Positions 1 through 64,000 of a DNA stretch of 64,000 nucleotides are shown piece after piece. Where the stretch lies: positions 1 through 64,000 of the forward strand of contig NZ_QNFY01000013.1 of assembly GCF_003290185.1 (NCBI RefSeq), in the 5' to 3' direction. How positions within the stretch are numbered: position 1 is the first letter of the stretch; every line of letters begins with the position of its first letter. The translations under genes and the position numbers were made by a program. The notes under the pieces are model-generated. The model had not been told where the DNA came from, did no database searches, and saw only the letters and a program-made list of their open reading frames with translations. This DNA comes from Chryseobacterium lathyri. GTDB lineage: Bacteria; Bacteroidota; Bacteroidia; Flavobacteriales; Weeksellaceae.

Positions 1-47
1 CCTACCAGGCTTATAAGACACATGTAGATTTTTTTCATTATTTATGT

Positions 48-1595
48 TTATTTTTTTATCAGTTTAGCATTAGCTGTTTTTCCCAAATCTGTTTTTATCA
101 TCACCAGATATGCTCCCTGAATTAGATTCTGAGTATTAATCTTCGTCACTTTATTTTTAGTTTTTAGGCTCTGAAGCTGTCTTCCACCCATATCATACAG
201 CATAATATCAGCCTCTTTGAACTCAAGGCCTATTTCTACGTAAGCATAATCTGAAACAGGATTAGGATAGATTTTGATGTCCTGTTTTTCGATCAACTGG
301 TCGATCTGTTTATCCCCCAGTTTTATGATTTTCCAGTTTTCTTCTCCAAGCGTATCGGCACTGGTTCCTGCTAAAATGATCGAGCCATCTCTGTTTAATT
401 TGATGTCTGAAAGCCTTTCTTCTCTCTTACTGGACTCGCCTTTGATGTATTTACGCCACTGTTCATTGCCGTTTTGATCTAAATATAGCATCCAAAACTT
501 TTCATCATCAGCTTTAATCCTTTCTTCGGATTGCGTGTAGCCACCAATCAATACTCCCTTTGTATTTTTGTCATCAGCAGAATGTAAAACACTCATTCCC
601 ATTAAAACGTCTCTGCCACCAAAATTGTAGGATTTCTGCCACTGCTCGTTGCCTTTTTCATCAAGGGCAACCAGCCAAAGGTCAGTTTTTTCCTCTATTC
701 CCACCGTTTTATTGCCGGATATTTCTGATCTGGATTCTCCACCGATGACATATCCATTTGAAGTCAAAGCCAGTGTTCTCAAATGGTCATCAGCTGTACC
801 ACCGTAGTTTTTCTCCCATTGAACCTTACAATTTTTATCCAGTTTGATAATGTGAAAATCTCCTTCGCCGTAGTTCTCTGTCTTTTTTGTTCCTCCAACA
901 CCACTCCTGGAATAGATCCCTAGCAAGGCTCCTCCATCTTTGGTGGGAATCATCTTTTCAACTTCATCCAATCCTTTTCCTCCTAAAATAGACTGGGAGA
1001 GTTCTTTCCCGTCTTTGTCCAGTTTTATAATCAAAACATCTTTTGAACCGTGGCCTTTAGCTGAATTCTGAACATTTCCGGCTACAAAGAATCCTAAATC
1101 TGTAGTTTGAATAACTGATCTTGCTTCTTCATCGGATGCTGACCCTAAAGTTTTCTGCCAGATTTGATCACCAAATTCGCTAAGCCTTATCAACCATAGG
1201 TCTGAACCTCCTTTAGACTCGTCTTTCTTATCCAGACCTTTCCCTGAATAAGAAGTTCCCGCCAGAAGAAATCCTCCTTCCTGGGTGGCGATGGAAGCAG
1301 ATAAGTAATCATGGTTATTTCCTGAGAAATATTTTTCCCAAACCAGTTCACCCTTCTGGTTGAGTGTGACCAAATGATAGTCGTAGCCGTTGTTCTGCTT
1401 TGCGCTCGCAGAGCTTGTCAAAGCGCCGGATTGAATCGAACTGCCCGAAATGAGATATTGTCCGTCAATGGTTGTGGTAACCTGGCTTAGAAAATCCTGC
1501 GTGGAGGATTTAATGTCTCTCTGCCAGAGTATATCCTGGCTGTAAATTGTAGAAATAGCACACATGATAAGTGCACCTGAGTAAGTTTTTCTCAT
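48..1595 (-). CDS. T9SS-exported repeat protein with type A sorting domain
   Basis: Secreted or surface protein, about 515 aa. It starts with a short Lys/Arg n-region and a hydrophobic signal peptide (about residues 1-20). Six or so 50-60 residue repeats follow, each with a Trp-x-Lys turn, a Gly-Gly-x-x-x-Asp turn and a DGGF/GG-type strand; this pattern is common in Bacteroidota delta-60/WD-like secreted proteins. The last 80 residues form a type IX secretion system type A sorting domain: IYPNPVSDYAYVEI, then LYDMGGRQL, ending in basic KLIKK. T9SS would carry the protein across the outer membrane and remove this tail. An in-frame TTG lies two codons upstream; I chose the ATG at 1595 because the signal peptide starts there. 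No enzymatic motif is visible, so an adhesin or structural role is only a guess. Confidence 0.85.
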   Translation of the reverse strand: MRKTYSGALIMCAISTIYSQDILWQRDIKSSTQDFLSQVTTTIDGQYLISGSSIQSGALTSSASAKQNNGYDYHLVTLNQKGELVWEKYFSGNNHDYLSASIATQEGGFLLAGTSYSGKGLDKKDESKGGSDLWLIRLSEFGDQIWQKTLGSASDEEARSVIQTTDLGFFVAGNVQNSAKGHGSKDVLIIKLDKDGKELSQSILGGKGLDEVEKMIPTKDGGALLGIYSRSGVGGTKKTENYGEGDFHIIKLDKNCKVQWEKNYGGTADDHLRTLALTSNGYVIGGESRSEISGNKTVGIEEKTDLWLVALDEKGNEQWQKSYNFGGRDVLMGMSVLHSADDKNTKGVLIGGYTQSEERIKADDEKFWMLYLDQNGNEQWRKYIKGESSKREERLSDIKLNRDGSIILAGTSADTLGEENWKIIKLGDKQIDQLIEKQDIKIYPNPVSDYAYVEIGLEFKEADIMLYDMGGRQLQSLKTKNKVTKINTQNLIQGAYLVMIKTDLGKTANAKLIKK

Positions 1596-1934
1596 AGGCA
1601 ATTGTATTTCGATTTTAAAAAGTTAAATTTAAAGAAAATTTATTTCACTACAATGGGGTTTTCCCCATATTTTGTTTGTGGTTTTTACGGTGAGATATAA
1701 TATTTTCAACAAACAATTACTTATTAATTTTTTGTTAATACAAAGGTAGATACGGATAGCGACAAAACATGTCGTATTATAATAATCATGCTAGTGAAAA
1801 TTGCGTAATCCAATTTCTTCTTCACATGAAGGAATCAATACACTTATTTTTACATATTAACATCTATTAATAATCTAAATTGTCAATCACTTGATTTTGC
1901 CTTAACAAAATTTTAACTTTACTGTGTATTTATA
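1596..1934. other. Divergent intergenic region
   Basis: AT-rich region between two divergent genes. It has a perfect 6-bp hairpin (ATGGGG-TTTT-CCCCAT, 1653-1668) that could be an operator or a transcript-end structure, and the sigma-factor promoter at 1891-1921. I see no coding potential. Confidence 0.5.
1891..1921 (+). promoter_or_regulatory. Bacteroidota-type promoter of the ECF sigma gene
   Basis: TTG at 1891-1893, a 20-nt spacer, then TAACTTTA at 1914-1921. This is close to the Bacteroidota TTTG-N19-20-TAnnTTTG consensus. It predicts a start near 1928 and a very short leader before the ATG at 1935. Confidence 0.45.
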
Positions 1935-2543
1935 ATGAAGCTGTCACTTGCCACCGATGAAAAGGAACTGCTGCTTAGATTGCGGAAAGGGGATCATATT
2001 GCTTTTGAGCTTCTCTACAATAAATACTATCAAAGCTTAACCGGCCATCTTATTCGGCTGCTAAAATCAACTGAGCTGGCAAAAGAGGTTGTTCAGGATA
2101 CTTTTATGGCGGTATGGGAGCATCGGGACCGTATTGACACTGAAAGACCGTTAAAATCTTATATTTTTAAAACAGCCACAAACAATACCTTCAATATCTT
2201 TAAAAAAGCTGCATACGATGAAAAGTACAGGGCTTATCTTTTTCCAATTATAGAGGTAGGTTATGAACACATCGAGGCACGGGTTTTCGAAAAGGAAAAC
2301 GAGCAGATGCTGGGGGAAATCATGCAGAGGATGTCTAAAAAGCAGCGGGAAGTTTTTGTACTCTGTAAATTGCAGGGAAAGAGTTATGAAGAGGCAGGTA
2401 AGGAACTGAACATATCCACTAACACCATACATACCCACATTAAAAGAGCCAATCTTTTTATTAAGGAAAGCCTGTCCCGTTATCCCGAATTTGTCACCTC
2501 CGTTATCATTTCTGTGTCATTTGGATTGAACCATCTTAATTAG
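1935..2543 (+). CDS. RNA polymerase sigma-70 factor, ECF subfamily
   Basis: 202-aa extracytoplasmic-function sigma factor. Sigma region 2 lies near residues 25-95 (VVQDTFMAVWEH is the conserved region 2 helix). Sigma region 4 lies near 140-190 (KKQREVFVLCKLQGKSYEE, then an HTH with STNTIHTHIKRA). A hydrophobic tail of about 15 residues at the C terminus is frequent in Bacteroides-type FecI-like sigmas. It is followed 93 bp later by its fecR partner and then susC/susD, the standard arrangement in which outer-membrane ligand binding signals through FecR to release the sigma factor. Its targets are therefore probably the SusCD-TlpA genes downstream. Confidence 0.93.
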   Translation: MKLSLATDEKELLLRLRKGDHIAFELLYNKYYQSLTGHLIRLLKSTELAKEVVQDTFMAVWEHRDRIDTERPLKSYIFKTATNNTFNIFKKAAYDEKYRAYLFPIIEVGYEHIEARVFEKENEQMLGEIMQRMSKKQREVFVLCKLQGKSYEEAGKELNISTNTIHTHIKRANLFIKESLSRYPEFVTSVIISVSFGLNHLN

Positions 2544-2636
2544 GTTTTTCGCTGTTTTATCAGTTTGTTAAAATTTATTTTTTTTCTTGTCCCCGGAAAA
2601 TGTGTTTCGGTTGTATTACCTATAAAAGCATAGATT

Positions 2637-3845
2637 TTGGATAACAGAGCAGAAATCGAATATCTTTTCGGCAGGTATCTTTCGGGTAAATATACCGTAG
2701 AAGAACTTACTGCACTTCTTCACTATTTTAAGATAGATAAAGAGGGCGACAGACTGAAGGCACTCATAGAAAAAGAGCTTAATAGTCCGTTAGACTTTTC
2801 CGGTAATGCCGGTGAGATAGAAGAAGTAGGCGCATACGTCAGAAATTCGTTAAATAGAAAAATACATGCTGTTTCAAAACCCCGCATCCCATACCTAAGG
2901 ATAGCTGCTGCAATAGCGGCACTACTGTTAATAACCCTGGCAGTGTATTTTATCGGCAGCCATCCTGGGACTACTATACCAAAGACTGTAACGATCGGTG
3001 ATATTGCACCGGGCACTCAGAAGGCAACACTTACCCTTGCCAATGGGAAAACCCTTATATTAGAGGGTTCCGCCAACGGGCTGATTGCAAAAGAAACAGG
3101 CATTAGCATTGCCAAAACGGCAAATGGCGAACTGGTGTATTCCAGTGCCAAAAACGGGAACGACCTTCCGCCTGCAAACCCTTCCTCATTCAATACACTT
3201 TCAACCGCCAATGGCGAAACGTACAGGGTCATCCTGCCGGATGGCTCCAAAGTATGGCTCAACGCCGGCACCACGTTACAGTATTCTGCTGTCCTGAGAG
3301 AGCGGGGAAAGCGGAAAGTAATACTGGTAGCCGGCGAAGCCTACTTTGAAATAACAAAAGACAAAAAACATCCTTTTGTCGTAGCGACCCCCACTCAGGA
3401 AGTTGAAGTACTCGGAACACATTTTAACATCAACAGCTATGCAGATGAAGGCAAAACTGTAACCACTCTGGAAGAGGGCTCAGTTAAGGTTTTGCCGTCG
3501 GACAACAGCGGTAAGCAAAAACCCATCATATTAAAGCCTGGTGAGCAGTCTTTATATGCAGACGGGCATTTCCAAGTTCGTGAAGCTGATCTGCAGACGG
3601 CACTGGCGTGGAAGGACGGCATGATGTATTTTAAGAAAGCTGATCTCAGAACCATTATGAGGCAGGTGGCGCGCTGGTACAATATTAAAGTAGAATTTCA
3701 TGGCGAAGTACCGCGCAGGCTGTTTACAGGCGGGGTATCAAGGAACACAAGCCTTTCTACACTATTTAGAATGTTCCGGTTCAATGACATCCATTTTACG
3801 GTAGAAGACCATCCACAGGGAAGAACACTGATTATAACACCATAG
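2637..3845 (+). CDS. FecR-family anti-sigma factor (TTG start)
   Basis: 402-aa inner-membrane anti-sigma regulator. The N-terminal 80 residues are cytoplasmic and would bind the sigma factor. One membrane helix lies near residues 86-107. The periplasmic FecR domain follows (GETYRVILPDGSKVWLNAG, then GEAYFEITKDKKHPFVV), and the C-terminal DUF4974-like region (LRTIMRQVARWYNIKVEF) contacts the STN domain of the partner SusC. No ATG lies near the conserved N terminus, so the start appears to be TTG at 2637. Weak initiation would keep the anti-sigma level low, but that is an inference. The gene lies between the sigma gene and susC. Confidence 0.9.
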   Translation: MDNRAEIEYLFGRYLSGKYTVEELTALLHYFKIDKEGDRLKALIEKELNSPLDFSGNAGEIEEVGAYVRNSLNRKIHAVSKPRIPYLRIAAAIAALLLITLAVYFIGSHPGTTIPKTVTIGDIAPGTQKATLTLANGKTLILEGSANGLIAKETGISIAKTANGELVYSSAKNGNDLPPANPSSFNTLSTANGETYRVILPDGSKVWLNAGTTLQYSAVLRERGKRKVILVAGEAYFEITKDKKHPFVVATPTQEVEVLGTHFNINSYADEGKTVTTLEEGSVKVLPSDNSGKQKPIILKPGEQSLYADGHFQVREADLQTALAWKDGMMYFKKADLRTIMRQVARWYNIKVEFHGEVPRRLFTGGVSRNTSLSTLFRMFRFNDIHFTVEDHPQGRTLIITP

Positions 3846-3926
3846 TAAAAAAAACATTAACACCGACCGCCTATGCCATAAAAAAGAAGATTAGTAATAG
3901 TTAATGATCGTTTCCAACATAAAAAT

Positions 3927-3956
3927 GCCGGTAGTACTGTGATGGGTACTGCCGGC
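3927..3956 (+). promoter_or_regulatory. GC-rich hairpin between fecR and susC
   Basis: GCCGGTAGTAC pairs with GTACTGCCGGC with one mismatch across an 8-nt loop. There is no U-run after it, so it is not a classical terminator. A hairpin of similar strength sits at the same place in the second sus cluster (51849-51873). Attenuation or mRNA processing between regulator and transporter genes is plausible. Confidence 0.5.
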
Positions 3957-4016
3957 TAAGTTGGGGGCGTTAAGATCATCCAGTTTAAAAGAGAAATCAA
4001 CTAACCCAACAAACAA

Positions 4017-7000
4017 ATGTATGAAATTTTTTACATGCTTCGCTACGGCTGTGGCCATTGGCAAAAGCACCTGACCAAACACCTGCTGGTTATGAAACTC
4101 ATTGCACTGCTCATTCTGGTATCCTGTTTTAAAGTAACCGCAACAGTACATGCGCAAAGTATCAGTATTTTCGTAAAGCAGGAACCTATTGAAAAAGTAT
4201 TTGAAAAAATACAGAAGCAAAGCCGGTACAGTTTTTTTTATGACGAAAACATTCTATGCAGGACAGGCAAAGTGACACTGAGCCTCAAAAACAAGAGCCT
4301 GACCGAAGTCCTTGATAAAGTCTTTAAGGACCAGCCACTAGTCTATGAAGTAATTGATCAAACCATTCTGGTAAAACCAAAAGAAAAAGGAATTATAGAG
4401 CAAATTTCTGATTTTTTAAAAAAACAGACGGTAACCGGAACCGTGACCGATGAAAATAACCAGGCTTTGGCCGGAGCAACTGTTACGGTAAAGGGTACCG
4501 GTGTTCATACCGGTACAAATAGTGAAGGGAAATTTACCCTGCATAATGTAACCGATAATGCTGTTTTACTGGTTACCTATATCGGGTATATCACACAAGA
4601 AGTCAGTGTAAAAAATGCAGGAAAGATTATCCTTATCAAAAGTGAATCAAAGCTTGACGAAGTGCAGGTTATTGCATACGGAACGACAACCAAACGGCTA
4701 AATACCGGATCGGTGGCTAAAATATCTGCAAAGGAAATAGAAAGCCAGCCCGTATCCAATCTTTTAGCCACCATGATAGGACGTGTTCCCGGAGCAGATG
4801 TAATACAGAATAATGGGGTCCCCGGTTCTACTTTTTCCATCCAGATAAGAGGCAGGAATTCCCTGGCGCAGGGCTCAGAACCCCTGTTTATTATCGATGG
4901 AGTACCCTTTGCACCTAATAACAACAACATTGCCGTCCAAAATTCTGTTTCCAATGGCTTAAGCCCTTTTTCGAGTATTAATCCGAATGATATTGAAAGC
5001 ATAGAGGTTCTAAAAGATGCCGATGCAACGGCTATTTACGGTAGCCGCGGAGCCAATGGGGTGGTTCTTATCAGTACTAAAAAAGGAAAATCGGGTGCGA
5101 CGCGGTTCAATGTCCGACACTTACAGGGATACAGTGACATTGCCAAAAAAATGAACATGCTTACCACTGAGCAATACCTGGCACTTCGGGAAGAAGCCTT
5201 TAGAAATGACAATATTACTCCGTCTTCTGCACCCGGCACCGAAGCTTACGCGCCTGATCTTTTACTATGGGACAAAAACAGGTATACTGACCTAAGAGAT
5301 TTGATTATGGGACAGACGGCGAGCACCATGAACAGCGCTGTAAATTTGAGCGGAGGTGACAACAGGACCCAGTTTTTAATAGGAGGAAGCTTTAACAGGG
5401 AATCCACTGTTTTTACCGGGGATTCAAGGTATAAAAAAGGGACTATTAACCTCAATATTAATCATAAAGCTCTTCAGGACAGGCTTGAAATCGCCTTCTC
5501 GACCAATTATTCCCTTGAATCCAATAGACTTTTTAATGGGAATGCTCTTTATTACAGCAACCTTCCTCCCAACCTTCCCCAGCTTTATAATGCTGATGGA
5601 GATCTGAATTGGAGCCAGGATGGTGCTTCCTTCTACAATCCCGTTGCTTTTACCAAAAAGGAGTTTAGTTCCTATCGCAAAAACCTGATTTCAAGAATGC
5701 AGGTATCCTATTCCCTACTCAACAATCTGAATATCAAAACCTCTTTTGGGTACAATGACCTCAATGCAGATGAAAGGTCGTATGATCCTCTGTCTACGCA
5801 GGACCCGTCAGGGGATGATTATGAGGGATTCGCACAATATTCCACGAATTCTTTTTCCAGCTGGATCATAGAACCGCAGATTGATTATAGTATCAAAAGG
5901 CAAAGAGGCTCGCTGCACTTCACCCTGGGGGCGAGCTTGCAGAGTACCCTCAATGAGGTGCAGTCGCTTAAAGCTTCCGGTTATAGCAGCGACCAGCTGC
6001 TAAAGTCGCTTGCAGCAGCAACCATCCTGAGCAATCAATTTAACTCCTATGCGCCGTATAAATACGCAGCAGCTTTTGCTCGGATTAATTACAATCTGGA
6101 CAATAAATACCTGATCAACTTGTCAGGCCGCAGAGACGGATCAAGTCGTTTTGGGTCTGATAACCAATGGGGTAATTTTTATGCCATTGGTGCCGGATGG
6201 ATCTTTTCAAATGAAAATTTTCTCTCACAAAAAAACAGCATACTGTCTTTTGGAAAACTAAGGACAAGCTACGGGATCACAGGCAACGACCAGATCGGCA
6301 ATTATCAGTATCTGGATACCTGGTCCACCTGGCGCCCTTACCAGAGAAGCACAGCATTATATCCAAGCAGCCTATTTAACCCCAATTACGGATGGGAAGT
6401 CAACAAAAAATATGAAGCGGCACTGGAAACGGCGTGGCTTAATGAAAGGATATTCTTGAATATAGCATTTTTCCTAAACAGGAGTGATAACCAGCTTGTC
6501 CAGTACATCCTCCCATCCCAGACCGGTCACTTCAGTATCAATAGGAATTTCCCTGCGCTTATCGAAAATAAAGGATGGGAATCAGAACTTACAATCAAGA
6601 TTTTCAAAAATCAAAATTTTCAGTGGGAAACAGGCTTTAATATAACAATTCCAAAAAACAGGTTGTTACGATTTGAAAACCTGCAAACCTCTGCTTATCA
6701 ATCGAAATATGTCATTGGTGAATCCCTAAATGTTATGTATGGGTACAGATCATTGGGTGTGGATCCCCAAATCGGAGTATATGAATTTCAGGATACTAAT
6801 GGTGATGGTACAATAAATAATTTCGATTACGCAGTTTTGGGAACGTTAGACCCTAAGTTCTATGGCGGCTGGTCTAATACTTTAAAATATAAGGGATTTT
6901 CCATCAGTGCTTTTTTCCAGTTCAAAAAACAGACCGGAACAACCATCCTCAATGAGATCTATTCGAACTCGCAAAGTTTTCCCGGAATGATGTTCAATCA

Positions 7001-7352
7001 GCCTAGTGCCGTGATGGCCAGATGGAAAAACCCGGGTGATATTACTACCGTCCAAAAAGTCTCTGCGACCACTTCCAGTGAAGCGTACAGGATTGCCAAT
7101 GAATACGTATTACAATCCAATGCTGTTCTTGGAGATGCTTCTTTTATAAGGCTTAAAACCCTCGAATTATCCTATAATCTCCCTACTTTGTTGTCAAAAA
7201 AAATTGCAGCCGGATCGTGTAATCTATTCATTCAAGGCCAGAACCTGCTGACTATTACCAGGTATAATGGCTGGGATCCGGAAACGCAGGGAAATATACT
7301 TGCAGTACCTCCATTGCGCTCTTTAACATTGGGCATAGCGTTACACTATTAA
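4017..7352 (+). CDS. SusC/RagA-family TonB-linked outer membrane transporter with STN domain
   Basis: 1111-aa outer-membrane importer that works with the SusD-like lipoprotein downstream and with TonB-ExbBD. Order: N-terminal extension and signal peptide (hydrophobic core about residues 26-46, ending in HAQ); STN secretin/TonB signalling domain (about 50-105); carboxypeptidase-regulatory-like barrel (about 138-205, GTVTDENNQALAGATVTVKG); TonB plug (about 215-330, IQIRGRNSL and VLKDADATAIYGSRGANG); then a 22-strand barrel to the C terminus. The STN domain makes it a signal transducer for the upstream FecR/sigma pair. I kept the upstream ATG at 4017 rather than 4092 because the sequence before it (AACTAACCCAACAAACAAATG) matches the leader of the other susC (51793). 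The substrate is unknown; the TlpA and DUF6520 neighbours suggest peptide rather than glycan. Confidence 0.93.
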   Translation: MYEIFYMLRYGCGHWQKHLTKHLLVMKLIALLILVSCFKVTATVHAQSISIFVKQEPIEKVFEKIQKQSRYSFFYDENILCRTGKVTLSLKNKSLTEVLDKVFKDQPLVYEVIDQTILVKPKEKGIIEQISDFLKKQTVTGTVTDENNQALAGATVTVKGTGVHTGTNSEGKFTLHNVTDNAVLLVTYIGYITQEVSVKNAGKIILIKSESKLDEVQVIAYGTTTKRLNTGSVAKISAKEIESQPVSNLLATMIGRVPGADVIQNNGVPGSTFSIQIRGRNSLAQGSEPLFIIDGVPFAPNNNNIAVQNSVSNGLSPFSSINPNDIESIEVLKDADATAIYGSRGANGVVLISTKKGKSGATRFNVRHLQGYSDIAKKMNMLTTEQYLALREEAFRNDNITPSSAPGTEAYAPDLLLWDKNRYTDLRDLIMGQTASTMNSAVNLSGGDNRTQFLIGGSFNRESTVFTGDSRYKKGTINLNINHKALQDRLEIAFSTNYSLESNRLFNGNALYYSNLPPNLPQLYNADGDLNWSQDGASFYNPVAFTKKEFSSYRKNLISRMQVSYSLLNNLNIKTSFGYNDLNADERSYDPLSTQDPSGDDYEGFAQYSTNSFSSWIIEPQIDYSIKRQRGSLHFTLGASLQSTLNEVQSLKASGYSSDQLLKSLAAATILSNQFNSYAPYKYAAAFARINYNLDNKYLINLSGRRDGSSRFGSDNQWGNFYAIGAGWIFSNENFLSQKNSILSFGKLRTSYGITGNDQIGNYQYLDTWSTWRPYQRSTALYPSSLFNPNYGWEVNKKYEAALETAWLNERIFLNIAFFLNRSDNQLVQYILPSQTGHFSINRNFPALIENKGWESELTIKIFKNQNFQWETGFNITIPKNRLLRFENLQTSAYQSKYVIGESLNVMYGYRSLGVDPQIGVYEFQDTNGDGTINNFDYAVLGTLDPKFYGGWSNTLKYKGFSISAFFQFKKQTGTTILNEIYSNSQSFPGMMFNQPSAVMARWKNPGDITTVQKVSATTSSEAYRIANEYVLQSNAVLGDASFIRLKTLELSYNLPTLLSKKIAAGSCNLFIQGQNLLTITRYNGWDPETQGNILAVPPLRSLTLGIALHY

Positions 7353-7363
7353 CTCATCAAATT

Positions 7364-8785
7364 ATGAAAAAGACATTACGAAATAGGATACCATATGACC
7401 ATACAAGAGTGGTTAAAAAAGTGCTTACCGTGATCATGCTGGTAATAACTGTATGCTTGACCTCCTGCAATAAGTTTTTGGATGTTGGCGCGCCGCATGA
7501 CCGATTAGGAGCAGATGATATATTTAACAATAGCGAGAAAGCAACTTCCGCCGTAGTTGGCATATATTCACAATATATGGGAACTTCATTGTGGTATTCA
7601 TCGGGAGGCATAACCGTATTCACAGGGCTCAGTTCGGATGAGTTTTACAACACCAATACCTCCAATAGTTCCTACAATGAACTTCGGACCAATTCTTTAA
7701 CCTCTAAAAATTCCCTATTGGATTTTAATATATGGGACAGGGCTTATAAGAATATCTACCAATCCAATATCTGTATTGAAAAGTTGAGAATAGCAGATCA
7801 GTTACCCAACGGTGTTAGAAAACAGCTCCTGGGAGAATCACTATTTACAAGAGCATTTGTCTATTTTTATCTTGTAAATATTTTTGGTGATGTTCCTCTT
7901 ATCCTCTCCACAGACTATCGGCACAGCACCGAAAAAGGCAGAGACAAATCGAGCGAGGTTTACATCCAGATTGTTGCAGATCTTGTTGAAGCTGAAAAGC
8001 TGCTACAGGATTCCTATGTTACCTCCAACAGAGTACGCCCCAATCTAAAAACTGTTCAGGCATTTTTGGCAAGGGTTTACCTGTATACCCAGCAGTGGGA
8101 TCTGGCATTGGCTAAATCCACTGAAGTGATTGAGTCCGGCATCTATTCGCTTGATCCGCTCAATAAAATATTCTCTATCGAAGGGAACGAAACCATCTGG
8201 CAGCTTATGCCCGTTCAGCCCTCTTGGAACACCACTGAAGCAAGACAGCTATTACCCCTCAGCACTTCTGCTTCCACACTGGGTCAAATAGCTTTAACAG
8301 ATTATGTAATAAATGGCTTTGAAGCGGGCGATGTAAGAAGGAATCAATATACAGTTTCAAAAATTGTAAGCAATAAAACGTACCATTTCGCACAAAAATA
8401 TAAGGCCATTGCCATAGGAACGGTTTCAGAATATTATAAGGTATTCAGACTGGCAGAGCAATATTTGATACGGGCCGAAGCTTATGCACATCAAAACAAC
8501 AATCAACTGGCGGCTGATGATATTAACAGGTTGAGGGATAGAGCCGGGCTCGCTAAAATTACCGGTGACGCTCAGAATATTGTAACGCTGATCGAGAAGG
8601 AACGTCAATCGGAACTATTTGCCGAGTGGGGACACCGCTGGTTTGACCTGAAAAGGACAGGGCGCGCTTTAGACGTTTTAAAAGCTAAGCAGCCGGATAT
8701 AACTGCCACCGATCTTTTCTATCCGATACCCAATTCTGTACTTCTTTCAAATCCGTTTATTAAACAAAATCAAGGTTATGAATAA
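7364..8785 (+). CDS. RagB/SusD-family nutrient-binding outer membrane lipoprotein
   Basis: 473-aa lipoprotein that caps the SusC barrel and binds the substrate. A long basic n-region is followed by a lipobox ending in LTSC (Cys near residue 35), then the SusD-like N-terminal domain (NKFLDV... with TPR-like helices) and the C-terminal SusD/RagB domain with the ERQSELFAEWGHRWFDLKRT signature near residues 407-426. The start is 11 bp after the susC stop, and the 3' end overlaps the TlpA gene by 8 bp, so the three are co-translated. Confidence 0.93.
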   Translation: MKKTLRNRIPYDHTRVVKKVLTVIMLVITVCLTSCNKFLDVGAPHDRLGADDIFNNSEKATSAVVGIYSQYMGTSLWYSSGGITVFTGLSSDEFYNTNTSNSSYNELRTNSLTSKNSLLDFNIWDRAYKNIYQSNICIEKLRIADQLPNGVRKQLLGESLFTRAFVYFYLVNIFGDVPLILSTDYRHSTEKGRDKSSEVYIQIVADLVEAEKLLQDSYVTSNRVRPNLKTVQAFLARVYLYTQQWDLALAKSTEVIESGIYSLDPLNKIFSIEGNETIWQLMPVQPSWNTTEARQLLPLSTSASTLGQIALTDYVINGFEAGDVRRNQYTVSKIVSNKTYHFAQKYKAIAIGTVSEYYKVFRLAEQYLIRAEAYAHQNNNQLAADDINRLRDRAGLAKITGDAQNIVTLIEKERQSELFAEWGHRWFDLKRTGRALDVLKAKQPDITATDLFYPIPNSVLLSNPFIKQNQGYE

Positions 8786-10058
8786 TCCAAAATTTTTGCA
8801 TAAAAAGACACTTTTACTAATAATAGCTGCCCTGTTTATTTTTAAAGCCCAGGCACAGGTCTATGCGATAGGTGATACTGTAGAAACGATTAAAGCAAAG
8901 TCTTTGGTGAACTGGAAAGAAGAGGAGTTTTCTTATAAAAAAGGGAAGGCGCTTATTCTCGATTTTTGGGCGACATGGTGTTCGCCTTGTATCGCGCAGT
9001 TTCCGAAAACAGATTCCCTGAAAAACAAGTTTTCCAAGGATCTTGATATTATCGGTGTTACGAGTGATAAGAATACAGTCGTCAGCAAGTTTTTAATAAA
9101 CTATGAAAAGAACTTCGGCATCAAGGTTGCTTCTGTTACTGATGATCAGCTCCTGAAAAGATACTTTCCCCACCGCGAGATACCCCATTATGTGTGGATC
9201 AGCAAAGAAGGCGTAGTCGTTGCTATAACAACACCTGAATATGTTAATGAAGAGAATGTAAGGAAACTTATCGCAGGGGATACATTATCGCTTCCGGTTA
9301 AAAATGAACAGGAAGATGTTGCAACCTATAAGGTGCTCAGTCCGCTCATCCAGATTGATGAAAAACGAGGCTTCCCCGCGTTGAAATCCTATTATTATCT
9401 CGGAAATTATCAAAAGGAAACACAGTCTTTTAGTACTGCTCCGCTGTTTGACAAAACAACTAATACAAATAGAATCAGGGCCATTAATTCATCACTTTCC
9501 AAACTCTATACCCTTGCATATCTGGGGCTGGACGGAATGAGCTATTTCCATAAAAGCAGAGTAATGTATGAAGGAATTGAAGAACTTAAAGCTGATCATA
9601 CGACCAAACAAAATCTTTTTTCCTATGACCAGATCATACCGGGGAATAATGAAAAAGAAGCTTTAGATAAAATGAAAAAGATTTTAGATATTGAATTTGG
9701 AATAACTTCTAAAATTGAAAACAGACGTGTGAAGTGCCTTGTATTAAAAGCAGGTAAAGGAATTCGGCTATCTGCACCTAATTCAAAAGTAGAATTTATT
9801 GAAACCAAGGACTCCACAATTAAAAATAATGTGCCTCTTGAAAATTTGCTTAGTATTTGGATTGATGGAGATACGCCATTATTTCCTCTAGCCATCGTCG
9901 ATGAAACAGGACTAGATAAAAGGCAACGATTAAGTGTTTCTTTACCTCTAAAGGCAAAATCAGATTTTGATAAATTGATATTAGGATTAGACAAAGAAGG
10001 ACTTATTCTTACTAGAGAATACCGCGATATGCAGGTTATTGTATTAAGTAAAAAATAA
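8778..10058 (+). CDS. TlpA-family thioredoxin-like protein with long C-terminal extension
   Basis: 426 aa. Signal peptide to about residue 26 (FKAQAQ). The thioredoxin-like TlpA domain covers about 30-165, with the redox motif WCSPC in LDFWATWCSPCIAQFP and a cis-Pro region (REIPHYVWIS). About 260 further residues match no domain I recognise. It would act as a thiol-disulfide reductase in the periplasm or on the cell surface. It overlaps susD, so it belongs to the SusCD operon. Thioredoxin domains attached to SusCD loci often handle disulfide-bearing substrates; that role here is inferred. The domain order (thioredoxin first) is the reverse of the TlpA pair at 43.7-46.8 kb. Confidence 0.88.
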   Translation: MNNPKFLHKKTLLLIIAALFIFKAQAQVYAIGDTVETIKAKSLVNWKEEEFSYKKGKALILDFWATWCSPCIAQFPKTDSLKNKFSKDLDIIGVTSDKNTVVSKFLINYEKNFGIKVASVTDDQLLKRYFPHREIPHYVWISKEGVVVAITTPEYVNEENVRKLIAGDTLSLPVKNEQEDVATYKVLSPLIQIDEKRGFPALKSYYYLGNYQKETQSFSTAPLFDKTTNTNRIRAINSSLSKLYTLAYLGLDGMSYFHKSRVMYEGIEELKADHTTKQNLFSYDQIIPGNNEKEALDKMKKILDIEFGITSKIENRRVKCLVLKAGKGIRLSAPNSKVEFIETKDSTIKNNVPLENLLSIWIDGDTPLFPLAIVDETGLDKRQRLSVSLPLKAKSDFDKLILGLDKEGLILTREYRDMQVIVLSKK

Positions 10059-10062
10059 AAAA

Positions 10063-10084
10063 GGGAGCTGCAACAGCAGCTCCC
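10063..10084. terminator. Bidirectional terminator hairpin
   Basis: Perfect 9-bp stem GGGAGCTGC/GCAGCTCCC with loop AACA, between the convergent TlpA and DUF6520 genes. An A-run on the left gives a U-run for the leftward transcript. Confidence 0.8.
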
Positions 10085-10093
10085 CAATCTTAA

Positions 10094-10375
10094 TTAAGGT
10101 TGTGCCTTTTGAGCTGTATAGCGAACCGGTCCTACCGGAGCCCCGTTATTTTCATCGTCATATCCTCTAGCGCAAGTAAAATTACTCCCTGGACATTCAG
10201 CTTCCTGTTCGGCAATTGTTTTTTCTCCTAAATAGCTGCCACCAGGACTAAACCAGTGAAGTTCGGTTTGTGCAGATAATCTCTCATTATTGTTATCTGA
10301 TCTTGTGAATGCAAATGTTGCGATTGTGCCGCCAGCAATAACTAATGCTGTAACGGCAGTTTTTAATGTGTTCAT
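10094..10375 (-). CDS. DUF6520-family small secreted protein
   Basis: 93 aa. A signal peptide (hydrophobic 6-24, ending near TFAFTR) precedes a short mature chain with two cysteines spaced CX6C (ECPGSNFTCAR) and a Gly/Pro/Asn-rich tail. This resembles the DUF6520 family, whose function is unknown. It is convergent with the SusCD-TlpA operon. Three further DUF6520-like genes occur in this window (43071, 43390, 61957), each near a MauE or TlpA gene, so the Cys pair is the likely link to the thioredoxins. Confidence 0.75.
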   Translation of the reverse strand: MNTLKTAVTALVIAGGTIATFAFTRSDNNNERLSAQTELHWFSPGGSYLGEKTIAEQEAECPGSNFTCARGYDDENNGAPVGPVRYTAQKAQP

Positions 10376-10462
10376 TTTATTTGTTTTATGGTTAAGATTT
10401 TGGCAATAAAATATTACCGTGAATGAATTGAAAAGGCACAGACGGGGGTAGTTGTCTATGTT

Positions 10463-10472
10463 TTACTTTTGC
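10463..10472 (+). other. Candidate left attachment core
   Basis: TTACTTTTGC is repeated in direct orientation at 19413-19422. Nine of ten bases match the GTANNTTTGC coupling core described for CTnDOT-family elements. The motif also resembles the host -7 promoter element, so chance identity is a real possibility. Confidence 0.3.
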
Positions 10473-10600
10473 AATCTGAAAAGGGTTAAACATTGTTTAT
10501 AAAATTTAATTCCCTAACGGAACCATTGCATCGGTCTGATTGTACATCAGCCGTAACCGCCTTGCCCAGAAATCAGTGATCATGCCGGAGCACCTCCCTG

Positions 10601-10834
10601 TTATTCATGTTGTGGGGCTTTTTTGAATCTTTGCTGTGTCCATTTGGTCAGGTGGTAGCCTTTACAATAATCACATGGGTACGCCCTTATTTGTACTGGC
10701 TTTCCTCTCCGGTGCTTGATGCGTTTTCCAGTTAGCTTGTTAACTATTACCTTTCTGAAGAAATACATTAAACCTACTGCCTGATCCAGAGACGGCAAAG
10801 ACCGTTTTCCTGTGGCATCGCATATCGGGTACAT
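10601..10834 (-). CDS. Small putative zinc-binding protein
   Basis: 77 aa, basic. The N terminus reads YPICDATGKRSL, a basic middle follows (GKRIKHRRGKPVQIR), and the C terminus has CDYCKGYHLT, a CxxC-x3-H cluster suggestive of a small zinc site. Short proteins of this style occur as cargo in Bacteroidota mobile elements; I know no function. The inverted repeat at 10866-10890 just upstream may be its operator. Confidence 0.6.
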   Translation of the reverse strand: MYPICDATGKRSLPSLDQAVGLMYFFRKVIVNKLTGKRIKHRRGKPVQIRAYPCDYCKGYHLTKWTQQRFKKAPQHE

Positions 10835-10865
10835 AATGAATCGATTTCAATAATTATTTCGGGGG

Positions 10866-10890
10866 TTGCCTAAATGATTACGCTAGGCAA
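10866..10890. promoter_or_regulatory. Inverted repeat upstream of the 77-aa gene
   Basis: TTGCCTA (10866-10872) and TAGGCAA (10884-10890) form a perfect 7-bp inverted repeat with an 11-nt spacer, about 30 bp upstream of the leftward gene. This is the expected size and place for a dimeric repressor operator. Confidence 0.4.
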
Positions 10891-11041
10891 TTTATTTGTT
10901 TCGCATGGCTTTGGTTTTAAATGTTCAGATGGGCAGACACGGCATTATTGTGATAGTGAAGCTGCCAATTCAATTCGTTATCTATCTGATTGTAAATCTA
11001 TAACATTAAAAACGTACAAGTCAATAGGTTGTGACATAAAG

Positions 11042-11105
11042 GGTGCGAAAAAACATAAGGACAGCCGTTGAAAGCCTATGAACAGGGGCTGTGTTTTTTC
11101 GCACC
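11042..11105. repeat. Long interrupted inverted repeat
   Basis: GGTGCGAAAAAAC (11042-11054) is the exact reverse complement of GTTTTTTCGCACC (11093-11105). Inside it, ACAGCC (11061-11066) pairs with GGCTGT (11087-11092). Both helices are in register and make one 64-nt hairpin. It lies in a gene-free 340-bp gap between the 77-aa and LytTR genes; the short open frames across it look accidental. Confidence 0.6.
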
Positions 11106-11130
11106 GGGTGCGTAATGACATAAAAAGGAT

Positions 11131-11170
11131 ATGAAACAACATGAAATGGACATGAAATAGCATGAATTTT
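11131..11170. repeat. 10/11-bp tandem repeats of CATGAAAT
   Basis: ATGAAA-type units start at 11131, 11141, 11152 and 11162, giving spacings of 10, 11 and 10 bp. The consensus is CATGAAAT. It lies just past the LytTR stop and may belong to the promoter region of the leftward 77-aa gene. See the other phased arrays in this element. Confidence 0.5.
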
Positions 11171-11174
11171 TCTG

Positions 11175-12029
11175 TTAAAACGTGTTAAAAAAACGAGTAA
11201 TTTTCAAAATATGTTCTTTTGTCACTACAAATTGATTCATATTCTGATTTTCCAAAAGATGGGAATACTTATTTTTAAAGATCAGTTCAAGCGTATTTCT
11301 TTTCAAACCGGGTCGGTACCCTTCAACCATGCTAAAGTTCAGCACAACCGAGCGATTGATCTGTAAGAAGTTGTAATCTTTGAGCTGGTCTGTTACAGCT
11401 CCAAGCGTTTTTTTAACAGGATACTCTTCTCCATTAAATGCAATAAATTTCACCTGTTTTCTAAAACGGTAAAAATATAGTATGTCATGGGATATATCAA
11501 ATTCCAGATCATTGCCTTTATATTGTATGGTCAACGTTGATGTTCCTATACTTTTAGAGTGTAGATTGTAATGATTATCGAAATTAATTACTGACGAAGG
11601 TTCAGTTAGTACCAGATAAGAAAAAAGATAAGATCCATTCAAAAAGATAAAAAAAGATAAAAGAAATGGAAATTCGATCAGTAAAAAGCCATTTTCAATA
11701 ATATTCTGGTCGAGAGTCTGAGCGTATTTTGAAATGAGTAAAAGCAGTATTATGACCGGAATAACTATACCAAGCCCAAACTGCACTAAAGACCGTTCAA
11801 CAGGTATTCGTCTCCAATCTAATTTTTCGTCAAGCCACGTAGTAATTGTATGTATATAAATGATAAGCAATAATAATATACTAACATTCATAACAACGCT
11901 AATATAAAATGTCGATGATAGTAGTGCATGTAGGAGAAATTGAGGCTTGCCATGCAGGAAAACGCGAAAAGATGAAGCAAAAATTAAAATTAGATATAGT
12001 TTTGTGTTGTTGTAAGTAATGGTTTTCAT
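11175..12029 (-). CDS. Membrane-anchored LytTR-family transcriptional regulator
   Basis: 284 aa. Four predicted membrane helices fill the first 150 residues (for example SILLLLIIYIHTITTWL, FGLGIVIPVIILLLLIS, LLIEFPFLLSFFIFLNG). A C-terminal LytTR DNA-binding domain covers about 180-280: DILYFYRFRKQVKFIAF, then FLQINRSVVLNFSMVEGY, a pattern typical of the family. There is no receiver domain, so the membrane part itself would be the sensor. It sits alone and reads leftward; a -7 element (TACTTTTG on the minus strand) lies at 12084-12091. Its target and signal are unknown. It may control cargo or transfer, but nothing in the sequence proves this. Confidence 0.82.
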   Translation of the reverse strand: MKTITYNNTKLYLILIFASSFRVFLHGKPQFLLHALLSSTFYISVVMNVSILLLLIIYIHTITTWLDEKLDWRRIPVERSLVQFGLGIVIPVIILLLLISKYAQTLDQNIIENGFLLIEFPFLLSFFIFLNGSYLFSYLVLTEPSSVINFDNHYNLHSKSIGTSTLTIQYKGNDLEFDISHDILYFYRFRKQVKFIAFNGEEYPVKKTLGAVTDQLKDYNFLQINRSVVLNFSMVEGYRPGLKRNTLELIFKNKYSHLLENQNMNQFVVTKEHILKITRFFNTF

Positions 12030-12083
12030 GGTAAAAGTTTTATATCACACATCCATGTGAAATATTATTAGAGAATAAATTTA

Positions 12084-12091
12084 CAAAAGTA
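12084..12091 (-). promoter_or_regulatory. -7 element of the LytTR gene
   Basis: The minus strand reads TACTTTTG, an exact TAnnTTTG match, 55 bp upstream of the start. No clear -33 TTG was found. The rest of the 12030-12327 gap (298 bp) shows no gene. Confidence 0.4.
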
Positions 12092-12327
12092 ATTTTAATC
12101 AGCTCAGTATCAGTACCTAGATTAAAGCTATAATTTAACTTTTATAAAAAGGCATTATAGCATTTTCTAATCCGAAGTTTCCGGAAGCCCACTGGACAAT
12201 CTAAAACCATATCGGTAAAGTTGATTGACAGAAATGAAAAAAACGGTTTTTAGATATTCTTCTTTTAGAAACGCCACCAACAATTTTAATCGACTGGTGT
12301 AATCTAGGCATCTTTCTTTATGGTAAT

Positions 12328-13566
12328 TTACATTTGTTGTCCCGGTTTTCGTTTCTTTCTTTTCTTCATTTGGTTTTCAAATAGATGTTCTTCAAAATCA
12401 TCACCATTATTTACCGGTAGTAATCCGCCCAATCCTTCAACAAAATCCGGTTCATCTTTACCTGGGAAATTAAAAAGATGATGCGGTTTTTCGTCCTGCG
12501 TATTTTTAACTTCAGGCTTCTGATTATTGTTCCACCATTCATTGAAAATACCCGCAGAAAATTCTTTACCAAGACGTGAACCATTCCAAACCGTTTTAGA
12601 TCGGTGATCAATGAAGGTGATCCCATAGATTCGTCCCTCAGAGGTCCTGCGTACAACCGTATTAATACCCTGATCCAAGAGTTGTTTTTTAAAATCTTTC
12701 TCGTCCTTTGCCTTATGGATGGCCCGATCAATGGTATTTTTAATTACACCTTTTACGGGTTCTTTTTTTAGTGATTCTGCCGAAGTAGCAAAATGGCCTT
12801 GAAGCATTGTATATCCCGCGCTTTTTCCGAATAGGGAGGCTTTAAAAGGATTACTGGCCTTTTCTCCGTTTTCATTCAGTGCAAAATAGACCAGGCCCTG
12901 TTTTTGTATTCCGTGCAATTCACCCTTCACTTCTTCTGAGGTAATGTTGAAAAGAGATAACAGAGCATTGTATTCGCCCAGGCTTTGAAACCTGTAATAT
13001 TTTGGAACATGTCGGATGACAGATGCAATCTGACTTTTTATATCACCCTTTTTATAGTTTACAGGGCTGAAAATCCGGTCATCCACTGAGGTGCTTTTTT
13101 CCGTTGCGGGGGTAAGTTGATATTTAGTTTCCAGTTCCCTGCAAATTTTCATTGAACGGGGACGGTCATATTTGTCAGAAATTTTTTTCCCATCGATAGC
13201 TACAGAGGTAGATACGATATGGATATGAGTTCGGTCTATATCTGTATGCTTAAAAACTACAAATGGCTGGTCTCCGTAGCCCATTTGCTCCATATAGTCC
13301 TCGGCAATAGCCTTGAATTTTTCGTCACTGACCTGATCTTTGGGATCAGGATTGAGTGAAATATGTAAAACAGGCTTTTCTGTTTTGTTATTGGCAAGGA
13401 GATAGGGCTCAAAAGAACGGTACAAATGACCAACAGTATAAATACCATCTACAGTATCCGGTATCTTGTGGGTAAGCAAAATTTTCCCGTTTTCCTTATC
13501 TACTTTTAGCTGATTATAGCTTAGCGCACCCATTAAATTCTCACCTTTTCCTACTTTTGCAATCAT
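12328..13566 (-). CDS. mobB: Relaxase/mobilization nuclease MobB
   Basis: 412-aa relaxase that would nick oriT and carry the strand to the recipient. The relaxase domain covers about residues 1-250. A Tyr at residue 17 in GALSYNQ is the candidate nucleophile, and the metal-binding His triad is clear in HTDIDRTHIHIVS (His107, His114, His116). The basic C terminus (KKRKKRKPGQQM) is typical of strand-binding tails. One base separates it from mobA upstream, so the two are translated together. The architecture matches Bacteroidota MobB/BtgB-type relaxases (MOBP-like). Confidence 0.9.
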   Translation of the reverse strand: MIAKVGKGENLMGALSYNQLKVDKENGKILLTHKIPDTVDGIYTVGHLYRSFEPYLLANNKTEKPVLHISLNPDPKDQVSDEKFKAIAEDYMEQMGYGDQPFVVFKHTDIDRTHIHIVSTSVAIDGKKISDKYDRPRSMKICRELETKYQLTPATEKSTSVDDRIFSPVNYKKGDIKSQIASVIRHVPKYYRFQSLGEYNALLSLFNITSEEVKGELHGIQKQGLVYFALNENGEKASNPFKASLFGKSAGYTMLQGHFATSAESLKKEPVKGVIKNTIDRAIHKAKDEKDFKKQLLDQGINTVVRRTSEGRIYGITFIDHRSKTVWNGSRLGKEFSAGIFNEWWNNNQKPEVKNTQDEKPHHLFNFPGKDEPDFVEGLGGLLPVNNGDDFEEHLFENQMKKRKKRKPGQQM

Positions 13567-13567
13567 T

Positions 13568-14005
13568 TTAATGATCTTTTTTCAAATGTTTTTCTTCAAA
13601 TTCCTGCGTCAGACGAATAATTTCCCGGAATAGCTTTGCCATTTCTACAGTTTCTTTTTCCAGTTTAAAGAGGTAAGCCGCTGCTTTTTTTTCAGAAAAA
13701 TTACGGTACAATATCTTCACTACCTGGTTGTAATTGACACCCACTGCTCTAAACTGTCCGTAAAAATCTGTTAAGCGTGTATGGTAATCAATAGCTCCCA
13801 TATCAATTTTTACGGTCTTAATGGTCCGCTGAAAAATGCAGGCGGTGATGAAATGCGCCATGACTTTCATTCCGGACTGCTCAAAGAGAGAAAGAAACTT
13901 TGCATTCTCCTGAGCATTCAGGCTAATAGAATAACGAAATACGGCAGGATCATTTTTAGGATTACGTCCGCCTTTCTTTGGCCTGTTGTTATTGTTTTCT
14001 TCCAT
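13568..14005 (-). CDS. mobA: Mobilization accessory protein MobA
   Basis: 145-aa small DNA-binding accessory protein of the relaxosome. It has a basic Asn/Arg-rich N terminus, then a ribbon-helix-helix-like segment (FRYSISLNAQENAKFLSLF) and a region with VNYNQVVKILYRNF, typical of MobC/BtgA-like relaxosome proteins. It lies directly before mobB and starts about 25 bp from the palindrome cluster proposed as oriT, which it would bind. Confidence 0.85.
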   Translation of the reverse strand: MEENNNNRPKKGGRNPKNDPAVFRYSISLNAQENAKFLSLFEQSGMKVMAHFITACIFQRTIKTVKIDMGAIDYHTRLTDFYGQFRAVGVNYNQVVKILYRNFSEKKAAAYLFKLEKETVEMAKLFREIIRLTQEFEEKHLKKDH

Positions 14006-14031
14006 ATCAATCCATTATTAAGTATTTTAAA

Positions 14032-14163
14032 AACCGGCGACTTCGGAGCCGGTTTCAAGCCCCCGGCAGGGCAAGGTTTTGAGCAGCGGAATTCATTCCG
14101 AGCTGCTCAAAACATAACTTGCTCCTTTCCGGTGAAAGGATAATCCGCTTTAAGGCGGATTAT
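14032..14163. other. Palindrome-dense candidate oriT
   Basis: Four hairpins occur in 132 bp upstream of mobA: AAACCGGC/GCCGGTTT (about 14032-14053); TTTTGAGCAGC/GCTGCTCAAAA with inner GGAAT/ATTCC (14077-14112); CCTTTC/GAAAGG (14124-14139); ATAATCCGC/GCGGATTAT (14140-14163). Stacked palindromes next to the relaxosome genes are the usual setting of oriT in Bacteroidota mobilizable elements. I cannot place the nick site. The third and fourth hairpins could instead be terminators. Confidence 0.55.
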
Positions 14164-14629
14164 TTTAGCAGGGATAAAGAACCCATTCTCCAATTCAAAT
14201 TTAGGAAGCAGCAGCTGAATAACAGCTGTTTTAACCCAAGCCAAATGATGCCATTTAATGCCAAATGAAGCCAAACAGGGTTTGTTTTTCGGTAGGTTAG
14301 GAAATTGATATTTCCTTTGTATCTGCATATTCAGATAAATGAATAGGCACAGAACCAAAAAAATAAAGAAGTAAAGAAATAAAAGAGTAAAAAGAGGAAT
14401 GGGTACATCTTTAAACCTCTGCTGAATTAAATCGCTGAAAGGATGTGGAAATAAAAGAATATAGAATGTAAAAGCTACACTTTTAAATCAGTACTGAACC
14501 GCACCAATAAAAAGAAGATACAGTTCAACAAATACATCATGTTATACAGCAACAGCTGAATAAATCTGTGGAGCAATACCCAAATGATTACATATAAAAT
14601 GCCATCAACCTTTAAAAAATCATATCATC
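14164..14629. other. Gene-free upstream region of the DUF3408 gene
   Basis: Apart from the decamer array at 14240-14279, this AT-rich stretch holds no credible gene. The short leftward frame at 14107-14358 starts with repeat-derived sequence and crosses a palindrome. Expect promoter and 5' UTR of the DUF3408 gene. Confidence 0.45.
14240..14279. repeat. Phased decamer array 1
   Basis: Four tandem 10-bp units with no gaps: GCCAAATGAT, GCCATTTAAT, GCCAAATGAA, GCCAAACAGG. It lies between the candidate oriT and the DUF3408 gene. Confidence 0.75.
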
Positions 14630-15088
14630 ATGGAAGAACAGAAACCAGACCAAAAGAAAAAGCCAGCCCTGCCCGAAATAAGCAATACCGAAATGTTAGA
14701 TTTAATACTTGAACCTGCTGAACCTTCTCCGGTAGCAGCAATAGTTCCTGAAGTGGAAAGTGATATACAGAATGAAGAAAATACCTCTTCGGGCGCTTCC
14801 GGTAACAATGGGATGTCTACCGTTTTAAAGGGTAAATCCAAGCGCACCGTACAAAATAATTATGAAACTCTTTTTTTGCAGGGAAGGAATATTTCGGGAA
14901 GCAAGGGCAAGGTAGTTTACATCCACCCTGATTTTCACCGTAGGATCACGCGCATCCTGCAAATAGTGGGTGAAGATAAAATAAGCCTGTTCACTTATCT
15001 GCACCATATACTGGAACATCATTTCAGTCTCTTTGAAAAAGAGATCATTGCAGATTTTAACAGAAAGAACAACGAGCCTATCCTATAA
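14630..15088 (+). CDS. DUF3408 domain protein (TraB-like, conjugative transposon)
   Basis: 152 aa. The first 65 residues are acidic and low-complexity (disordered). A conserved C-terminal domain covers about 70-145: basic KGKSKRTVQNNYETLF, then VYIHPDFHRRITRILQIV and YLHHILEHHFSLF. This is the signature of DUF3408, the second gene of the CTnDOT-type tra region and probably a DNA-binding partner of a ParA-like TraA. No ParA gene is present here, so it looks like an isolated remnant or an accessory mobilization factor. Confidence 0.82.
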   Translation: MEEQKPDQKKKPALPEISNTEMLDLILEPAEPSPVAAIVPEVESDIQNEENTSSGASGNNGMSTVLKGKSKRTVQNNYETLFLQGRNISGSKGKVVYIHPDFHRRITRILQIVGEDKISLFTYLHHILEHHFSLFEKEIIADFNRKNNEPIL

Positions 15089-15117
15089 GAGTATTGACAG
15101 AGCAAGGTACTCTTAAA

Positions 15118-15147
15118 GCCAAACACTGCCACCCGATGCCAGTTTGA
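15118..15147 (+). repeat. Phased decamer array 2
   Basis: GCCAAACACT, GCCACCCGAT and GCCAGTTTGA in exact 10-bp register, ending 43 bp before the AbiEii start. A short inverted repeat (AAGAGTA...TACTCTT) just upstream may terminate the DUF3408 transcript. A TTCCGG...CCGGAA repeat follows the array. Confidence 0.7.
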
Positions 15148-15190
15148 GGTCGTGCCTCGATTCCGGGATTAATTTCCGGAAAAGTGTGTC

Positions 15191-15886
15191 ATGTTGTATA
15201 AAGAAACGGTCAGCACGGAGATGTGGGAACTTCTCCAAAAGCTCATGAAAGATGAAAAGTTGAAAGAGTATATTTTGGTTGGTGGAACTGCATTAGCCTT
15301 GCGCTTGGGACATCGTTTATCGGTTGATATAGACTTGTTCACAACAAAAGGTTTTGATTCACAAGCAATGCTCAGATACTTACAAAATACCTATGGTGCA
15401 AAAGAAGCTGAAAGCAGGTTGTTCAATAATACAGTGCTTACTTATATCGATGATATAAAAGTAGATATTGTTACCCACAAATATCCTCTGTTAAATCCTG
15501 TTGAGCAAACAGAAGGTGTCCGTATGATCTCAAATGAAGATATAGGGGCAATGAAACTACATGCCATTTTTCAAAGCGGTCAGAGGCTGAAAGATTTTGT
15601 AGATATGTATTTTCTTCTTAATGACAAGCCCCTGAAATATTATCTTCAGGCTTATGAAAAAAAATATGATGGTAACGCTTTTTTGGCAGGTTACGCACTT
15701 TCGTATTTTGATAATATCAGAAAGGAATACGATGTTTCGATGATTACAGGAAAAGAGAAAGATTGGGTAAAGATGTCCGAACGTTTGAAACAAGCTGTAG
15801 CTGATCCTGAACGAAAATTTGGAATAAGCCCTAAGCAGGAAAATAAACATACACCTTCGAAAAAAGGTCGTGGTTTTCGCAGGTAA
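15191..15886 (+). CDS. abiEii: AbiEii/AbiGii-family nucleotidyltransferase toxin
   Basis: 231 aa. The nucleotidyltransferase core is clear: VGGTALALRLGHR, then SVDIDLFT with the metal-binding Asp pair (about residues 34-55), and a third acidic site in IDDIKVDIVTHKYP. AbiEii toxins are NTP-transferases of type IV toxin-antitoxin/abortive-infection systems. The C-terminal 60 residues are basic. A DUF6922 gene follows 39 bp downstream and is the probable antitoxin. In this element the pair would stabilise the island or defend against phage. Confidence 0.87.
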   Translation: MLYKETVSTEMWELLQKLMKDEKLKEYILVGGTALALRLGHRLSVDIDLFTTKGFDSQAMLRYLQNTYGAKEAESRLFNNTVLTYIDDIKVDIVTHKYPLLNPVEQTEGVRMISNEDIGAMKLHAIFQSGQRLKDFVDMYFLLNDKPLKYYLQAYEKKYDGNAFLAGYALSYFDNIRKEYDVSMITGKEKDWVKMSERLKQAVADPERKFGISPKQENKHTPSKKGRGFRR

Positions 15887-15925
15887 ATATTTGTTCAGTT
15901 TGGTAAAATTGACTAAATTTATTAT

Positions 15926-16243
15926 ATGAAAAAGGTAGAAAACAGCACTCAGAAACCAAATCTGCATCCTAAATTCTTTTGGGATACGGATGTAGATAAA
16001 TTGGACTGGCAGAAAGCTCATCTGGCTGTCATCACCCGTATCGTAGAACGTGGTGGTAAGGATGAAATAGATGAGATTGTCCGTTTTTACGGCCGAGAAA
16101 AAGTGATTGAGGCTATCCGTGACGAGATTTATTTCCTGCCCGACTATGCGATTGAAGATGCCCTGAAATTCTTTCCTGAGCTTAAGAAAGAAGAAATGTA
16201 CTGTTACCTTAATAGAAAAGATAAACCTTATCACTGGATATAA
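15926..16243 (+). CDS. DUF6922 protein, probable antitoxin of the AbiEii toxin
   Basis: 105 aa. Conserved features are NLHPKFFWDTD-like N terminus, DWQKAHLAVITRIVERG and the helix around YGREKVIEAIRDEIYFLPD; this matches DUF6922. In Bacteroidota these genes commonly adjoin nucleotidyltransferase toxins. Order here is toxin first. The antitoxin role is inferred from position. Confidence 0.78.
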   Translation: MKKVENSTQKPNLHPKFFWDTDVDKLDWQKAHLAVITRIVERGGKDEIDEIVRFYGREKVIEAIRDEIYFLPDYAIEDALKFFPELKKEEMYCYLNRKDKPYHWI

Positions 16244-16465
16244 AAAGTGAGATCCAAACTTAAAAGGTAGTGTTCTTTTTACTTCTTTTTCTTGCTCTGC
16301 AACTTCTACAAGAAAAAGAAGTCAGGGTAAATCAATACATTGAAGTACCGGACATCGATTGAAGTACTCCATAAGCAGTATGAAGCTATATGACCTACCT
16401 GCTTGCTATCATCAAAAATTATTTTCCAAAAGAAAAAAACAGAAAAAAAAGAAAGCCATTTTAAC
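16244..16465. other. Non-coding leader with direct repeats
   Basis: Contains two copies of TTGAAGTAC (16340-16348 and 16359-16367, 19-bp period) and A-rich sequence leading into the large palindrome at 16466. Open frames across this region on both strands look like by-products of the repeats. Confidence 0.45.
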
Positions 16466-16611
16466 AAGGCGGACAAGCGGAAAAACCAAAAGGAAACGGA
16501 ATAAGTCCCGAAGGGTGGCAGGGCAAACACAACCACTCGGCGAAGCCACCATATTTGCCCTGCCATTATGCCGTAGTCTTTTGGTTGGGTGGTGCGGTGG
16601 CTGTCCGCCTT
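16466..16611. ncRNA. Long nested palindrome: possible structured RNA or single-strand DNA structure
   Basis: Three perfect helices are nested in order: AAGGCGGACA (16466-16475) with TGTCCGCCTT (16602-16611); AACCAAAAG (16484-16492) with CTTTTGGTT (16578-16586); GGCAGGGCAAA (16517-16527) with TTTGCCCTGCC (16554-16564). A terminal CGGC-GAA-GCC hairpin lies inside. ACGG/CCGT can add a fourth helix. The result is one 146-nt rod with internal loops, GC-rich against an AT-rich background. The flanks hold two more inverted repeats (about 16675-16725 and 16730-16770). It could be a regulatory RNA, a second transfer origin or a single-strand initiation site. Confidence 0.6.
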
Positions 16612-16799
16612 ATCTTTGCTCCCTTTTTATTCTTTTTTTAATCCATTCCAATCAATGAAAGGTTACTAAAGACACGTAAGGGCTAAAGATAGGGTGTTTT
16701 TGGTATGCTTTCCCTTATCCGTAAAAAACTCTTTAAATGTGCGAGGGCTTTGCAAGGAAAATTTAAAGTGTTTTGAGGATTACTTTCCATTCATATTGT
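16612..16799. other. Non-coding tail of the structured region
   Basis: Holds imperfect stems (GTAAGGG...CCCTTAT and CTTTAAAT...ATTTAAAG). No gene is visible. Confidence 0.4.
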
Positions 16800-16839
16800 G
16801 CCAACATAAGCTAAATACTGCCACATAATGCCTAATGAA
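16800..16839 (+). repeat. Phased decamer array 3
   Basis: GCCAACATAA, GCTAAATACT, GCCACATAAT and GCCTAATGAA, four contiguous 10-bp units ending 47 bp before the next start codon. Confidence 0.72.
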
Positions 16840-16886
16840 AACAATACATTCCCTTGTGTTCTATATTGGGGGCAAATTTTGAACCT

Positions 16887-17270
16887 ATGGCACAAAAAGT
16901 AATACCTGACAAAGAGCAGAAAGAGAAAGAACAAATCAGAAAAAAAGAGCATAGTCCTTTGATACAGGTTGATAAGCAGAGCGACCCGATTTCCAATTTT
17001 ATCACAAACTTTAAACGCCAATTCAAGGAAGCAAAAGGTTTATTAAATTGGGGCACGCTGTTCGGGGGCAAACGTACTGAATCGCCAAAACAACCAGTCC
17101 AGCACGAAAGCGTGATGGGTGCAACAAAAACGGTTATGCGTTCGGATTTCAAAAACGATGAAAAAAACCTGACTGTACAGACCAACAAAAAGCCTACCTT
17201 AAAAATGGACAATGAAATCAGAATGCAGCAGTCCCGTTCAAAAAGTAAGAAACCAAAACTAAGATTATAG
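16887..17270 (+). CDS. Small basic conjugative-element protein of unknown function
   Basis: About 127 aa, very Lys/Gln-rich, mostly predicted disordered. A short hydrophobic-amphipathic stretch (PISNFITNFKRQFKEAKGLL) lies near residues 37-56, and a basic tail (SRSKSKKPKLRL) ends it. The ATG at 16887 is preferred over one 33 bp upstream because the upstream codons run through intergenic-style sequence. The N-terminal region resembles the linker of the DUF3945 protein at 38708 in composition, and it precedes two Xis-like HTH genes, so it may be a degenerate relative of orf3 from excision operons. Confidence 0.6.
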   Translation: MAQKVIPDKEQKEKEQIRKKEHSPLIQVDKQSDPISNFITNFKRQFKEAKGLLNWGTLFGGKRTESPKQPVQHESVMGATKTVMRSDFKNDEKNLTVQTNKKPTLKMDNEIRMQQSRSKSKKPKLRL

Positions 17271-17291
17271 CCGAGTATTTGGCATCTGTAC

Positions 17292-17321
17292 GCCAAATAC
17301 TGCCATTGAACGCAACATTAC
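17292..17321 (+). repeat. Phased decamer array 4
   Basis: GCCAAATACT, GCCATTGAAC and GCAACATTAC in 10-bp register, ending 49 bp before the HTH start at 17371. The first unit is also the right arm of an inverted repeat with GTATTTGGC just upstream (about 17275-17283). Confidence 0.68.
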
Positions 17322-17370
17322 AATAATCTATGTGAATAGCTTTTATTTTCGAGGTTTAAATAATGTAGAT

Positions 17371-17667
17371 ATGGAAATAACAGTTTTAGACATTCAGATT
17401 TTAAAGGCATTGCATGGGGAAGTAAAGGAAGTAAATCTATTGATTTCGGAAATGACTGCACCATACAAGGCATTGCAACAGGCAACAAAATGGCTCGACC
17501 AACAGGAAGCCTGCCAATTGCTGAACATCAGCAAACGGACATTACAGACATACAGGGCAAAAGGTATTCTTGGAGCAACGCAAATCAATCGGAAGACGTA
17601 TTTCAGATTATCCGATGTGGAATTACTTATGCAGGGAGAGCGACTATTAAAAAAGCAAAAGAAATGA
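17371..17667 (+). CDS. Xis-like helix-turn-helix protein 1 (HTH_17)
   Basis: 98 aa with an N-terminal amphipathic helix and a C-terminal winged-helix excisionase-type domain: WLDQQEACQLLNISKRTLQ, then YRAKGILGATQINRKTYFR, DVELLM. This matches the Bacteroidota Xis2c/Xis2d-like family. ATG 17371 gives the usual length; a GTG 39 bp upstream is less likely. It overlaps the next HTH gene by 4 bp (ATGA). It is probably an excision or transfer regulator acting with the integrase and a candidate binder of the decamer arrays. Confidence 0.83.
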   Translation: MEITVLDIQILKALHGEVKEVNLLISEMTAPYKALQQATKWLDQQEACQLLNISKRTLQTYRAKGILGATQINRKTYFRLSDVELLMQGERLLKKQKK

Positions 17668-17945
17668 AACAGATTGGAAATTCAAACGAAGATATGCTTG
17701 CTCTACTGGAAGCTGTGGTAGGTATCAAAAATGAACTGCTGTATATCAGGGAATATTTTCATCCACTCATAAAAGGGGAAATCTACCTGTCAGGCGAACA
17801 GGTTTGCGAGATGTTACATATCAGCAAACGGACGTTGCAACAGTACAGAGATGACGGACTGATACCCTTTATCAAGCTCGAACGGAAAATCCTTTTCCGG
17901 GAGTCGGATATTATCAAGGTATTGGAAGATAACTATCAGCGTTAG
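17664..17945 (+). CDS. Xis-like helix-turn-helix protein 2 (HTH_17)
   Basis: 93 aa, paralogous to the gene before it: EIYLSGEQVCEMLHISKRT, then YRDDGLIPFIKLERKILFR. An open frame extends 58 codons upstream but only through the previous gene; the ATGA overlap at 17664 is the natural coupled start. A pair of small HTH proteins beside an integrase is the arrangement of xis2c-xis2d in CTnDOT. Confidence 0.83.
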   Translation: MKQIGNSNEDMLALLEAVVGIKNELLYIREYFHPLIKGEIYLSGEQVCEMLHISKRTLQQYRDDGLIPFIKLERKILFRESDIIKVLEDNYQR

Positions 17946-17994
17946 TCGATTAAAAGAATGCTTTAAAATTGTAACCGTATCAGTCAATTAAAAA

Positions 17995-18025
17995 ACAGCC
18001 CATTGCTTAAAAAACAATGGGCTGT
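17995..18025 (-). terminator. Integrase terminator
   Basis: ACAGCCCATTG and CAATGGGCTGT form a perfect 11-bp stem; on the minus strand a U-run follows. It lies just past the integrase stop codon. Confidence 0.82.
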
Positions 18026-18031
18026 ACCGTT

Positions 18032-19282
18032 CTACAGGTTTGCAACAAAAGAGCGTTCCATTCCTTTAAATTTCTGCGATACCTTCTGCATATCCTTACC
18101 AACTTTCTCGTTGAGTATTTTGGCGTAGATCTGTGTAGTAGCAATGTTCTTATGCCCCATCATCTTGCTCAGACTTTCAAGCGGAACACCTTCACTAAGG
18201 AAGAGCGTGGCGAAGGTGTGGCGCGCCAGGTGAAACGTTACCTTTTTGTTTTCAAGGCAGGGAATAAGTTTGGATGTTCTCTGTAAACTATAATTGCATA
18301 CAGTGTTACAAGGTACGGGGAAAATCCTTCCCTCCTTGGAAAGCCCTTCATACTTACGGATAATCATTTTGGGAATATCCAACAGCATTACATTAGACGA
18401 TGTAGACGTTTTTTTTCTGCGTACGATAATCCATCTATTGCCATCAAAAAAATCCTGAATATTGCTATTTTTAAGTCCTTTTATATCTGAATAGGAAAGC
18501 CCTGTAAAGCAACTAAAAACAAACAGGTCTTTAACCAGTTCGTCTTTTCTTTTGTCGCAATCAAATATTACAAGCTGTTCCAACTCATTCCGTAATAAAT
18601 AGCCACGGTCTTTATCCTTTTTGGTATTTTTATATTCGCTGAACGGATTGAAAGCAAGGTGCTTTCTGCTCCTTGCCAATCGGCAGACAGAGGTAAAGCC
18701 AATCATATACAACCAAATGGAGTTGTGTGTTAAACTTCGGTCGTCACGCAGATAGTAATCAAAATTCTGTACGAAATCACAATTAAGGTCGCTAAAGGGT
18801 ACATCTGAATAGCCGTATTTTACAATGGCAAAATTCCGCAGATGCTTTAAAAGTGTTTTGTACTTACTGTATGTTCCGTTTACCCGAAGTCCGCTATCAA
18901 CCTTTTTTTCATAATCGGAAAGGAATTGTTCATAGAACTTGAAAAAGGTCAGTTCTCCGTTCTCCATACCGAGAACGGTATTTTTAAGCTTCGTGCTATT
19001 GACCGTTCCCTCGTTTTTTAGGATTTTGGAATAGCACTCCTCAATACCCAGACGGATTTTATCAAGCTTTCCGTTTACCTCTTGTGCTTCTCGGCTTTTC
19101 CCCAAGACTCTGCCGTACTTCAAATCCCAATTCTGTGCGGAAATATCCAGTTTGGTGCTGAACGCAGACTGTGTGCCGTTTACGGTAATCCTGCACATAA
19201 CCGTAACTTTTCCGTTTTTCTTTGGGGCATTCTTTTTAAGGTAGAATAATACCTTAAATGTTGATTTTTTTGTCGTTTCCAT
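18032..19282 (-). CDS. Tyrosine recombinase/integrase, IntDOT-like
   Basis: 416 aa. N-terminal arm-binding domain (about 1-100), core-binding SAM-like domain (about 105-205), catalytic domain (about 225-400). Catalytic residues visible are Lys near 291 (VRRKKTSTS), His351 and Arg354 in HLARHTFATL, His377 in MMGHKN and the nucleophile Tyr386 in TTQIYAKI. The first catalytic Arg is replaced by Ser263 (TGLSYSDIKGL). The same loss is known for IntDOT of CTnDOT, which supports this family and recombination that tolerates imperfect core identity. ATG 19282 is chosen; an upstream frame adds a hydrophobic stretch unlike the family. Confidence 0.92.
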   Translation of the reverse strand: METTKKSTFKVLFYLKKNAPKKNGKVTVMCRITVNGTQSAFSTKLDISAQNWDLKYGRVLGKSREAQEVNGKLDKIRLGIEECYSKILKNEGTVNSTKLKNTVLGMENGELTFFKFYEQFLSDYEKKVDSGLRVNGTYSKYKTLLKHLRNFAIVKYGYSDVPFSDLNCDFVQNFDYYLRDDRSLTHNSIWLYMIGFTSVCRLARSRKHLAFNPFSEYKNTKKDKDRGYLLRNELEQLVIFDCDKRKDELVKDLFVFSCFTGLSYSDIKGLKNSNIQDFFDGNRWIIVRRKKTSTSSNVMLLDIPKMIIRKYEGLSKEGRIFPVPCNTVCNYSLQRTSKLIPCLENKKVTFHLARHTFATLFLSEGVPLESLSKMMGHKNIATTQIYAKILNEKVGKDMQKVSQKFKGMERSFVANL

Positions 19283-19390
19283 ACTCACAATTCTTAATGA
19301 TAAAATTAAACTTATGTGAGCTATGGAACAATATGAAATACAGTGCAGAAAGCTGAAATACAGTATTTTAAAGATGTTAGTTTCTATTTT

Positions 19391-19421
19391 CAAAAGTAAC
19401 GTTTTAGTAACCTTACTTTTG
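19391..19421. promoter_or_regulatory. Inverted repeat with integrase -7 element
   Basis: CAAAAGTAA (19391-19399) and TTACTTTTG (19413-19421) form a perfect 9-bp inverted repeat with a 13-bp spacer. The left arm reads TACTTTTG on the minus strand, a consensus -7 element for the integrase. The geometry also fits a tyrosine-recombinase core site, so this may be both promoter and recombination site. Confidence 0.45.
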
Positions 19422-19450
19422 CCAAACCTTGCTTTTTACTGCTTTTTATC
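19421..19450 (+). repeat. Phased decamer array 5, integrase side
   Basis: GCCAAACCTT, GCTTTTTACT and GCTTTTTATC in 10-bp register, about 140 bp from the integrase start. It lies just outside the proposed att core, so the true element end may be to its right. Confidence 0.5.
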
Positions 19451-19468
19451 TCATTACCAAAAAATCAT

Positions 19469-19503
19469 AAAACGGCTGTAAAGCCTTTATTTACAACCGT
19501 TTT
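19469..19503. terminator. Hairpin near the right end of element A
   Basis: AAAACGGCTGTAAA pairs with TTTACAACCGTTTT with one mismatch, flanked by A and T runs. It is terminator-like in both directions. Confidence 0.45.
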
Positions 19504-19674
19504 ACCTGTTTTTAATCTTTGATGTATATTTACTGAGAATTTTATTTTAAAATGTAATAAGTCTATTTAAAGTGAAAATCATTGATGAAATGTTATTAAA
19601 ATAAATAGTTTTAAACTTTTTAGTTTAAAAAATTAAATAATAGAAGAATATTTTAATAAAATATAAAATATTAG

Positions 19675-19682
19675 TAGCTTTG
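19675..19682 (+). promoter_or_regulatory. -7 element of the TPR/AraC gene
   Basis: TAGCTTTG matches TAnnTTTG exactly, 20 bp upstream of the ATG at 19703. No clear -33 TTG was found. Confidence 0.4.
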
Positions 19683-19702
19683 TAAAAACAAAAAGACAGC
19701 CC

Positions 19703-21373
19703 ATGAGAATGATGAATTATTATAAAGTCAAAATAATAATTTATTTTTTTATGTCCAGGAGTCTGCTAAAACTTTTGTTTTTGTTCATTACCGCTGTCCC
19801 CATCTGGGCACAGAAAAAATACAATTTTGACCAGATCTGTGAAAGAACATCTGTTCAGGTGACACAAAAAGATATTCCCGAAGCTTTAAAAACAGCAGAT
19901 TCCTTATACATGAAGGCGCAGAAACCTCTGGACAAAGTGAAAAGCCTTTTACTTTCTGCCGAACTTTATCACTCAGCAGGTGAATTCAAAAAGTCCATAT
20001 GTTATGGTGAAAATGCTCACTCCCTGCTCAGGCAGATTGATGATGCAGAATGGCTTTGCCGTGTCAATGAGTTTTTGGCTAAAGAGTACCGGCTGGTTGG
20101 TCTCTTTGAAAGATCGAAAAAATATACGCTGCTGGGTATGGAAGCAGCAAAAAGCATAAGCGATACTCAAAAAAGAGGAGAGGTAATGGGGCTGCTGAAT
20201 CAGGAAATGGCCTATTATGAAATCGAACAGGGGAATTATTCCGATGCCATTAATTATATCGAATACTCATTACACTCTTTCGGAAAAGATAATATTCAGA
20301 ATAATGAACGGGCTGTAGCAGCCTCTTACCAAGTTCTTGGTGATATATATTTTAAGCTTAAAGATTACGTTACTTCTGAAAAGAATTACCGGAAAGCAGA
20401 ATCAATCCTTAAAGATAAATGCTGTGTTCTGGGTTTGGTATATAATGGATTGGGCGGCATCCGCTTAAGGCAGAAAAACTGGAAAGATGCTGAAATATAT
20501 CTAAAAAAAGCAGAAAATATAGCGGACAGTTCGCGGAGTCTTAAGCTTAAGAAAGCCGTATATTCCAATATTAATGATTATTATGAAGGGACAGGCGATA
20601 ACGTTAAAGCTTCCCTGTATGCCATAAAATATGTAAGAGCCTATGACAGCCTTACCGCAAAAAACCGTGAGTTTGCATTTAAAAGCTCAGAAATTCTAGT
20701 TAAGCCCAGTAAAAAAAGTGCCCGGATCAGTATTGTTAAAAATGCAGCAATTATTGTACTCTTTGCGGCTCTGATTGCCATTGTTGTTTTCTTCAGAACC
20801 AAACAGAAAAAGCAGCGTGCAAAATTCAGGAATATTATTAGGGCCCAACTCCGGATGATCAGTGTACGCAGTGAGCCTTTACCTTTAAAAAGGGAATACT
20901 CTGATTTTCCAAATATTTCTGTGGAAGAAGTAGATGACAGGGCAGGGGAAAATGATAAACGAAGAAGTGACTCTCTGATGACTTCCGAAACCGAATCAAA
21001 GCTCCTGGAACTTCTGGAGGAATTTGAAAAAGGTGAGTTATACAACAACAAAAATATGTCTTTATCATTTTTGGCTGCGGAACTCAATACCAATACAAAG
21101 TATCTGTCCTATGTGATCAATAGACATAAATGTACGGATGTCAAAACATATGTTAACCGTTTAAGAATTAATTATATTGTAGACAAGCTCATCAATGATG
21201 ATAAATACAGGCAGTATAAAATAAGTATCCTTGCTGAAGAATGCGGTTTTTCTTCACACAGCAAATTCGCTTCAGTATTTAAGGCGGTGACCGATTTTTC
21301 TCCTTCAGCCTATATTAAATATCTGGATGAAAATCAATCAGATAAAAATACCCATTTTCCTGAAAACAATTAA
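19703..21373 (+). CDS. TPR sensor with AraC-type DNA-binding domain
   Basis: 556-aa one-piece sensor-regulator. Signal-anchor near residues 12-32 (LLFLFITAVPIWAQ), extracytoplasmic tetratricopeptide repeats (about 40-330), one membrane helix (about 345-368, IVLFAALIAIVVFF), basic linker, and a C-terminal AraC/HTH_18 domain (about 440-545: MSLSFLAAELNTNTKYLSY, ISILAEECGFSSHSKFASVF). This architecture is frequent in Chryseobacterium. A homologue with the same layout ends the ICE cargo at 53822. Target genes are not evident; it may act on the small genes downstream. Confidence 0.87.
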   Translation: MRMMNYYKVKIIIYFFMSRSLLKLLFLFITAVPIWAQKKYNFDQICERTSVQVTQKDIPEALKTADSLYMKAQKPLDKVKSLLLSAELYHSAGEFKKSICYGENAHSLLRQIDDAEWLCRVNEFLAKEYRLVGLFERSKKYTLLGMEAAKSISDTQKRGEVMGLLNQEMAYYEIEQGNYSDAINYIEYSLHSFGKDNIQNNERAVAASYQVLGDIYFKLKDYVTSEKNYRKAESILKDKCCVLGLVYNGLGGIRLRQKNWKDAEIYLKKAENIADSSRSLKLKKAVYSNINDYYEGTGDNVKASLYAIKYVRAYDSLTAKNREFAFKSSEILVKPSKKSARISIVKNAAIIVLFAALIAIVVFFRTKQKKQRAKFRNIIRAQLRMISVRSEPLPLKREYSDFPNISVEEVDDRAGENDKRRSDSLMTSETESKLLELLEEFEKGELYNNKNMSLSFLAAELNTNTKYLSYVINRHKCTDVKTYVNRLRINYIVDKLINDDKYRQYKISILAEECGFSSHSKFASVFKAVTDFSPSAYIKYLDENQSDKNTHFPENN

Positions 21374-21456
21374 AAAGCAGATGTTTTTACGTATTCTGTC
21401 TTTTCATTTTCATGAAAATGGCTAACCTATTGTTTTACGTAAGGCCTTCACATCTA

Positions 21457-21464
21457 TATCTTTG
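21457..21464 (+). promoter_or_regulatory. Candidate -7 element before a small peptide ORF
   Basis: TATCTTTG matches TAnnTTTG. Transcription from here would start near 21471 and give a leader of about 130 nt before the ATG at 21601. Confidence 0.35.
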
Positions 21465-21600
21465 CGCCAGCTTTATGGGAATAGACATACTGCGGTTTGT
21501 CACTCATATTTTAATCTTCATTCCGATAAAGCAGAACAGCGCTCAAATTTAAATACTAAAATTACTAGAAGTGTAAATATCTCTGATTTTTATGCTAACC

Positions 21601-21762
21601 ATGAAAACTTTTAAGCTAGTAAAAATTAAACGGATGGCAACTTCAGCGGCCGTATTGGAATTTATATTTTCTATCAACACCTTTAAAAAGATAGAAATCC
21701 AATACAGCTGTGCCGGTTGCGGTCTCGGTGTCATTTATAATAAACAACGGATCCAAAGCTGA
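21601..21762 (+). CDS. Possible 53-aa Cys-containing peptide
   Basis: A short frame starts MKTFKLVKIKRM and has a hydrophobic middle and a CAGCGLGV segment near residue 37. An alternative ATG lies three codons upstream. A promoter-like element (21457) and a strong terminator (21861) bracket it, which favours a real small gene, but I recognise no family and see no strong ribosome site. It could be a bacteriocin-like or regulatory peptide, or chance. Confidence 0.3.
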   Translation: MKTFKLVKIKRMATSAAVLEFIFSINTFKKIEIQYSCAGCGLGVIYNKQRIQS

Positions 21763-21860
21763 GAGAATTTCTTCAAGCTTTCTTGTAACAAATAGTAAAT
21801 ATTTTTTTATTGATCAGAATTAGTAATCTGACCTGGTGCAATAATTATTTATAATACAAT

Positions 21861-21884
21861 CGGGGTTGATTGCCCGGTTTTTTT
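21861..21884 (+). terminator. Rho-independent terminator
   Basis: CGGG...CCCG stem (21861-21876) followed by a T-rich run. It would end the small-peptide transcript. Confidence 0.55.
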
Positions 21885-21904
21885 CAGTCAAGTTTTTTTA
21901 AGTA

Positions 21905-21937
21905 CAAATCCGCAGTATGCTGCGGATTTGTTTTTTT
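21905..21937. terminator. Strong terminator hairpin
   Basis: CAAATCCGCAG and CTGCGGATTTG form a perfect 11-bp stem with loop TATG, then seven T on the plus strand. It lies at the 3' end of the leftward lipoprotein gene. The stem core recurs at 23503 and 29687. Confidence 0.8.
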
Positions 21938-22145
21938 ATTTTGTTTTCAGACTGTCGGCTTTTACTTTGGCAGTATCTTTAGCTACCGGAGCCGGCTCAG
22001 AGTTGGCAACCGCTGAATCTCCCATATTGTTTCTCAGTGAATCTTTATTGTGCTCATCTTTAAACGCTTCTCTTTTCTCTTTATTCTGGGCGCAGCTTCC
22101 TAAAAATAATATCCCCAGAACAGCTCCTATCCATAATTTTTTCAT
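21936..22145 (-). CDS. Small lipoprotein, charged
   Basis: 69 aa. Lipobox LGSC at residue 18 after a hydrophobic stretch; the remaining 50 residues are hydrophilic, rich in Lys, Asp, Ser and Ala (VAKDTAKVKADSLK). No domain is recognised. A second lipoprotein of the same design (23561) lies on the other side of the thioredoxin gene; the shared KDTAK/TDTAK-type C terminus suggests an old duplication. Confidence 0.7.
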   Translation of the reverse strand: MKKLWIGAVLGILFLGSCAQNKEKREAFKDEHNKDSLRNNMGDSAVANSEPAPVAKDTAKVKADSLKTK

Positions 22146-22263
22146 AGTAATTCTTTTAATTGTTTAGTATTAATCAAATATAAGAAATCCTAGTGCAATT
22201 TTAAAGAAACATATTTTTCGGAATAAAAAAATCCATAGTTCTATGAATTTCTGCATTCTTTTA

Positions 22264-23448
22264 TTATTTTAAACTGTCTAATAGCTTTATCATATCTGGA
22301 TCTACAGCTTCCTTTCCGTATTGTTTAGTAGCTATCTCTATAGATTTCTCGGCCCAGATTTTAGCATTTTTTTTATCTCCAATTTTATTGTAAAGGTTTG
22401 CTAAAGTACCTGTATTCATAGGGTCTTCACCCTTGTTCACAGCTTCCTGAGCCCAAAGAGTTGCTCTTTCCAGAGAAAATTTATCTGTTGCCTTTTCATA
22501 GAAATTCCATGCTGCCATAGCCAGTTCTCCGGAATCTTCTTTTGAAGGATCTTTATATAAATCTAAAGAGATTTTTTCATAGGTAGCAAAATCTTTATTT
22601 TTTAGTGCTTTTTCTGCTTTTTCTTTTTGAAGATATTTTTCTGCCTCTGCGTTTCCAACTATTTTTCCAACTTCAGATAAAAAGTATTTTTCATCAAATA
22701 ATTTGGTATCTTGATTATAGGATTTTTTAGAAATAGTGTTTAATTTGAAGCGGTTGTTTGATTTGTTGTATTCTTCTTCTGAAATATATTGAAGAATGTC
22801 ATCTTTTCTTTCTTGAAAAATGATATAGGTGGGAGCATCCGTAGTTTTAGTATTAAACAAAATAAAATTAAAGTCTTTTTCTGTAAAATCTTTTCCTTGT
22901 TTAGTCTCAAAATATCTTCTTAATGCATTTACTGCGAGTTCTTTGTCACCATAAGAATCTGCAAGTGAAGCAAGATTGTTTAGAAATTCTGGACTTTTCT
23001 CACCCTTTTCAAATTTCTTCTTTAAAACAGCTAGCTTCTTATTGGGATCATCAGCATCTTTCGCGAGCTGGATAAAATCCTTTTCTTCAAAATAACCTAA
23101 ACCTCTGTGAATAACTTCGCCATTTCCATCAATAAATAAATAAGTGGGATAGGAATTTACCTTATATTTTTTTGCTAACTGAATACCTTCACCTTTTTCC
23201 ATGTCAATTTTTGCACTAATGAAATGGGTATTGTAGTAATCACTAACAGATTGTAATGGAAAAATATTTTTAACCATAAGCTTGCAGGGAGCACACCAGG
23301 AAGTGTAGGCATCAATAAACACCAATTTGTTTTCTTTTTTTGCTTTAGTGAGTATTTCGGAAAATTTACCTTCTTCAAATTTGACACCCTGTCCAAATAG
23401 AAAGGAACCTGCTACAAGAGTAGCGGCATATAAAAGTTTTTTTATCAT
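22264..23448 (-). CDS. Thioredoxin-family protein with TPR-like C-terminal region
   Basis: 394 aa. Signal peptide to about residue 20 (AATLVAGSFLFGQG). The thioredoxin domain covers about 22-135 with active site SWCAPCK and cis-Pro in NSYPTYLFID. The rest is helical with TPR-like repeats (ALRRYFE, ATLWAQEAVNKGEDPMNTGT, AKIWAEKSIEIA). Start is set at 23448, where the signal peptide begins; 13 upstream in-frame codons are unlikely to be coding. It would be a periplasmic disulfide reductase or chaperone. It is flanked by two tiny lipoproteins on the same strand. Confidence 0.85.
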   Translation of the reverse strand: MIKKLLYAATLVAGSFLFGQGVKFEEGKFSEILTKAKKENKLVFIDAYTSWCAPCKLMVKNIFPLQSVSDYYNTHFISAKIDMEKGEGIQLAKKYKVNSYPTYLFIDGNGEVIHRGLGYFEEKDFIQLAKDADDPNKKLAVLKKKFEKGEKSPEFLNNLASLADSYGDKELAVNALRRYFETKQGKDFTEKDFNFILFNTKTTDAPTYIIFQERKDDILQYISEEEYNKSNNRFKLNTISKKSYNQDTKLFDEKYFLSEVGKIVGNAEAEKYLQKEKAEKALKNKDFATYEKISLDLYKDPSKEDSGELAMAAWNFYEKATDKFSLERATLWAQEAVNKGEDPMNTGTLANLYNKIGDKKNAKIWAEKSIEIATKQYGKEAVDPDMIKLLDSLK

Positions 23449-23502
23449 TGTTTTTGTTTTGTTTTTGCAAAGATAATGAAATGACATTGTGAAAAAAACA
23501 AA

Positions 23503-23533
23503 AAAATCCGCAGAGCTTTCATCTGCGGATTTT
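23503..23533 (-). terminator. Terminator of the 23561 lipoprotein gene
   Basis: AAAATCCGCAGA and TCTGCGGATTTT form a perfect 12-bp stem with a 7-nt loop, followed on the minus strand by a long U-rich run. Confidence 0.82.
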
Positions 23534-23560
23534 CCATTTTTGGATTAAACTTGTTTGTAT

Positions 23561-23773
23561 CTATTTAGATAGAGGTACGGTTGCCGATGAATCTATTTTG
23601 ATCTTGGCCGTATCAGTAGTCATCTTTGTTGAATCCTTTGCACTAGGCGTTACGGTTTGGGTATTGCTTACTGCAGTGGAATCCTTAATGTTGGATGACA
23701 TAGAAGATTCTTTGGTTCCGCAGCTCACAACTATTATTCCTAAACCTATGGCTGCTAACAAAAACTTTTTCAT
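23561..23773 (-). CDS. Small lipoprotein, Ser/Thr-rich
   Basis: 70 aa. Lipobox VVSC at residue 18, then a Ser/Thr/Lys/Asp-rich hydrophilic chain. No fold is recognised. Same size, lipobox position and terminal DTAKIKIDS-type motif as the gene at 21936. It may be a surface-exposed or stress-related lipoprotein. Confidence 0.7.
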   Translation of the reverse strand: MKKFLLAAIGLGIIVVSCGTKESSMSSNIKDSTAVSNTQTVTPSAKDSTKMTTDTAKIKIDSSATVPLSK

Positions 23774-23948
23774 AAATATTTTATTTTTGATGTTGTTATT
23801 TAAAGTTCAATAATTATTCCTAACCGGCCGTTCAAAATATTAAAACATAGATAAACTTTGTTAAACTTTGTTAGAAAAAAAACAATGGTAAAAGATTATA
23901 GATGATTAGAAGAAAGCTGTGAATAATGAAATTAGATCTGATCATTAA

Positions 23949-23979
23949 TAAAAAAGCCCCGAAATATAATTTCGAGGCT
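23949..23979 (-). terminator. Terminator of pruA
   Basis: AGCC-x-CGAAA pairs with TTTCG-x-GGCT around a short loop; on the minus strand the stem is followed by a U-run (23949-23954). Confidence 0.72.
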
Positions 23980-24049
23980 CTATGATTATTATTCATTGCT
24001 TATTACTGATTATTTATCATCTATAACTCACAATTTATAACTATAACTT

Positions 24050-25675
24050 TTATCCCAGATATGGGTATTTGTAATCTTTTGGAGAAACAAAAGTTTCTTT
24101 GATACTTCTTACGGAGGTCCATCTTAATAAGTTCATTTTAGAACCTGCTTTATCATTGGTACCGGAAGCTCTTCCTCCTCCGAAAGGCTGCTGGCCTACT
24201 ACCGCACCTGTCGGTTTGTCATTGATATAGAAATTACCTGATGCATTTTCCAACGCTTTGAAGGCTTCATTGATTGCATAACGGTCTTGTGAGAAAACAG
24301 AACCTGTCAATGAATATGGAGAAGTAGAATCTACTAATTTTAAAGTTTCTTTCCAGTCCTGATCTTCATATACATATACAGATAAGATAGGTCCGAAGAT
24401 CTCTTCTACCATACTTTCGTAATGAGGATTCGTAGTTTCAATTACGGTAGGATGTACAAACCATCCTTTAGAATCATCAACTTTTCCACCAATTGCTATT
24501 TCAGCCTCACCGGAAGCAGTTGCTCTGTCGATATATCCCTTACACTTTTCGAAAGAATTTTTGTCAATAACTGCGTTAACGAAGTTTGACGGATCTTCAG
24601 GAGAACCTATTTTGATAGAATTCATCTGAGTTTCCATTACTTTTTTCACATCAGCCCAAAGAGATTTAGGAATATAAGCTCTTGAAGCTGCAGAACATTT
24701 TTGTCCCTGATATTCGAAAGATCCCCTTACCAAAGCAGTAGCCACGGCCTCCACATTGGAAGAAGGATGAGCGATCACGAAGTCTTTTCCTCCGGTTTCC
24801 CCAACAATTCTTGGATATGTTCTGTAATTATGGATATTATCGCCGATCATTTTCCACATTCCCTGGAATACTTTCGTAGAACCTGTGAAATGAAGACCTG
24901 CAAAATCAGGATGTGCCAATACTTTCTCAGCAGTTTCTTTTCCGTCTGTGAAAACCATGTTGATAACCCCTGCAGGAAGACCCGCTTCAATTAATACATC
25001 CATGATTACTTTAGCAGAATAAACCTGCTTGTCAGAAGGCTTCCAAACGACAACGTTTCCAAGCATTGCCATACAAGTCGGTAAGTTTCCGGAAATCGCT
25101 GTAAAGTTGAATGGAGTTACTGCAAAACAGAACCCTTCCAGTGGTCTGTACTCTACACGGTTCCAGATTCCGCTGTCGGAAACCGGCTGTTCAGAATACA
25201 TTTCAGTCATGAATTCTACATTGAATCTTAAGAAATCGATGAATTCACAGGCAGAATCTATTTCAGCCTGGTGTACGTTCTTAGACTGCCCGATCATGGT
25301 TGCTGCATTGATTACGTCTCTGTAAGGTCCGGCCAAAAGGTCAGCTGCCTTCAGGAAAATAGCTGCACGCTGTTCCCAGCCCAGTTCGTTCCATTCTTTT
25401 TTAGCTGCCAGTGCCGCGTTGATAGCGTCATCTACATGCTGCATCGTACCTTTATAGTAAAACCCGAAATCGTGAGCGTGATCCTGAGGAGACTGAAGCT
25501 GAACTTTCTCATCAGACTTTACTTCCTTGCCATTGATAATCATTGGAATTTCTGTCTTCTCAGCCCACATCTTTTTGTAAGTAGCGATAAGGCTTTTAAC
25601 TTCTGGAGATCCCGGTACGTAAGAATTTACCGGCTCGTTTACTGCAAATGGTACTTGCGAAATTGCTTTTGACAT
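24050..25675 (-). CDS. pruA: L-glutamate gamma-semialdehyde dehydrogenase (1-pyrroline-5-carboxylate dehydrogenase)
   Basis: 541-aa cytoplasmic NAD-dependent aldehyde dehydrogenase that converts glutamate semialdehyde to glutamate in proline degradation. Visible motifs: the NAD-binding FTGSTKVFQGMWKMIG; the Glu general base in VGETGGKDF; the catalytic Cys in GQKCSAASR; and the EEIFGPILSVYVY segment near the C-terminal third. Length agrees with single-function P5C dehydrogenases. It has its own promoter and terminator. The proline dehydrogenase partner is not in the window. Confidence 0.95.
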   Translation of the reverse strand: MSKAISQVPFAVNEPVNSYVPGSPEVKSLIATYKKMWAEKTEIPMIINGKEVKSDEKVQLQSPQDHAHDFGFYYKGTMQHVDDAINAALAAKKEWNELGWEQRAAIFLKAADLLAGPYRDVINAATMIGQSKNVHQAEIDSACEFIDFLRFNVEFMTEMYSEQPVSDSGIWNRVEYRPLEGFCFAVTPFNFTAISGNLPTCMAMLGNVVVWKPSDKQVYSAKVIMDVLIEAGLPAGVINMVFTDGKETAEKVLAHPDFAGLHFTGSTKVFQGMWKMIGDNIHNYRTYPRIVGETGGKDFVIAHPSSNVEAVATALVRGSFEYQGQKCSAASRAYIPKSLWADVKKVMETQMNSIKIGSPEDPSNFVNAVIDKNSFEKCKGYIDRATASGEAEIAIGGKVDDSKGWFVHPTVIETTNPHYESMVEEIFGPILSVYVYEDQDWKETLKLVDSTSPYSLTGSVFSQDRYAINEAFKALENASGNFYINDKPTGAVVGQQPFGGGRASGTNDKAGSKMNLLRWTSVRSIKETFVSPKDYKYPYLG

Positions 25676-25717
25676 ATTATGTTATATTATTTTAAAATTG
25701 ATAAATATGTTGGTATA

Positions 25718-25725
25718 CAAATTTA
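25718..25725 (-). promoter_or_regulatory. -7 element of pruA
   Basis: The minus strand reads TAAATTTG, matching TAnnTTTG, about 43 bp upstream of the pruA start. Confidence 0.45.
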
Positions 25726-25871
25726 CAATAATTAACGCAAAGAAAAAAAGCAGCTCATCTTTATAAAATAAAATTTAATACTGTTTTAAATTTAAAAAAT
25801 ATCATTTTTTGATGATTCAAAATGAGTAGATATGGTGTTTTCTTGTTGATCTTTAAATTCTTATCGGCAAC

Positions 25872-26978
25872 TTACATCTTTTCATTTTCCAGAATTTTCA
25901 GGACTAGCTTTTCTTCCTGGGTGAGGCCTGCTTTTCCGTCATTTTCTTCGATCTGTTCCAGTTCATCAAGATATTTTTTGATCGTATTATTCTCATAAAG
26001 ATTGATCACCAGCGGATGCACATAGTATTTTCTGCAGACCGTACTGGTATTCCCCAGGTGTTCTGCAACCATATCCAAGGCTTCCTTTACTTTCTTTTTA
26101 TATTGACTGTTATTTTCGGCGTAGCCTATCTCTTTAAAAGCAATTAAAGCACTTACTGTTCCCGACCATGTTCTGAAATCTTTGGCTGTAAAATCTTCCC
26201 CGCTTATTTCCTTAATATACTCATTTACCATCCCCGAATCTATCGAATGACGGTTTCCTTCATCATCAAAATACTGGAAAAGTTCTTTTCCTGGAATATC
26301 CTTGCATTTCTGCACAAGCCTTGATAATCTTCGACTTTTGAGATCAATATTATGCATAATCCCTTTCTTCCCTTTAAACGAAAAGGAAATTTTCTGACCG
26401 TTAATTTTCACATGTTTGCCTTTCAGAGTCGTTAAACCAAAAGAGCCATATAGCTTTTCATAGGCATTATTACCGATACGGATGTTTGTATGCTGCATTA
26501 AACTTACAATTAATGCCAGGATTTTTCTCTTCTCAAAATTTCTTAAAGCGAGATCCTGTTCCACATGAAGCCGGATATTGGGCAATGCATACCCGAACTG
26601 AAGCATTCTGTAAAATTTTGTGTGATTTCTTAAAGCACTCCATAAGGGATGATACCGGTATTGTTTTCTTTTTTTTATATCAAAACCAGTGGCCTGAAGA
26701 TGACCATTGTCCAATGCACAAATCCATACATTTTCCCAGGCAGGGGGTATCACCAGCTTATTGATTCTGGCAATCTCATCTTTATCTTTAAGCTTTTCTC
26801 CGTTTTTGTAATAAGAATACTTTTTCCCCGTTTTTTTACGGGTAATCCCGGCAGTTTCCGCATCGGTGGTATATACAAGATGTACCGCCTTTGCGGAGGC
26901 TTCGGGATCATTCATGATCTTGATAATTTTTGAAGGCTTTAAGTGGGAAATAATTTCCAGATCCGTATTCTTCTCCAT
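25872..26978 (-). CDS. DNA topoisomerase IB
   Basis: 368-aa poxvirus-like type IB topoisomerase that relaxes supercoils through a 3'-phosphotyrosine. The catalytic region carries RNFEKRKILALIVSLMQ, the Arg in NIRIGN, TLKGKHVKI (Lys), DFRTWSGTVSA (second Arg), and the nucleophile Tyr319 in CRKYYVHP. Length fits bacterial TopIB. It reads leftward with a two-gene group of small membrane proteins immediately upstream, with which it may share a transcript. Confidence 0.92.
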   Translation of the reverse strand: MEKNTDLEIISHLKPSKIIKIMNDPEASAKAVHLVYTTDAETAGITRKKTGKKYSYYKNGEKLKDKDEIARINKLVIPPAWENVWICALDNGHLQATGFDIKKRKQYRYHPLWSALRNHTKFYRMLQFGYALPNIRLHVEQDLALRNFEKRKILALIVSLMQHTNIRIGNNAYEKLYGSFGLTTLKGKHVKINGQKISFSFKGKKGIMHNIDLKSRRLSRLVQKCKDIPGKELFQYFDDEGNRHSIDSGMVNEYIKEISGEDFTAKDFRTWSGTVSALIAFKEIGYAENNSQYKKKVKEALDMVAEHLGNTSTVCRKYYVHPLVINLYENNTIKKYLDELEQIEENDGKAGLTQEEKLVLKILENEKM

Positions 26979-26987
26979 AAAAAATGG

Positions 26988-27155
26988 TTAAGAGTTCTTA
27001 CCCCTCGAAAAGATTAGAAAAAGGATTACTACTACTGCAACGACCAGGATAATTCCCCACCACATTCCAGCCTTAAAAATAGTTTCAATTGCTTCACAGC
27101 TTGTTAACGTTAGCAATGTGAAAACGATCATACTGTATAAAGTTAACTTTCTCAT
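26988..27155 (-). CDS. 55-aa membrane peptide with lipobox-like N terminus
   Basis: Too short for ordinary ORF cut-offs. The frame starts MRKLTLYSMIVFTLLTLTSC (possible lipobox Cys20), then EAIETIFKAGMWWG, then a 16-residue hydrophobic helix and a short basic tail. Peptides of this form (TSCE..., IFKAGMW, single helix) are widespread in Flavobacteriia and are often mislabelled phosphatidate cytidylyltransferase. It lies 9 bp upstream of the topoisomerase IB start and just downstream of the DUF6526 gene, all on the minus strand. Confidence 0.7.
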   Translation of the reverse strand: MRKLTLYSMIVFTLLTLTSCEAIETIFKAGMWWGIILVVAVVVILFLIFSRGKNS

Positions 27156-27178
27156 GATATAATATTTTTGGTGTTAAA

Positions 27179-27616
27179 TCAGATTCTCTGGCGATCGGCT
27201 CTCCAGTTCTTGATAGAACGCTTGATCTCGTCTCCTGATATATTTTCGTGAAGTGCCCGGTACAGAAGTTCCCTGAATTCATCATCATAGGCGAACCTTA
27301 ATGCTGCAATTTGGTCAAATCTCAGCTTATCAGCCGTTTCATCAGATCTCTGTCCGAAAATTTCAAAATACCGCTGTTTAAATTCAAGCATTACCAGACG
27401 GTTCTGAAGTCCCAGCGCATAATGCTGTCTCGTCATAAAAGTCAGGTAGAAAAGCAGAAATATCACGGTCGAAAATAATATCCATATCAGCTTATTTTCA
27501 GGATCGTCCCAGATTTTATAAATTCCAAGAATTTCCAGCACGATCAGTAGCGGAAGATAAATAAAATGATGGGGAGGATAAAATTTCCTGTGATTTTTAT
27601 AATTCTGCTCTCTCAT
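27179..27616 (-). CDS. DUF6526 family membrane protein
   Basis: 145 aa. After YKNHRKFYPPHHFIY come two membrane helices (LPLLIVLEILGIYKIW and IWILFSTVIFLLFYLTFM), then a cytoplasmic helical region with YALGLQNRLVMLEFKQRYFE. This layout fits DUF6526 of Bacteroidota; function unknown. It is the first gene of the group 27616-25872. Confidence 0.82.
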   Translation of the reverse strand: MREQNYKNHRKFYPPHHFIYLPLLIVLEILGIYKIWDDPENKLIWILFSTVIFLLFYLTFMTRQHYALGLQNRLVMLEFKQRYFEIFGQRSDETADKLRFDQIAALRFAYDDEFRELLYRALHENISGDEIKRSIKNWRADRQRI

Positions 27617-27820
27617 GCCAGAATAATAGCAATAATCTCTCCAAAACTTTATATGTTTAGCAATAATGTTGTTTTTGTGGTATGTAATTATAAATATTGT
27701 TGCCTTTAAGGATTAATGCATATGAAAGAAAAAATAACAGATTATTAACGAAAATACAGGATGGAATACACTTCTGAACCTCAATTTTTTTGTAACTTTC
27801 GGTGTTTAAAAAAGAAAAGA

Positions 27821-29590
27821 ATGACTTCAAAGGAAAAAGTGGCTGCACTTCGTGAAGAAATGCAAAAGAATAATGTTGATGCATTTATAGTATATTCTGC
27901 GGATCCGCATATGAGCGAATATTTACCTGAAGAATGGCAGGAAAGAGCTTGGCTGTCAGGATTTTTGGGTTCTGCAGGTTTTGTGGTAATTACAAAAGAC
28001 AAAGCAGGGCTTTGGACAGACGGAAGATACTTTACTCAGGCTGCCATAGAGCTGGAAGGTTCAGGAATCGATCTTTTCAAAGACGGAATGGAAGGAACAC
28101 CCAATTATATTGACTGGATTATCTCCCAGATTCCTGCAGGCGGAAAAGTAGCCGTTAATGCTGTTGCCACTTCCAATGCCAATTGGGAGCTGATTTCACA
28201 AAAATTGCAGTCAAAAAATATTACCTTAACAGATCTTCCGTTATTAAAAGAGATCTGGAAAGACAGAGGTACACCCTCAAAAAATCCTATTTTCGTACAT
28301 CCTGTAGAGAGAGCCGGACAATCTGTTACAGATAAACTGGGAGCTATCCGTCAGAAAATGGAAGACCAGGAAGCTACTGTTCATATTATTTCCAGTCTTG
28401 ATGATGTAGCGTGGACACTGAATTTAAGGGGAAGCGATGTACAGAGCAATCCTGTGTTTTTAGGATATGTTGTCATTACCAAAAATGATGCAGTACTGTT
28501 CACAGATCTTGAAAAGCTGGAAGTGGAGGCAAGAAAACAAATGGATGACTCGTTTGTGAAAATGATGCCTTATGAAGAGTTTTACAATTATCTGAAAGCA
28601 TTCAAAAATGAAAAAATCCTGGTTTCTCCAAACAGTAACCAGATGATCATTGAAACTTTAAAAGAAAACAACCAGTTTATAAAAGCTCCGGTTCCCGGTA
28701 ACCTGATGAAAGCTCAGAAAAATGAAACCGAGCTGGAAGGGTTCAGAAAAGTAATGGTAAGGGATGGTGTTGCCATGGTGAAATTTCTTTACTGGCTGAC
28801 CCATAATGCAGGAAAAGAAAGTATGAACGAATATTCTATCGGTGAAAAACTGAGAGGCTTCCGTGCAGAAGGAGAAAACTTCGTTGGAGAAAGCTTCGGC
28901 AGCATTGTAGGATATAAGGATAACGGAGCTATCATGCACTATTCAGCAAAAAGTGAAGGAAGTAAAGAGGTTACCAACGATGCAAGTATCCTGGTAGATT
29001 CAGGGGGGCAGTACCTGGAAGGAACGACCGATATTACAAGAACCCTGGCGTTAGGAGCTGTTTCCGATGAGTTCAAAAGAAACTCCACTTTAGTGCTTCA
29101 GGGTCTGATCCGTTTATCCATGGTGAAATTCCCGAAAGGAACAAAAGGGGTTCACCTTGATGCCATTGCAAGGCTTCCACTTTGGATGGAAGGAAAGGAC
29201 TTCAATCATGGAACTGGCCATGGAGTAGGAAGCTTCATGAACGTTCATGAAGGTCCGCAGAGCATCAGAAAAGATATGAATCCACAAGATCTTCTACCTG
29301 GAATGGTATGTTCCAATGAGCCCGGATATTATCTTGAAGGAGAATATGGAATCCGACACGAAAACCTGATTGCTGTAAAAGAAGCGGAAAAAACAATTCA
29401 CGGAACTTTCTATGAGTTTGAAACCCTTACGTTCTGCCCGTTCTTTAAGGATACTATTGTAAAAGAAATTCTTTCAGAAGGAGAAATTAAATGGCTGAAT
29501 GACTATCACAGAACATGTGAAGAAAAAATTGGGCCTTACCTTGAGGGAGACATTAAAACATGGTTCCTTGATTTGGTAAGTCCGCTTTAA
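27821..29590 (+). CDS. Xaa-Pro aminopeptidase (M24B, aminopeptidase P family)
   Basis: 589 aa, the long three-domain form. Two creatinase-like N-terminal domains (about 1-300) precede the pita-bread catalytic domain (about 310-590). Metal ligands can be read: Asp pair in LVDSGGQYLEGTTDITRT, His in HGTGHGVGSF, Glu in CSNEPGYYLEG and Glu in IRHENL. It removes N-terminal residues before proline in cytoplasmic peptides. Start ATG 27821 is taken because the conserved N terminus begins there and a -7-like TAACTTTC lies at 27793; an ATG 60 bp upstream precedes that element. Confidence 0.93.
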   Translation: MTSKEKVAALREEMQKNNVDAFIVYSADPHMSEYLPEEWQERAWLSGFLGSAGFVVITKDKAGLWTDGRYFTQAAIELEGSGIDLFKDGMEGTPNYIDWIISQIPAGGKVAVNAVATSNANWELISQKLQSKNITLTDLPLLKEIWKDRGTPSKNPIFVHPVERAGQSVTDKLGAIRQKMEDQEATVHIISSLDDVAWTLNLRGSDVQSNPVFLGYVVITKNDAVLFTDLEKLEVEARKQMDDSFVKMMPYEEFYNYLKAFKNEKILVSPNSNQMIIETLKENNQFIKAPVPGNLMKAQKNETELEGFRKVMVRDGVAMVKFLYWLTHNAGKESMNEYSIGEKLRGFRAEGENFVGESFGSIVGYKDNGAIMHYSAKSEGSKEVTNDASILVDSGGQYLEGTTDITRTLALGAVSDEFKRNSTLVLQGLIRLSMVKFPKGTKGVHLDAIARLPLWMEGKDFNHGTGHGVGSFMNVHEGPQSIRKDMNPQDLLPGMVCSNEPGYYLEGEYGIRHENLIAVKEAEKTIHGTFYEFETLTFCPFFKDTIVKEILSEGEIKWLNDYHRTCEEKIGPYLEGDIKTWFLDLVSPL

Positions 29591-29672
29591 TAGATAAATG
29601 TGAATGGTCAATTTTAGACTTTAAACATTGAATTCCATACTTTGAACATTAATAATTGTTAGATAAATTCTG

Positions 29673-29706
29673 AAGCCCTGCAGAGAAATCCGCAGGGCTT
29701 TTTTAT
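29673..29706 (+). terminator. Terminator of the aminopeptidase gene
   Basis: AGCCCTGC...GCAGGGCT stem followed by a T-run. It contains the same AAATCCGCAG word seen in two other terminators here. Confidence 0.78.
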
Positions 29707-29774
29707 ATCTACAACCGTATTTTCACGGATATAATTTTAGGGATTCCCCTGACAGAACATCTTACGGGACCATC

Positions 29775-29870
29775 TATCTTTGTGTCAATAAAAAACATCA
29801 TTCATATCTTCATATACTTATTAAATTCAAAGCAGGTAAAACCATTTCGTTCTGAAATGGTTTTATTTTT
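29775..29870 (+). ncRNA. Candidate small RNA unit
   Basis: TATCTTTG (29775-29782) is a consensus -7 element. About 60 nt after its predicted start comes a perfect 11-bp stem AAAACCATTTC/GAAATGGTTTT (29838-29864) with a T-rich run. No open frame of note lies between, so a transcript of about 80 nt is predicted. The rest of the 29591-30057 gap holds only the aminopeptidase terminator and the next promoter. Confidence 0.4.
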
Positions 29871-29971
29871 CATCATCGGATAAGATTTCTAACAGGTAGA
29901 TGATTACATTCAAATTTTGAATATAATCATACTTAAAAGGCTAAAGTTAAAATAAGCATCAAAGAAAAGGC

Positions 29972-30002
29972 TTGCAGCCGCTTTTGTATTTGTTTAATTT
30001 TG
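29972..30002 (+). promoter_or_regulatory. Promoter of the Crp-like regulator
   Basis: TTG (29972-29974), 20-nt spacer, TAATTTTG (29995-30002): a full Bacteroidota -33/-7 pair. Confidence 0.5.
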
Positions 30003-30057
30003 TAAAAAAACAAAGCTGAAGAAAAACTTTCAGGGTTTTAAGTACAATTTGAAAAAT

Positions 30058-30624
30058 ATGATAGAAAACTATTTCCGGAGCTTTGGTATATTCTCAGACC
30101 ATGAGATTAAAGATTTCTTACAGCTTTTTGAAGCCAGAAAAGTGTATAAAAATGACTTTTTTGTGCAGGAAGGCGACAAATGCAGGGAAATAGCATTCAT
30201 TATATCGGGAATTTTCCGTTCCTATTATATTGCGGATAATGGAAAGGATATGACTTACTGCTTCAGGTTTCCCAATCAGCTTATGGCCAGTTATTCCTCA
30301 TTTATTTCAGATTGTCTCAGCAGGGAAAATATGCAGGCTATTACCGATGCCGATTTGCTGGTTTTAAAAAAAGATGCAATAGATGATCTGATAAAAGATG
30401 ATCTCAACTGGACGAAATTTTTAAAGATGATAGCTGAACAGGAATATCTTGAGCTCGAGAAAAGATTTTTTCAGCTCCAAAGAGACAGTGCAGCACAGCG
30501 GTATGAAACGCTGCTTGGCAATCAGCCCGATTATGTTCAGAAAATTCCTCTGCAGTATTTGGCCTCTTATTTAGGAATTACACAGAGACATCTCAGCAGA
30601 ATCAGAAAAGAAACGGTCATATAA
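30058..30624 (+). CDS. Crp/Fnr-family transcriptional regulator
   Basis: 188 aa. The cyclic-nucleotide-binding-like beta roll covers about 10-120 (VQEGDKCREIAFIISGIFRSYY). The C-terminal HTH is short (LQYLASYLGITQRHLSRIRK). No Fnr-type Cys cluster is present. This small form is common in Flavobacteriia. An in-frame TTG 9 bp upstream is less likely than the ATG. It precedes two oxidoreductase-type genes and may control them. Confidence 0.87.
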   Translation: MIENYFRSFGIFSDHEIKDFLQLFEARKVYKNDFFVQEGDKCREIAFIISGIFRSYYIADNGKDMTYCFRFPNQLMASYSSFISDCLSRENMQAITDADLLVLKKDAIDDLIKDDLNWTKFLKMIAEQEYLELEKRFFQLQRDSAAQRYETLLGNQPDYVQKIPLQYLASYLGITQRHLSRIRKETVI

Positions 30625-30685
30625 TTTTTAGACATTTGTCCTACGCCACGGCATTACAGCTCTATAATTTTGTAAAAAAAATATT

Positions 30686-31708
30686 ATGGAGCACAATATT
30701 CTGGTCGTTGGAGGAAACGGCCTTGTAGGTAAAACAATTATCCGGATTTTAAAATCTAGAAATCCACATGTCAATATATTCGTTGGCGGAAGAAAGGGAG
30801 GAACAGGCAATCATCTTAAAATTGATGTTACTGATCCTGGGACTTTTCAGGTGATTCTGGAAAAGAAAATAGATCTGGTCATTCTTTCTGTGAATGATAA
30901 AGAGGATCATATTCTTCGTTTTGCCATCGAAAATAAAATAGATTATCTGGATATCACCAAACCGACTCCCGATCTTGTCAAAGCCTATGCAATTGCTAAA
31001 AACAGAGATGTCCATAGCAGGATTGTCTTCAGCTCCGGATGGATGGGAGGTATTGTCAACGGATTGGTAAAAACACTTTCAGGTAATACGGACGATATTC
31101 AGGAAGTGAAACTTTTTGTATACTATTCCGTGAAAGACCTTGCAGGAGAAAGCTCGGCGCATTTTATGGCCGAAAATGTAGCCAAGCCTTTTATCAGGTA
31201 TGAAAATAACCGACAGGTTCCCATAAAACATTTTTTAGATTCCGAAGATTTTAACTTTTCATTTGGAATAGGGAAAAGAGAAGCTTACAACTTTGATGTA
31301 CCGGATTTATATATTCTCAATCAGATAGAAAACATACCTAATGTGAGTGTGAAGATGACTTATAATTCGAAGTTCATCACATGGCTTTTAGGGGCATTTC
31401 AAAAGGTGAGGATTTTCAATATTTTATCACTTAAAGAACGGAGAATGATTTTTGGGTCAAGTGGAAATGGCGATCAGAGCGTATTTGAGATTATTATAAA
31501 AACTAAATCCGGGAATGAAAAACTAAGCCTTCAAAGCACAAAGGGACAGGCAGAATTAACGGCACTTTCTGCGGTGCTTCATACGGAAGAGCTATTGAAT
31601 AATTTCCATGAAAATAATACGTATTTCAGCCACCAGCTGCATCAGCCATCCTTACTTCTGGAGAAGCTTAAAGCTTATGAATCCATACATATACAAACAT
31701 CAAGATGA
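30686..31708 (+). CDS. NAD(P)-binding saccharopine dehydrogenase-like protein
   Basis: 340 aa. N-terminal Rossmann fold with VVGGNGLVGKTIIR (dinucleotide-binding Gly-x-Gly-x-x-Gly) and a VGGRKGG second strand; the rest resembles the saccharopine dehydrogenase-like catalytic region. Substrate unknown. A TAATTTTG -7 element lies at 30665-30672. It overlaps the next gene by 4 bp. Confidence 0.78.
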   Translation: MEHNILVVGGNGLVGKTIIRILKSRNPHVNIFVGGRKGGTGNHLKIDVTDPGTFQVILEKKIDLVILSVNDKEDHILRFAIENKIDYLDITKPTPDLVKAYAIAKNRDVHSRIVFSSGWMGGIVNGLVKTLSGNTDDIQEVKLFVYYSVKDLAGESSAHFMAENVAKPFIRYENNRQVPIKHFLDSEDFNFSFGIGKREAYNFDVPDLYILNQIENIPNVSVKMTYNSKFITWLLGAFQKVRIFNILSLKERRMIFGSSGNGDQSVFEIIIKTKSGNEKLSLQSTKGQAELTALSAVLHTEELLNNFHENNTYFSHQLHQPSLLLEKLKAYESIHIQTSR

Positions 31709-32283
31709 AGAAAATAGCCATTATTAACGGGCATCCCAACAAGGATTCCTTCAATTTTGGAATGGCAGAAGCTTACAAGAGAGGAGCCGAGCAATCAGGA
31801 GCTGAAGTCAGAGAAATCATAATAGCAGAATTGGAATTTGATCCTGTTCTTCACTTTGGGTACCAGAAAAGAATGGAACTGGAGCCCGATCTGTTGAAAG
31901 CCTGGGAAATTATCCAGTGGGCAGATCATCTGGTCTGGATCCATCCAGTCTGGTGGGACGGTTTGCCTGCCCTGATGAAGGGGTTTATTGACAGACTTTT
32001 TCTTCCGGGATTTGCCTACCGCTACAGAGAAAATTCAGTTTGGTGGGATAAGCTGCTGAAAGGGAAAACCGCCCACATCATTACAACACTGGATCAGCCG
32101 GGATGGTATTACCTGCTTTTTTATGGAAGGCCGAGCATTAATCAGCTGAAAAAATCAACGCTGGAATTCTGTGGTGTAAAACCGGTGAAGGTTACTTATA
32201 TAGGTGTCATACGAAATTCTACCGAGATACAGCGTAACGGATGGCTTCAGAAAGTAAGAGAATTAGGAAAACGGCAGAAATAA
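31705..32283 (+). CDS. NAD(P)H-dependent flavodoxin-fold oxidoreductase
   Basis: 192 aa. Flavodoxin-2 fold (KefF/MdaB/NQO1 type): IINGHPNKDSFNFGMAEAY at the phosphate loop, then WADHLVWIHPVWWDGLPALM and GFIDRLFLPGFAY. It would reduce quinones or similar compounds with NAD(P)H and FMN/FAD. Translationally coupled (ATGA) to the saccharopine dehydrogenase-like gene, so the two probably act on the same compound. Confidence 0.87.
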   Translation: MKKIAIINGHPNKDSFNFGMAEAYKRGAEQSGAEVREIIIAELEFDPVLHFGYQKRMELEPDLLKAWEIIQWADHLVWIHPVWWDGLPALMKGFIDRLFLPGFAYRYRENSVWWDKLLKGKTAHIITTLDQPGWYYLLFYGRPSINQLKKSTLEFCGVKPVKVTYIGVIRNSTEIQRNGWLQKVRELGKRQK

Positions 32284-32285
32284 TT

Positions 32286-32472
32286 GTCATTGCAAGGAAC
32301 AAGTGGCGGAGTAGCCTTATTTTAAAAAGGGAATGTTTTAATCTCCCGGAGACTAATTACACGGGATTTTTGTTTTTGCAGAATTATTGATATCTCAACA
32401 CAAATAATATAAATGTTTAGCACGAATGATCACGAATTGAGATTGCTTCGTCACTTTGTTCCTTGCAATGAC
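32286..32472. repeat. MITE/REP-like inverted repeat element
   Basis: GTCATTGCAAGGAACAA at 32286-32302 is repeated as its exact reverse complement at 32456-32472. The similarity extends inward for about 33 bp with mismatches (GTGGCGGAGTAGCC versus GTGACGAAGCAATC). The 187-bp unit has no gene. Its ends resemble the GTCATTGCGAGGAACGAAG-type repeats dispersed in many bacterial genomes. An internal imperfect hairpin (CCCG...CGGG then T-run, about 32340-32372) may terminate the upstream operon. Confidence 0.7.
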
Positions 32473-32563
32473 TTGAAAACTCCAATAATTCCGATCAAAG
32501 TCATAGACAATCTGTATAAAATACCCCATCAGAAATTAGCCTGAAAAAACGTAAATTTGCACC

Positions 32564-33949
32564 ATGAATAACGATACGATTTGCGCACTGGCCACAGCCA
32601 ATGGAGTAGGAGCTTTAGGGATTATCAGAGTTTCAGGGAACGATGCTTTACCGGTTGTCCAGAAGAGTTTTCCGGGCAAAAAACTGGAAAAGCAGAAGTC
32701 TCATACCATCCATTACGGGTATTTTATGGATGGTGAGGAAGCTATTGATGAAGTGATGCTTTCTATTTTTCTGGCTCCGAAAAGTTTTACTACAGAAAAT
32801 TCTGTGGAAATAGCTTTTCACGGCTCACCGCATATCGGAAAACGTATTTTGGAAACTCTGACTAAGAACGGGGCAAGAATGGCAAAAGCAGGAGAATTCA
32901 CCCTCCGTGCCTTTATCAACGGAAGAATAGATCTTTCGCAGGCGGAAGCCATTGCAGATGTGATTGCGTCTGAAAATGAAGCTTCCCGAAAAGTAGCGAT
33001 CAATCAGCTGAAAGGAGGAATTACCAATGAAATATCGATCCTGAGAACAGATCTTCTGAATTTTGTTTCCCTGATTGAGCTGGAACTGGATTTTGCTGAA
33101 GAGGATGTAGAATTTGCGGACAGATCGGCTCTTAACGGACTGCTGGATAAGATCGAATTAAAATTAGACTCTCTTATTGAAAGTTTCCAATATGGAAATG
33201 CCATCAAAAACGGAACAGCGGTTGCTATCATTGGAAAACCGAACGCTGGAAAATCAACCTTATTAAATGCTTTATTGAAAGAAGAAAGGGCGATCGTCAG
33301 TAATATTGCCGGAACCACAAGGGATACCATCGAAGAAGTGCTGCATATCAAAGGTCATGCATTCCGTTTGATCGATACAGCCGGACTTCGTGAAACCCAG
33401 GATGAAATTGAAGCAATCGGAGTGAAAAAAGCGAAGGAAAAAGTGGAGAATGCCAATATTCTGGTTTACCTTGCAGATGCTGCTACAGAAGATTATTCTG
33501 AGGATATTGAAATGATAAAATCTTTACAGAGAGACGATCTGAAGCTGATTATCTGTGCCACAAAAATTGACGAAGTACTGCCTCCGAAATATGAAGCTGT
33601 AGAAGACATTTTCAGAAATGAAATTACCCAGGAATTTGATTTTATCAGAATATCAGCGGTAGAAAACCAAAATATCCAGGACCTTAAAAATGAACTGTCT
33701 TCCTACGTTGAGCAGTTAAAGTCTCAGGAAAATAATGTGGTCATTACCAACCAAAGACATTTTGAAGCCCTTCGGAAATCTTTGGAGGCCACCCATAAAG
33801 TAAAAGAAGCCATTTCTTTCCAGATTTCTACAGAACTGCTGGCCTATGAACTGAGAAATGCTTTAGAACATCTTGGTGAGATATCCGGTGAAGTGACGAA
33901 TGATGAGGTGCTGGGGAATATTTTTTCCAAGTTTTGTATCGGCAAATAA
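32564..33949 (+). CDS. mnmE: tRNA uridine-5-carboxymethylaminomethyl(34) synthesis GTPase MnmE
   Basis: 461 aa, full length. With MnmG it modifies the wobble uridine of several tRNAs. N-terminal folate-binding-like domain (IFALATANGVGALGIIRVSG-like start), helical domain, inserted G domain with G1 GKPNAGKST, G3 DTAG and G4 ATKID, and the conserved C-terminal FCIGK that carries the catalytic Cys. The reading frame is intact up to its stop, immediately beyond which mobile-element sequence begins. The mnmE/trmE 3' end is a known integration target for genomic islands in other phyla. Confidence 0.96.
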   Translation: MNNDTICALATANGVGALGIIRVSGNDALPVVQKSFPGKKLEKQKSHTIHYGYFMDGEEAIDEVMLSIFLAPKSFTTENSVEIAFHGSPHIGKRILETLTKNGARMAKAGEFTLRAFINGRIDLSQAEAIADVIASENEASRKVAINQLKGGITNEISILRTDLLNFVSLIELELDFAEEDVEFADRSALNGLLDKIELKLDSLIESFQYGNAIKNGTAVAIIGKPNAGKSTLLNALLKEERAIVSNIAGTTRDTIEEVLHIKGHAFRLIDTAGLRETQDEIEAIGVKKAKEKVENANILVYLADAATEDYSEDIEMIKSLQRDDLKLIICATKIDEVLPPKYEAVEDIFRNEITQEFDFIRISAVENQNIQDLKNELSSYVEQLKSQENNVVITNQRHFEALRKSLEATHKVKEAISFQISTELLAYELRNALEHLGEISGEVTNDEVLGNIFSKFCIGK

Positions 33950-34065
33950 GTACAACAAATAAAACAAACTAAAACAAACCAAACTATTGATTATTAATCA
34001 CTTATAGAATTTCTAATTTTGTAAGAGTTTTTCTAAGTTTGGTTAGTTTTACTCAGTTTTGTCCC
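33930..34065. other. Candidate attL at mnmE 3' end with inverted arrays
   Basis: The last mnmE codons (TTTTGTATCGGCAAATAAG) run straight into CAAACTAAAA/CAAACCAAAC repeats in 10-bp steps (33956-33984). A reverse-oriented set (AGTTTGGTTAGTTTTACTC..., about 34035-34062) follows about 50 bp later. Opposed arrays beside a target-gene end look like recombinase arm or core sites. Confidence 0.45.
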
Positions 34066-34110
34066 CTATTTGTCCCTCAAATCAATAATATTTTATTTTT
34101 TTTAACCCGG

Positions 34111-34180
34111 GTGAGGTAATGTCACTTAAGGTATCTTATTGCATCTTATTGTACCTAAATGTACCGTAATGCACCTTAAG
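34111..34180 (+). repeat. Phased decamer array 6 (seven units)
   Basis: Seven contiguous 10-bp units: GTGAGGTAAT, GTCACTTAAG, GTATCTTATT, GCATCTTATT, GTACCTAAAT, GTACCGTAAT, GCACCTTAAG. The first base is always G and the tenth is T or G. It ends 30 bp before the next start codon. Confidence 0.8.
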
Positions 34181-34210
34181 CCAAATTATTCCTCCCACAA
34201 ATAAAATATT

Positions 34211-34816
34211 ATGAAAATCAAGAAGATTTGCGACCATTGTGGGCTTGAATTTATTGCCCAAACAACAGTTACCAAATACTGTAGCAAAACCTGTAATTCG
34301 AGAGCTTATAAGCTTAATATTAGAGAACTTAGGGAAAAATTAACTGAAGCAACTCAGCTAGTTCCCAAAACCCAATCAAAACCTAAAGAAGATCCTAACT
34401 CTTATTTTGCACTTAAAACCCTTGATTATTTAACAATCAAGGAAGCTGCTGCATTGCTGAAATGTGATAAGAGAACAGTCTATCGAATGGTTAAGAGCGG
34501 CAGTATTCCAGCAGCTAATTTATCAATCAGAAAGATACGTCTATTAAAGAAAGATATTGATGCATTGTTTGAAGTCAAACCAAAGGTAGATCAAAAACCA
34601 ACGGAAGATTTGGAAAACCTAGAATGGACACCATTAAAAGATTGTTTTACCATTGGACAAATTCAAAAAGAATATAGCATTTCAGAAACATCTTTAAAAA
34701 ATCTTATTGCAAGACATAATATTCCCAAATTCCAAAAGGGAAAATTTGTGTATGTACCTAGAGTTAAAATTGAACATATTCTGAAGAGGATTCAGTTAGG
34801 TATTTATAGTGGTTAA
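34211..34816 (+). CDS. Zinc-finger/helix-turn-helix protein of the excisionase type
   Basis: 201 aa. The N terminus is a small Cys4 site (ICDHCGLEF...YCSKTCNSRAY). Two excisionase-like HTH_17 modules follow (TIKEAAALLKCDKRTVYRM near 75-95; FTIGQIQKEYSISETSLKN near 140-158). Such genes directly precede the integrase in many Bacteroidota elements. It probably controls integrase expression or excision, and the heptameric decamer array just upstream could be its own operator. Confidence 0.82.
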   Translation: MKIKKICDHCGLEFIAQTTVTKYCSKTCNSRAYKLNIRELREKLTEATQLVPKTQSKPKEDPNSYFALKTLDYLTIKEAAALLKCDKRTVYRMVKSGSIPAANLSIRKIRLLKKDIDALFEVKPKVDQKPTEDLENLEWTPLKDCFTIGQIQKEYSISETSLKNLIARHNIPKFQKGKFVYVPRVKIEHILKRIQLGIYSG

Positions 34817-34841
34817 TTATCAATTTATTTGGAACTCTGAC

Positions 34842-34871
34842 GCCAAATATCCCCTTTAACAACCAGTATAT
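34842..34871 (+). repeat. Weak phased decamer array upstream of integrase
   Basis: GCCAAATATC, CCCTTTAACA and ACCAGTATAT keep a C at the third position every 10 bp and end 46 bp before the integrase start. The later units are degenerate. Confidence 0.35.
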
Positions 34872-34917
34872 CTAGTCTTTATCATACAGTATTTATATTA
34901 CTCTAAAATCTAAGATT

Positions 34918-36087
34918 ATGTCAAAAGTAACACTAAGAAAAAAACCTATATCTAAAGGTAGACAATCTTTATTTCTGGACATATGGCCTCCAATATATAA
35001 TCCAGAAACAGGTAAAATGGAACGAAAGCACTACCTGAAATTATTCATATATAATCGTCCTAAAAATGACAACGAAAGGAAGTTTAATAAGGAAACTTTA
35101 GCTCTAGCCGAGTATGTAAGAGCCCAGCGTCATATAGAATTACAAAGTAAAAGATTCGATTTTATTTCTGAGGAAAAGATGAAGTCTAACTTTATCGAAT
35201 TCTTTGAACAGGAAGCAAGAAAGAGGAATAACTGTTATAACTGGGTAATGTCAGTTAGATATTTTAAGACTTTTGTGGGTCCTAAAATACCTTTCAACGA
35301 GCTTAATGAAACCCTATGCGAAGAATATGCTGACTACTTATTAACCTGTCCCGCATTGGGACGTAGGAAAACAATCAAGAAAAATACGGCGGTAGCCTAT
35401 TATGGACGGTTCAAATTAACATTGAAAGAAGCTTTTAAAAAACGTTTTCTTCCAACAGATTTAGGCTCAATAATAGACAGTATCACTCCCCAAGAAACAC
35501 ATCGCCCATTTTTATTTATGGAAGAATTGCAAAGAATGGCAAATGCAAAATGCGGCAATCCCATTGTAAAAAAAGCTGGACTATTTTCAGCGATGACCGG
35601 TTTCAGATATTCGGATGTAGAAAAGTTATTATGGAGTGAGATTCACGGCACAGAAGGAAATTATTACATAGTTTACAACCAAGAAAAAACAGAAAATGCA
35701 GAGTATCATCCAGTATCAGATCAAACAATCAAATTATTAGGGCAAAGAGGTAACTCTGATTCAAGAGTATTCGAAGGTTTAAATTACCATAACACAGTTG
35801 CTGAATTAAAAAAATGGTTAGTAAATGCGGGCATAGAGAAACATTTTACTTTTCATGGTTTTAGGCATACTTTTGCAACATTGCAAATTGCAGCTGGAAC
35901 TTCTATATATACTGTTTCAAAACTATTAGGTCATAAGGATATCAAAACTACTCAAATATACGCTAAGATTGTGGACAGTCTAAAAAAAGAAGCTTCTGAA
36001 AAAATTAAGATCAATCTATTTGACATCGGCAAGAACATTGTCGATCTGGAAAAGTGTGACAATCCAAAAGATATTATTAATATCTAA
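34918..36087 (+). CDS. Tyrosine site-specific integrase
   Basis: 389 aa. N-terminal arm-binding region (1-90), SAM-like core-binding region (90-190), catalytic domain (200-360). All catalytic positions are present: Arg230 (TGFRYSDVEKLLW), Lys257, His313 and Arg316 (HGFRHTFATLQ), His339 (LGHKDI) and Tyr348 (TTQIYAKI). Unlike the integrase at 18032, Arg I is intact. It is the recombinase expected to have inserted this element at mnmE about 1 kb to its left. Confidence 0.93.
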   Translation: MSKVTLRKKPISKGRQSLFLDIWPPIYNPETGKMERKHYLKLFIYNRPKNDNERKFNKETLALAEYVRAQRHIELQSKRFDFISEEKMKSNFIEFFEQEARKRNNCYNWVMSVRYFKTFVGPKIPFNELNETLCEEYADYLLTCPALGRRKTIKKNTAVAYYGRFKLTLKEAFKKRFLPTDLGSIIDSITPQETHRPFLFMEELQRMANAKCGNPIVKKAGLFSAMTGFRYSDVEKLLWSEIHGTEGNYYIVYNQEKTENAEYHPVSDQTIKLLGQRGNSDSRVFEGLNYHNTVAELKKWLVNAGIEKHFTFHGFRHTFATLQIAAGTSIYTVSKLLGHKDIKTTQIYAKIVDSLKKEASEKIKINLFDIGKNIVDLEKCDNPKDIINI

Positions 36088-36134
36088 AGTTGTGCTGGTT
36101 TGCCTAAACATCTATAGAAATTACCATAGCGTTT

Positions 36135-36174
36135 ACCTTTGAAGGCCAATTTGCGTCAGTCAAAGCCATTTATG
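36135..36174 (+). repeat. Phased decamer array 7
   Basis: ACCTTTGAAG, GCCAATTTGC, GTCAGTCAAA and GCCATTTATG, contiguous, ending 40 bp before the HTH start at 36215. The order ACCTT, GCC, GTCA is repeated in the array at 57205. Confidence 0.68.
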
Positions 36175-36214
36175 GATATAATCCCCTCTGTCTTTTTAAA
36201 TTGAATAGAAAATT

Positions 36215-36553
36215 ATGGAATACACATTTGACCAATTGCCAAATATTCTTAAAAGAATTGAAGAAAGATTGGACAGTATAGAAAACATTTTATTGGATCG
36301 AATTCAAAAGGAATCGAACGATATTGAATTTATTGGAGCAAAAGAGGCATGTAAGATTTTGAAATTATCATTGCCAACACTTTACTCAAAGGTCTGTTTA
36401 CGCGAGATACCATTTTATAAAAAAGGCAATAGGCTCCATTTTTCTAAAGTAGAATTATTAGAATGGATTCAAGAGGGTAAAGAAAAGTCTTTAAATGAAT
36501 TACATGAAAACGGAAAAGATTTTTTAAAAAAAATGGAAAAGAAAAGGTGGTAG
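36215..36553 (+). CDS. Excisionase-type helix-turn-helix protein
   Basis: 112 aa. N-terminal coiled coil (LPNILKRIEERLDSIENIL), then an HTH_17 domain (FIGAKEACKILKLSLPTLYSK, EIPFYKKGNRLHFSKVELLEW). It is a typical small regulator downstream of Bacteroidota integrases. A terminator follows. Confidence 0.85.
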   Translation: MEYTFDQLPNILKRIEERLDSIENILLDRIQKESNDIEFIGAKEACKILKLSLPTLYSKVCLREIPFYKKGNRLHFSKVELLEWIQEGKEKSLNELHENGKDFLKKMEKKRW

Positions 36554-36571
36554 TAAAGTGTCCCCCATTTT

Positions 36572-36610
36572 AATCCTTCCAAATATAAGGTTTGGAAGGA
36601 TTATTATTTT
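36572..36610. terminator. Bidirectional terminator
   Basis: AATCCTTCCAAA and TTTGGAAGGATT form a perfect 12-bp stem with a 7-nt loop and T-rich sequence after it, between convergent genes. Confidence 0.82.
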
Positions 36611-36630
36611 ATAAACTTTATGAAAATGAA

Positions 36631-36849
36631 TTATTCCAAATTGTTTTTAGGGGAAAAAAATTCCTTAATGGTTATGCTTTTTAGAAGTTTCAAAAACTCA
36701 CCTATTTCCTCTGCTTCTTCATCAGAAACAGGTTTATCTTCCTTTTCCATAATTTTCTTTATATTTTCAAGGTCTAACCCTTCTATTTCTATAAAACATG
36801 CATTAGTAAGCATTTCATAATTGTACCCCGTTTTTTTTCTCTTAGCCAT
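36631..36849 (-). CDS. Small acidic protein of unknown function
   Basis: 72 aa. Basic N terminus (MAKRKKTGYNYEM), then an acidic helical chain (IKKIMEKEDKPVSDEEAEEIG). No family is recognised. A strong terminator at its 3' end, convergent with the HTH gene, supports it as real. Confidence 0.55.
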   Translation of the reverse strand: MAKRKKTGYNYEMLTNACFIEIEGLDLENIKKIMEKEDKPVSDEEAEEIGEFLKLLKSITIKEFFSPKNNLE

Positions 36850-37232
36850 AATAACAGGAAACAGGTTAAGTAATAAGACCTTAACATTAAAATTCGATTA
36901 TTGTTCACATTTCATAAGAGCCGATAAAACTGATTTTGACTTATACGGTAACTGCACAGTAGTGTACGAATATTGACTTAATACTTTCAAATATTAAATA
37001 GCAAATAATTACACCATACATTAATTTAAATTGCTTTACAATCAAATTATAAACACATAAATATTATAACAGAAACGCACGTATTGAATGGATGTTATTA
37101 GTAAAAAATATATAATGAATAATTAATAAGGAAATTAAATATTTCGCGACGTAGGGAAAAAATATTATATTTTTAAGATTGCTGATATCACTGGACCTGA
37201 TAGTTTACGAACCTTAGTAATATATTTTTACC
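36850..37232. other. AT-rich gene-free region
   Basis: 383 bp between the divergent 36849 gene and rteC. No gene, decamer array or strong hairpin was seen; promoters for both flanking genes are expected here. Confidence 0.4.
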
Positions 37233-38081
37233 ATGATAAAATCAATTTATGATACTATAGTAAAACGTATTGAAATTCAAGAGTACAAAATTACACTAGA
37301 TAAGGAAAAGGTAATTAAAGAAGCTAACCAAATGACTTTTGTCCTCCAAGAATTACTTATTGAAACTAAAAATCTTGTAGCAGAAAAAGGATTTATTGAT
37401 AAAAAACAGGAGATTAATTTTTTCAAGAACATTAAACCTCAGATTCTTGGAAAACTTATATACTACAATAAGATTTATAGGATTGAAACATCTTGTCCTG
37501 CCAAAGGTGGCGAGTTTTACAAAACGTATTTTGAAAATGAATTAGATAAATTAAACAAAGAGTTTAAAGAGCATTTCGTAGATTCAGATTTCTACCGATA
37601 TATTAAATCAGGTCGAGAGGATCTTGATGAAAAGTATTTCTCACTGGGGAATATAGATATTATGGAAGGCTTGAATAGTTTTGTATTTGAAATTGATCCA
37701 CATTTTTCTACATACTACGATTACAAAGTTGCCCATATTATCGCAGATGAACTTTTATATAACTACATAAGAAACAGATTAAATCCTGAATCTGAAGGTC
37801 AGTCGACGTCCTTAACTTACATAAATTATGATGATATGTTCTGGACCGATTCCAAAAATGCTTTGATAGAACTAATTTATGCCTTATATGCAGCCAGGTC
37901 ATTATCAAATGGAAGATTGGCTATATCAAAAATCAGTGCGATAACAGAAACACTATTTCAGATCGAATTGGGCGATTTCCATCATGCATTCCATCGCATG
38001 AAAGTTAGAGCCGGAAGTAAGACAGCATTTTTAGATTATCTAAAAGTAAGTTTGGAAGAATATATGAATAAAAATCTTTAA
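37233..38081 (+). CDS. rteC: RteC-family regulator
   Basis: 282 aa, matching RteC of CTnDOT in length and layout: long helical N terminus, KPQILGKLIYYNKIYRIE, conserved central DSDFYRYIKSGREDLDEKYF, C-terminal winged-helix-like region ending near RAGSKTAFLDYLKVSLEEYM. In CTnDOT, RteC binds upstream of the excision operon and activates it. Here the next operon is HTH-DUF3945-topoisomerase III, consistent with the same circuit. RteA/RteB two-component genes are not seen. Confidence 0.87.
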   Translation: MIKSIYDTIVKRIEIQEYKITLDKEKVIKEANQMTFVLQELLIETKNLVAEKGFIDKKQEINFFKNIKPQILGKLIYYNKIYRIETSCPAKGGEFYKTYFENELDKLNKEFKEHFVDSDFYRYIKSGREDLDEKYFSLGNIDIMEGLNSFVFEIDPHFSTYYDYKVAHIIADELLYNYIRNRLNPESEGQSTSLTYINYDDMFWTDSKNALIELIYALYAARSLSNGRLAISKISAITETLFQIELGDFHHAFHRMKVRAGSKTAFLDYLKVSLEEYMNKNL

Positions 38082-38096
38082 TCATTCAAACCAACG

Positions 38097-38122
38097 GACA
38101 ACCAAATGGTTGTCTTTTTTTT
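38097..38122 (+). terminator. Terminator of rteC
   Basis: GACAACCA-AA-TGGTTGTC stem followed by eight T. Confidence 0.8.
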
Positions 38123-38257
38123 GCCAAGATCTGCCAAGGTCTACCAAGTTTCCTAATTTTTCTAGATCATTGATAATACCTTTTATAACGAATTTTAGCA
38201 CTAATGAAAAAAATAAATATTTCATATTTCTCTTGGTACGGCTGTCGTAAACTTGGT
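38123..38257. promoter_or_regulatory. Opposed phased sites upstream of the excision-type operon
   Basis: GCCAAGATCT, GCCAAGGTCT and ACCAAGTTTC put CCAAG at 38124, 38134 and 38144 (10-bp steps). The reverse word CTTGG occurs at 38232-38236 and 38252-38256 (20-bp step), the latter within AAACTTGGT, the exact complement of ACCAAGTTT. The far pair ends 58 bp before the HTH start. RteC or Xis-like proteins are the obvious candidates to bind. Confidence 0.5.
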
Positions 38258-38314
38258 TGATTATATTTTTTATGTCGAAGAAATTTGTATCAGAACAAAT
38301 AATTATGATCAGAT

Positions 38315-38629
38315 ATGAATATTGACAGATTAGAATTTATAGCCTGGATGGAACGAATCATGGATCGATTTGATTTGATTTCCCAAAGTGTAAGAGAAAT
38401 GAAAAAAAATAATAATGCAATTGATGGAGAAGAATTGCTTGACAATCAAGATCTACTTCAAATGCTGAAAATTAGTAATCGTTCTTTGCAACGATACAGG
38501 TCCGAAGGTAAATTACTCTATTACACTATTAGCGGTAAACTTTATTACAAATTGTCGGATGTTCACCAATTTATTCGGGACAGTTTCAATACTCCAACCA
38601 AACGTAAAAGGAAAATGACAGACGAATAG
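38315..38629 (+). CDS. Xis2-like helix-turn-helix protein
   Basis: 104 aa. Helical N terminus (FIAWMERIMDRFDLISQSV), then HTH_17: ELLDNQDLLQMLKISNRSL, YRSEGKLLYYTISGKLYYK. It has the same design as the two Xis-like proteins of element A. As the first gene before DUF3945 and topoisomerase III, it occupies the xis2 position of the CTnDOT xis2c-xis2d-orf3-exc operon, with only one xis copy. Confidence 0.84.
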   Translation: MNIDRLEFIAWMERIMDRFDLISQSVREMKKNNNAIDGEELLDNQDLLQMLKISNRSLQRYRSEGKLLYYTISGKLYYKLSDVHQFIRDSFNTPTKRKRKMTDE

Positions 38630-38707
38630 TTCCTTCTAATTCCAACATGCAGGTTCGTATCAATATATAAAATACCTTGATCTGAGATTTTATAAAGTAT
38701 TAATGTT

Positions 38708-40159
38708 ATGAGCAATAATCAATCACCAACGCACAAATCAGATCAGGTAAATGATTTAACGGATACATTACTTGTGCATGATAAGGAGGCCAATAAAATT
38801 TTGGCTGTAAAGGGTATTAAGAAAAAATCTGGAGAGAAGGATAAATTAGAAACGGTAGATCCGGCAAAAAGAAAGGAAAATTCATTTTTGAAAATTAATA
38901 AAAATGAAGATATGCTTTCCAATTTTTTAAGGAATTTCTTTAGCCAGATTAGTAATCCTACACGATTTAATTTTTTTAAAGTCCCTATTCAGAGTGCGGT
39001 ACTGATAGCAAAAAAAATGCAACAGTTTGTTAATTCCGCAAAACTTGAAGGAGCAGATCTTTTGAAAGGTCTTAAAGAAATTATAAACCCACAAAATAAT
39101 AAAAATACTATGGCACAACAAGAAAACAAACCTGAAAATAGCAACCGCTATTCAGTGGACAAAATTGACTGGAAGAGTCTTCAAAATTTTGGTTGGACAC
39201 GGGAAGATTTCGCCAAAACTGGTCTACTTGATTCTCTATTAAAAGGATTCAAAACAGCCGAAATGCTTCCAATATCAGTAAAAGTCGGAAATCAAAAACT
39301 CGATACAGAAGGCAAACTTTGGCTTGAAATGGGCAAAAATGGTAAGGCTGTCTTTAACATGCTTCCAAAGAAGAATGAAATAGAATTGGATAAACCGTTT
39401 TTTGGCCATCAATTTACAGATGAAGACAAGGCTCACTTGTTGGAAAAAGGAAACATGGGACGAGCTGTTAATCTGACGGAAGACGGTAAAACTCATCTGC
39501 CTCATTTAATAAGCCTTGATAAGGATACAAAGCAAGTGGTTGCTTATTCAGTAGCAAACATTCAAATTGATGATGTGATCAAGGGAGTGACAATTTCACC
39601 TGAGCAAAAAAAAGAGTTATTGGAGGGGAAATCAATATACCTTGAAGGAATGCTTTCAAAGCGTAATTCTTTGTTTAACGGAGAAATTCAATTTAATGCA
39701 TTTAAAGGCCATATCGAGTTTCAGTTTGATAAAGGTAATGCTAAAATGCAAAATCAGGTAAATTCTCAAAGTCAATCCACTGAGATACCTAAAGTTTACA
39801 GAAGGAAAGAGTTTACATTCGACCAGTACAATAAGATTTCAAACGGCGAAACAGTATATATTGCTGATTTTAAAAATGATTCAGGAAAAGAATATCCTGG
39901 ATATGTTTGGCTTAATAAAGAGAGTGGGAAGTTAGACTTTAATTTTAAAAATCCCAATAATCTTAAGCAAAAGTCAACCCCTGCAGAAACTCAAAAAACG
40001 CAAGTTGCAGTTAATTCTGAGGGTAAAACAAATGTAGCTACAAAGAATATTAACGACCCATTAAAGTCAGGACAAACATCACCTCGCAATAAAACGCCGC
40101 AGAATAAACAAAATGGGGTATCTAATGCTACTAAAAAAAGAGGTCGCAGGGCATCATAA
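38708..40159 (+). CDS. DUF4099/DUF3945 domain protein (orf3-like)
   Basis: 483 aa. Disordered Lys-rich N terminus (1-60), a helical segment, a DUF4099-like region (about 150-215: IDWKSLQNFGWTREDFAKTG), then three DUF3945-type repeats (near 240, 300 and 375) each with GKSIYLEGM- or GETVYIADF-like cores. The tail is Asn/Lys-rich. Such proteins lie next to topoisomerase III in Bacteroidota ICEs. Function unknown, probably DNA processing during excision or transfer. Confidence 0.82.
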   Translation: MSNNQSPTHKSDQVNDLTDTLLVHDKEANKILAVKGIKKKSGEKDKLETVDPAKRKENSFLKINKNEDMLSNFLRNFFSQISNPTRFNFFKVPIQSAVLIAKKMQQFVNSAKLEGADLLKGLKEIINPQNNKNTMAQQENKPENSNRYSVDKIDWKSLQNFGWTREDFAKTGLLDSLLKGFKTAEMLPISVKVGNQKLDTEGKLWLEMGKNGKAVFNMLPKKNEIELDKPFFGHQFTDEDKAHLLEKGNMGRAVNLTEDGKTHLPHLISLDKDTKQVVAYSVANIQIDDVIKGVTISPEQKKELLEGKSIYLEGMLSKRNSLFNGEIQFNAFKGHIEFQFDKGNAKMQNQVNSQSQSTEIPKVYRRKEFTFDQYNKISNGETVYIADFKNDSGKEYPGYVWLNKESGKLDFNFKNPNNLKQKSTPAETQKTQVAVNSEGKTNVATKNINDPLKSGQTSPRNKTPQNKQNGVSNATKKRGRRAS

Positions 40160-40170
40160 AAATCTAAAGT

Positions 40171-42258
40171 ATGAAAGCAGTAATAGCAGAAAAACCAAGT
40201 GTCGCCCGCGAGATAGCATCTCTCCTGGGGGCTACAGAAAAGCATGATGGATACCTCAAAGGCAATGGGTATGTGGTCACCTGGGCAATAGGTCATTTGA
40301 TTTCCTTAGCAATGCCATCAGATTATGGTATAGCAGGCTTTAAAAAGGAAAGTTTACCAATTTTACCAGATCCATTCATCCTTACAGTAAGGAAAATAAA
40401 GAAAGAGAAAGGGTATCTGGATGATCCAGGTGCAGTAAAGCAGTTGAAAATTATAGAAACGATTTTTGAAGAATGTGAAAGCATAATCGTTGCTACTGAC
40501 GCCGGAAGAGAAGGTGAACTCATATTCAGGTATATCTATGATTATTTGAATTGTAAAAAACCATTTGATCGTCTTTGGATTAGTTCATTAACAGAAAAAG
40601 CCATCCATCAAGGTTTTGCAAGTTTAAAGCCAGGATATGATTTTGACGGATTATTCTTTGCCGCCCAAGCCAGAAGCCGTGCTGATTGGCTGGTAGGAAT
40701 AAATTCAACGCAGGCACTTTCATTGCAAGCCGGAAATGGGGTTTATTCTTTAGGGAGAGTTCAAACTCCGACTTTAAGTTTAATTTGCAAGAGATACATA
40801 GATAATAAAAATTTTAAAGTTGAGACCTATTGGCAATTAGAACTTAAATATTCAAAAGATGGAATGACCTTTTCTAGCATCTCCAAAGATAAATGGAAAG
40901 ATAAAGATAAAACGATGGAGGTCATGAAATCCATCGAGCGTCTCGGAAATTCAGTTGTTAATTCTGTAACTACTCGTAATTCAAATGAACAGCCCCCATT
41001 ACTTTTTGATCTTACTGCTCTGCAAAAAGAAGCCAACAAGAAACTAGACCTCACAGCCGAAGAAACCTTATCGATTGCTCAAACCCTGTATGAAAAAAAG
41101 TTCATTACATATCCTAGAACTGGCAGCAAGTATCTTTCTAACGATATCTGGCCGGAAATACCAGATTTGGTAAGAGCGCTGGAAAATCGAGAAGGATATA
41201 AAGAACGGATCAACAATGTTAAATGGGGTCGATTTAATAAAAGGATTGTTAATGATCTAAAGGTTACTGATCACCATGCATTATTGATAACAGAAAAAAT
41301 TCCTTCTGCTCTTTCAACTAAGGAAAATGCAATTTATGATATGATTGCCCTAAGACTCCTTGAAGCCATTTGCTATCAATGCGCAAAAGAAATTACAGAC
41401 ATAAAACTTGAATCCTTGCATTATGAATTCATTTTGAAAGGAGCACGAGTTATAGATCCCGGCTGGCGTGCGATACAAAATCATTTTCAAGATGAGGACA
41501 AGGAAGAGGAAGTTTTAATGGACATTCCAATTTTAAAAGAAGGTGATTCACTCAATATTAAAGAAGGAAGTATTTTAGAAAAGAAAACTCGACCACCTGC
41601 ACTGTATACTGAGGCTGGTCTTTTATCAGCAATGGAAAATGCAGGTAGACAGATTGAGAATGAAGAAGAACGAAAATCGCTTGATAATATTGGTATTGGT
41701 ACTCCTGCCACGCGAGCAGCAATAATTGAGGTTTTATTTGATCGGAATTATATTCTACGAGAGAAAAAAAATCTAATCCCTACCCAAAAAGGACTTCAAG
41801 TTTATGAACTTGTAAAGGAAAAGAAAATCGCTGATGTATCAATGACAGCCCAGTGGGAATTAGCTCTTCAAAAAATAGAAAACAACGAATTGGATTCACA
41901 GGTGTTCCAAAAGGAAATGGAGGATTACGCTAAAAGTATTACTTCGGAATTATTATCTACAACTATAGTAGCCAATACTCCAGCATTAAAATGCCCAAAA
42001 TGCAAAAATCATAATTTAATTTTTAATGATTATGTTGTTAAATGTCCTGACCAGAATTGCCAATGGATTCAATTTAAATCTGTTTGTGAGGTTACACTTA
42101 GTGATAAAGAAATAGAGAACTTGATTTTAAAAAAGAAAACATCCCTTTTACGAGGAATGAAAAGCAGGTCCGGGAACAAGTTTGATGCATATATTTTACT
42201 AGATGAAGATGGGAAGACATCATTTGATTTTGGAAAACCGAAAAAAAAGAGAAAATAA
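40171..42258 (+). CDS. topB: DNA topoisomerase III (Exc/TopB-like, type IA)
   Basis: 695 aa. N-terminal Toprim domain (KAVIAEKPSVAREIA; acidic DAGREGE at about 110-116), the type IA core with catalytic Tyr314 in FITYPRTGSKYL, and a C-terminal zinc-ribbon-like CPKCKNHN...CPDQNCQ region. The usual TYPRTD has Gly for Asp, as I recall from element-borne forms. In CTnDOT the Exc protein of the excision operon is a topoisomerase of this class. It starts 11 bp after the DUF3945 gene and is followed by a good terminator. Confidence 0.92.
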   Translation: MKAVIAEKPSVAREIASLLGATEKHDGYLKGNGYVVTWAIGHLISLAMPSDYGIAGFKKESLPILPDPFILTVRKIKKEKGYLDDPGAVKQLKIIETIFEECESIIVATDAGREGELIFRYIYDYLNCKKPFDRLWISSLTEKAIHQGFASLKPGYDFDGLFFAAQARSRADWLVGINSTQALSLQAGNGVYSLGRVQTPTLSLICKRYIDNKNFKVETYWQLELKYSKDGMTFSSISKDKWKDKDKTMEVMKSIERLGNSVVNSVTTRNSNEQPPLLFDLTALQKEANKKLDLTAEETLSIAQTLYEKKFITYPRTGSKYLSNDIWPEIPDLVRALENREGYKERINNVKWGRFNKRIVNDLKVTDHHALLITEKIPSALSTKENAIYDMIALRLLEAICYQCAKEITDIKLESLHYEFILKGARVIDPGWRAIQNHFQDEDKEEEVLMDIPILKEGDSLNIKEGSILEKKTRPPALYTEAGLLSAMENAGRQIENEEERKSLDNIGIGTPATRAAIIEVLFDRNYILREKKNLIPTQKGLQVYELVKEKKIADVSMTAQWELALQKIENNELDSQVFQKEMEDYAKSITSELLSTTIVANTPALKCPKCKNHNLIFNDYVVKCPDQNCQWIQFKSVCEVTLSDKEIENLILKKKTSLLRGMKSRSGNKFDAYILLDEDGKTSFDFGKPKKKRK

Positions 42259-42265
42259 TACAGTT

Positions 42266-42300
42266 AAAATGGTGGCTAACATGTCACCATTTTATTTTTT
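42266..42300 (+). terminator. Terminator of topB
   Basis: AAAATGGTG and CACCATTTT form a 9-bp stem followed by a T-rich run. The ICE excision-type operon ends here and cargo follows. Confidence 0.78.
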
Positions 42301-42359
42301 ATTCAAATTTCAGTGAAATTTTAAATGTAATGTTGATCAATGGTAGCGCTATTCTGGTG

Positions 42360-42381
42360 GTGCTAATTCAGGAATTAGCAC
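42360..42381. promoter_or_regulatory. Perfect inverted repeat at the cargo left edge
   Basis: GTGCTAATTC-AG-GAATTAGCAC is a 22-bp near-palindrome, followed by CACTTTAAAGTG. It lies 145 bp before the MauE gene. No T-run follows, so an operator or a recombination scar fits better than a terminator. Confidence 0.5.
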
Positions 42382-42525
42382 TTTAAAGTGTTGCTTTCTA
42401 ATGAAATACAACTTTACATTTGTCTTGTTCACGATATGATTTTTCAATTGAAGGAAACTGGTATAGTAATGCCGAAAAGAAATAATTAAAGTTAAATCCT
42501 TCAAAACTAACAAATTAACCAAGTC

Positions 42526-42972
42526 ATGCGAAATAAAAGACTAATTATAGATATTGTTGTCCTGCTACTGGTGATATTGTTTCTTTATACAGCAGTGAGC
42601 AAATTTGTGGATTTTAAGGGTTTCACTTATGACTTAAATAATCAACCATTCCCAAACAGTTTAACCCCGATTCTGCGATGGTTAGTTCCGCTTACTGAAA
42701 TAGGAATAGTTTTAGGACTCATATTTGAAAAAACAAGGTTACTGGCATTATACGCATCATTAATTTTAATGAGCCTCTTCACAATTTATACAGCACTTGT
42801 ATTATTCCATGTGTTCGAATATGTACCATGTAGCTGTGGTGGTGTAATAAAGCATCTAAGCTGGCCGCAACATTTAATTTTCAATCTATTTTTTGTTGTT
42901 ATCACCTATTTGGCTATTTGGTCCTTCAAAAAATCTGAGCCAGAAAACTATACATATAATCAAATACAATAA
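42526..42972 (+). CDS. MauE/DoxX-like redox-associated membrane protein
   Basis: 148 aa with four membrane helices (IVVLLLVILFLYTAVSKFVD; ILRWLVPLTEIGIVLGLIF; LLALYASLILMSLFTIYTAL; LIFNLFFVVITYLAIWSF). The loop before the last helix carries PCSCGG, the conserved Cys pair of MauE-type proteins, which support disulfide formation or electron transfer at the membrane. It is followed by two DUF6520 peptide genes in the same direction. The N-terminal domain of the protein at 60399 is a close relative. Confidence 0.85.
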   Translation: MRNKRLIIDIVVLLLVILFLYTAVSKFVDFKGFTYDLNNQPFPNSLTPILRWLVPLTEIGIVLGLIFEKTRLLALYASLILMSLFTIYTALVLFHVFEYVPCSCGGVIKHLSWPQHLIFNLFFVVITYLAIWSFKKSEPENYTYNQIQ

Positions 42973-43070
42973 ATGAGATCAGTTTAATGAATCATAATTA
43001 TTGGGTCCAAAATAAGGGGAAGCTGAAAACCTTCAAACCAGAGTAAGCAACAAATCAAAAACTTTTTATT

Positions 43071-43325
43071 ATGAAAAATTTTAAATTATTATTAGGTGCG
43101 GCAGTATTATTTGCCGTTGGAAGCGCTTTCACTTCAAGTAATAAAGCCGCTGGAGAGTATGTGTTAATTAGTGGTACTTACCAATTAAAATCAAGCAGAC
43201 CAGCAGGAAACTGCGAAAGTATGCAAAGTGCAACCTGCGATTATACTAAAATTAATCCGTCAGGAAGTAATACTGATCCATCAAATTTTACTCCTCATAC
43301 GACTAACGCTAGTTGGGTTGAGTAA
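43071..43325 (+). CDS. DUF6520-family secreted peptide, copy 1
   Basis: 84 aa. Signal peptide about 1-20 (LLGAAVLFAVGSAFTSS). The mature part has a short strand (GEYVLISGTYQLKSSRP), a CX7C pair and a conserved tail (DYTKINPSGSN, DPSNF). It lies 99 bp after MauE and 64 bp before a second copy. The cysteines are the probable substrate of MauE/TlpA redox partners (inference). Confidence 0.8.
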   Translation: MKNFKLLLGAAVLFAVGSAFTSSNKAAGEYVLISGTYQLKSSRPAGNCESMQSATCDYTKINPSGSNTDPSNFTPHTTNASWVE

Positions 43326-43389
43326 TAATGTTTAAATAGAAGTATGATCACTTTTGCTCATACTTCTATTAATCCATAGAACCAAGAAC

Positions 43390-43650
43390 ATGAAAAATTT
43401 CAAATTAATACTATTCGCGTCAATTAATATAGCATTGGCAGCTGCGCTGAACACAAAAATAAAGGTTACTTCGGAGGAATATGTTTTAATTGGCTCAACT
43501 TTTCATTTGATGTCTTCACGCCCTCCCGGAGTATGTGTAATCCAGCCTGGAGAGGTTTGTGATTATATAAAAATTAATCCTTCTGGCAGCAATGTTGATC
43601 CTTCCAATTTTGTCCCTAATACTATTAACGCAAAATGGGAAGAAGAATAA
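43390..43650 (+). CDS. DUF6520-family secreted peptide, copy 2
   Basis: 86 aa. Signal peptide, then EYVLIGSTFHLMSSRPPG, a CX7C pair and DYIKINPSGSN...DPSNF. Most of the mature region is conserved with copy 1 while the spacer between the cysteines differs. ATG 43390 is chosen over an upstream in-frame ATG because the signal peptide MKNFKLILF matches copy 1 there. Confidence 0.8.
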   Translation: MKNFKLILFASINIALAAALNTKIKVTSEEYVLIGSTFHLMSSRPPGVCVIQPGEVCDYIKINPSGSNVDPSNFVPNTINAKWEEE

Positions 43651-43697
43651 AAATTGCAAAGGGAAACATTTACAAACTAGACAATTAAAATAAATAT

Positions 43698-43744
43698 AGT
43701 GGCCGCTTCCTGTGTTTTCTAAGGCAAATAAAGGAAGCGGCTAC
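43698..43744. terminator. Convergent-gene hairpin
   Basis: GTGGCCGCTTCCT pairs with AGGAAGCGGCTAC with one mismatch across a 20-nt loop, between the DUF6520 and TlpA genes. Confidence 0.6.
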
Positions 43745-43749
43745 CATAT

Positions 43750-45105
43750 TTAAAGACATGAATTTATTAATTCAATTAGGTAATTCTCTTCTTTTGGAGT
43801 ATGAGGTTCAGGTGGACTTGCGCTAACAATCCGTCCATCTTTATCTATTAGAATTGTGTGAGGATAGCTTTTAATGTTATAATGTTCAATGATCTTTGAT
43901 TTACTTCCCTCATCATTAGTATACAAATCTATGCTTCCCGGATGCGTATATTTATGATTTTTTATTGAATTTTTCCACATTTTCTGATCCCTATCAATAC
44001 TTATGCTGACAAAAATTATATTTGGATTATTTTTAAAAAGTTGATAAATACCAGTCATTTTCTCATTTAATAGTTGGCACCAACCGCAACCTGTAAAAAA
44101 GAAATCTAATAATACTATTTTGCCCTTAAAATCACTTTGCCTAACTATATTTCCTGACGTATCTCTTAAAGCAAAGTCGTATGCTGGACTTTTTGGCGAT
44201 GAATTTGCTTTGAAATTTTTCAAGGCATCTATGCAATAATCAGTTTTAATAGTCTTTAAAACATCTGAAATTAAAGCAACATCCTGATTATTTTTGATGG
44301 ATTTATTAATAAAATATAATGTTAGTAATCGATCTCTCAATATATCATGAAAGTTTTTGTTAATATATTCAACAGCAGTTTGAGGTTCTAACTTTCTCAT
44401 CATAATTGCTTTCAAAATATAATTCAAGTAACCAGAAGACTCATTTAAAACCTTATCGGACATTCCTAGCTTGGACTCTGATTTTCTAATGAAATCTTCA
44501 TAGTTTACATACATAAAATCGAAATTAGCGTCAAACAAATAGTCCGCTTTTATAATTTGAAAGATATGTTTTTTGATTTTAGGCTTGAACTCCTTCAGTG
44601 CTTTTTTAACAATATTGCTTTTACCTTCTTTAAAAAAACTTAAGTTAGTTTGAGTTTTGCGCCAACTTTCAAAATCTTCCTCAATTTTATTCTTGAATTG
44701 AAGTTTTTCTTTTCCTCTACCCGAAAAGATTACCCGTTCATTATAAATTTTAATTTCAATATTATCGGATGGTTCAACGATTGAAGAAAGAAATAGAACT
44801 TTACCACTTCGAGTTATTAAATTAGCGTATAGAAAAGCTTGTTGTTTTTCGAATATAATCTTTATTGGTTCTCCAATTTTAGCTGAAATTGTATTCAATG
44901 GCATTGACAATTCCGCTGAGCCAATTCCCCAATTATTATCTCGATATGTTAGATCAACACTATCATTAGATAGTTGCTTGTCAAAGCTGACAGTAATAAA
45001 CGCTACTTTAGTTTCGTCCTTAGTTTTGTTTTTAGGTGCTGCTTTGCCATAATTGAGGGTTAGCAAACAATAGACTAAGGTCAATATTAAATATTTCATT
45101 TTCAT
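43750..45105 (-). CDS. TlpA-family disulfide reductase, C-terminal thioredoxin (copy 2)
   Basis: 451 aa. Signal peptide (LILTLVYCLLTLNYGKAA). The N-terminal 310 residues contain a beta-rich part (IVEPSDNIEIKIYNERVIF, SGRGKEKLQF) and helices; the thioredoxin domain covers about 320-451 with active site GCGWCQL and cis-Pro SYPHTILID. It is the last gene of the leftward cargo operon and a tandem relative of the next gene. It is probably exported and tethered near the SusCD complex; no lipobox Cys is evident. Confidence 0.87.
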   Translation of the reverse strand: MKMKYLILTLVYCLLTLNYGKAAPKNKTKDETKVAFITVSFDKQLSNDSVDLTYRDNNWGIGSAELSMPLNTISAKIGEPIKIIFEKQQAFLYANLITRSGKVLFLSSIVEPSDNIEIKIYNERVIFSGRGKEKLQFKNKIEEDFESWRKTQTNLSFFKEGKSNIVKKALKEFKPKIKKHIFQIIKADYLFDANFDFMYVNYEDFIRKSESKLGMSDKVLNESSGYLNYILKAIMMRKLEPQTAVEYINKNFHDILRDRLLTLYFINKSIKNNQDVALISDVLKTIKTDYCIDALKNFKANSSPKSPAYDFALRDTSGNIVRQSDFKGKIVLLDFFFTGCGWCQLLNEKMTGIYQLFKNNPNIIFVSISIDRDQKMWKNSIKNHKYTHPGSIDLYTNDEGSKSKIIEHYNIKSYPHTILIDKDGRIVSASPPEPHTPKEENYLIELINSCL

Positions 45106-45277
45106 ATATTTAGAATTTATGGATGAATATTCATTTCAATGTATGTAATTGAAATATGTATTCATACTAATTTTTCTACACTTTATTTTTACCTCGAACA
45201 ATCTTTTTATGGTTAGCAAATAATCATCAAGATTTGATCGATAATTACTAAGACGGCTATTTTTACAACTAAAATTT

Positions 45278-46804
45278 CTACAAAGCGGTCTTAATCATCT
45301 GAATTAGGGTTGTGCTATTCTTTTTATTATGTGGTTTTGGCGGGTTAGCACTAATTATTTTCCCATCTTTTCCTATTAATATGAGTGTGGGATAACCATA
45401 AACATTATAATGCTGAATTATTTTAGAATTCGCTCCATTCCCATTTGTATACAAATCAATGCTTCCCTTATGTGTATATTCTAAACTTCGCACAGAATTG
45501 ATCCACTCCTTCCTATCTTTGTCAATATTTACACTAACAAATTTGACATTTGGGTTATCTTTGAATAATTGCACAATTGGCGTCATTTTATCATTCAAAA
45601 TTTTACATGAGCCACAGCCGGTAAAGAAAAAGTCGAGCAAAACGACTTTTCCTTTAAAATCACTTTGTCTTACAACATTTCGCAGAGTGTCTGTCAGTTC
45701 GAATTCAAAGGCCACGCTTCCTGGTGAAGAATGACATAAAGATTTTCGGAGTATTTCAATACAGTTTTCTGAATTCATATGTTTCAAAGCATAAGAAATT
45801 GTCTCTACCTCTCGATCTGATTTGATTTTATTCTTAATAAGAAAGCGAGTCAACAATCTATCTCTAAGTAACCCTGAGTAATTATTAATTATATAATCAA
45901 CAATGGCTTTTGGGCTGTTGGTAATTCTAGTTTTAGGATTATACATCTGTGTTCTTATATCCTGCAATAAAAATTCGATTAACTCCTTAGATAAAGGATG
46001 CAAAACAGTATTTTTAAACGAGTGACGTATATAATTTGCTTTCTCTGGATTTATTTTATCAAGAACCATAAAGCTAGAGTCAGCATTTTCCTTTCCCTTA
46101 AAAATGATATAGTTAATACCATCATTAAAGGACTTAAGATATTCAGATTCGATTTTACTTAAGTAATCTAATTTTAATAATTCAAATATTTCTTGGGGTA
46201 TCCTCCCTTTATACTTATCTAAAAGAGTTAAAACAATCTGTTTCTTTTTTTTGTTGTATTGCAAGCTTTTAATGAAACCCTGTTTTGTTGATTCAACATT
46301 AAACTCTTCTGTAACTGCATTCGAAATATTATTTGATAATTCTGAAACTTTCGAAAGAGAATCGTCTCGGAAAAAATTCAATAATTCAAGCTCATTTTCT
46401 ACTTCTTGCACAAATTGATATTTCTCTTTGCCTCGTCCATCTATGATGATTCTATTTCTAAGTACATGAAAAACAATACTATCGTTTGGTTCAATTATAT
46501 TCTCAATTAGCAAAGGTCTACAATCGCCAATAGAAAGACTTCCATAAAGGAATTTTTCACCATTTTCAAAATTCATTTTTAGCTGGTAGCCAAGCTTACC
46601 ATTTATAATCTGCCGAGGAACCCCTGACAAATTACTCCACTGATTTTCCTGGTAGATAAGAAACAAACTGTCTTTGATAGAGTAGTTCCTTGAATGAACA
46701 TAAAATTGTGCTTTCGATATTTTTTTATCGCTTATTTTTAGCTGAGCTAAAACTATGTTTATGGTCAAAAAATTTAATATAATGAATATTAGTGTTTTTT
46801 TCAT
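45278..46804 (-). CDS. TlpA-family disulfide reductase, C-terminal thioredoxin (copy 1)
   Basis: 508 aa. Signal peptide (LIFIILNFLTINIVLAQ). Same layout as the 43750 protein: beta-rich IEPNDSIVFHVLRNRIIID with GRGKEKYQF, a helical middle, then thioredoxin about 375-508 with active site GCGSCKI and cis-Pro GYPTLILIG. Its start codon overlaps the SusD stop by one base, so it is coupled to the SusCD genes. The two copies differ in the CxxC dipeptide (GS versus GW), which usually changes redox potential. Confidence 0.88.
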   Translation of the reverse strand: MKKTLIFIILNFLTINIVLAQLKISDKKISKAQFYVHSRNYSIKDSLFLIYQENQWSNLSGVPRQIINGKLGYQLKMNFENGEKFLYGSLSIGDCRPLLIENIIEPNDSIVFHVLRNRIIIDGRGKEKYQFVQEVENELELLNFFRDDSLSKVSELSNNISNAVTEEFNVESTKQGFIKSLQYNKKKKQIVLTLLDKYKGRIPQEIFELLKLDYLSKIESEYLKSFNDGINYIIFKGKENADSSFMVLDKINPEKANYIRHSFKNTVLHPLSKELIEFLLQDIRTQMYNPKTRITNSPKAIVDYIINNYSGLLRDRLLTRFLIKNKIKSDREVETISYALKHMNSENCIEILRKSLCHSSPGSVAFEFELTDTLRNVVRQSDFKGKVVLLDFFFTGCGSCKILNDKMTPIVQLFKDNPNVKFVSVNIDKDRKEWINSVRSLEYTHKGSIDLYTNGNGANSKIIQHYNVYGYPTLILIGKDGKIISANPPKPHNKKNSTTLIQMIKTAL

Positions 46805-48189
46805 TACCGAATGTTTTGAATTAATGGATTAAGATTAATTTCCACTGGAGGGATTGGAAAGACATATCTAGGACTATTAGGTTCTATTTTATAATTTTCA
46901 CCAGCAATTGTTCTTGTGATAGTTATAGCATTTTTAGAATCGAGATTGAACCTTCTTAAATCTTCCCATCGTAGATTTCCAGTAAACGGGAGCTCTTTTC
47001 TGCGCTCTAAAATTATTAATGATAGGGCTTCGTCACTATTTTGGACTGATTTATCTATATAAGTACTTATACCGTTTTCCTTTTTCCAACGATATTTAAG
47101 TAATAAATTTAAATCACTAATTGCTTCTTTAAAACTACCCAATCGTGCCAATGATTCAGCTCGGATTGTAAGAATCTCATTTAGAGCAATACCGCAGAAA
47201 AATGCAGTCCCTCCTGTATAGCGTCCTCCAAAGTTAACCGTCCCATTTGCGTTTAATCTATAAAATACTTTGCGACGTAAATCGTTAGGTTCATAACTGT
47301 CCAGTAATTCTTTAACTACCGCCATGTTCTGCCTATTATTAAAATTATAATTGTTTGTTTCTCCATAAAAAATAATTTCCGGATTATTATTTCGGATTGT
47401 AGGAAATGGAAAATTTACTGTGGTACTTAAAATGTTGAAATCTAAAAGTTCGATGTTTCTAGCCAGCACAAGGTCAGCAAACTCCTTTGCTTTTTGATAA
47501 TTTTGAGTATTAAAGTATACCTTTGAAAGCATTCCTTGCGCCGCAGGTTTTGATGGTCTTGTTTTAAAATCCACTTTAGTAGGTAGTAATGATTCCGCCT
47601 CCAAAAGATCTTTAAAGATCTGATCATAGGTTTCTTTTAATGTGGAACGTTGAGGTAAATCATTAACATCAGAATTCAATTTTAAAGGTAACCCTAAATC
47701 TGATGAAGCAGAGGTTTCTTTGTATTGTTTCGAATATATTTGTGCTAGTTGATAGTAAGCAAATGCCCTAAAAAATAAAGCACTTCCTTTAATTTCTAGC
47801 AGCCTAATATCCTTAGTTTTAAACTTTTCTACACCTTCAATAACCACATTAGCATATTCAATAACTTTATATGGGTTGGTCCAATCACTTGCTAATAAAT
47901 TCCCTTCATATATATCCTGAGCCCACTTATAGGCATTTCTTTCCATCACTGTCCCAGAAGTTGTTGCTATTTGGTCTAAAACATAGGAGTTATCTGCCCC
48001 AATAATTCCAATTGCTGGATAGCCCACATTCATTACATCTGTGTTATCCAATAATGCTTGGAAATCGTCTGCTGTCGAAGGTATAATATCTGACTTACCA
48101 GATTTCTTTTCTAACCATTCATCTTGCTTTTTGCAACTTAAAAGCAATACTCCATATAAAATATAAATTATAATATTTTTCATCATCAT
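46804..48189 (-). CDS. RagB/SusD-family outer membrane lipoprotein
   Basis: 461 aa. Lipobox LLLSC (Cys about residue 17-18), then SusD-like domains with DWTNPYKVIEYANVVIEG, GSALFFRAFAYYQLAQIYSK and, near the C terminus, ILERRKELPFTGNLRWEDLRR. Any of the three ATG codons at 48183-48189 could be used; the frame continues upstream only into susC. It starts one base after the susC stop and ends by overlapping the TlpA gene. Confidence 0.91.
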   Translation of the reverse strand: MMMKNIIIYILYGVLLLSCKKQDEWLEKKSGKSDIIPSTADDFQALLDNTDVMNVGYPAIGIIGADNSYVLDQIATTSGTVMERNAYKWAQDIYEGNLLASDWTNPYKVIEYANVVIEGVEKFKTKDIRLLEIKGSALFFRAFAYYQLAQIYSKQYKETSASSDLGLPLKLNSDVNDLPQRSTLKETYDQIFKDLLEAESLLPTKVDFKTRPSKPAAQGMLSKVYFNTQNYQKAKEFADLVLARNIELLDFNILSTTVNFPFPTIRNNNPEIIFYGETNNYNFNNRQNMAVVKELLDSYEPNDLRRKVFYRLNANGTVNFGGRYTGGTAFFCGIALNEILTIRAESLARLGSFKEAISDLNLLLKYRWKKENGISTYIDKSVQNSDEALSLIILERRKELPFTGNLRWEDLRRFNLDSKNAITITRTIAGENYKIEPNSPRYVFPIPPVEINLNPLIQNIR

Positions 48190-48190
48190 T

Positions 48191-51100
48191 TTATTTAAAA
48201 GTAGTTCGGATTCCAATGGAAATCGTAGTTGGATTTGGATATGTATTAAAACCGGAATAATAGAACTCACTAATGTCGGGATCAATACCTTTTTTATTTT
48301 TTCGCCATAATATTCCGATATTATTTATATAACTGTAAACCTGCAATGTAGAGAATGGCAGACTCTGGAGTGATTGTTTATTAAAATCATAACTTAGACT
48401 AAGATCCTGTAGTCGTATATGGTCAGCTTTTTCAATCAGAGATTCGGAACTTTGATAAAAAGTATTACGATTGTAATTGAAATCATATAAAACAGAGGGA
48501 ACTGTAGTACGCGTTTCATCTCCAGGGTTTTGCCATCGGTCTTGAAATTCTTGATTAACACTTCCGTCTGCAATAACATTTGCATAAACTAATGATGTAG
48601 ATTTCCGTCGGAAATAGTGTCCAAATTTGAAAGTAATATTAGCGGATAATGAAAATCCTTTATATGAAAAGGAGTTTCTCAAAGAACCGAAGTGTGTGGG
48701 TCTTGATGAACCGTGATAAATTATATCATCTATGCTAGAGGTTGTTATGATCTTAAGATAATCTTTACTTAATTCGCCGTTAAGAAATCCTTGGGGATCA
48801 CCATTTGTTGGATCAAGACCTGCAGATTTAAAACTATAAATACCAAATAAGCTGTTTCCTTCCTTAATATATAAGCCATAACGAGCGGGCCCACCAGTAT
48901 TGCTCGATGTCGATGTTAGATATTGCGAAGTATATTTTGTGTCATAAGATATTACTTTATCTTTATTATAACTTAATAGTATAGTCGTATTCCATTTAAA
49001 ATTACCATTAAGATTTACTGAGTTTAAATTAATATCAAAACCTTTTGTCTTAACAGTTGCTGCATTTCCTTTGTAAGAAGAAAACCCGGTTGAATGTGCT
49101 AACAAAGCATCCTCGATAAGATCAGTACCTAACTTCTCATAAATTTCAAATGAACCATTCAAGCGATTACCTTTAGATGAAAAATCTAAAGCTAGATTTT
49201 TATTTCTAATTTTTTCCCACCTTAATTCTGCGTTTGGGGCACTCGTGATGTAGGCAATTGGTAGTCCAGTAATTGGGCTGACATCATAGGTTGCCGTCAA
49301 ATAGGATGAGGCATTATATACATTTCCATTATATCCAAATGATGCCCTTAGTTTTAAATAAGGTATTAACGAAAATTTATAGAACGATTCTTTGCTGATA
49401 TCATAAGCAACACCAGTTGACCAAAGTGGTGTCATTTTATCATTTGTTTTCACTCCAAAAATGTTTGCACCATCTTTTCTTCCACTCAGCGATAAAGTAT
49501 ATTTACCTAAATACGTATAAGCGCCGTTTGCATAATAAGATATATATCTATTTGTATTACCTATAATTTTCCCAAGAGGAGACGGAAGAACCGTTGATCC
49601 AAGTGCCGATGGGTTGATTGGATAAGGAATATTATAATTTAAATTAGTTACAGAAGTTCCAAACTCATCATTGTAGCCATACAACGCTTTATCAGTACTC
49701 TCACTTACTATTTCTCTTACCTCAGATCCCGCAATTGCAGATACTAAATGTTTTTGTGAAAATTCTTTATTAAAATTCAGCTGTGTTCTGAAGTTATTGG
49801 AATACAATTTTCTGTCTGTTAAATAGAGAATTCCTCCTTTTGGAAAAGGGTATGTAAATGAGCCCTCACTAGATCGCTGGCTGTACATATTAACGAAATT
49901 TCTTGCTTCATAACTGTCGGGACTTCGGTAACCACGATTATTTCCGAATTCATTTTCATGCTGATATTGAATTTCAGCATTTAAGAAATCAGTGAAATTA
50001 TAACGGACAATGCCTCTTATAAGGATGTTATCAGTTTTAGTACTGGTATCATAAAGGTCTCTTTCTTGAATGGGCCTATATTTCCAATCTAAAAAGCCTA
50101 AATTTTGGCTATTTTCAAGATAACTGTCTCTTTTTCCATATGGTACTGCTAGCGGATTTTTACTATCATCAACAAAACTTATATATGGATACGGAGAAGT
50201 GTATTGATATCCAAATTTATTCTCACTCTTTGTATATAATACAGAACCTGTAATTTCCAAATTTTTAATGGGATGATATGTATTTGTAGAATTAATAGTA
50301 AACCTATTGTTTCCGGATTCATACAATGTATTACGGTTTTTGTCATATCCTATCGAAAGTGAATAAATAGCTTTTTCCGAACCGCCTCTAAAACCCAATG
50401 AATATTGTTGATTAATGCTGGGACGATAAAAATATTCGGATGTTTGGTCGCGAACATCAACATTTCTCAATCTATTTATTTGGTCAGTAATATTCTCATT
50501 TGAAGGATCGTTTCTTTGTTTCGATAAAAGCTCAACTACTGGTGATATTACAGGGTAGTAATTGTTATCGTTTAAATTGGGATCATAATACCCCTTATTA
50601 AAAAGAAACGTCTCGACATCAATAAATTCAGAGGATTTAAGAAAATTTCTTGAATATTTTAAATTTGGCCTTGCCCCTACGGTTAAATTTGAATTAAAAT
50701 CAATCTTTAAAGGTTGATTAAATTTTCCTTTTTTGGTACTGATTACAATGACACCATTCCCAGATCTCGAACCCCAGATCGAAGCAGCAGCAGCATCTTT
50801 AAGTACTGTGATGCTTTCAATGTCATTTGGATTTATATTATTAATATCTCCTTCATAGGGAAAATTGTCAAGTACAACCAGAGGATCAGCGCTAACTTTA
50901 TCATCAATTGTAACCCTTCCTCTTATGCTTATTCCTAATTTTTCATTCGGAGGATTCAACCCTATTGGACCTGAAATTTTATTAAATATCAATCCACTTG
51001 TGACACCATCTAAACGATCTAAAATATTTGTACTAACCCGTCTATTTAATAGTTGGTTGTCGATTTGGACAAAGGAGCCTGTGGCTCTTTCTTTCGGTAT

Positions 51101-51793
51101 ATTTTGATATCCTGTTGATACAACATCAACGATATCAATGGTATTGTTGGAAGGATTCAAAAAAATGTTGTCAGCTGCGCTAGCGGATACTTCAGTTCTC
51201 GCATAGCCGATGTATGACACTTGTAAAACTGCATTATTGTAATTGGCAGGAATTTCAAATCTTCCGTTTGCATCTGTAAAAAAATCTACGGTTGTTCCTT
51301 TGATCCTAACAGAAGCGCCAGCAAGTGCTTCCCCTTTTTCATTGCTGACTTTTCCTTTGATGGGTTCCTGTTTTTTTTCTTCTGGAGTTTTTGGTTGGGG
51401 TTCCTTACCCCTATCCACGGAAATTATCACCTTACCATCAATGATATAACTAAATGGTTGACTGCTAAATATTGCATTCAAAACTTCTTTAATGTCTTTA
51501 TCCTGCGCAGAAATTGTGACGGTTTTTGCCATGCGCATATGTCTGTCACCTATGGCAAATGAATAACCAGACTGTTTCTGAACCTGTTGGATGACACTTT
51601 TAAACGGGGCGTCTTTTGAGAAAAGAACAATCTTCTGTGCTGTTACCTTGGTACATGCCAAGAATAAGAGTAAGAACATATAGAAGATCGTAGTTCTCAT
51701 GGTTGGTCTACTGTTAGAGTATGTGACAATGTATTGCTGATCTTTTCTGGGAATAGACTGCCGTTTACCATTGTCTTTAATGGTATAAATCAT
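48191..51793 (-). CDS. SusC/RagA-family TonB-linked outer membrane transporter with STN domain
   Basis: 1200 aa. N-terminal extension (1-31), signal peptide (IFYMFLLLFLACTKVTAQ), STN domain (about 55-115), carboxypeptidase-regulatory-like domain (about 145-215), plug (about 225-345 with SIRGRVTI and VLKDAAAASIWGSRSGNG), then barrel. The STN domain pairs it with the FecR/ECF sigma genes upstream. I use the start at 51793 because its leader (AACTAACCCTAACTCAAATG) resembles that of the susC at 4017. ATG 51700 would begin at the signal peptide and is the alternative. Confidence 0.92.
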   Translation of the reverse strand: MIYTIKDNGKRQSIPRKDQQYIVTYSNSRPTMRTTIFYMFLLLFLACTKVTAQKIVLFSKDAPFKSVIQQVQKQSGYSFAIGDRHMRMAKTVTISAQDKDIKEVLNAIFSSQPFSYIIDGKVIISVDRGKEPQPKTPEEKKQEPIKGKVSNEKGEALAGASVRIKGTTVDFFTDANGRFEIPANYNNAVLQVSYIGYARTEVSASAADNIFLNPSNNTIDIVDVVSTGYQNIPKERATGSFVQIDNQLLNRRVSTNILDRLDGVTSGLIFNKISGPIGLNPPNEKLGISIRGRVTIDDKVSADPLVVLDNFPYEGDINNINPNDIESITVLKDAAAASIWGSRSGNGVIVISTKKGKFNQPLKIDFNSNLTVGARPNLKYSRNFLKSSEFIDVETFLFNKGYYDPNLNDNNYYPVISPVVELLSKQRNDPSNENITDQINRLRNVDVRDQTSEYFYRPSINQQYSLGFRGGSEKAIYSLSIGYDKNRNTLYESGNNRFTINSTNTYHPIKNLEITGSVLYTKSENKFGYQYTSPYPYISFVDDSKNPLAVPYGKRDSYLENSQNLGFLDWKYRPIQERDLYDTSTKTDNILIRGIVRYNFTDFLNAEIQYQHENEFGNNRGYRSPDSYEARNFVNMYSQRSSEGSFTYPFPKGGILYLTDRKLYSNNFRTQLNFNKEFSQKHLVSAIAGSEVREIVSESTDKALYGYNDEFGTSVTNLNYNIPYPINPSALGSTVLPSPLGKIIGNTNRYISYYANGAYTYLGKYTLSLSGRKDGANIFGVKTNDKMTPLWSTGVAYDISKESFYKFSLIPYLKLRASFGYNGNVYNASSYLTATYDVSPITGLPIAYITSAPNAELRWEKIRNKNLALDFSSKGNRLNGSFEIYEKLGTDLIEDALLAHSTGFSSYKGNAATVKTKGFDINLNSVNLNGNFKWNTTILLSYNKDKVISYDTKYTSQYLTSTSSNTGGPARYGLYIKEGNSLFGIYSFKSAGLDPTNGDPQGFLNGELSKDYLKIITTSSIDDIIYHGSSRPTHFGSLRNSFSYKGFSLSANITFKFGHYFRRKSTSLVYANVIADGSVNQEFQDRWQNPGDETRTTVPSVLYDFNYNRNTFYQSSESLIEKADHIRLQDLSLSYDFNKQSLQSLPFSTLQVYSYINNIGILWRKNKKGIDPDISEFYYSGFNTYPNPTTISIGIRTTFK

Positions 51794-51848
51794 TACATTT
51801 GAGTTAGGGTTAGTTAATAGCTTTTATAAATTCAATTTTAACCCGCAG

Positions 51849-51873
51849 CCGTCCCGACTGGACCTCGGGACGG
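51849..51873 (-). promoter_or_regulatory. GC-rich hairpin between fecR and susC
   Basis: CCGTCCCGA and TCGGGACGG form a perfect 9-bp stem with a 7-nt loop. No U-run follows. It is the counterpart of the hairpin at 3927. Confidence 0.6.
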
Positions 51874-51917
51874 TATATTATTAAAAAACTACGGGCATAA
51901 ACACATATGAAACGTCT

Positions 51918-53066
51918 TTACTTGATGAACACCTCCTTTCCTCGGATTTCGGTTTTGACACCATAATTATTTTCTATTGCTTTCAGTACCGATGAAAGCT
52001 TTTCATTTTTATTAATGTTGATGTGAGCCTTTTCGCAGTTCTTAAAATTTCTGGGGTAAATAAAATCCACGTCGTACCAATTTTCTATATCGCTACCAAT
52101 TACTTCCAGACTAACACTTGATCCAATAATATTACCGTCTTTCCATCCTACATAGTCGTTCACATCAGTTTTTTGTTTTAAAATGATGTGATCTTGGACA
52201 ATGGCCTGCTCACCGGGTTTTAGTACTTCCGGAGATCCAGCATGGTTTAAAGTGACAGATACACTACCACGAATAAGGGTTGTGAATTGTACTTCGGAAT
52301 AAGCACGTAAATTGAAGGCAGTTCCAAGAACTTTGATCTGCTGCAAATCTGTTTTAACAATAAAAGGATTTGCCGGATTATGGGTTACTTCAAAATATCC
52401 TTCTCCTTTCAGTCGAACTTCTCTCTGTTTGCCTTTGAATGCTAAAGGGTACTGAAGAGAAGAATTAGCATTTAGCCATACTTTAGTGCCATCGGAAAGC
52501 GTAATCTGATATTGTCCACCTCTGGGCGTAATTAATGTAGCGGACTCAGCGTTGGCCACGTTTGCTACGCTTGTGCCATCAGTATAGGAAAATCCAGCAT
52601 CCGTGATAAGGATTCCCTGATGGTTATCTAAATTTATGGATTGACCTGTGGAAAGTTTAATTATTGCTTTATTAGAACCAGGAAGCACGTCAGTTCCAAA
52701 GGCAGTAAGCGTTGATTGAGGTTCTTTATCCCTATTGTTTATATAAACCCAAGTTCCTACACCAATGGATAAAACAAGGGCTGCTGCCACTCCTGCAACA
52801 CGGAAAAATTTAATTTTCCTTTTTTGTCTAATTTTTCTTTCAACGAGTTTAAACTGGAAGCTTGTATCAGTACTGAACTGCTCTTTTATTGCATTAGCAA
52901 GATTTTTATCATCTTTTAAATTCTCATAAAAGATCTTGTTTTTTTTATCCTTCTGCAGCCAATTATTAAACGTCTCGTGCTCATGAACTGTCAGAGGAAC
53001 TTCCTGAACAACTTTTTTGAGTATCGTGCTTATTTCAAAACTATTGTAGATATCCTGCCTTTCCAT
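51918..53066 (-). CDS. FecR-family anti-sigma factor
   Basis: 382 aa. Cytoplasmic sigma-binding region (1-80), one membrane helix (about 90-110, VAGVAAALVLSIGVGTWVYI), FecR domain (GGQYQITLSDGTKVWLNAN, GEGYFEVTHNPANPFIVKT) and a DUF4974-like tail (VIGSDIENWYDVDFIY). It lies between its sigma factor (63 bp upstream) and susC. Confidence 0.92.
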   Translation of the reverse strand: MERQDIYNSFEISTILKKVVQEVPLTVHEHETFNNWLQKDKKNKIFYENLKDDKNLANAIKEQFSTDTSFQFKLVERKIRQKRKIKFFRVAGVAAALVLSIGVGTWVYINNRDKEPQSTLTAFGTDVLPGSNKAIIKLSTGQSINLDNHQGILITDAGFSYTDGTSVANVANAESATLITPRGGQYQITLSDGTKVWLNANSSLQYPLAFKGKQREVRLKGEGYFEVTHNPANPFIVKTDLQQIKVLGTAFNLRAYSEVQFTTLIRGSVSVTLNHAGSPEVLKPGEQAIVQDHIILKQKTDVNDYVGWKDGNIIGSSVSLEVIGSDIENWYDVDFIYPRNFKNCEKAHININKNEKLSSVLKAIENNYGVKTEIRGKEVFIK

Positions 53067-53129
53067 TCGTCCTTTTTTTCTATAGAAACAGGAAAAAGGT
53101 ACAGTAGGACTAAAAGAATTTTAAAAAAA

Positions 53130-53717
53130 TTAGAAATTAATCAATAGAAATGCTATACCGGCACCGCTGAGCCTCTTTTTTAGGATAGAAATCGCTCTAG
53201 CTTTTTGAGCTTTTACCGTACTTACAGTTATTTCTAGATCGTCAGCAATTTCTTTTGCATTTTTATCTTCTTCAAATAACTGTTTCATTATCAGTTTGCA
53301 CTTTGTGGGCAAAAGATCAATTTCAGCGCTGATTTCCCTGACCAATTCAGAATAGATAATGTTTTTCAAAATATTATCTTCTGATTCATCAAATGATGAA
53401 ATGTATTGGTCAAACCGTCGTAGACGTACTTTCTCTTTCTCGATCCTGTTGAGGCAGGCATTTTTAGCAGAAATATAAAGAAAAGCCTTCACACTATCCA
53501 TCGTTTTGAAAGAAGTTCTTTTATCGTAGAGTTTTACAAAAATGTCCTGAACAATTTCTTCAGCATCGTTAAGATTATAAGATAATATAAGTCTGTTGGC
53601 AAAGAAAACAAGTGCTGGTTGGAATTTATGGAAGATTTCGCTAAAAGCATATTGATCCCCTTCTGCAAATCTTAGCGCTAAAAAATCCTGCGTCATATTT
53701 TCCAAGTTCTTCATCAT
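53130..53717 (-). CDS. RNA polymerase sigma-70 factor, ECF subfamily
   Basis: 195 aa. Region 2 (NDAEEIVQDIFVKLYDKRT, FLYISAKNACLNRIEK) and region 4 (LLPTKCKLIMKQLFEEDKN, HTH with ISTVKAQKARAI-like recognition helix). Start ATG 53717; an in-frame TTG four codons upstream is less likely. A well-formed promoter lies just upstream. With FecR and the STN-SusC it completes a trans-envelope signalling relay. Confidence 0.92.
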   Translation of the reverse strand: MMKNLENMTQDFLALRFAEGDQYAFSEIFHKFQPALVFFANRLILSYNLNDAEEIVQDIFVKLYDKRTSFKTMDSVKAFLYISAKNACLNRIEKEKVRLRRFDQYISSFDESEDNILKNIIYSELVREISAEIDLLPTKCKLIMKQLFEEDKNAKEIADDLEITVSTVKAQKARAISILKKRLSGAGIAFLLINF

Positions 53718-53735
53718 TGAGGGGGTCAAGTAATA

Positions 53736-53765
53736 TAAAATTACTGATTATTTTTCATAAGCAAA
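53736..53765 (-). promoter_or_regulatory. Promoter of the ECF sigma gene in element B
   Basis: On the minus strand: TTTG (53762-53765), 18-nt spacer, TAATTTTA (53736-53743). The layout is like the promoter at 1891 of the chromosomal cluster. Confidence 0.45.
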
Positions 53766-53821
53766 AAATTTATGCAAAAGATTGACAGTAATTACGTCTA
53801 AAAAAGACGCAAAAACAATGA

Positions 53822-55579
53822 TTAATTTGCACGATTGAATGAATCAGTTTTATTTGTAGAATCATTCATAGCCAAGTCGTTTTGTCGGTTTTTGATAAAA
53901 TCTGTAGGTCGAATGCCATTAATTTCCTGAAAAAGCTTTGAAAAGTTGGATCTGGAAGCAATACCACATTTTTCCGCAAGAGTTGTAATTTTATATGTAA
54001 GGAATTTTCGATCCTTATAAAGTTTTTCAGTAATGTACCCAATTCGCAGCGCAATCAAATATTTACTGAAATTCATTCCCTTGTGGTCATTTATTATTTG
54101 AGAGAGATATTTTACATTTGTATCAAATTTAGAAGCTAATTTTGCGATTGTAAGACCTTCCTCTAAAAACTCCTCTTTCCTTTCGAATTGCGTTAACTTA
54201 TACAGAATGCCATCTTTAAGGCTTTCGTTAAGATCCTGCCTGTCATTCTCCTTTTGTTTAGTGGGAATATGTGAGGAGATATACTCCTCTTTATTAAGAA
54301 TAATCTGTTCGAGCGCTTTGTAGTTCTTCTGGATATGATATTCCCTTTTCCTATATTTTAAAGCGGTAAGAATTATTACAATACCAGCCGAAATAAAGAT
54401 AGAGATATTAATCCAGGAGGCACGTGAGGACTCTTTTTCTAATCTTTTCATTTCCTGGGTCAACCTTTTTGTATCATATTCTTTGTAAAGCTTAGAAAAT
54501 AAATGTCTAAAGTCTAAGGAAAGAGAGGCATCAACCTTTAACAATTGTCTTGTATAAAACAGTTCCTGTTGGATGTTGTTTTCATCCTTATAATGATTAA
54601 TCAGCAATTCGTAATTATCCCTCACTTCTGGCAATACGAAATTATGTTTTTGAAACACTGAATCGACTTTTTGAAAATATAATACCGCAGCAGGATTGTT
54701 TCCACTCGCAAGGTAGGATTTGCCAATAAAAGAGTAGCAAACTGTGATCCATGCAAAATCGTTTACTGCAGAAATAGAACCAATTGATGATCTCAGTGAA
54801 GAAATCGCATTTTTATATTCCTTCTTTCTAAACTCCGCTATTCCCCGTTCCTTTAAGAAATACCCATACTCCTGCAGATACTCTTTACTCCCAGAAGTTT
54901 CAGATAGTCCAATAGATACTAGGGAATCTGCAGTTTTGTAATCTTTAAGATTGCGGTAACAGATGGCCATTTGATGTACACTATTCAGATAGCCGCGGAT
55001 ATTTGCGTATAGTAAGTTAGGATGCATCTTTTTTTTTGATTCAGCCTGAAAAAAAGCGCTTGTTTTCTTAAAGTGTTCTAAGGCGTCGCCATAATAGCCA
55101 ATATAACTCTTTACTATTCCAATAAAATATAACAACCTATTCCGGTAGAAGATATCGTTTCCATCTACTGAATATTCATATGCTCTAAGAAATTCGTCCA
55201 ATGCCAATTGATATTTTTTAAACTGGAAATAATAGACAACCCCTTTTTCGAGATACGCGGAACTGATCATTCCTTGATCTCTTGTCATTTTTGATGCCCA
55301 AATTGTACTATCTGCAAATTTAAGCTTGTCGTTTGGCGACGGCGAAAATAATATAGCATCCAGATAACCTCTTACGAGCCTTTCATAATTTTTTTCCTTT
55401 TTCGCTTTTGCAATATACTTTTCTACGAACGGTTTAGCACTGGAATCGTTTTCAGGAAGGCCCTCATAATTTCTCCGAAGTATATAGTAATCGCTAAATT
55501 TCTCAGTCTTTTGCGCAAAAAGGCATTCACCAAAAATGGTTAATAGAATAAAAAAATATTGGCTAGCCTTGGTTTTCAT
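53822..55579 (-). CDS. TPR sensor with AraC-type DNA-binding domain
   Basis: 585 aa. Signal peptide (YFFILLTIFGECLFAQ), TPR-like helical repeats (about 60-360), one membrane helix (about 390-412, ISIFISAGIVIILTALKY), coiled-coil linker, and a C-terminal AraC HTH domain (LTIAKLASKFDTNVKYLSQ, ITTLAEKCGIASRSNFSKLF). The start is set at the signal peptide. It has the same architecture as the gene at 19703. It reads toward the sigma gene and is separated from it by about 105 bp; it may control the small lipoprotein, peptide or Sus genes. Confidence 0.87.
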   Translation of the reverse strand: MKTKASQYFFILLTIFGECLFAQKTEKFSDYYILRRNYEGLPENDSSAKPFVEKYIAKAKKEKNYERLVRGYLDAILFSPSPNDKLKFADSTIWASKMTRDQGMISSAYLEKGVVYYFQFKKYQLALDEFLRAYEYSVDGNDIFYRNRLLYFIGIVKSYIGYYGDALEHFKKTSAFFQAESKKKMHPNLLYANIRGYLNSVHQMAICYRNLKDYKTADSLVSIGLSETSGSKEYLQEYGYFLKERGIAEFRKKEYKNAISSLRSSIGSISAVNDFAWITVCYSFIGKSYLASGNNPAAVLYFQKVDSVFQKHNFVLPEVRDNYELLINHYKDENNIQQELFYTRQLLKVDASLSLDFRHLFSKLYKEYDTKRLTQEMKRLEKESSRASWINISIFISAGIVIILTALKYRKREYHIQKNYKALEQIILNKEEYISSHIPTKQKENDRQDLNESLKDGILYKLTQFERKEEFLEEGLTIAKLASKFDTNVKYLSQIINDHKGMNFSKYLIALRIGYITEKLYKDRKFLTYKITTLAEKCGIASRSNFSKLFQEINGIRPTDFIKNRQNDLAMNDSTNKTDSFNRAN

Positions 55580-55734
55580 GGAAATAGGAAAGTTTACCAT
55601 CAAAATTATAAAAATTCACTCAATTATGAATACGGTCATTATGTGTACTTCTTTTATTGATTAACGTCCACACAGTCACCATCATTAGCTATATTTTGAG
55701 GCGAGCGAATTCATGAATTAGCACGTGCGCATTC

Positions 55735-55761
55735 AGGAAAGAGCGCCACTAACGCTTTCCT
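55735..55761. promoter_or_regulatory. Hairpin in the divergent promoter region
   Basis: AGGAAAGAGCG and CGCTTTCCT can pair (one two-base bulge) around CCACTAA. A TAATTTCG -7-like element follows near 55780. It lies between the divergent TPR/AraC gene and the small lipoprotein gene. Confidence 0.4.
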
Positions 55762-55840
55762 ACCACATGAAAGACCTATAATTTCGACATCAGAATTCTA
55801 TTAATATCCGGGACCGGGATAATTCTTAAAACTATTTACA

Positions 55841-56089
55841 ATGAAAAAGATTATCTCAATAATTTCAATTTTAGCGGGAATTGTGATTATGCACTCCTGT
55901 ACGCAGGAAGATGAAGAACCTGTAATGGCAGTAAAAAATGAAAGTTTAAAAACGATGGCTAATGAAGGAAAGATTGGTGCTGATAGCATTAACCAAGTAC
56001 AGATTTATCAAAGTGAAGTTGATGAGGGCGGAGCACTCGAAGGCGATCCACCACCAAAAAACCAGGGACAATGGAGGATTAAAGATTAA
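55841..56089 (+). CDS. Small lipoprotein
   Basis: 82 aa. Hydrophobic leader with lipobox-like MHSC (Cys20), an acidic chain and a C-terminal GDPPPKNQGQWRIKD. No family is recognised. Divergent from the TPR/AraC gene and thus a candidate target of it. Confidence 0.68.
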   Translation: MKKIISIISILAGIVIMHSCTQEDEEPVMAVKNESLKTMANEGKIGADSINQVQIYQSEVDEGGALEGDPPPKNQGQWRIKD

Positions 56090-56299
56090 ATTTTATCGTT
56101 CGTTTATATGCAGTGCGCAATGCATATTTAAACGAATGTGATTCTCAATAATTGATTTTAAACGCCTTAAATAAAATCAAAGTACCAATATTTAAAGTCT
56201 TCAAGTGTCAAGTTTATCCTTTGGATGACAATAGATGCCTAGTTCAAAAAGATATTGATTTCCTTTTTAAGTTTATCCATCAATTAATTACAAAATTTA

Positions 56300-56743
56300 A
56301 TGTGTATGGATATTTTAGTTAAAAACTTGTCTTATTTTCGATCAAGCCTTCAAGAATTACTGGATACAAACTTTCCTGAAAAAGCTTATGATTCAAATTT
56401 CATTTCCAAACGTTCAAATTGGGCATACAAAGCTTATGAAGGGGCTCTGCAAGGAAAAAACAGCGAAGAAGAGGCTGAAAAAATTGCAAACTCAATACTT
56501 TTTGAGCGACTATACTTTTCCAAGTTCAACACTGTATTACAAGTCATTATTTATGAATTCGATACTTATTTCATGGACGAAGAATTAAGACCATTTGCAT
56601 TAAGAATGCTTAAAGAGTGTGAATTTGTATTTAAAAAATATGATTTAACAGATGACTTTGCATATAGTACTTCCTATGATTATCTTTATCAAGATCTAAA
56701 GAATACTATTACGGTCTGTTTGCAAAATAACTTAAATCCGTAA
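56300..56743 (+). CDS. DUF1896 family protein
   Basis: 147 aa. The family pattern is clear: LSYFRSSLQELLDTNFPEK, then KRSNWAYKAYEGAL and LFERLYFSKFNTVLQVIIYE. DUF1896 genes are part of the backbone of CTnDOT-like elements, usually close to topB and a helicase/methylase gene. No such large gene follows here. Its return after 14 kb of SusCD-type genes marks the end of the cargo insertion. Confidence 0.82.
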   Translation: MCMDILVKNLSYFRSSLQELLDTNFPEKAYDSNFISKRSNWAYKAYEGALQGKNSEEEAEKIANSILFERLYFSKFNTVLQVIIYEFDTYFMDEELRPFALRMLKECEFVFKKYDLTDDFAYSTSYDYLYQDLKNTITVCLQNNLNP

Positions 56744-56880
56744 TCCTAATTTCAAAAGAGAACCCTACATTACCAGAAAACAAAAGAAGAGCTGTTGTTA
56801 ATTTTTAAGATTATCAGCAGTTTTTTCTTTGTAAAGTCACTATTGATTTTTAAAAATTACTATTCTTTTTATCTTTATGT

Positions 56881-57171
56881 ATGAAAGCTGAAATCAGAAT
56901 ACCAGAGAACTTCCAGCTCTATTCTAGCAAAGGTCCATTATATTCAAATTTCGATACTGAATTGAATATGGATATTGCAAATGAAATATTGAATAAACCT
57001 CTAATTGCTGAATTTATAGCTTATCATTTTCATGGCTTAATATGGTGGAACGATAAATTAGGTTTCTGGTGCGTCGAAGTTTCACAAAATAATCTTTACA
57101 AAAGTTCTTACATCTCTGAAGACCTCTCGTCTCTAATCGATGAAGTGCAAAAAATCTTTGGCAAAGATTAA
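56881..57171 (+). CDS. Hypothetical protein of ICE backbone
   Basis: 96 aa, not recognised. Balanced composition with aromatic-rich middle (FIAYHFHGLIWWNDKLGFW) and a C-terminal helix. It has an upstream TATCTTTA -7-like motif and reads in the direction of DUF1896 and the coupling protein. Confidence 0.6.
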   Translation: MKAEIRIPENFQLYSSKGPLYSNFDTELNMDIANEILNKPLIAEFIAYHFHGLIWWNDKLGFWCVEVSQNNLYKSSYISEDLSSLIDEVQKIFGKD

Positions 57172-57204
57172 ATTCAATCTCTTTCATTTTCATTGGTACA
57201 TATT

Positions 57205-57244
57205 GCCAAAAGTAACCTTCAAATGCCTATGAAGGTCACAATAA
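57205..57244 (+). repeat. Phased decamer array 8
   Basis: GCCAAAAGTA, ACCTTCAAAT, GCCTATGAAG and GTCACAATAA, contiguous, ending 52 bp before the coupling-protein start. ACCTTCA/TGAAGGT within it is also an inverted repeat. Confidence 0.68.
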
Positions 57245-57296
57245 CAATCGGATAATCACCACAATTATTTTCGCTTGCAACATTAATAACGTTGAT

Positions 57297-59297
57297 ATGC
57301 AAGGAGATGACGATTTAAGAGGATTGGCAAAAATTATTGCTTTTATGAGGGCAGTGAGTATCATTTTGATACTTATGCATTTTTATTGGTTTTGCTTCAG
57401 TGCGTTTGCTGATAAGGGGTGGACCATCGAGGTCGTTAATCGTATTTTGACAAATTTCCAAAGGACAGTAGGTTTATTTTCACATACCCTTTATACCAAG
57501 GCTTTTGCATTCCTGCTCCTTGCCTTAAGTTGTTTGGGAACGAAGGGTGTAAAAAATGAAAAAATTACTTGGACAAAAATTAATTCCGTTTTAATAGTTG
57601 GAACTCTTCTATATTTTTTTAACACATCATTATTATTCCTTTCTCCCGAAATAGGCTTCTTTTTATACATTCTCACGACAAGTACTGGTTACATTTCATT
57701 GATGGTAGGTGGAATTTGGTTAAGTCGATTATTGAAAAATAATCTGATGGATGATGTTTTCAATAATGAAAACGAAAGTTTCCAACAGGAAACCAAATTG
57801 ATGGAAAATGAATATTCGGTGAACCTTCCCACAAAATTCTACTATAAGCAAAAGTGGAATAATGGCTGGATAAATATTGTAAATCCATTCCGAGCAACGA
57901 TTGTACTGGGTACACCTGGATCTGGTAAATCATATGCAGTCGTAAACAATTACATAAAACAACAAATTGAAAAAGGTTTTTCAATGTATATCTATGATTT
58001 CAAGTTTGACGACCTCTCTACCATTGCATACAATCACTTGCTGAGGAATACAGATAAATATAAAATCAAACCACAGTTTTATGTAATCAACTTTGATGAT
58101 CCGAGAAAAAGCCACCGTTGCAACCCACTTAATCCAGATTTTATGACTGACATTTCGGATGCTTACGAGGCTGCTTACACCATAATGCTGAATCTAAATC
58201 GGTCGTGGATCCAAAAACAGGGCGATTTTTTCGTCGAATCTCCCATTATTCTACTAGCAGCCATTATCTGGTACCTGAAAATCTATGATAATGGCAAGTA
58301 CTGCACTTTCCCTCACGCTATAGAATTGCTGAATAAAAGATATGAAGATGTATTTACTATTCTTACGTCATACCCCGAATTGGAGAACTATTTGTCACCT
58401 TTCATGGACGCATGGCAAGGAGGAGCGCAAGACCAGTTGCAAGGGCAAATAGCATCTGCAAAAATTCCCTTGTCAAGAATGATAAGTCCGCAATTGTATT
58501 GGGTAATGACCGGAGATGATTTTTCGCTCGATATCAACAATCCCGAAGAGCCAAAGATTTTGTGTGTCGGTAATAATCCAGATAGGCAAAATATTTATTC
58601 TGCCGCATTGGGGTTGTACAATTCAAGAATTGTAAAACTCATTAATAAGAAAGGACAATTAAAAAGTTCGGTTATTATTGACGAGCTACCCACGATATAT
58701 TTCAGGGGACTCGATAATCTTATCGCGACTGCGAGAAGTAATAAAGTGGCGGTTTGTTTGGGCTTTCAAGATTTTTCACAGTTAATACGTGATTATGGTG
58801 ATAAAGAAGCTAAGGTAATACAGAATACGGTTGGTAATATTTTCAGCGGCCAGGTGGTTGGAGAAACAGCGAAAAGTTTGTCAGAACGTTTCGGAAAGGT
58901 ATTGCAGAAGCGTCAAAGTATGACTATCAATCGTAACGATAAATCCACTTCAATTTCTACACAGTTAGATAGTCTTATTCCAGCTTCAAAAATTTCGACC
59001 TTAACACAAGGAATGTTTGTAGGCGCGGTCTCCGATAATTTCGATGAGCGCATCGAACAAAAAATATTTCACGCAGAGATAGTCGTGGATAATGAAAAGG
59101 TAGCCGCTGAAACCAAAGCATATAAAAAGATTCCGCAGATATTATCCTTCACTAATGATAATGGAGTAGATGGCATGAAAGAAGTTATTGAGCTGAATTA
59201 TAGGCAGGTCAAACTAGATATTCTTGGAATTATTGATAGGGAATTAGATCGAATTGCAAATGATCCGGATTTAGCTCATTTACTAAAGAAGGAATAG
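57297..59297 (+). CDS. mobC: VirD4/TraG-type conjugative coupling protein (MobC-like)
   Basis: 666-aa type IV coupling ATPase that would hand the relaxase-DNA complex to the conjugation pore. Membrane helices lie in residues 1-145; the cytoplasmic ATPase has Walker A LGTPGSGKSYAV (205-213) and Walker B VIIDELPTIYF (about 463-474), followed by LIATARSNKVAVCLGFQD, the usual sensor region. Length and order match MobC of Bacteroidota ICEs. It is the only transfer gene of element B inside the window, and could also serve element A in trans. Confidence 0.92.
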   Translation: MQGDDDLRGLAKIIAFMRAVSIILILMHFYWFCFSAFADKGWTIEVVNRILTNFQRTVGLFSHTLYTKAFAFLLLALSCLGTKGVKNEKITWTKINSVLIVGTLLYFFNTSLLFLSPEIGFFLYILTTSTGYISLMVGGIWLSRLLKNNLMDDVFNNENESFQQETKLMENEYSVNLPTKFYYKQKWNNGWINIVNPFRATIVLGTPGSGKSYAVVNNYIKQQIEKGFSMYIYDFKFDDLSTIAYNHLLRNTDKYKIKPQFYVINFDDPRKSHRCNPLNPDFMTDISDAYEAAYTIMLNLNRSWIQKQGDFFVESPIILLAAIIWYLKIYDNGKYCTFPHAIELLNKRYEDVFTILTSYPELENYLSPFMDAWQGGAQDQLQGQIASAKIPLSRMISPQLYWVMTGDDFSLDINNPEEPKILCVGNNPDRQNIYSAALGLYNSRIVKLINKKGQLKSSVIIDELPTIYFRGLDNLIATARSNKVAVCLGFQDFSQLIRDYGDKEAKVIQNTVGNIFSGQVVGETAKSLSERFGKVLQKRQSMTINRNDKSTSISTQLDSLIPASKISTLTQGMFVGAVSDNFDERIEQKIFHAEIVVDNEKVAAETKAYKKIPQILSFTNDNGVDGMKEVIELNYRQVKLDILGIIDRELDRIANDPDLAHLLKKE

Positions 59298-59478
59298 TGG
59301 CATATATTATTGTGTTACAATAGTGCGATGCATGATATTGATTATCAACACGTTTTTCAGCATTTACTTCATACAATAATTTTATATTTTTTTAGAAAAC
59401 CAAAAATATTTCATTACTTAGTAGAATATTGGATTTTCTTTTCTATAAGAAATTTGTTGTACTAACTAGCCAATAATT

Positions 59479-60270
59479 ATGAACACATATCTATTATCAC
59501 TGGTAGAAAGAACGGTTAAGGACGCTATTGAAGAGTTCGCAAAACTTCCCTGGGTCTTTCCGGCTTTTCACACTAATCGAATTGATGTTATTCAACTTCA
59601 GTTGAATAAACTCATGGATTATTATATTGAATTTTTTCAAAAAACTGGATTTCTGCCTACAGAACTGGATTTATTTAGAAAGTCTTGCGTTATTGAACGA
59701 AAAATAAAGAATTTTAAAAAAACCAAAAATGATGAAATTTTATCGGGTTTCTCATTTGTCATTGAACAGATAGAAGATAATGTAAAAAATCAGATAATTC
59801 CTATCCAAGTACAATATCCTAAGACAACAAATTTCGCATTATTGACTGGAATCGCTGCAACCGATTCATGTGGTAAAATCATCACTTTTATCCTTCATGA
59901 ATTTACGATACCAAGGGTTTTAATTAATATAATTCCCAAAGATCTTGATTACATTGAACGTTTCTTGGACATATATGATGGAAAAGTAGGACGGTCGTTA
60001 ATGGACTTTGTTACATCGTATAATAGGAACTATAAGCAATTTCAAAAAGATTGTAAGATTTATCTCGAAGATACGTTTTATCAATTTTATATAAAAAAAA
60101 AGATGATCGGGGCAAACCGGGATATTCTTTTTTCGGATATGACCATGAAGGAAGTAGCATATAATAACCAATTCGGAGACTATTTAAATCTGTATAGATT
60201 ATTTAATCAACATTATAAAATATCTCTGGATAAAATACCCAGATTCAAACAAATATTATATTATCGATAA
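59479..60270 (+). CDS. Probable AraC-like regulator with degenerate DNA-binding domain
   Basis: 263 aa. Helical N-terminal two-thirds with no recognised fold. The C-terminal 70 residues resemble the second half of an AraC HTH (MTMKEVAYNNQFGDYLNLYRLF), while the first HTH helix pair is not clear. It precedes the MauE fusion and DUF6520 genes and may regulate them. Confidence 0.5.
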   Translation: MNTYLLSLVERTVKDAIEEFAKLPWVFPAFHTNRIDVIQLQLNKLMDYYIEFFQKTGFLPTELDLFRKSCVIERKIKNFKKTKNDEILSGFSFVIEQIEDNVKNQIIPIQVQYPKTTNFALLTGIAATDSCGKIITFILHEFTIPRVLINIIPKDLDYIERFLDIYDGKVGRSLMDFVTSYNRNYKQFQKDCKIYLEDTFYQFYIKKKMIGANRDILFSDMTMKEVAYNNQFGDYLNLYRLFNQHYKISLDKIPRFKQILYYR

Positions 60271-60398
60271 TAATATTCCTACTAGTGGGAATTTAATATA
60301 ATAAAAAAGCATTTTTTTGAAATACATTAGCTCTTTCTAGATATTTTTTTTCACAAAAGGTTTTGGAAATTTGATTGTAATTAATCAGTAAGCCGATT

Positions 60399-61922
60399 GT
60401 GATGAAAAAGTATTTAGCAAAAGACTATGCAAATATTGTTGCTTATTTTATAGCACTGCTTTTTGTATATGCTGCTATGAGTAAACTTTTGGATTTTGAA
60501 AATTTTGAAGTTCAGCTTGCGCAATCCCCATTGTTAAGTGCTTATGCAGGGTTTATTTCCTATGCTGTAATATTTGTAGAGCTACTTCTTGCAATATTAC
60601 TTTGTCTACCCAATACTCAGATAATTGCATTGTATGGTTCGTTAGGACTAATGTCTGCTTTTACCATTTATATATACCTTATTTTAAAATATAGTGACTT
60701 TGTTCCTTGTTCATGTGGAGGAATATTGGAAAAGTTAGGCTGGACCGAACACTTGATTTTTAATATAGTGGTAGTGGTACTTATTTTTTCGGCTATTATT
60801 TACCGTTCATGGAAAGAAAATCGTCTCAAAAAATTAACCTTACCCCTATCCATTTCATTTAGTACCATCATAATTAGCTGTGGACTTGTGGTTGCTTTAT
60901 TTTTAAGTTCGGAACATATTATAAAAAAAGCCAATAATTTCACGAGGAGATTCTTGATGCATCCTATTATTGGAGACAAGAAAATTAGTTTAGATAATGA
61001 AAACTATTATTTTGCTGGCAATGATAAGTCTCATATATATTTAGGCAATAAAAGTTACCCTCAAACTTTGTTCTCTATTGATACTGCTTTTGGTGATTCC
61101 GTAAGAATTAAAATAATACCGGACAATCTTCAACACAACTTCCGTAATATTCAGGTAAAAGTTAAGGCTCCATACTATTATTTTTATGATGGTTCCGTAC
61201 CTGTAATCTTCCGTGGTAACCTTGGGAAAGAGAATGCAGAAACGATAAGTTTAAAAGATGCTTTTTTTACACAATTTGTTCCTATTGACTCTACAAAATT
61301 TGTCCTAAGAACGCTAAGCAGGAGAAATAAAGAACTTACACTAGCATCTTTGGATTTAAATGCAACTCCTAAGTTAAAATTATATCCTATGGTTCTTGAA
61401 AAGCAGGTTGACGGAGTCTTTGATGTTGATGGAGGGTTAGTCAGGAGTAATAATACAGTAAATATATTATACACGTACAATTATAGAAATCAATTTATTT
61501 CAATGGACGACAAATTAAATGTCCTAAAACGATTAAATACAATCGACACTACAACACATGCGAATATTCAGACAACTGCACTATCGGATGGAAGGCATAA
61601 ACTAAGCGCTCCGCCGTTTAAAGTTAATAGCATGACACACGCGAATCGTAATCTCATTTTCATACAGTCTAACCTCATGGGTAAACATGAGTCAAGGGAA
61701 TCATGGAAAAAAGCAAAAATAATAGATGTTTATCGAACTGACGCGAAGGCCTATATTGGAAGTTTTTATCTCTATAACGGTAAAAATTCAAGTGTGAAAG
61801 ACTTTTGGGTTACTGATAATTATTTGTATGTACTAGTTGGCTCTAAGTTACAAAGGTTTTATTTCAGAGAACCAATATTAAGTTACTTTAAAAAAGACAA
61901 AGGGGAAACCGAAAACCTTTAA
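60399..61922 (+). CDS. MauE-type membrane domain fused to a large periplasmic domain
   Basis: 507 aa. Residues 1-140 are a MauE domain with four helices and the Cys motif FVPCSCGGILEKLGW, matching the stand-alone MauE at 42526. A fifth helix (about 150-172) leads to some 330 exported residues of beta-rich sequence with repeated hydrophobic-aromatic strands (for example YYYFYDGSVPVIFRG, NNTVNILYTYNYRN, DNYLYVLVGSKLQRFYF), suggestive of a beta-propeller. The fusion ties redox chemistry to an extracytoplasmic binding domain. It is followed 34 bp later by a DUF6520 peptide gene, so they form one unit. Confidence 0.8.
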   Translation: MMKKYLAKDYANIVAYFIALLFVYAAMSKLLDFENFEVQLAQSPLLSAYAGFISYAVIFVELLLAILLCLPNTQIIALYGSLGLMSAFTIYIYLILKYSDFVPCSCGGILEKLGWTEHLIFNIVVVVLIFSAIIYRSWKENRLKKLTLPLSISFSTIIISCGLVVALFLSSEHIIKKANNFTRRFLMHPIIGDKKISLDNENYYFAGNDKSHIYLGNKSYPQTLFSIDTAFGDSVRIKIIPDNLQHNFRNIQVKVKAPYYYFYDGSVPVIFRGNLGKENAETISLKDAFFTQFVPIDSTKFVLRTLSRRNKELTLASLDLNATPKLKLYPMVLEKQVDGVFDVDGGLVRSNNTVNILYTYNYRNQFISMDDKLNVLKRLNTIDTTTHANIQTTALSDGRHKLSAPPFKVNSMTHANRNLIFIQSNLMGKHESRESWKKAKIIDVYRTDAKAYIGSFYLYNGKNSSVKDFWVTDNYLYVLVGSKLQRFYFREPILSYFKKDKGETENL

Positions 61923-61956
61923 AAGAGTAGGTAATAACAAATTTAATAAACACATT

Positions 61957-62226
61957 ATGAAAAAATTATTAATGCCTGCAATCATTCTGGGATTGGGCGC
62001 AGGTGTGGCATTTGCTGGAAATTTAAACAGTAGCGCTAAGAAAGCATTAGTAGATGCCTACCGATTTGACAACGCACAGAACCTTTGTGTGAAAGTCGAA
62101 AACCAACAATGTAGCGATATTCAAAGTGCAGAAGTATGTACTTGGGCAGAAAATTCTTCAGTTACATTACACGAGCAAGGTGAAACTATGTGTGGTGATG
62201 AATTGTACAAAATTCCACAAAATTAA
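61957..62226 (+). CDS. DUF6520-like secreted Cys-rich peptide
   Basis: 89 aa. Signal peptide about 1-21 (AIILGLGAGVAFAG). The mature part has four cysteines (CX7C, CX8C, then a distant Cys), more than the two of the other copies in the window. It sits directly after the MauE fusion gene and before a strong terminator. Confidence 0.72.
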   Translation: MKKLLMPAIILGLGAGVAFAGNLNSSAKKALVDAYRFDNAQNLCVKVENQQCSDIQSAEVCTWAENSSVTLHEQGETMCGDELYKIPQN

Positions 62227-62238
62227 ACCTTAAAAGAA

Positions 62239-62265
62239 ATGAGCCCGAAGGAATATCGGGCTCAT
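62239..62265. terminator. Bidirectional terminator
   Basis: ATGAGCCCGA and TCGGGCTCAT form a perfect 10-bp stem with a 7-nt loop, between the convergent DUF6520 and S9 peptidase genes. Confidence 0.8.
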
Positions 62266-62306
62266 TATAACAAATTTAATAACTAACGTTGTATAACGTT
62301 CAGGCA

Positions 62307-64000
62307 TTATAAAGTGCATCCTTTTTTATTATGTAATTGTTTATCAATCCAAGTTGCATTTTTATGATCCTTTAAAAAGTAATCCCACCATTCTAATATT
62401 CTCACCTGCAAATCTTCTGCTTCCGGGGTATTATTTAAAATTGTGTGGCTTTGGTTTGGATAAAATACTGCTATCACCTGTTTGCCATTCCGTTTTAAAC
62501 CGATATAAAATTCCTGTGTATGTTGCCATGGAACATTTTTATCTTTCATCCCTGCCCATAGCAATATGGGAGCATTGACCTGATCAACAAAATTTATCGG
62601 ATTGTTTTTATAATATTGCTCCTTGTTTTCAGAAAAGGGTGGCATTTGATGCTGACCATTTTCGATTCTAGCATATTCTGCAATTTTGAAATTATAATTA
62701 TATGAAAAGTAAGCCCTAACGATATCACTAAATCCAGAACTTGAAATATAAGCAGCAAAACGCTTAGATTGGGTCGCTATAAAATTCGTTTCATAACTAC
62801 CAAAAGAATGTCCGGTTAAACCCACTTTTGCCATATTAATGTTTGAATTGACCGACACCGCATCTAAAGCCTTGTCCACACAGTCCAATGCAGAAACCCC
62901 CATCCCTTTTGTAGAGATAGAAATGTCAGGTTCATAAACAAAGTATCCTCTTCGCAGTAATGATCTTCGATCATAGCCAATAAAAGATATTCCCAAAACT
63001 GGATATTTGTTTGCAGAAGTACTTTGTTTCTCGTAAACCTGTACGATCATTGGGTACTTTTTTTTAGGATCAAAATGAATTGGATAATAAAGGACTCCTT
63101 TCAATTCTTCATTGTCTTTGTTTTTATAGTGGACAATTTCCTGTTTTATTGTATTTGAAATACGATCAGATTTATTGCTCTGATAAATAACTCTATCCTG
63201 TATTTTTCCAAGGGAAGTATAAATCAACCGAGGTGCTAAATTGTAGTTTTCTTCTATCAAAAAACTATGTCGCTGTGTCGGATCAGTCTTAATTTCTGAA
63301 ATATAATTTAGAGTTTGGTTGTGTAATACTTTAAAATTGCCATTCTTATAACTTAAGATTGATGATCTATTTTCGTTGTCTTTCAATGTAAGTAGAAGTC
63401 CCTTATTCAGGTCTACAGTATTTGAATCTATATTTATTGAAAAACTACTATAATTTCCATTCGATGGATTTCTTTTAACATTTAATATACTTGAAATTTT
63501 CCCTTTTTCACCCATTCTATTTAAGTGCATTGTTTCTGTTTTAAACCACCAGAAATCCTCCATACCATTAAAAAAGATATAATTACCATCTAAACTGAAA
63601 ACTGGATTATGAAGGCCAGGTGGCAGAAATAAACTTGAACCGGAATCCAGATCTAAAATCCGACCATCTTTATCAGCTTCATTTAACAAAACTAAGTATT
63701 GACCATTTGGAGAATGTGAAATGCCAGAAGTTTTTGAAGATAATGGACAATATTTACCAGTTATTATATCATATAAGTAATAATCTACGAGTGGAACATA
63801 GGTAACATAATTATAATTTCCAACCGGATCGAAGCTTAAAAGAAACCTCTTATTGTTAATGGCGGCAAATGATGGAAACCTATCATTTGGGATTTTAATG
63901 CATTTACTGGTTAAAGTATTCCACAGATAGTACTCTGACCGTATACAACCTATATCCTTAGCTTTTAAATTGCTGTCATTACCATACCAAATATCAACTA
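62307..64000 (-). CDS. S9 prolyl-oligopeptidase-family serine peptidase, 5' end outside window
   Basis: About 563 C-terminal residues are visible. I read the frame back to base 64000 and found no stop or convincing start, so the gene continues to the right. The visible N-terminal part is propeller-like (for example NGQYLVLLNEADKDGRILDL). The catalytic alpha/beta-hydrolase domain is at the C terminus: Ser in GHSFGSYETNF, Asp in LLWAGMKDKNVPW and His in NQSHTIL. It would cleave or trim peptides, probably exported. Convergent with the MauE/DUF6520 pair, so it may process those peptides (inference). Confidence 0.88.
   Translation of the reverse strand, partial: VDIWYGNDSNLKAKDIGCIRSEYYLWNTLTSKCIKIPNDRFPSFAAINNKRFLLSFDPVGNYNYVTYVPLVDYYLYDIITGKYCPLSSKTSGISHSPNGQYLVLLNEADKDGRILDLDSGSSLFLPPGLHNPVFSLDGNYIFFNGMEDFWWFKTETMHLNRMGEKGKISSILNVKRNPSNGNYSSFSINIDSNTVDLNKGLLLTLKDNENRSSILSYKNGNFKVLHNQTLNYISEIKTDPTQRHSFLIEENYNLAPRLIYTSLGKIQDRVIYQSNKSDRISNTIKQEIVHYKNKDNEELKGVLYYPIHFDPKKKYPMIVQVYEKQSTSANKYPVLGISFIGYDRRSLLRRGYFVYEPDISISTKGMGVSALDCVDKALDAVSVNSNINMAKVGLTGHSFGSYETNFIATQSKRFAAYISSSGFSDIVRAYFSYNYNFKIAEYARIENGQHQMPPFSENKEQYYKNNPINFVDQVNAPILLWAGMKDKNVPWQHTQEFYIGLKRNGKQVIAVFYPNQSHTILNNTPEAEDLQVRILEWWDYFLKDHKNATWIDKQLHNKKGCTL

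Follow-up and report, generated by a model that had tools for sequence, protein, structure and literature searches.

A conserved, often mobile gene set of Bacteroidota that appears to pair a small exported cysteine peptide with its own importer and a potential opening enzyme

Many Bacteroidota carry a conserved set of genes, often on mobile DNA, that seems to produce a small cysteine peptide for export right beside the peptide's own outer-membrane importer and a potential opening enzyme. The window, the whole 64,000-nucleotide stretch of Chryseobacterium lathyri DNA analyzed here, carries one module A and one module B, both inside what its genes assign to the CTnDOT-type conjugative elements. 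Across the genus, the type of peptide predicts the type of enzyme: four-Cys peptides go with S9 peptidases and two-Cys peptides with TlpA-like proteins. The reading that we prefer, tentatively and short of calling it probable, is that these are mobile modules encoding a dedicated, disulfide-constrained exported peptide together with its own uptake and opening machinery.

Two modules in one conjugative element

The initial annotation treated positions 42526 to 64000 as a single system. The genes that it named there (MauE, two TlpA proteins, SusD, SusC, FecR, an ECF sigma factor, a TPR-AraC regulator, a MauE fusion, and an S9 peptidase) are all present by Pfam matches, yet they belong to two distinct modules with transfer genes between them. 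The left part of the element (34918..42258, plus strand) encodes a tyrosine integrase, RteC, a DUF3945/4099 protein, and TopB; a DUF1896 protein and a TraG-type coupling protein (56300..59297, plus strand) separate module B from module A. The integrase, RteC, TopB, a MobA-type relaxase, the coupling protein, the TraG ATPase, and TraM are all found.

Module B begins with a short membrane protein, MauE (42526..42972, plus strand), which carries a PCSCGG motif and matches PF07291 at 112.9 bits (cut-off, 27 bits). Two predicted exported peptides with a C-x7-C arrangement follow on the same strand. D1 (43071..43325) is a member of DUF6520 (PF20130), scoring 29.4 bits against a gathering cut-off of 25.4. 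D2 (43390..43650, spacing read from the sequence) is its paralogue, with 46 of 84 aligned residues identical, and likely starts at the ATG at 43390 rather than the TTG at 43354. Two DUF6520 peptides had been proposed at 42.5 to 43.7 kb; D1 bears this out, while D2 matches nothing in Pfam at E 0.01. Promoters and terminators predicted between 42200 and 44000 showed no excess over shuffled sequence. The remaining genes lie on the minus strand: TlpA-like protein 1 (43750..45105, CGWC, Thioredoxin_8 5.7e-19), TlpA-like protein 2 (45278..46804, CGSC, Thioredoxin_8 1.3e-17), a SusD-like protein (46804..48285, SusD-like_3 2.5e-34), a SusC-like TonB receptor with an STN-like N terminus (48191..51793, Plug 1.1e-11, STN 24.8 bits, below the cut-off of 28.4), the FecR anti-sigma factor (51918..53066, FecR 1.5e-17), and the ECF sigma factor (53130..53729, Sigma70_r2 1.2e-10). 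The listed start of SusD is too early, and a lipobox-like stretch, LLLSC, lies internally. Beyond them is a TPR-AraC regulator (53822..55603, minus strand, HTH_18 9.4e-10, weak TPR matches) with a hydrophobic N terminus, a TPR part, a transmembrane segment, and an AraC helix-turn-helix, a topology taken from its relatives.

Module A opens with an AraC-type regulator (59479..60270, plus strand, HTH_18 28.3 bits, below the cut-off of 33.6), a relative of which sits upstream of the MauE fusion in 17 of 60 loci. In the fusion itself (60402..61922, plus strand, PF07291 107.3 bits), MauE is joined to a predicted beta-propeller (AlphaFold model, mean pLDDT 88.7); its profile found no match among PDB sequences at E 1. 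Next come the four-Cys peptide D3 (61957..62226, plus strand), predicted to be exported, and the C-terminal part of an S9 peptidase (62307..64000, minus strand, Peptidase_S9 1.5e-22), whose gene continues beyond the window. The Cys-rich, DUF6520-like peptide expected near S9 is therefore there in D3, at the edge of the family: its 25.2 bits fall just under the cut-off. The full-length S9 protein has 837 residues and is followed outside the window by SusD, SusC, FecR, and an ECF sigma factor (locus L147).

A third, chromosomal cluster (1935..10375, genes on both strands) is a MauE-less relative, comprising sigma factor, FecR, SusC (with an STN match above the cut-off), SusD, TlpA, and a convergent two-Cys peptide, D0. 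It had been described as a repeat of SusCD-TlpA-DUF6520. The SusCD-TlpA part stands, but D0, at 10.1 kb, is not DUF6520 by Pfam (no match at E 0.01; 12.7 bits, E 0.62 in a separate scan). Peptides weakly similar to D0 adjoin SusCD-TlpA elsewhere: MauE is present as well at loci L154 and L157, while L153 lacks it and shares the MauE-less arrangement of the window cluster.

Distribution of the modules

How regular is this association? Among the matches listed from 98 Chryseobacterium genomes, 69 of 71 above-cut-off DUF6520 matches have a strong MauE match at most 3 kb upstream of them. Seen from the MauE side, 84 of the 86 long frames are followed downstream by a DUF6520 match. The suggested link is thus strong: a lack of DUF6520 enrichment near MauE or SusCD-TlpA had been named as what would refute it, and the enrichment is clear. 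The MauE set comprises at least 120 matches listed, down to 69.6 bits; among them, DUF6520 stood beside none of 14 weaker ones (69 to 91 bits). Four of these 14 were retrieved; three fall within such modules and L156 lies outside. DUF6520 is named in no paper of the literature searched.

Two architectures emerge when neighbors are counted within 8 genes of MauE. In architecture A (60 of the 86 fusion loci, one per genome, read with their flanks), a MauE-propeller fusion and a four-Cys peptide, with one exception, face SusC-SusD-S9 in 57 of 60 loci; the other three (L108, L110 near a contig end, and L117) have neither SusCD nor S9. In architecture B, a short MauE and a two-Cys peptide (20/20) face SusD (20/20), SusC (18/20), and TlpA (18/20). 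S9 and TlpA, placed in one system by the initial annotation, co-occur in none of the 80 genus loci and are alternatives to each other. These loci are not all independent, since at 90% identity the 60 A loci collapse into 49 clusters and the 20 B loci into 14. Most of the genus's fusion loci have TPR-AraC in place of FecR and the sigma factor. Outside the genus, MauE accompanies SusCD in 27 of 29 loci. The other two have no MauE match, and we think that both are false family hits: the DUF6520 match of L131 falls in a stop-containing frame, and L140 offers no candidate other than a Lys-rich protein. One candidate list used the best 80 of 584 candidates. Locus L152 carries a DUF6520 peptide but shows no MauE and no SusCD in the stretch viewed.

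Many modules also sit near transfer genes. TraM, taken as 73 matches after two partial ones of 75 were excluded, lies within 60 kb of 51 of 106 modules (3.35 expected), and 27 of the 106 are in genomes without any of these matches. A tblastn search with the MauE fusion against 72,556 plasmid records found no match.

The peptide and its partner proteins

The number of cysteines is nearly constant within each architecture. Beside an intact fusion, 55 of 56 called A peptides have four (from 57 entries, one of them a gene fragment), as do 19 of 19 called beyond the genus, while all 20 B peptides have two; the exception, at locus L093, is a two-Cys peptide beside S9. In an alignment of the window peptide with 54 of the 72 called from named loci, an AxA following a hydrophobic stretch and all four cysteines are invariant (55/55). 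Exit from the cytoplasm, as the initial annotation proposed, is therefore well supported by sequence, the periplasm being the predicted destination. The mature peptide would comprise 60 to 73 residues at the loci where its length was measured. DUF6520 fails to recognize 14 of the 20 B-locus peptides, D2 and D0 among the peptides it likewise misses. NVEALA (PF14055) was considered as the same family and set aside: the genome itself gave no match at E 0.001, and 2 of 198 genomes matched, none above the cut-off. The modeled peptide structure matched nothing in the PDB at E 0.001.

Among the partners, the PCSCGG motif is conserved in MauE (fusion alignment, window plus 62 of 77), and the catalytic Ser, Asp, and His of S9 are kept in 127 of 127 distinct sequences. 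The S9 and TlpA proteins (12 and 3 viewed) have hydrophobic N termini with no clear lipobox, and so look soluble and exported. The N terminus of SusC varies with the regulator and is longer beside FecR, where two examples match STN weakly. This fits signaling to the ECF sigma factor, as had been suggested. The TPR-AraC proteins all have a transmembrane segment near residues 380 to 408 (60/60), and 59 of 60 have a hydrophobic N terminus when scored in short windows, compared with 8 of 300 control stretches from inside the proteins, only 16 of 60 passing a stricter 19-residue test; because of these two features, the TPR part is predicted to be periplasmic. Pairwise identities of all module parts correlate at 0.63 to 0.91 (46 of 60 loci, where all parts were found). 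Since all parts covary alike, there is no partner-specific signal.

A proposed cycle and its alternatives

What might such a module do? Sec would export the peptide, which would be cut near the AxA, the step best supported by sequence. MauE, its CSC motif placed on the periplasmic side, would then oxidize one or two Cys pairs, and the propeller may hold the peptide meanwhile. The peptide would reach the cell surface or the medium, where the cognate SusCD could capture it, alone or with cargo, and return it to the cell. Next, a soluble exported opener would act, S9 on four-Cys peptides and a TlpA reductase on two-Cys peptides. Sensing, for which there is partial support, would run through the STN of SusC, FecR, and the ECF sigma factor or through the membrane TPR-AraC protein. 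The interpretation originally offered for this DNA is thus partly supported as a whole: we infer MauE action on the peptide, release from the cell, and re-import through SusCD, and a metal or thiol cargo may be entertained as a candidate idea. Stated in full, this would be an often element-borne, Gram-negative cycle in which a released, disulfide-locked peptide is retaken by a dedicated SusCD and unlocked by proteolysis or disulfide reduction, the event serving as signal or cargo delivery. On a common chassis, the unlocking enzyme and the sensing branch would each have been exchanged for an unrelated alternative. In that complete form we regard the cycle as possible but doubtful. Weighing against the preferred reading are the incomplete gene sets, the two-Cys peptide beside S9 at L093, the weaker MauE matches unaccompanied by DUF6520, the uniform covariation, the peptide model's lack of a PDB match, and the failure to recognize an outer-membrane exit route.

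The peptide might instead stay in the periplasm, either as a small subunit that regulates or gates SusCD-S9/TlpA uptake of an outside nutrient, probably peptides, or, linking MauE with TlpA, as a soluble thiol carrier. No outer-membrane exit route or exporter was recognized among the module genes identified, the S9 and TlpA proteins look soluble and exported, and the mature peptide is under strong purifying selection (dN/dS 0.13), all of which would suit a resident subunit. This dN/dS comes from 42 pairs of close relatives, some repeated because some named loci are from the same genomes as unnamed ones; diversifying selection was not found in these pairs. A thiol carrier leaves it unexplained why S9 replaces TlpA with four-Cys peptides, and a mature part far more variable than the signal peptide (mean identity, 32% versus 52%; 46 of 60 loci) would be unusual for a general carrier. 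A periplasmic role is rather unlikely in our estimation.

Could the peptide be a messenger, reporting neighbors or other carriers of the element, sensed by TPR-AraC or FecR-ECF and destroyed by S9 or TlpA after uptake? The predicted periplasmic TPR part and the excess of modules near TraM point this way, whereas, with dN/dS low among close relatives, the peptide shows no trace of signal-type switching, and the 27 modules in genomes lacking the TraM matches used also speak against it. We consider this unlikely.

The same loci might be ordinary nutrient loci, in which SusCD with S9 or TlpA takes up and processes an outside substrate, while MauE and the small protein assist folding and have been kept close by. 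SusCD loci are indeed common. With 21 SusD-like_3 matches in its 4.86 Mb, the C. lathyri genome places roughly 5% of randomly chosen positions no more than 6 kb from such a match. Four of these loci are in the MauE-peptide modules, one is the 1.9- to 10.4-kb cluster, and the 16 others show no MauE match within the 7.5 to 15 kb retrieved around them; locus L238, moreover, has SusC-SusD-S9 with neither peptide nor MauE. Nine MauE matches occur in this genome at E 0.01, and all four above 95 bits are within 6 kb of a SusD-like_3 match, more than chance would give. Against a nutrient locus speak the fixed direction of the MauE-peptide pair, which converges on SusD in 77 of the 80 genus loci, and the fact that the type of peptide predicts that of the enzyme. 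We give this explanation little credence.

A bacteriocin-like killer peptide, with SusCD as its uptake route and S9 or TlpA as self-protection, would account for a peptide, receptor, and possible destroying enzyme under mobile carriage and for the tandem paralogues D1 and D2, but it is improbable given the purifying selection, the absence of export machine, immunity, and toxin families among the window proteins scanned, and no meaningful PADLOC match. A defense system was rejected, PADLOC on 8 proteins having returned one irrelevant weak match.

If the preferred reading of a dedicated peptide with its own uptake and opening machinery is true, it would give a role to DUF6520, to MauE-propeller fusions, and to SusCD importers whose ligand is encoded alongside, and conjugative elements of Chryseobacterium and its relatives would carry peptide-exchange modules as cargo. 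The cycle would be easy to test, since a single locus encodes the peptide together with the putative oxidase, importer, opener, and sensor.

Comparison with known systems

The window element shares its integrase, RteC, TopB, MobA-type relaxase, TraG, and TraM with CTnDOT-type elements, and differs in that its cargo includes two peptide modules. RagAB, described as taking up peptides (PMC11817032), likewise pairs SusC with SusD; unlike RagAB, which imports outside peptides, the modules have peptide and MauE genes facing the importer operon. For MauE of methylamine dehydrogenase, disulfide formation has been speculated, and a disulfide or other modification role has been proposed for mauE-containing candidate RiPP families in Streptomyces (PMC7794033). 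There, as here, MauE adjoins a small precursor gene, while the MauE of the modules comes with Cys peptides and SusCD and is often fused to a propeller.

A further parallel lies with the isopeptidase-type lasso clusters. The astexin, sphingopyxin, and benenodin clusters have an S9-type opener, a TonB-dependent transporter, and a sigma/anti-sigma pair, with an ABC exporter only in rubrinodin (PMC9266682). The modules share with them a small encoded, presumably constrained peptide, an S9-type enzyme, and a TonB-dependent transporter with a sigma/anti-sigma pair, many other loci having TPR-AraC in place of the last. They differ in that the precursor starts like a signal peptide and the constraint would be disulfides, the receptor is paired with SusD, TlpA can replace S9, and the regulators are AraC-type, not GntR. 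No lasso cyclase or precursor protease gave a Pfam match among the 40 window proteins scanned. Is S9 itself a lasso isopeptidase? The isopeptidase model was the best NCBIfam match in 4 of 5 full-length proteins, yet at 57.5 to 95.5 bits in the five (67.8 for the window part) they fall far below its cut-off of 400 bits, and AtxE2 ranked 14th of 25 PDB profile matches, under other S9 peptidases; the identity was rejected. By cyclase, protease, and S9, then, the modules lie outside the lasso clusters and resemble them by analogy only. Were the proposed cycle true, they would form a disulfide-based counterpart.

Gene content of the window and its conjugative element

The window contains the genes listed in the initial annotation. 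Module B (42.5-55.6 kb) comprises a short MauE gene and genes for two two-cysteine peptides, facing genes for two TlpA-like proteins, SusD, SusC, FecR, an ECF sigma factor, and a TPR-AraC regulator. Module A, from 59.5 kb, encodes an AraC-type regulator, a MauE protein with an additional fused domain, and a four-cysteine peptide, facing an S9 peptidase gene that extends beyond the window and is followed there by genes for SusD, SusC, FecR, and a sigma factor (L147, the continued locus). Both modules are surrounded by genes of a CTnDOT-type conjugative element: an integrase (at 34.9 kb), RteC, TopB, DUF1896, and TraG inside the window, and a relaxase, the TraG ATPase, and TraM past its end. Module A and the relaxase are separated by a Transglut_core2 protein gene (L147 7450-8838) and others. 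The integrase directly follows mnmE (32564-36087), and the left end of the element is therefore probably nearby.

Across the integrase from both modules is a MauE-less cluster at 1.9-10.4 kb (sigma factor, FecR, SusC, SusD, TlpA, and peptide D0). It had been described as a repeat of SusCD-TlpA-DUF6520; SusCD, TlpA, and a small peptide are indeed present, but D0 is not a DUF6520 protein by Pfam. Also on that side is a relaxase and MobC-like pair (12328-14005), possibly a second mobile unit.

Association of DUF6520 with MauE

Do DUF6520 (PF20130) genes truly cluster with MauE (PF07291), as the initial annotation supposed? In 98 Chryseobacterium genomes, counting a MauE match of more than 95 bits on the same strand and at most 3 kb upstream, they do: 69 of 71 DUF6520 matches above the cut-off are so paired. 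The two misses are L152 and L153, the latter a peptide adjoining SusCD-TlpA genes without MauE. Around the above-cut-off peptide of L152, neither MauE nor SusCD was named within 20 kb. Weaker DUF6520 matches have MauE upstream in 25 of 35 cases, and 9 of the 10 unpaired ones cover merely 22-31 profile positions in frames of 229-286 aa. Viewed from the other partner, a DUF6520 match lies downstream of 84 of 86 MauE frames longer than 300 aa and above 95 bits, and the remaining two (L060 and L110) are followed by a four-cysteine peptide that the profile overlooked. Only 6 of 20 short MauE genes have a DUF6520 match, yet a two-cysteine peptide lies downstream of all 20 (19 called by script and one, L039, identified by inspecting the frame). 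The 14 MauE rows that score lower (69-91 bits) all lack a DUF6520 match. Four of them were fetched: L154, L155, and L157 combine MauE with a small peptide and SusCD-TlpA, an arrangement absent from L156.

The other SusD loci of this genome serve as a control. It holds 21 SusD-like matches, 4 in MauE modules and 1 in the 1.9-10.4-kb cluster; the fetched stretches around the other 16 gave no MauE match. At L238 (G000:C23), a SusC-SusD-S9 operon of the same type, neither MauE nor a peptide gene was found nearby.

Two architectures and their regulators

Flanks of about 20 kb were read at all 20 short MauE genes and, taking one per genome, at 60 of the 86 fusions, with neighbors named by phmmer against the window proteins (E 1e-5). 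Fusion loci carry convergent SusD, SusC, and S9 genes in 57 of 60 cases each, the exceptions being L108, L110 (contig end close by), and L117, and TlpA in none. Short-MauE loci have SusD (20/20), SusC (18/20), and TlpA (18/20) and never S9 (0/20). The loci are not all independent, since at 90% identity the fusions form 49 clusters and the short MauE genes 14. Four cysteines are found in 55 of the 57 peptide rows called in fusion loci; the L093 peptide has two despite adjoining S9, and the L113 row represents only part of a disrupted fusion gene. In L113, the MauE-propeller gene lies in two frames and SusC is likewise in pieces, probably a decaying copy.

Regulators in the fusion loci are FecR alone (14), TPR-AraC alone (44), or both (2), never neither; the short-MauE loci have FecR in 7, TPR-AraC in 14, and both in 1. 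This exclusivity is not strict, because module B of the window carries both. The N terminus of SusC varies with the regulator. Among 52 SusC proteins of fusion loci, all 15 adjoining FecR have 134-156 residues ahead of a conserved reference column, versus at most 112 in 31 of the 37 without a FecR neighbor; the other 6, at 130-147, are long like the FecR-adjoining group. The one FecR-adjoining SusC scanned matched STN weakly (18.5 bits; cut-off, 28.4), and the one SusC scanned without that neighbor gave no STN match. TPR-AraC has a transmembrane segment near residues 380-408 in 60/60 proteins and a hydrophobic N terminus in 59/60 by a short-window test (passed by 8 of 300 internal control stretches) and in 16/60 by a stricter one. 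An RteC-family gene, which may belong to the module's regulation, is found upstream of TPR-AraC, no more than five genes before the fusion in 42 of the 60 loci (L058-L117), even where no further transfer gene was named (e.g., L063).

Peptide, MauE fusion, and S9 peptidase

In the window peptide and 54 of 72 named-locus peptides, an AxA motif (A18, A20) and the four cysteines are invariant. The mature peptide has 60-73 aa. Across 46 loci, its identity averages 32% (27% without cysteines), compared with 52% in the signal portion. Pooled dN/dS over close pairs (42 pairs, some repeated) is 0.13 for the mature peptide, 0.16 for MauE-propeller, 0.23 for S9, and 0.10 for SusC; with such a value, the peptide behaves as a genuine gene under constraint, and these pairs give no sign of diversifying selection on it. 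Its AlphaFold model is a small beta structure (pLDDT about 86 at residues 31-89 and 73.7 overall; pTM, 0.52) with no fold match in the PDB.

In the fusion model (mean pLDDT, 88.7), five long helices are followed by a part that resembles a beta-propeller. Its top PDB matches are assorted propellers with low TM-scores, the third being a Bacteroides DUF4221 protein (3s9j), which leaves the model without an assigned function. A PCSCGG motif is invariant among aligned fusions and, judging from loop charges, would face the periplasm. The catalytic Ser, Asp, and His of S9 are invariant in 127/127 distinct sequences. Its N-terminal part is far more variable than its last 300 residues (mean identity, 23% versus 47% in 52 sequences of the genus), as if the gate tracked a varying substrate.

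Distribution and transfer

DUF6520 matches above the cut-off occur in 25 of 395 genomes of the phylum. Outside the genus, 27 of 29 loci have MauE and SusCD: 20 fusion loci (S9 in 20/20) and 7 short-MauE loci (TlpA in 6/7), forming 19 and 7 clusters at 90% identity. All 19 peptides called beside these fusions have four cysteines. The propeller is a separate gene in L118 and L145; L118 has a four-cysteine peptide, and a 786-aa protein with no match to the S9 reference takes the place of S9. The best 80 of 584 candidates, from Chryseobacterium, Sphingobacterium, Pedobacter, Chitinophaga, Flavobacterium, Myroides, Kaistella, Empedobacter, and others, have SusD in 70, S9 in 72, and TlpA in 0, with at least two misses (L189 and L225) at contig ends. 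By reference search, FecR and TPR-AraC are both absent from 19 of the 20 fusion loci outside the genus; L124, from another family, has a PAS-AraC regulator in place of the usual ones. A DUF7793 protein gene precedes that regulator, upstream of the module (L124 6789-7172), and in L232, a Flavobacteriaceae bin, a histidine kinase, a response regulator, and an S41 peptidase precede the module (2918-5815).

The window's fusion protein is more similar to those of Sphingobacterium athyrii (59% identity, best segment), Chitinophaga hostae (56%), and Pedobacter alluvionis (55%) than to that of Chryseobacterium vrystaatense (44%), a pattern that suggests horizontal transfer. Of the fusion modules 44/86, and of the short ones 7/20, have a TraM match no more than 60 kb away; random places in 4.8-Mb genomes would give 3.35 of 106. 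About half of the modules are near such transfer genes, and 27 of the 106 are in genomes with none of the 73 TraM rows used.

Proposed working and nearest known systems

The constant logic would be a peptide with cysteine pairs, potentially locked by a MauE-type membrane protein. An exported enzyme could unlock it, S9 by cutting (four cysteines) or TlpA by reduction (two), SusCD would be the importer, and a sensor of envelope events would complete the set; we infer all steps past periplasmic export.

DUF6520 was named in none of the open-licence papers searched, and none of the titles listed there dealt with a gene set joining MauE, SusC/SusCD, TlpA, and S9. MauE adjoining candidate precursors is recorded in Streptomyces, according to passages of PMC7794033. 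The portions of PMC9266682 consulted describe isopeptidase-containing lasso clusters that combine a peptide, an S9-type opener, a TonB-dependent transporter, and a sigma/anti-sigma pair, without an ABC exporter (rubrinodin excepted); a siderophore-like cargo role is proposed there for the peptides, their function being open. The modules do not qualify as lasso clusters: no lasso enzymes were seen among the 40 window proteins scanned, and S9 falls far under the isopeptidase model cut-off. Isopeptidase-containing lasso clusters are nonetheless the closest described counterpart to the set of peptide and candidate opener, importer, and sensor here.
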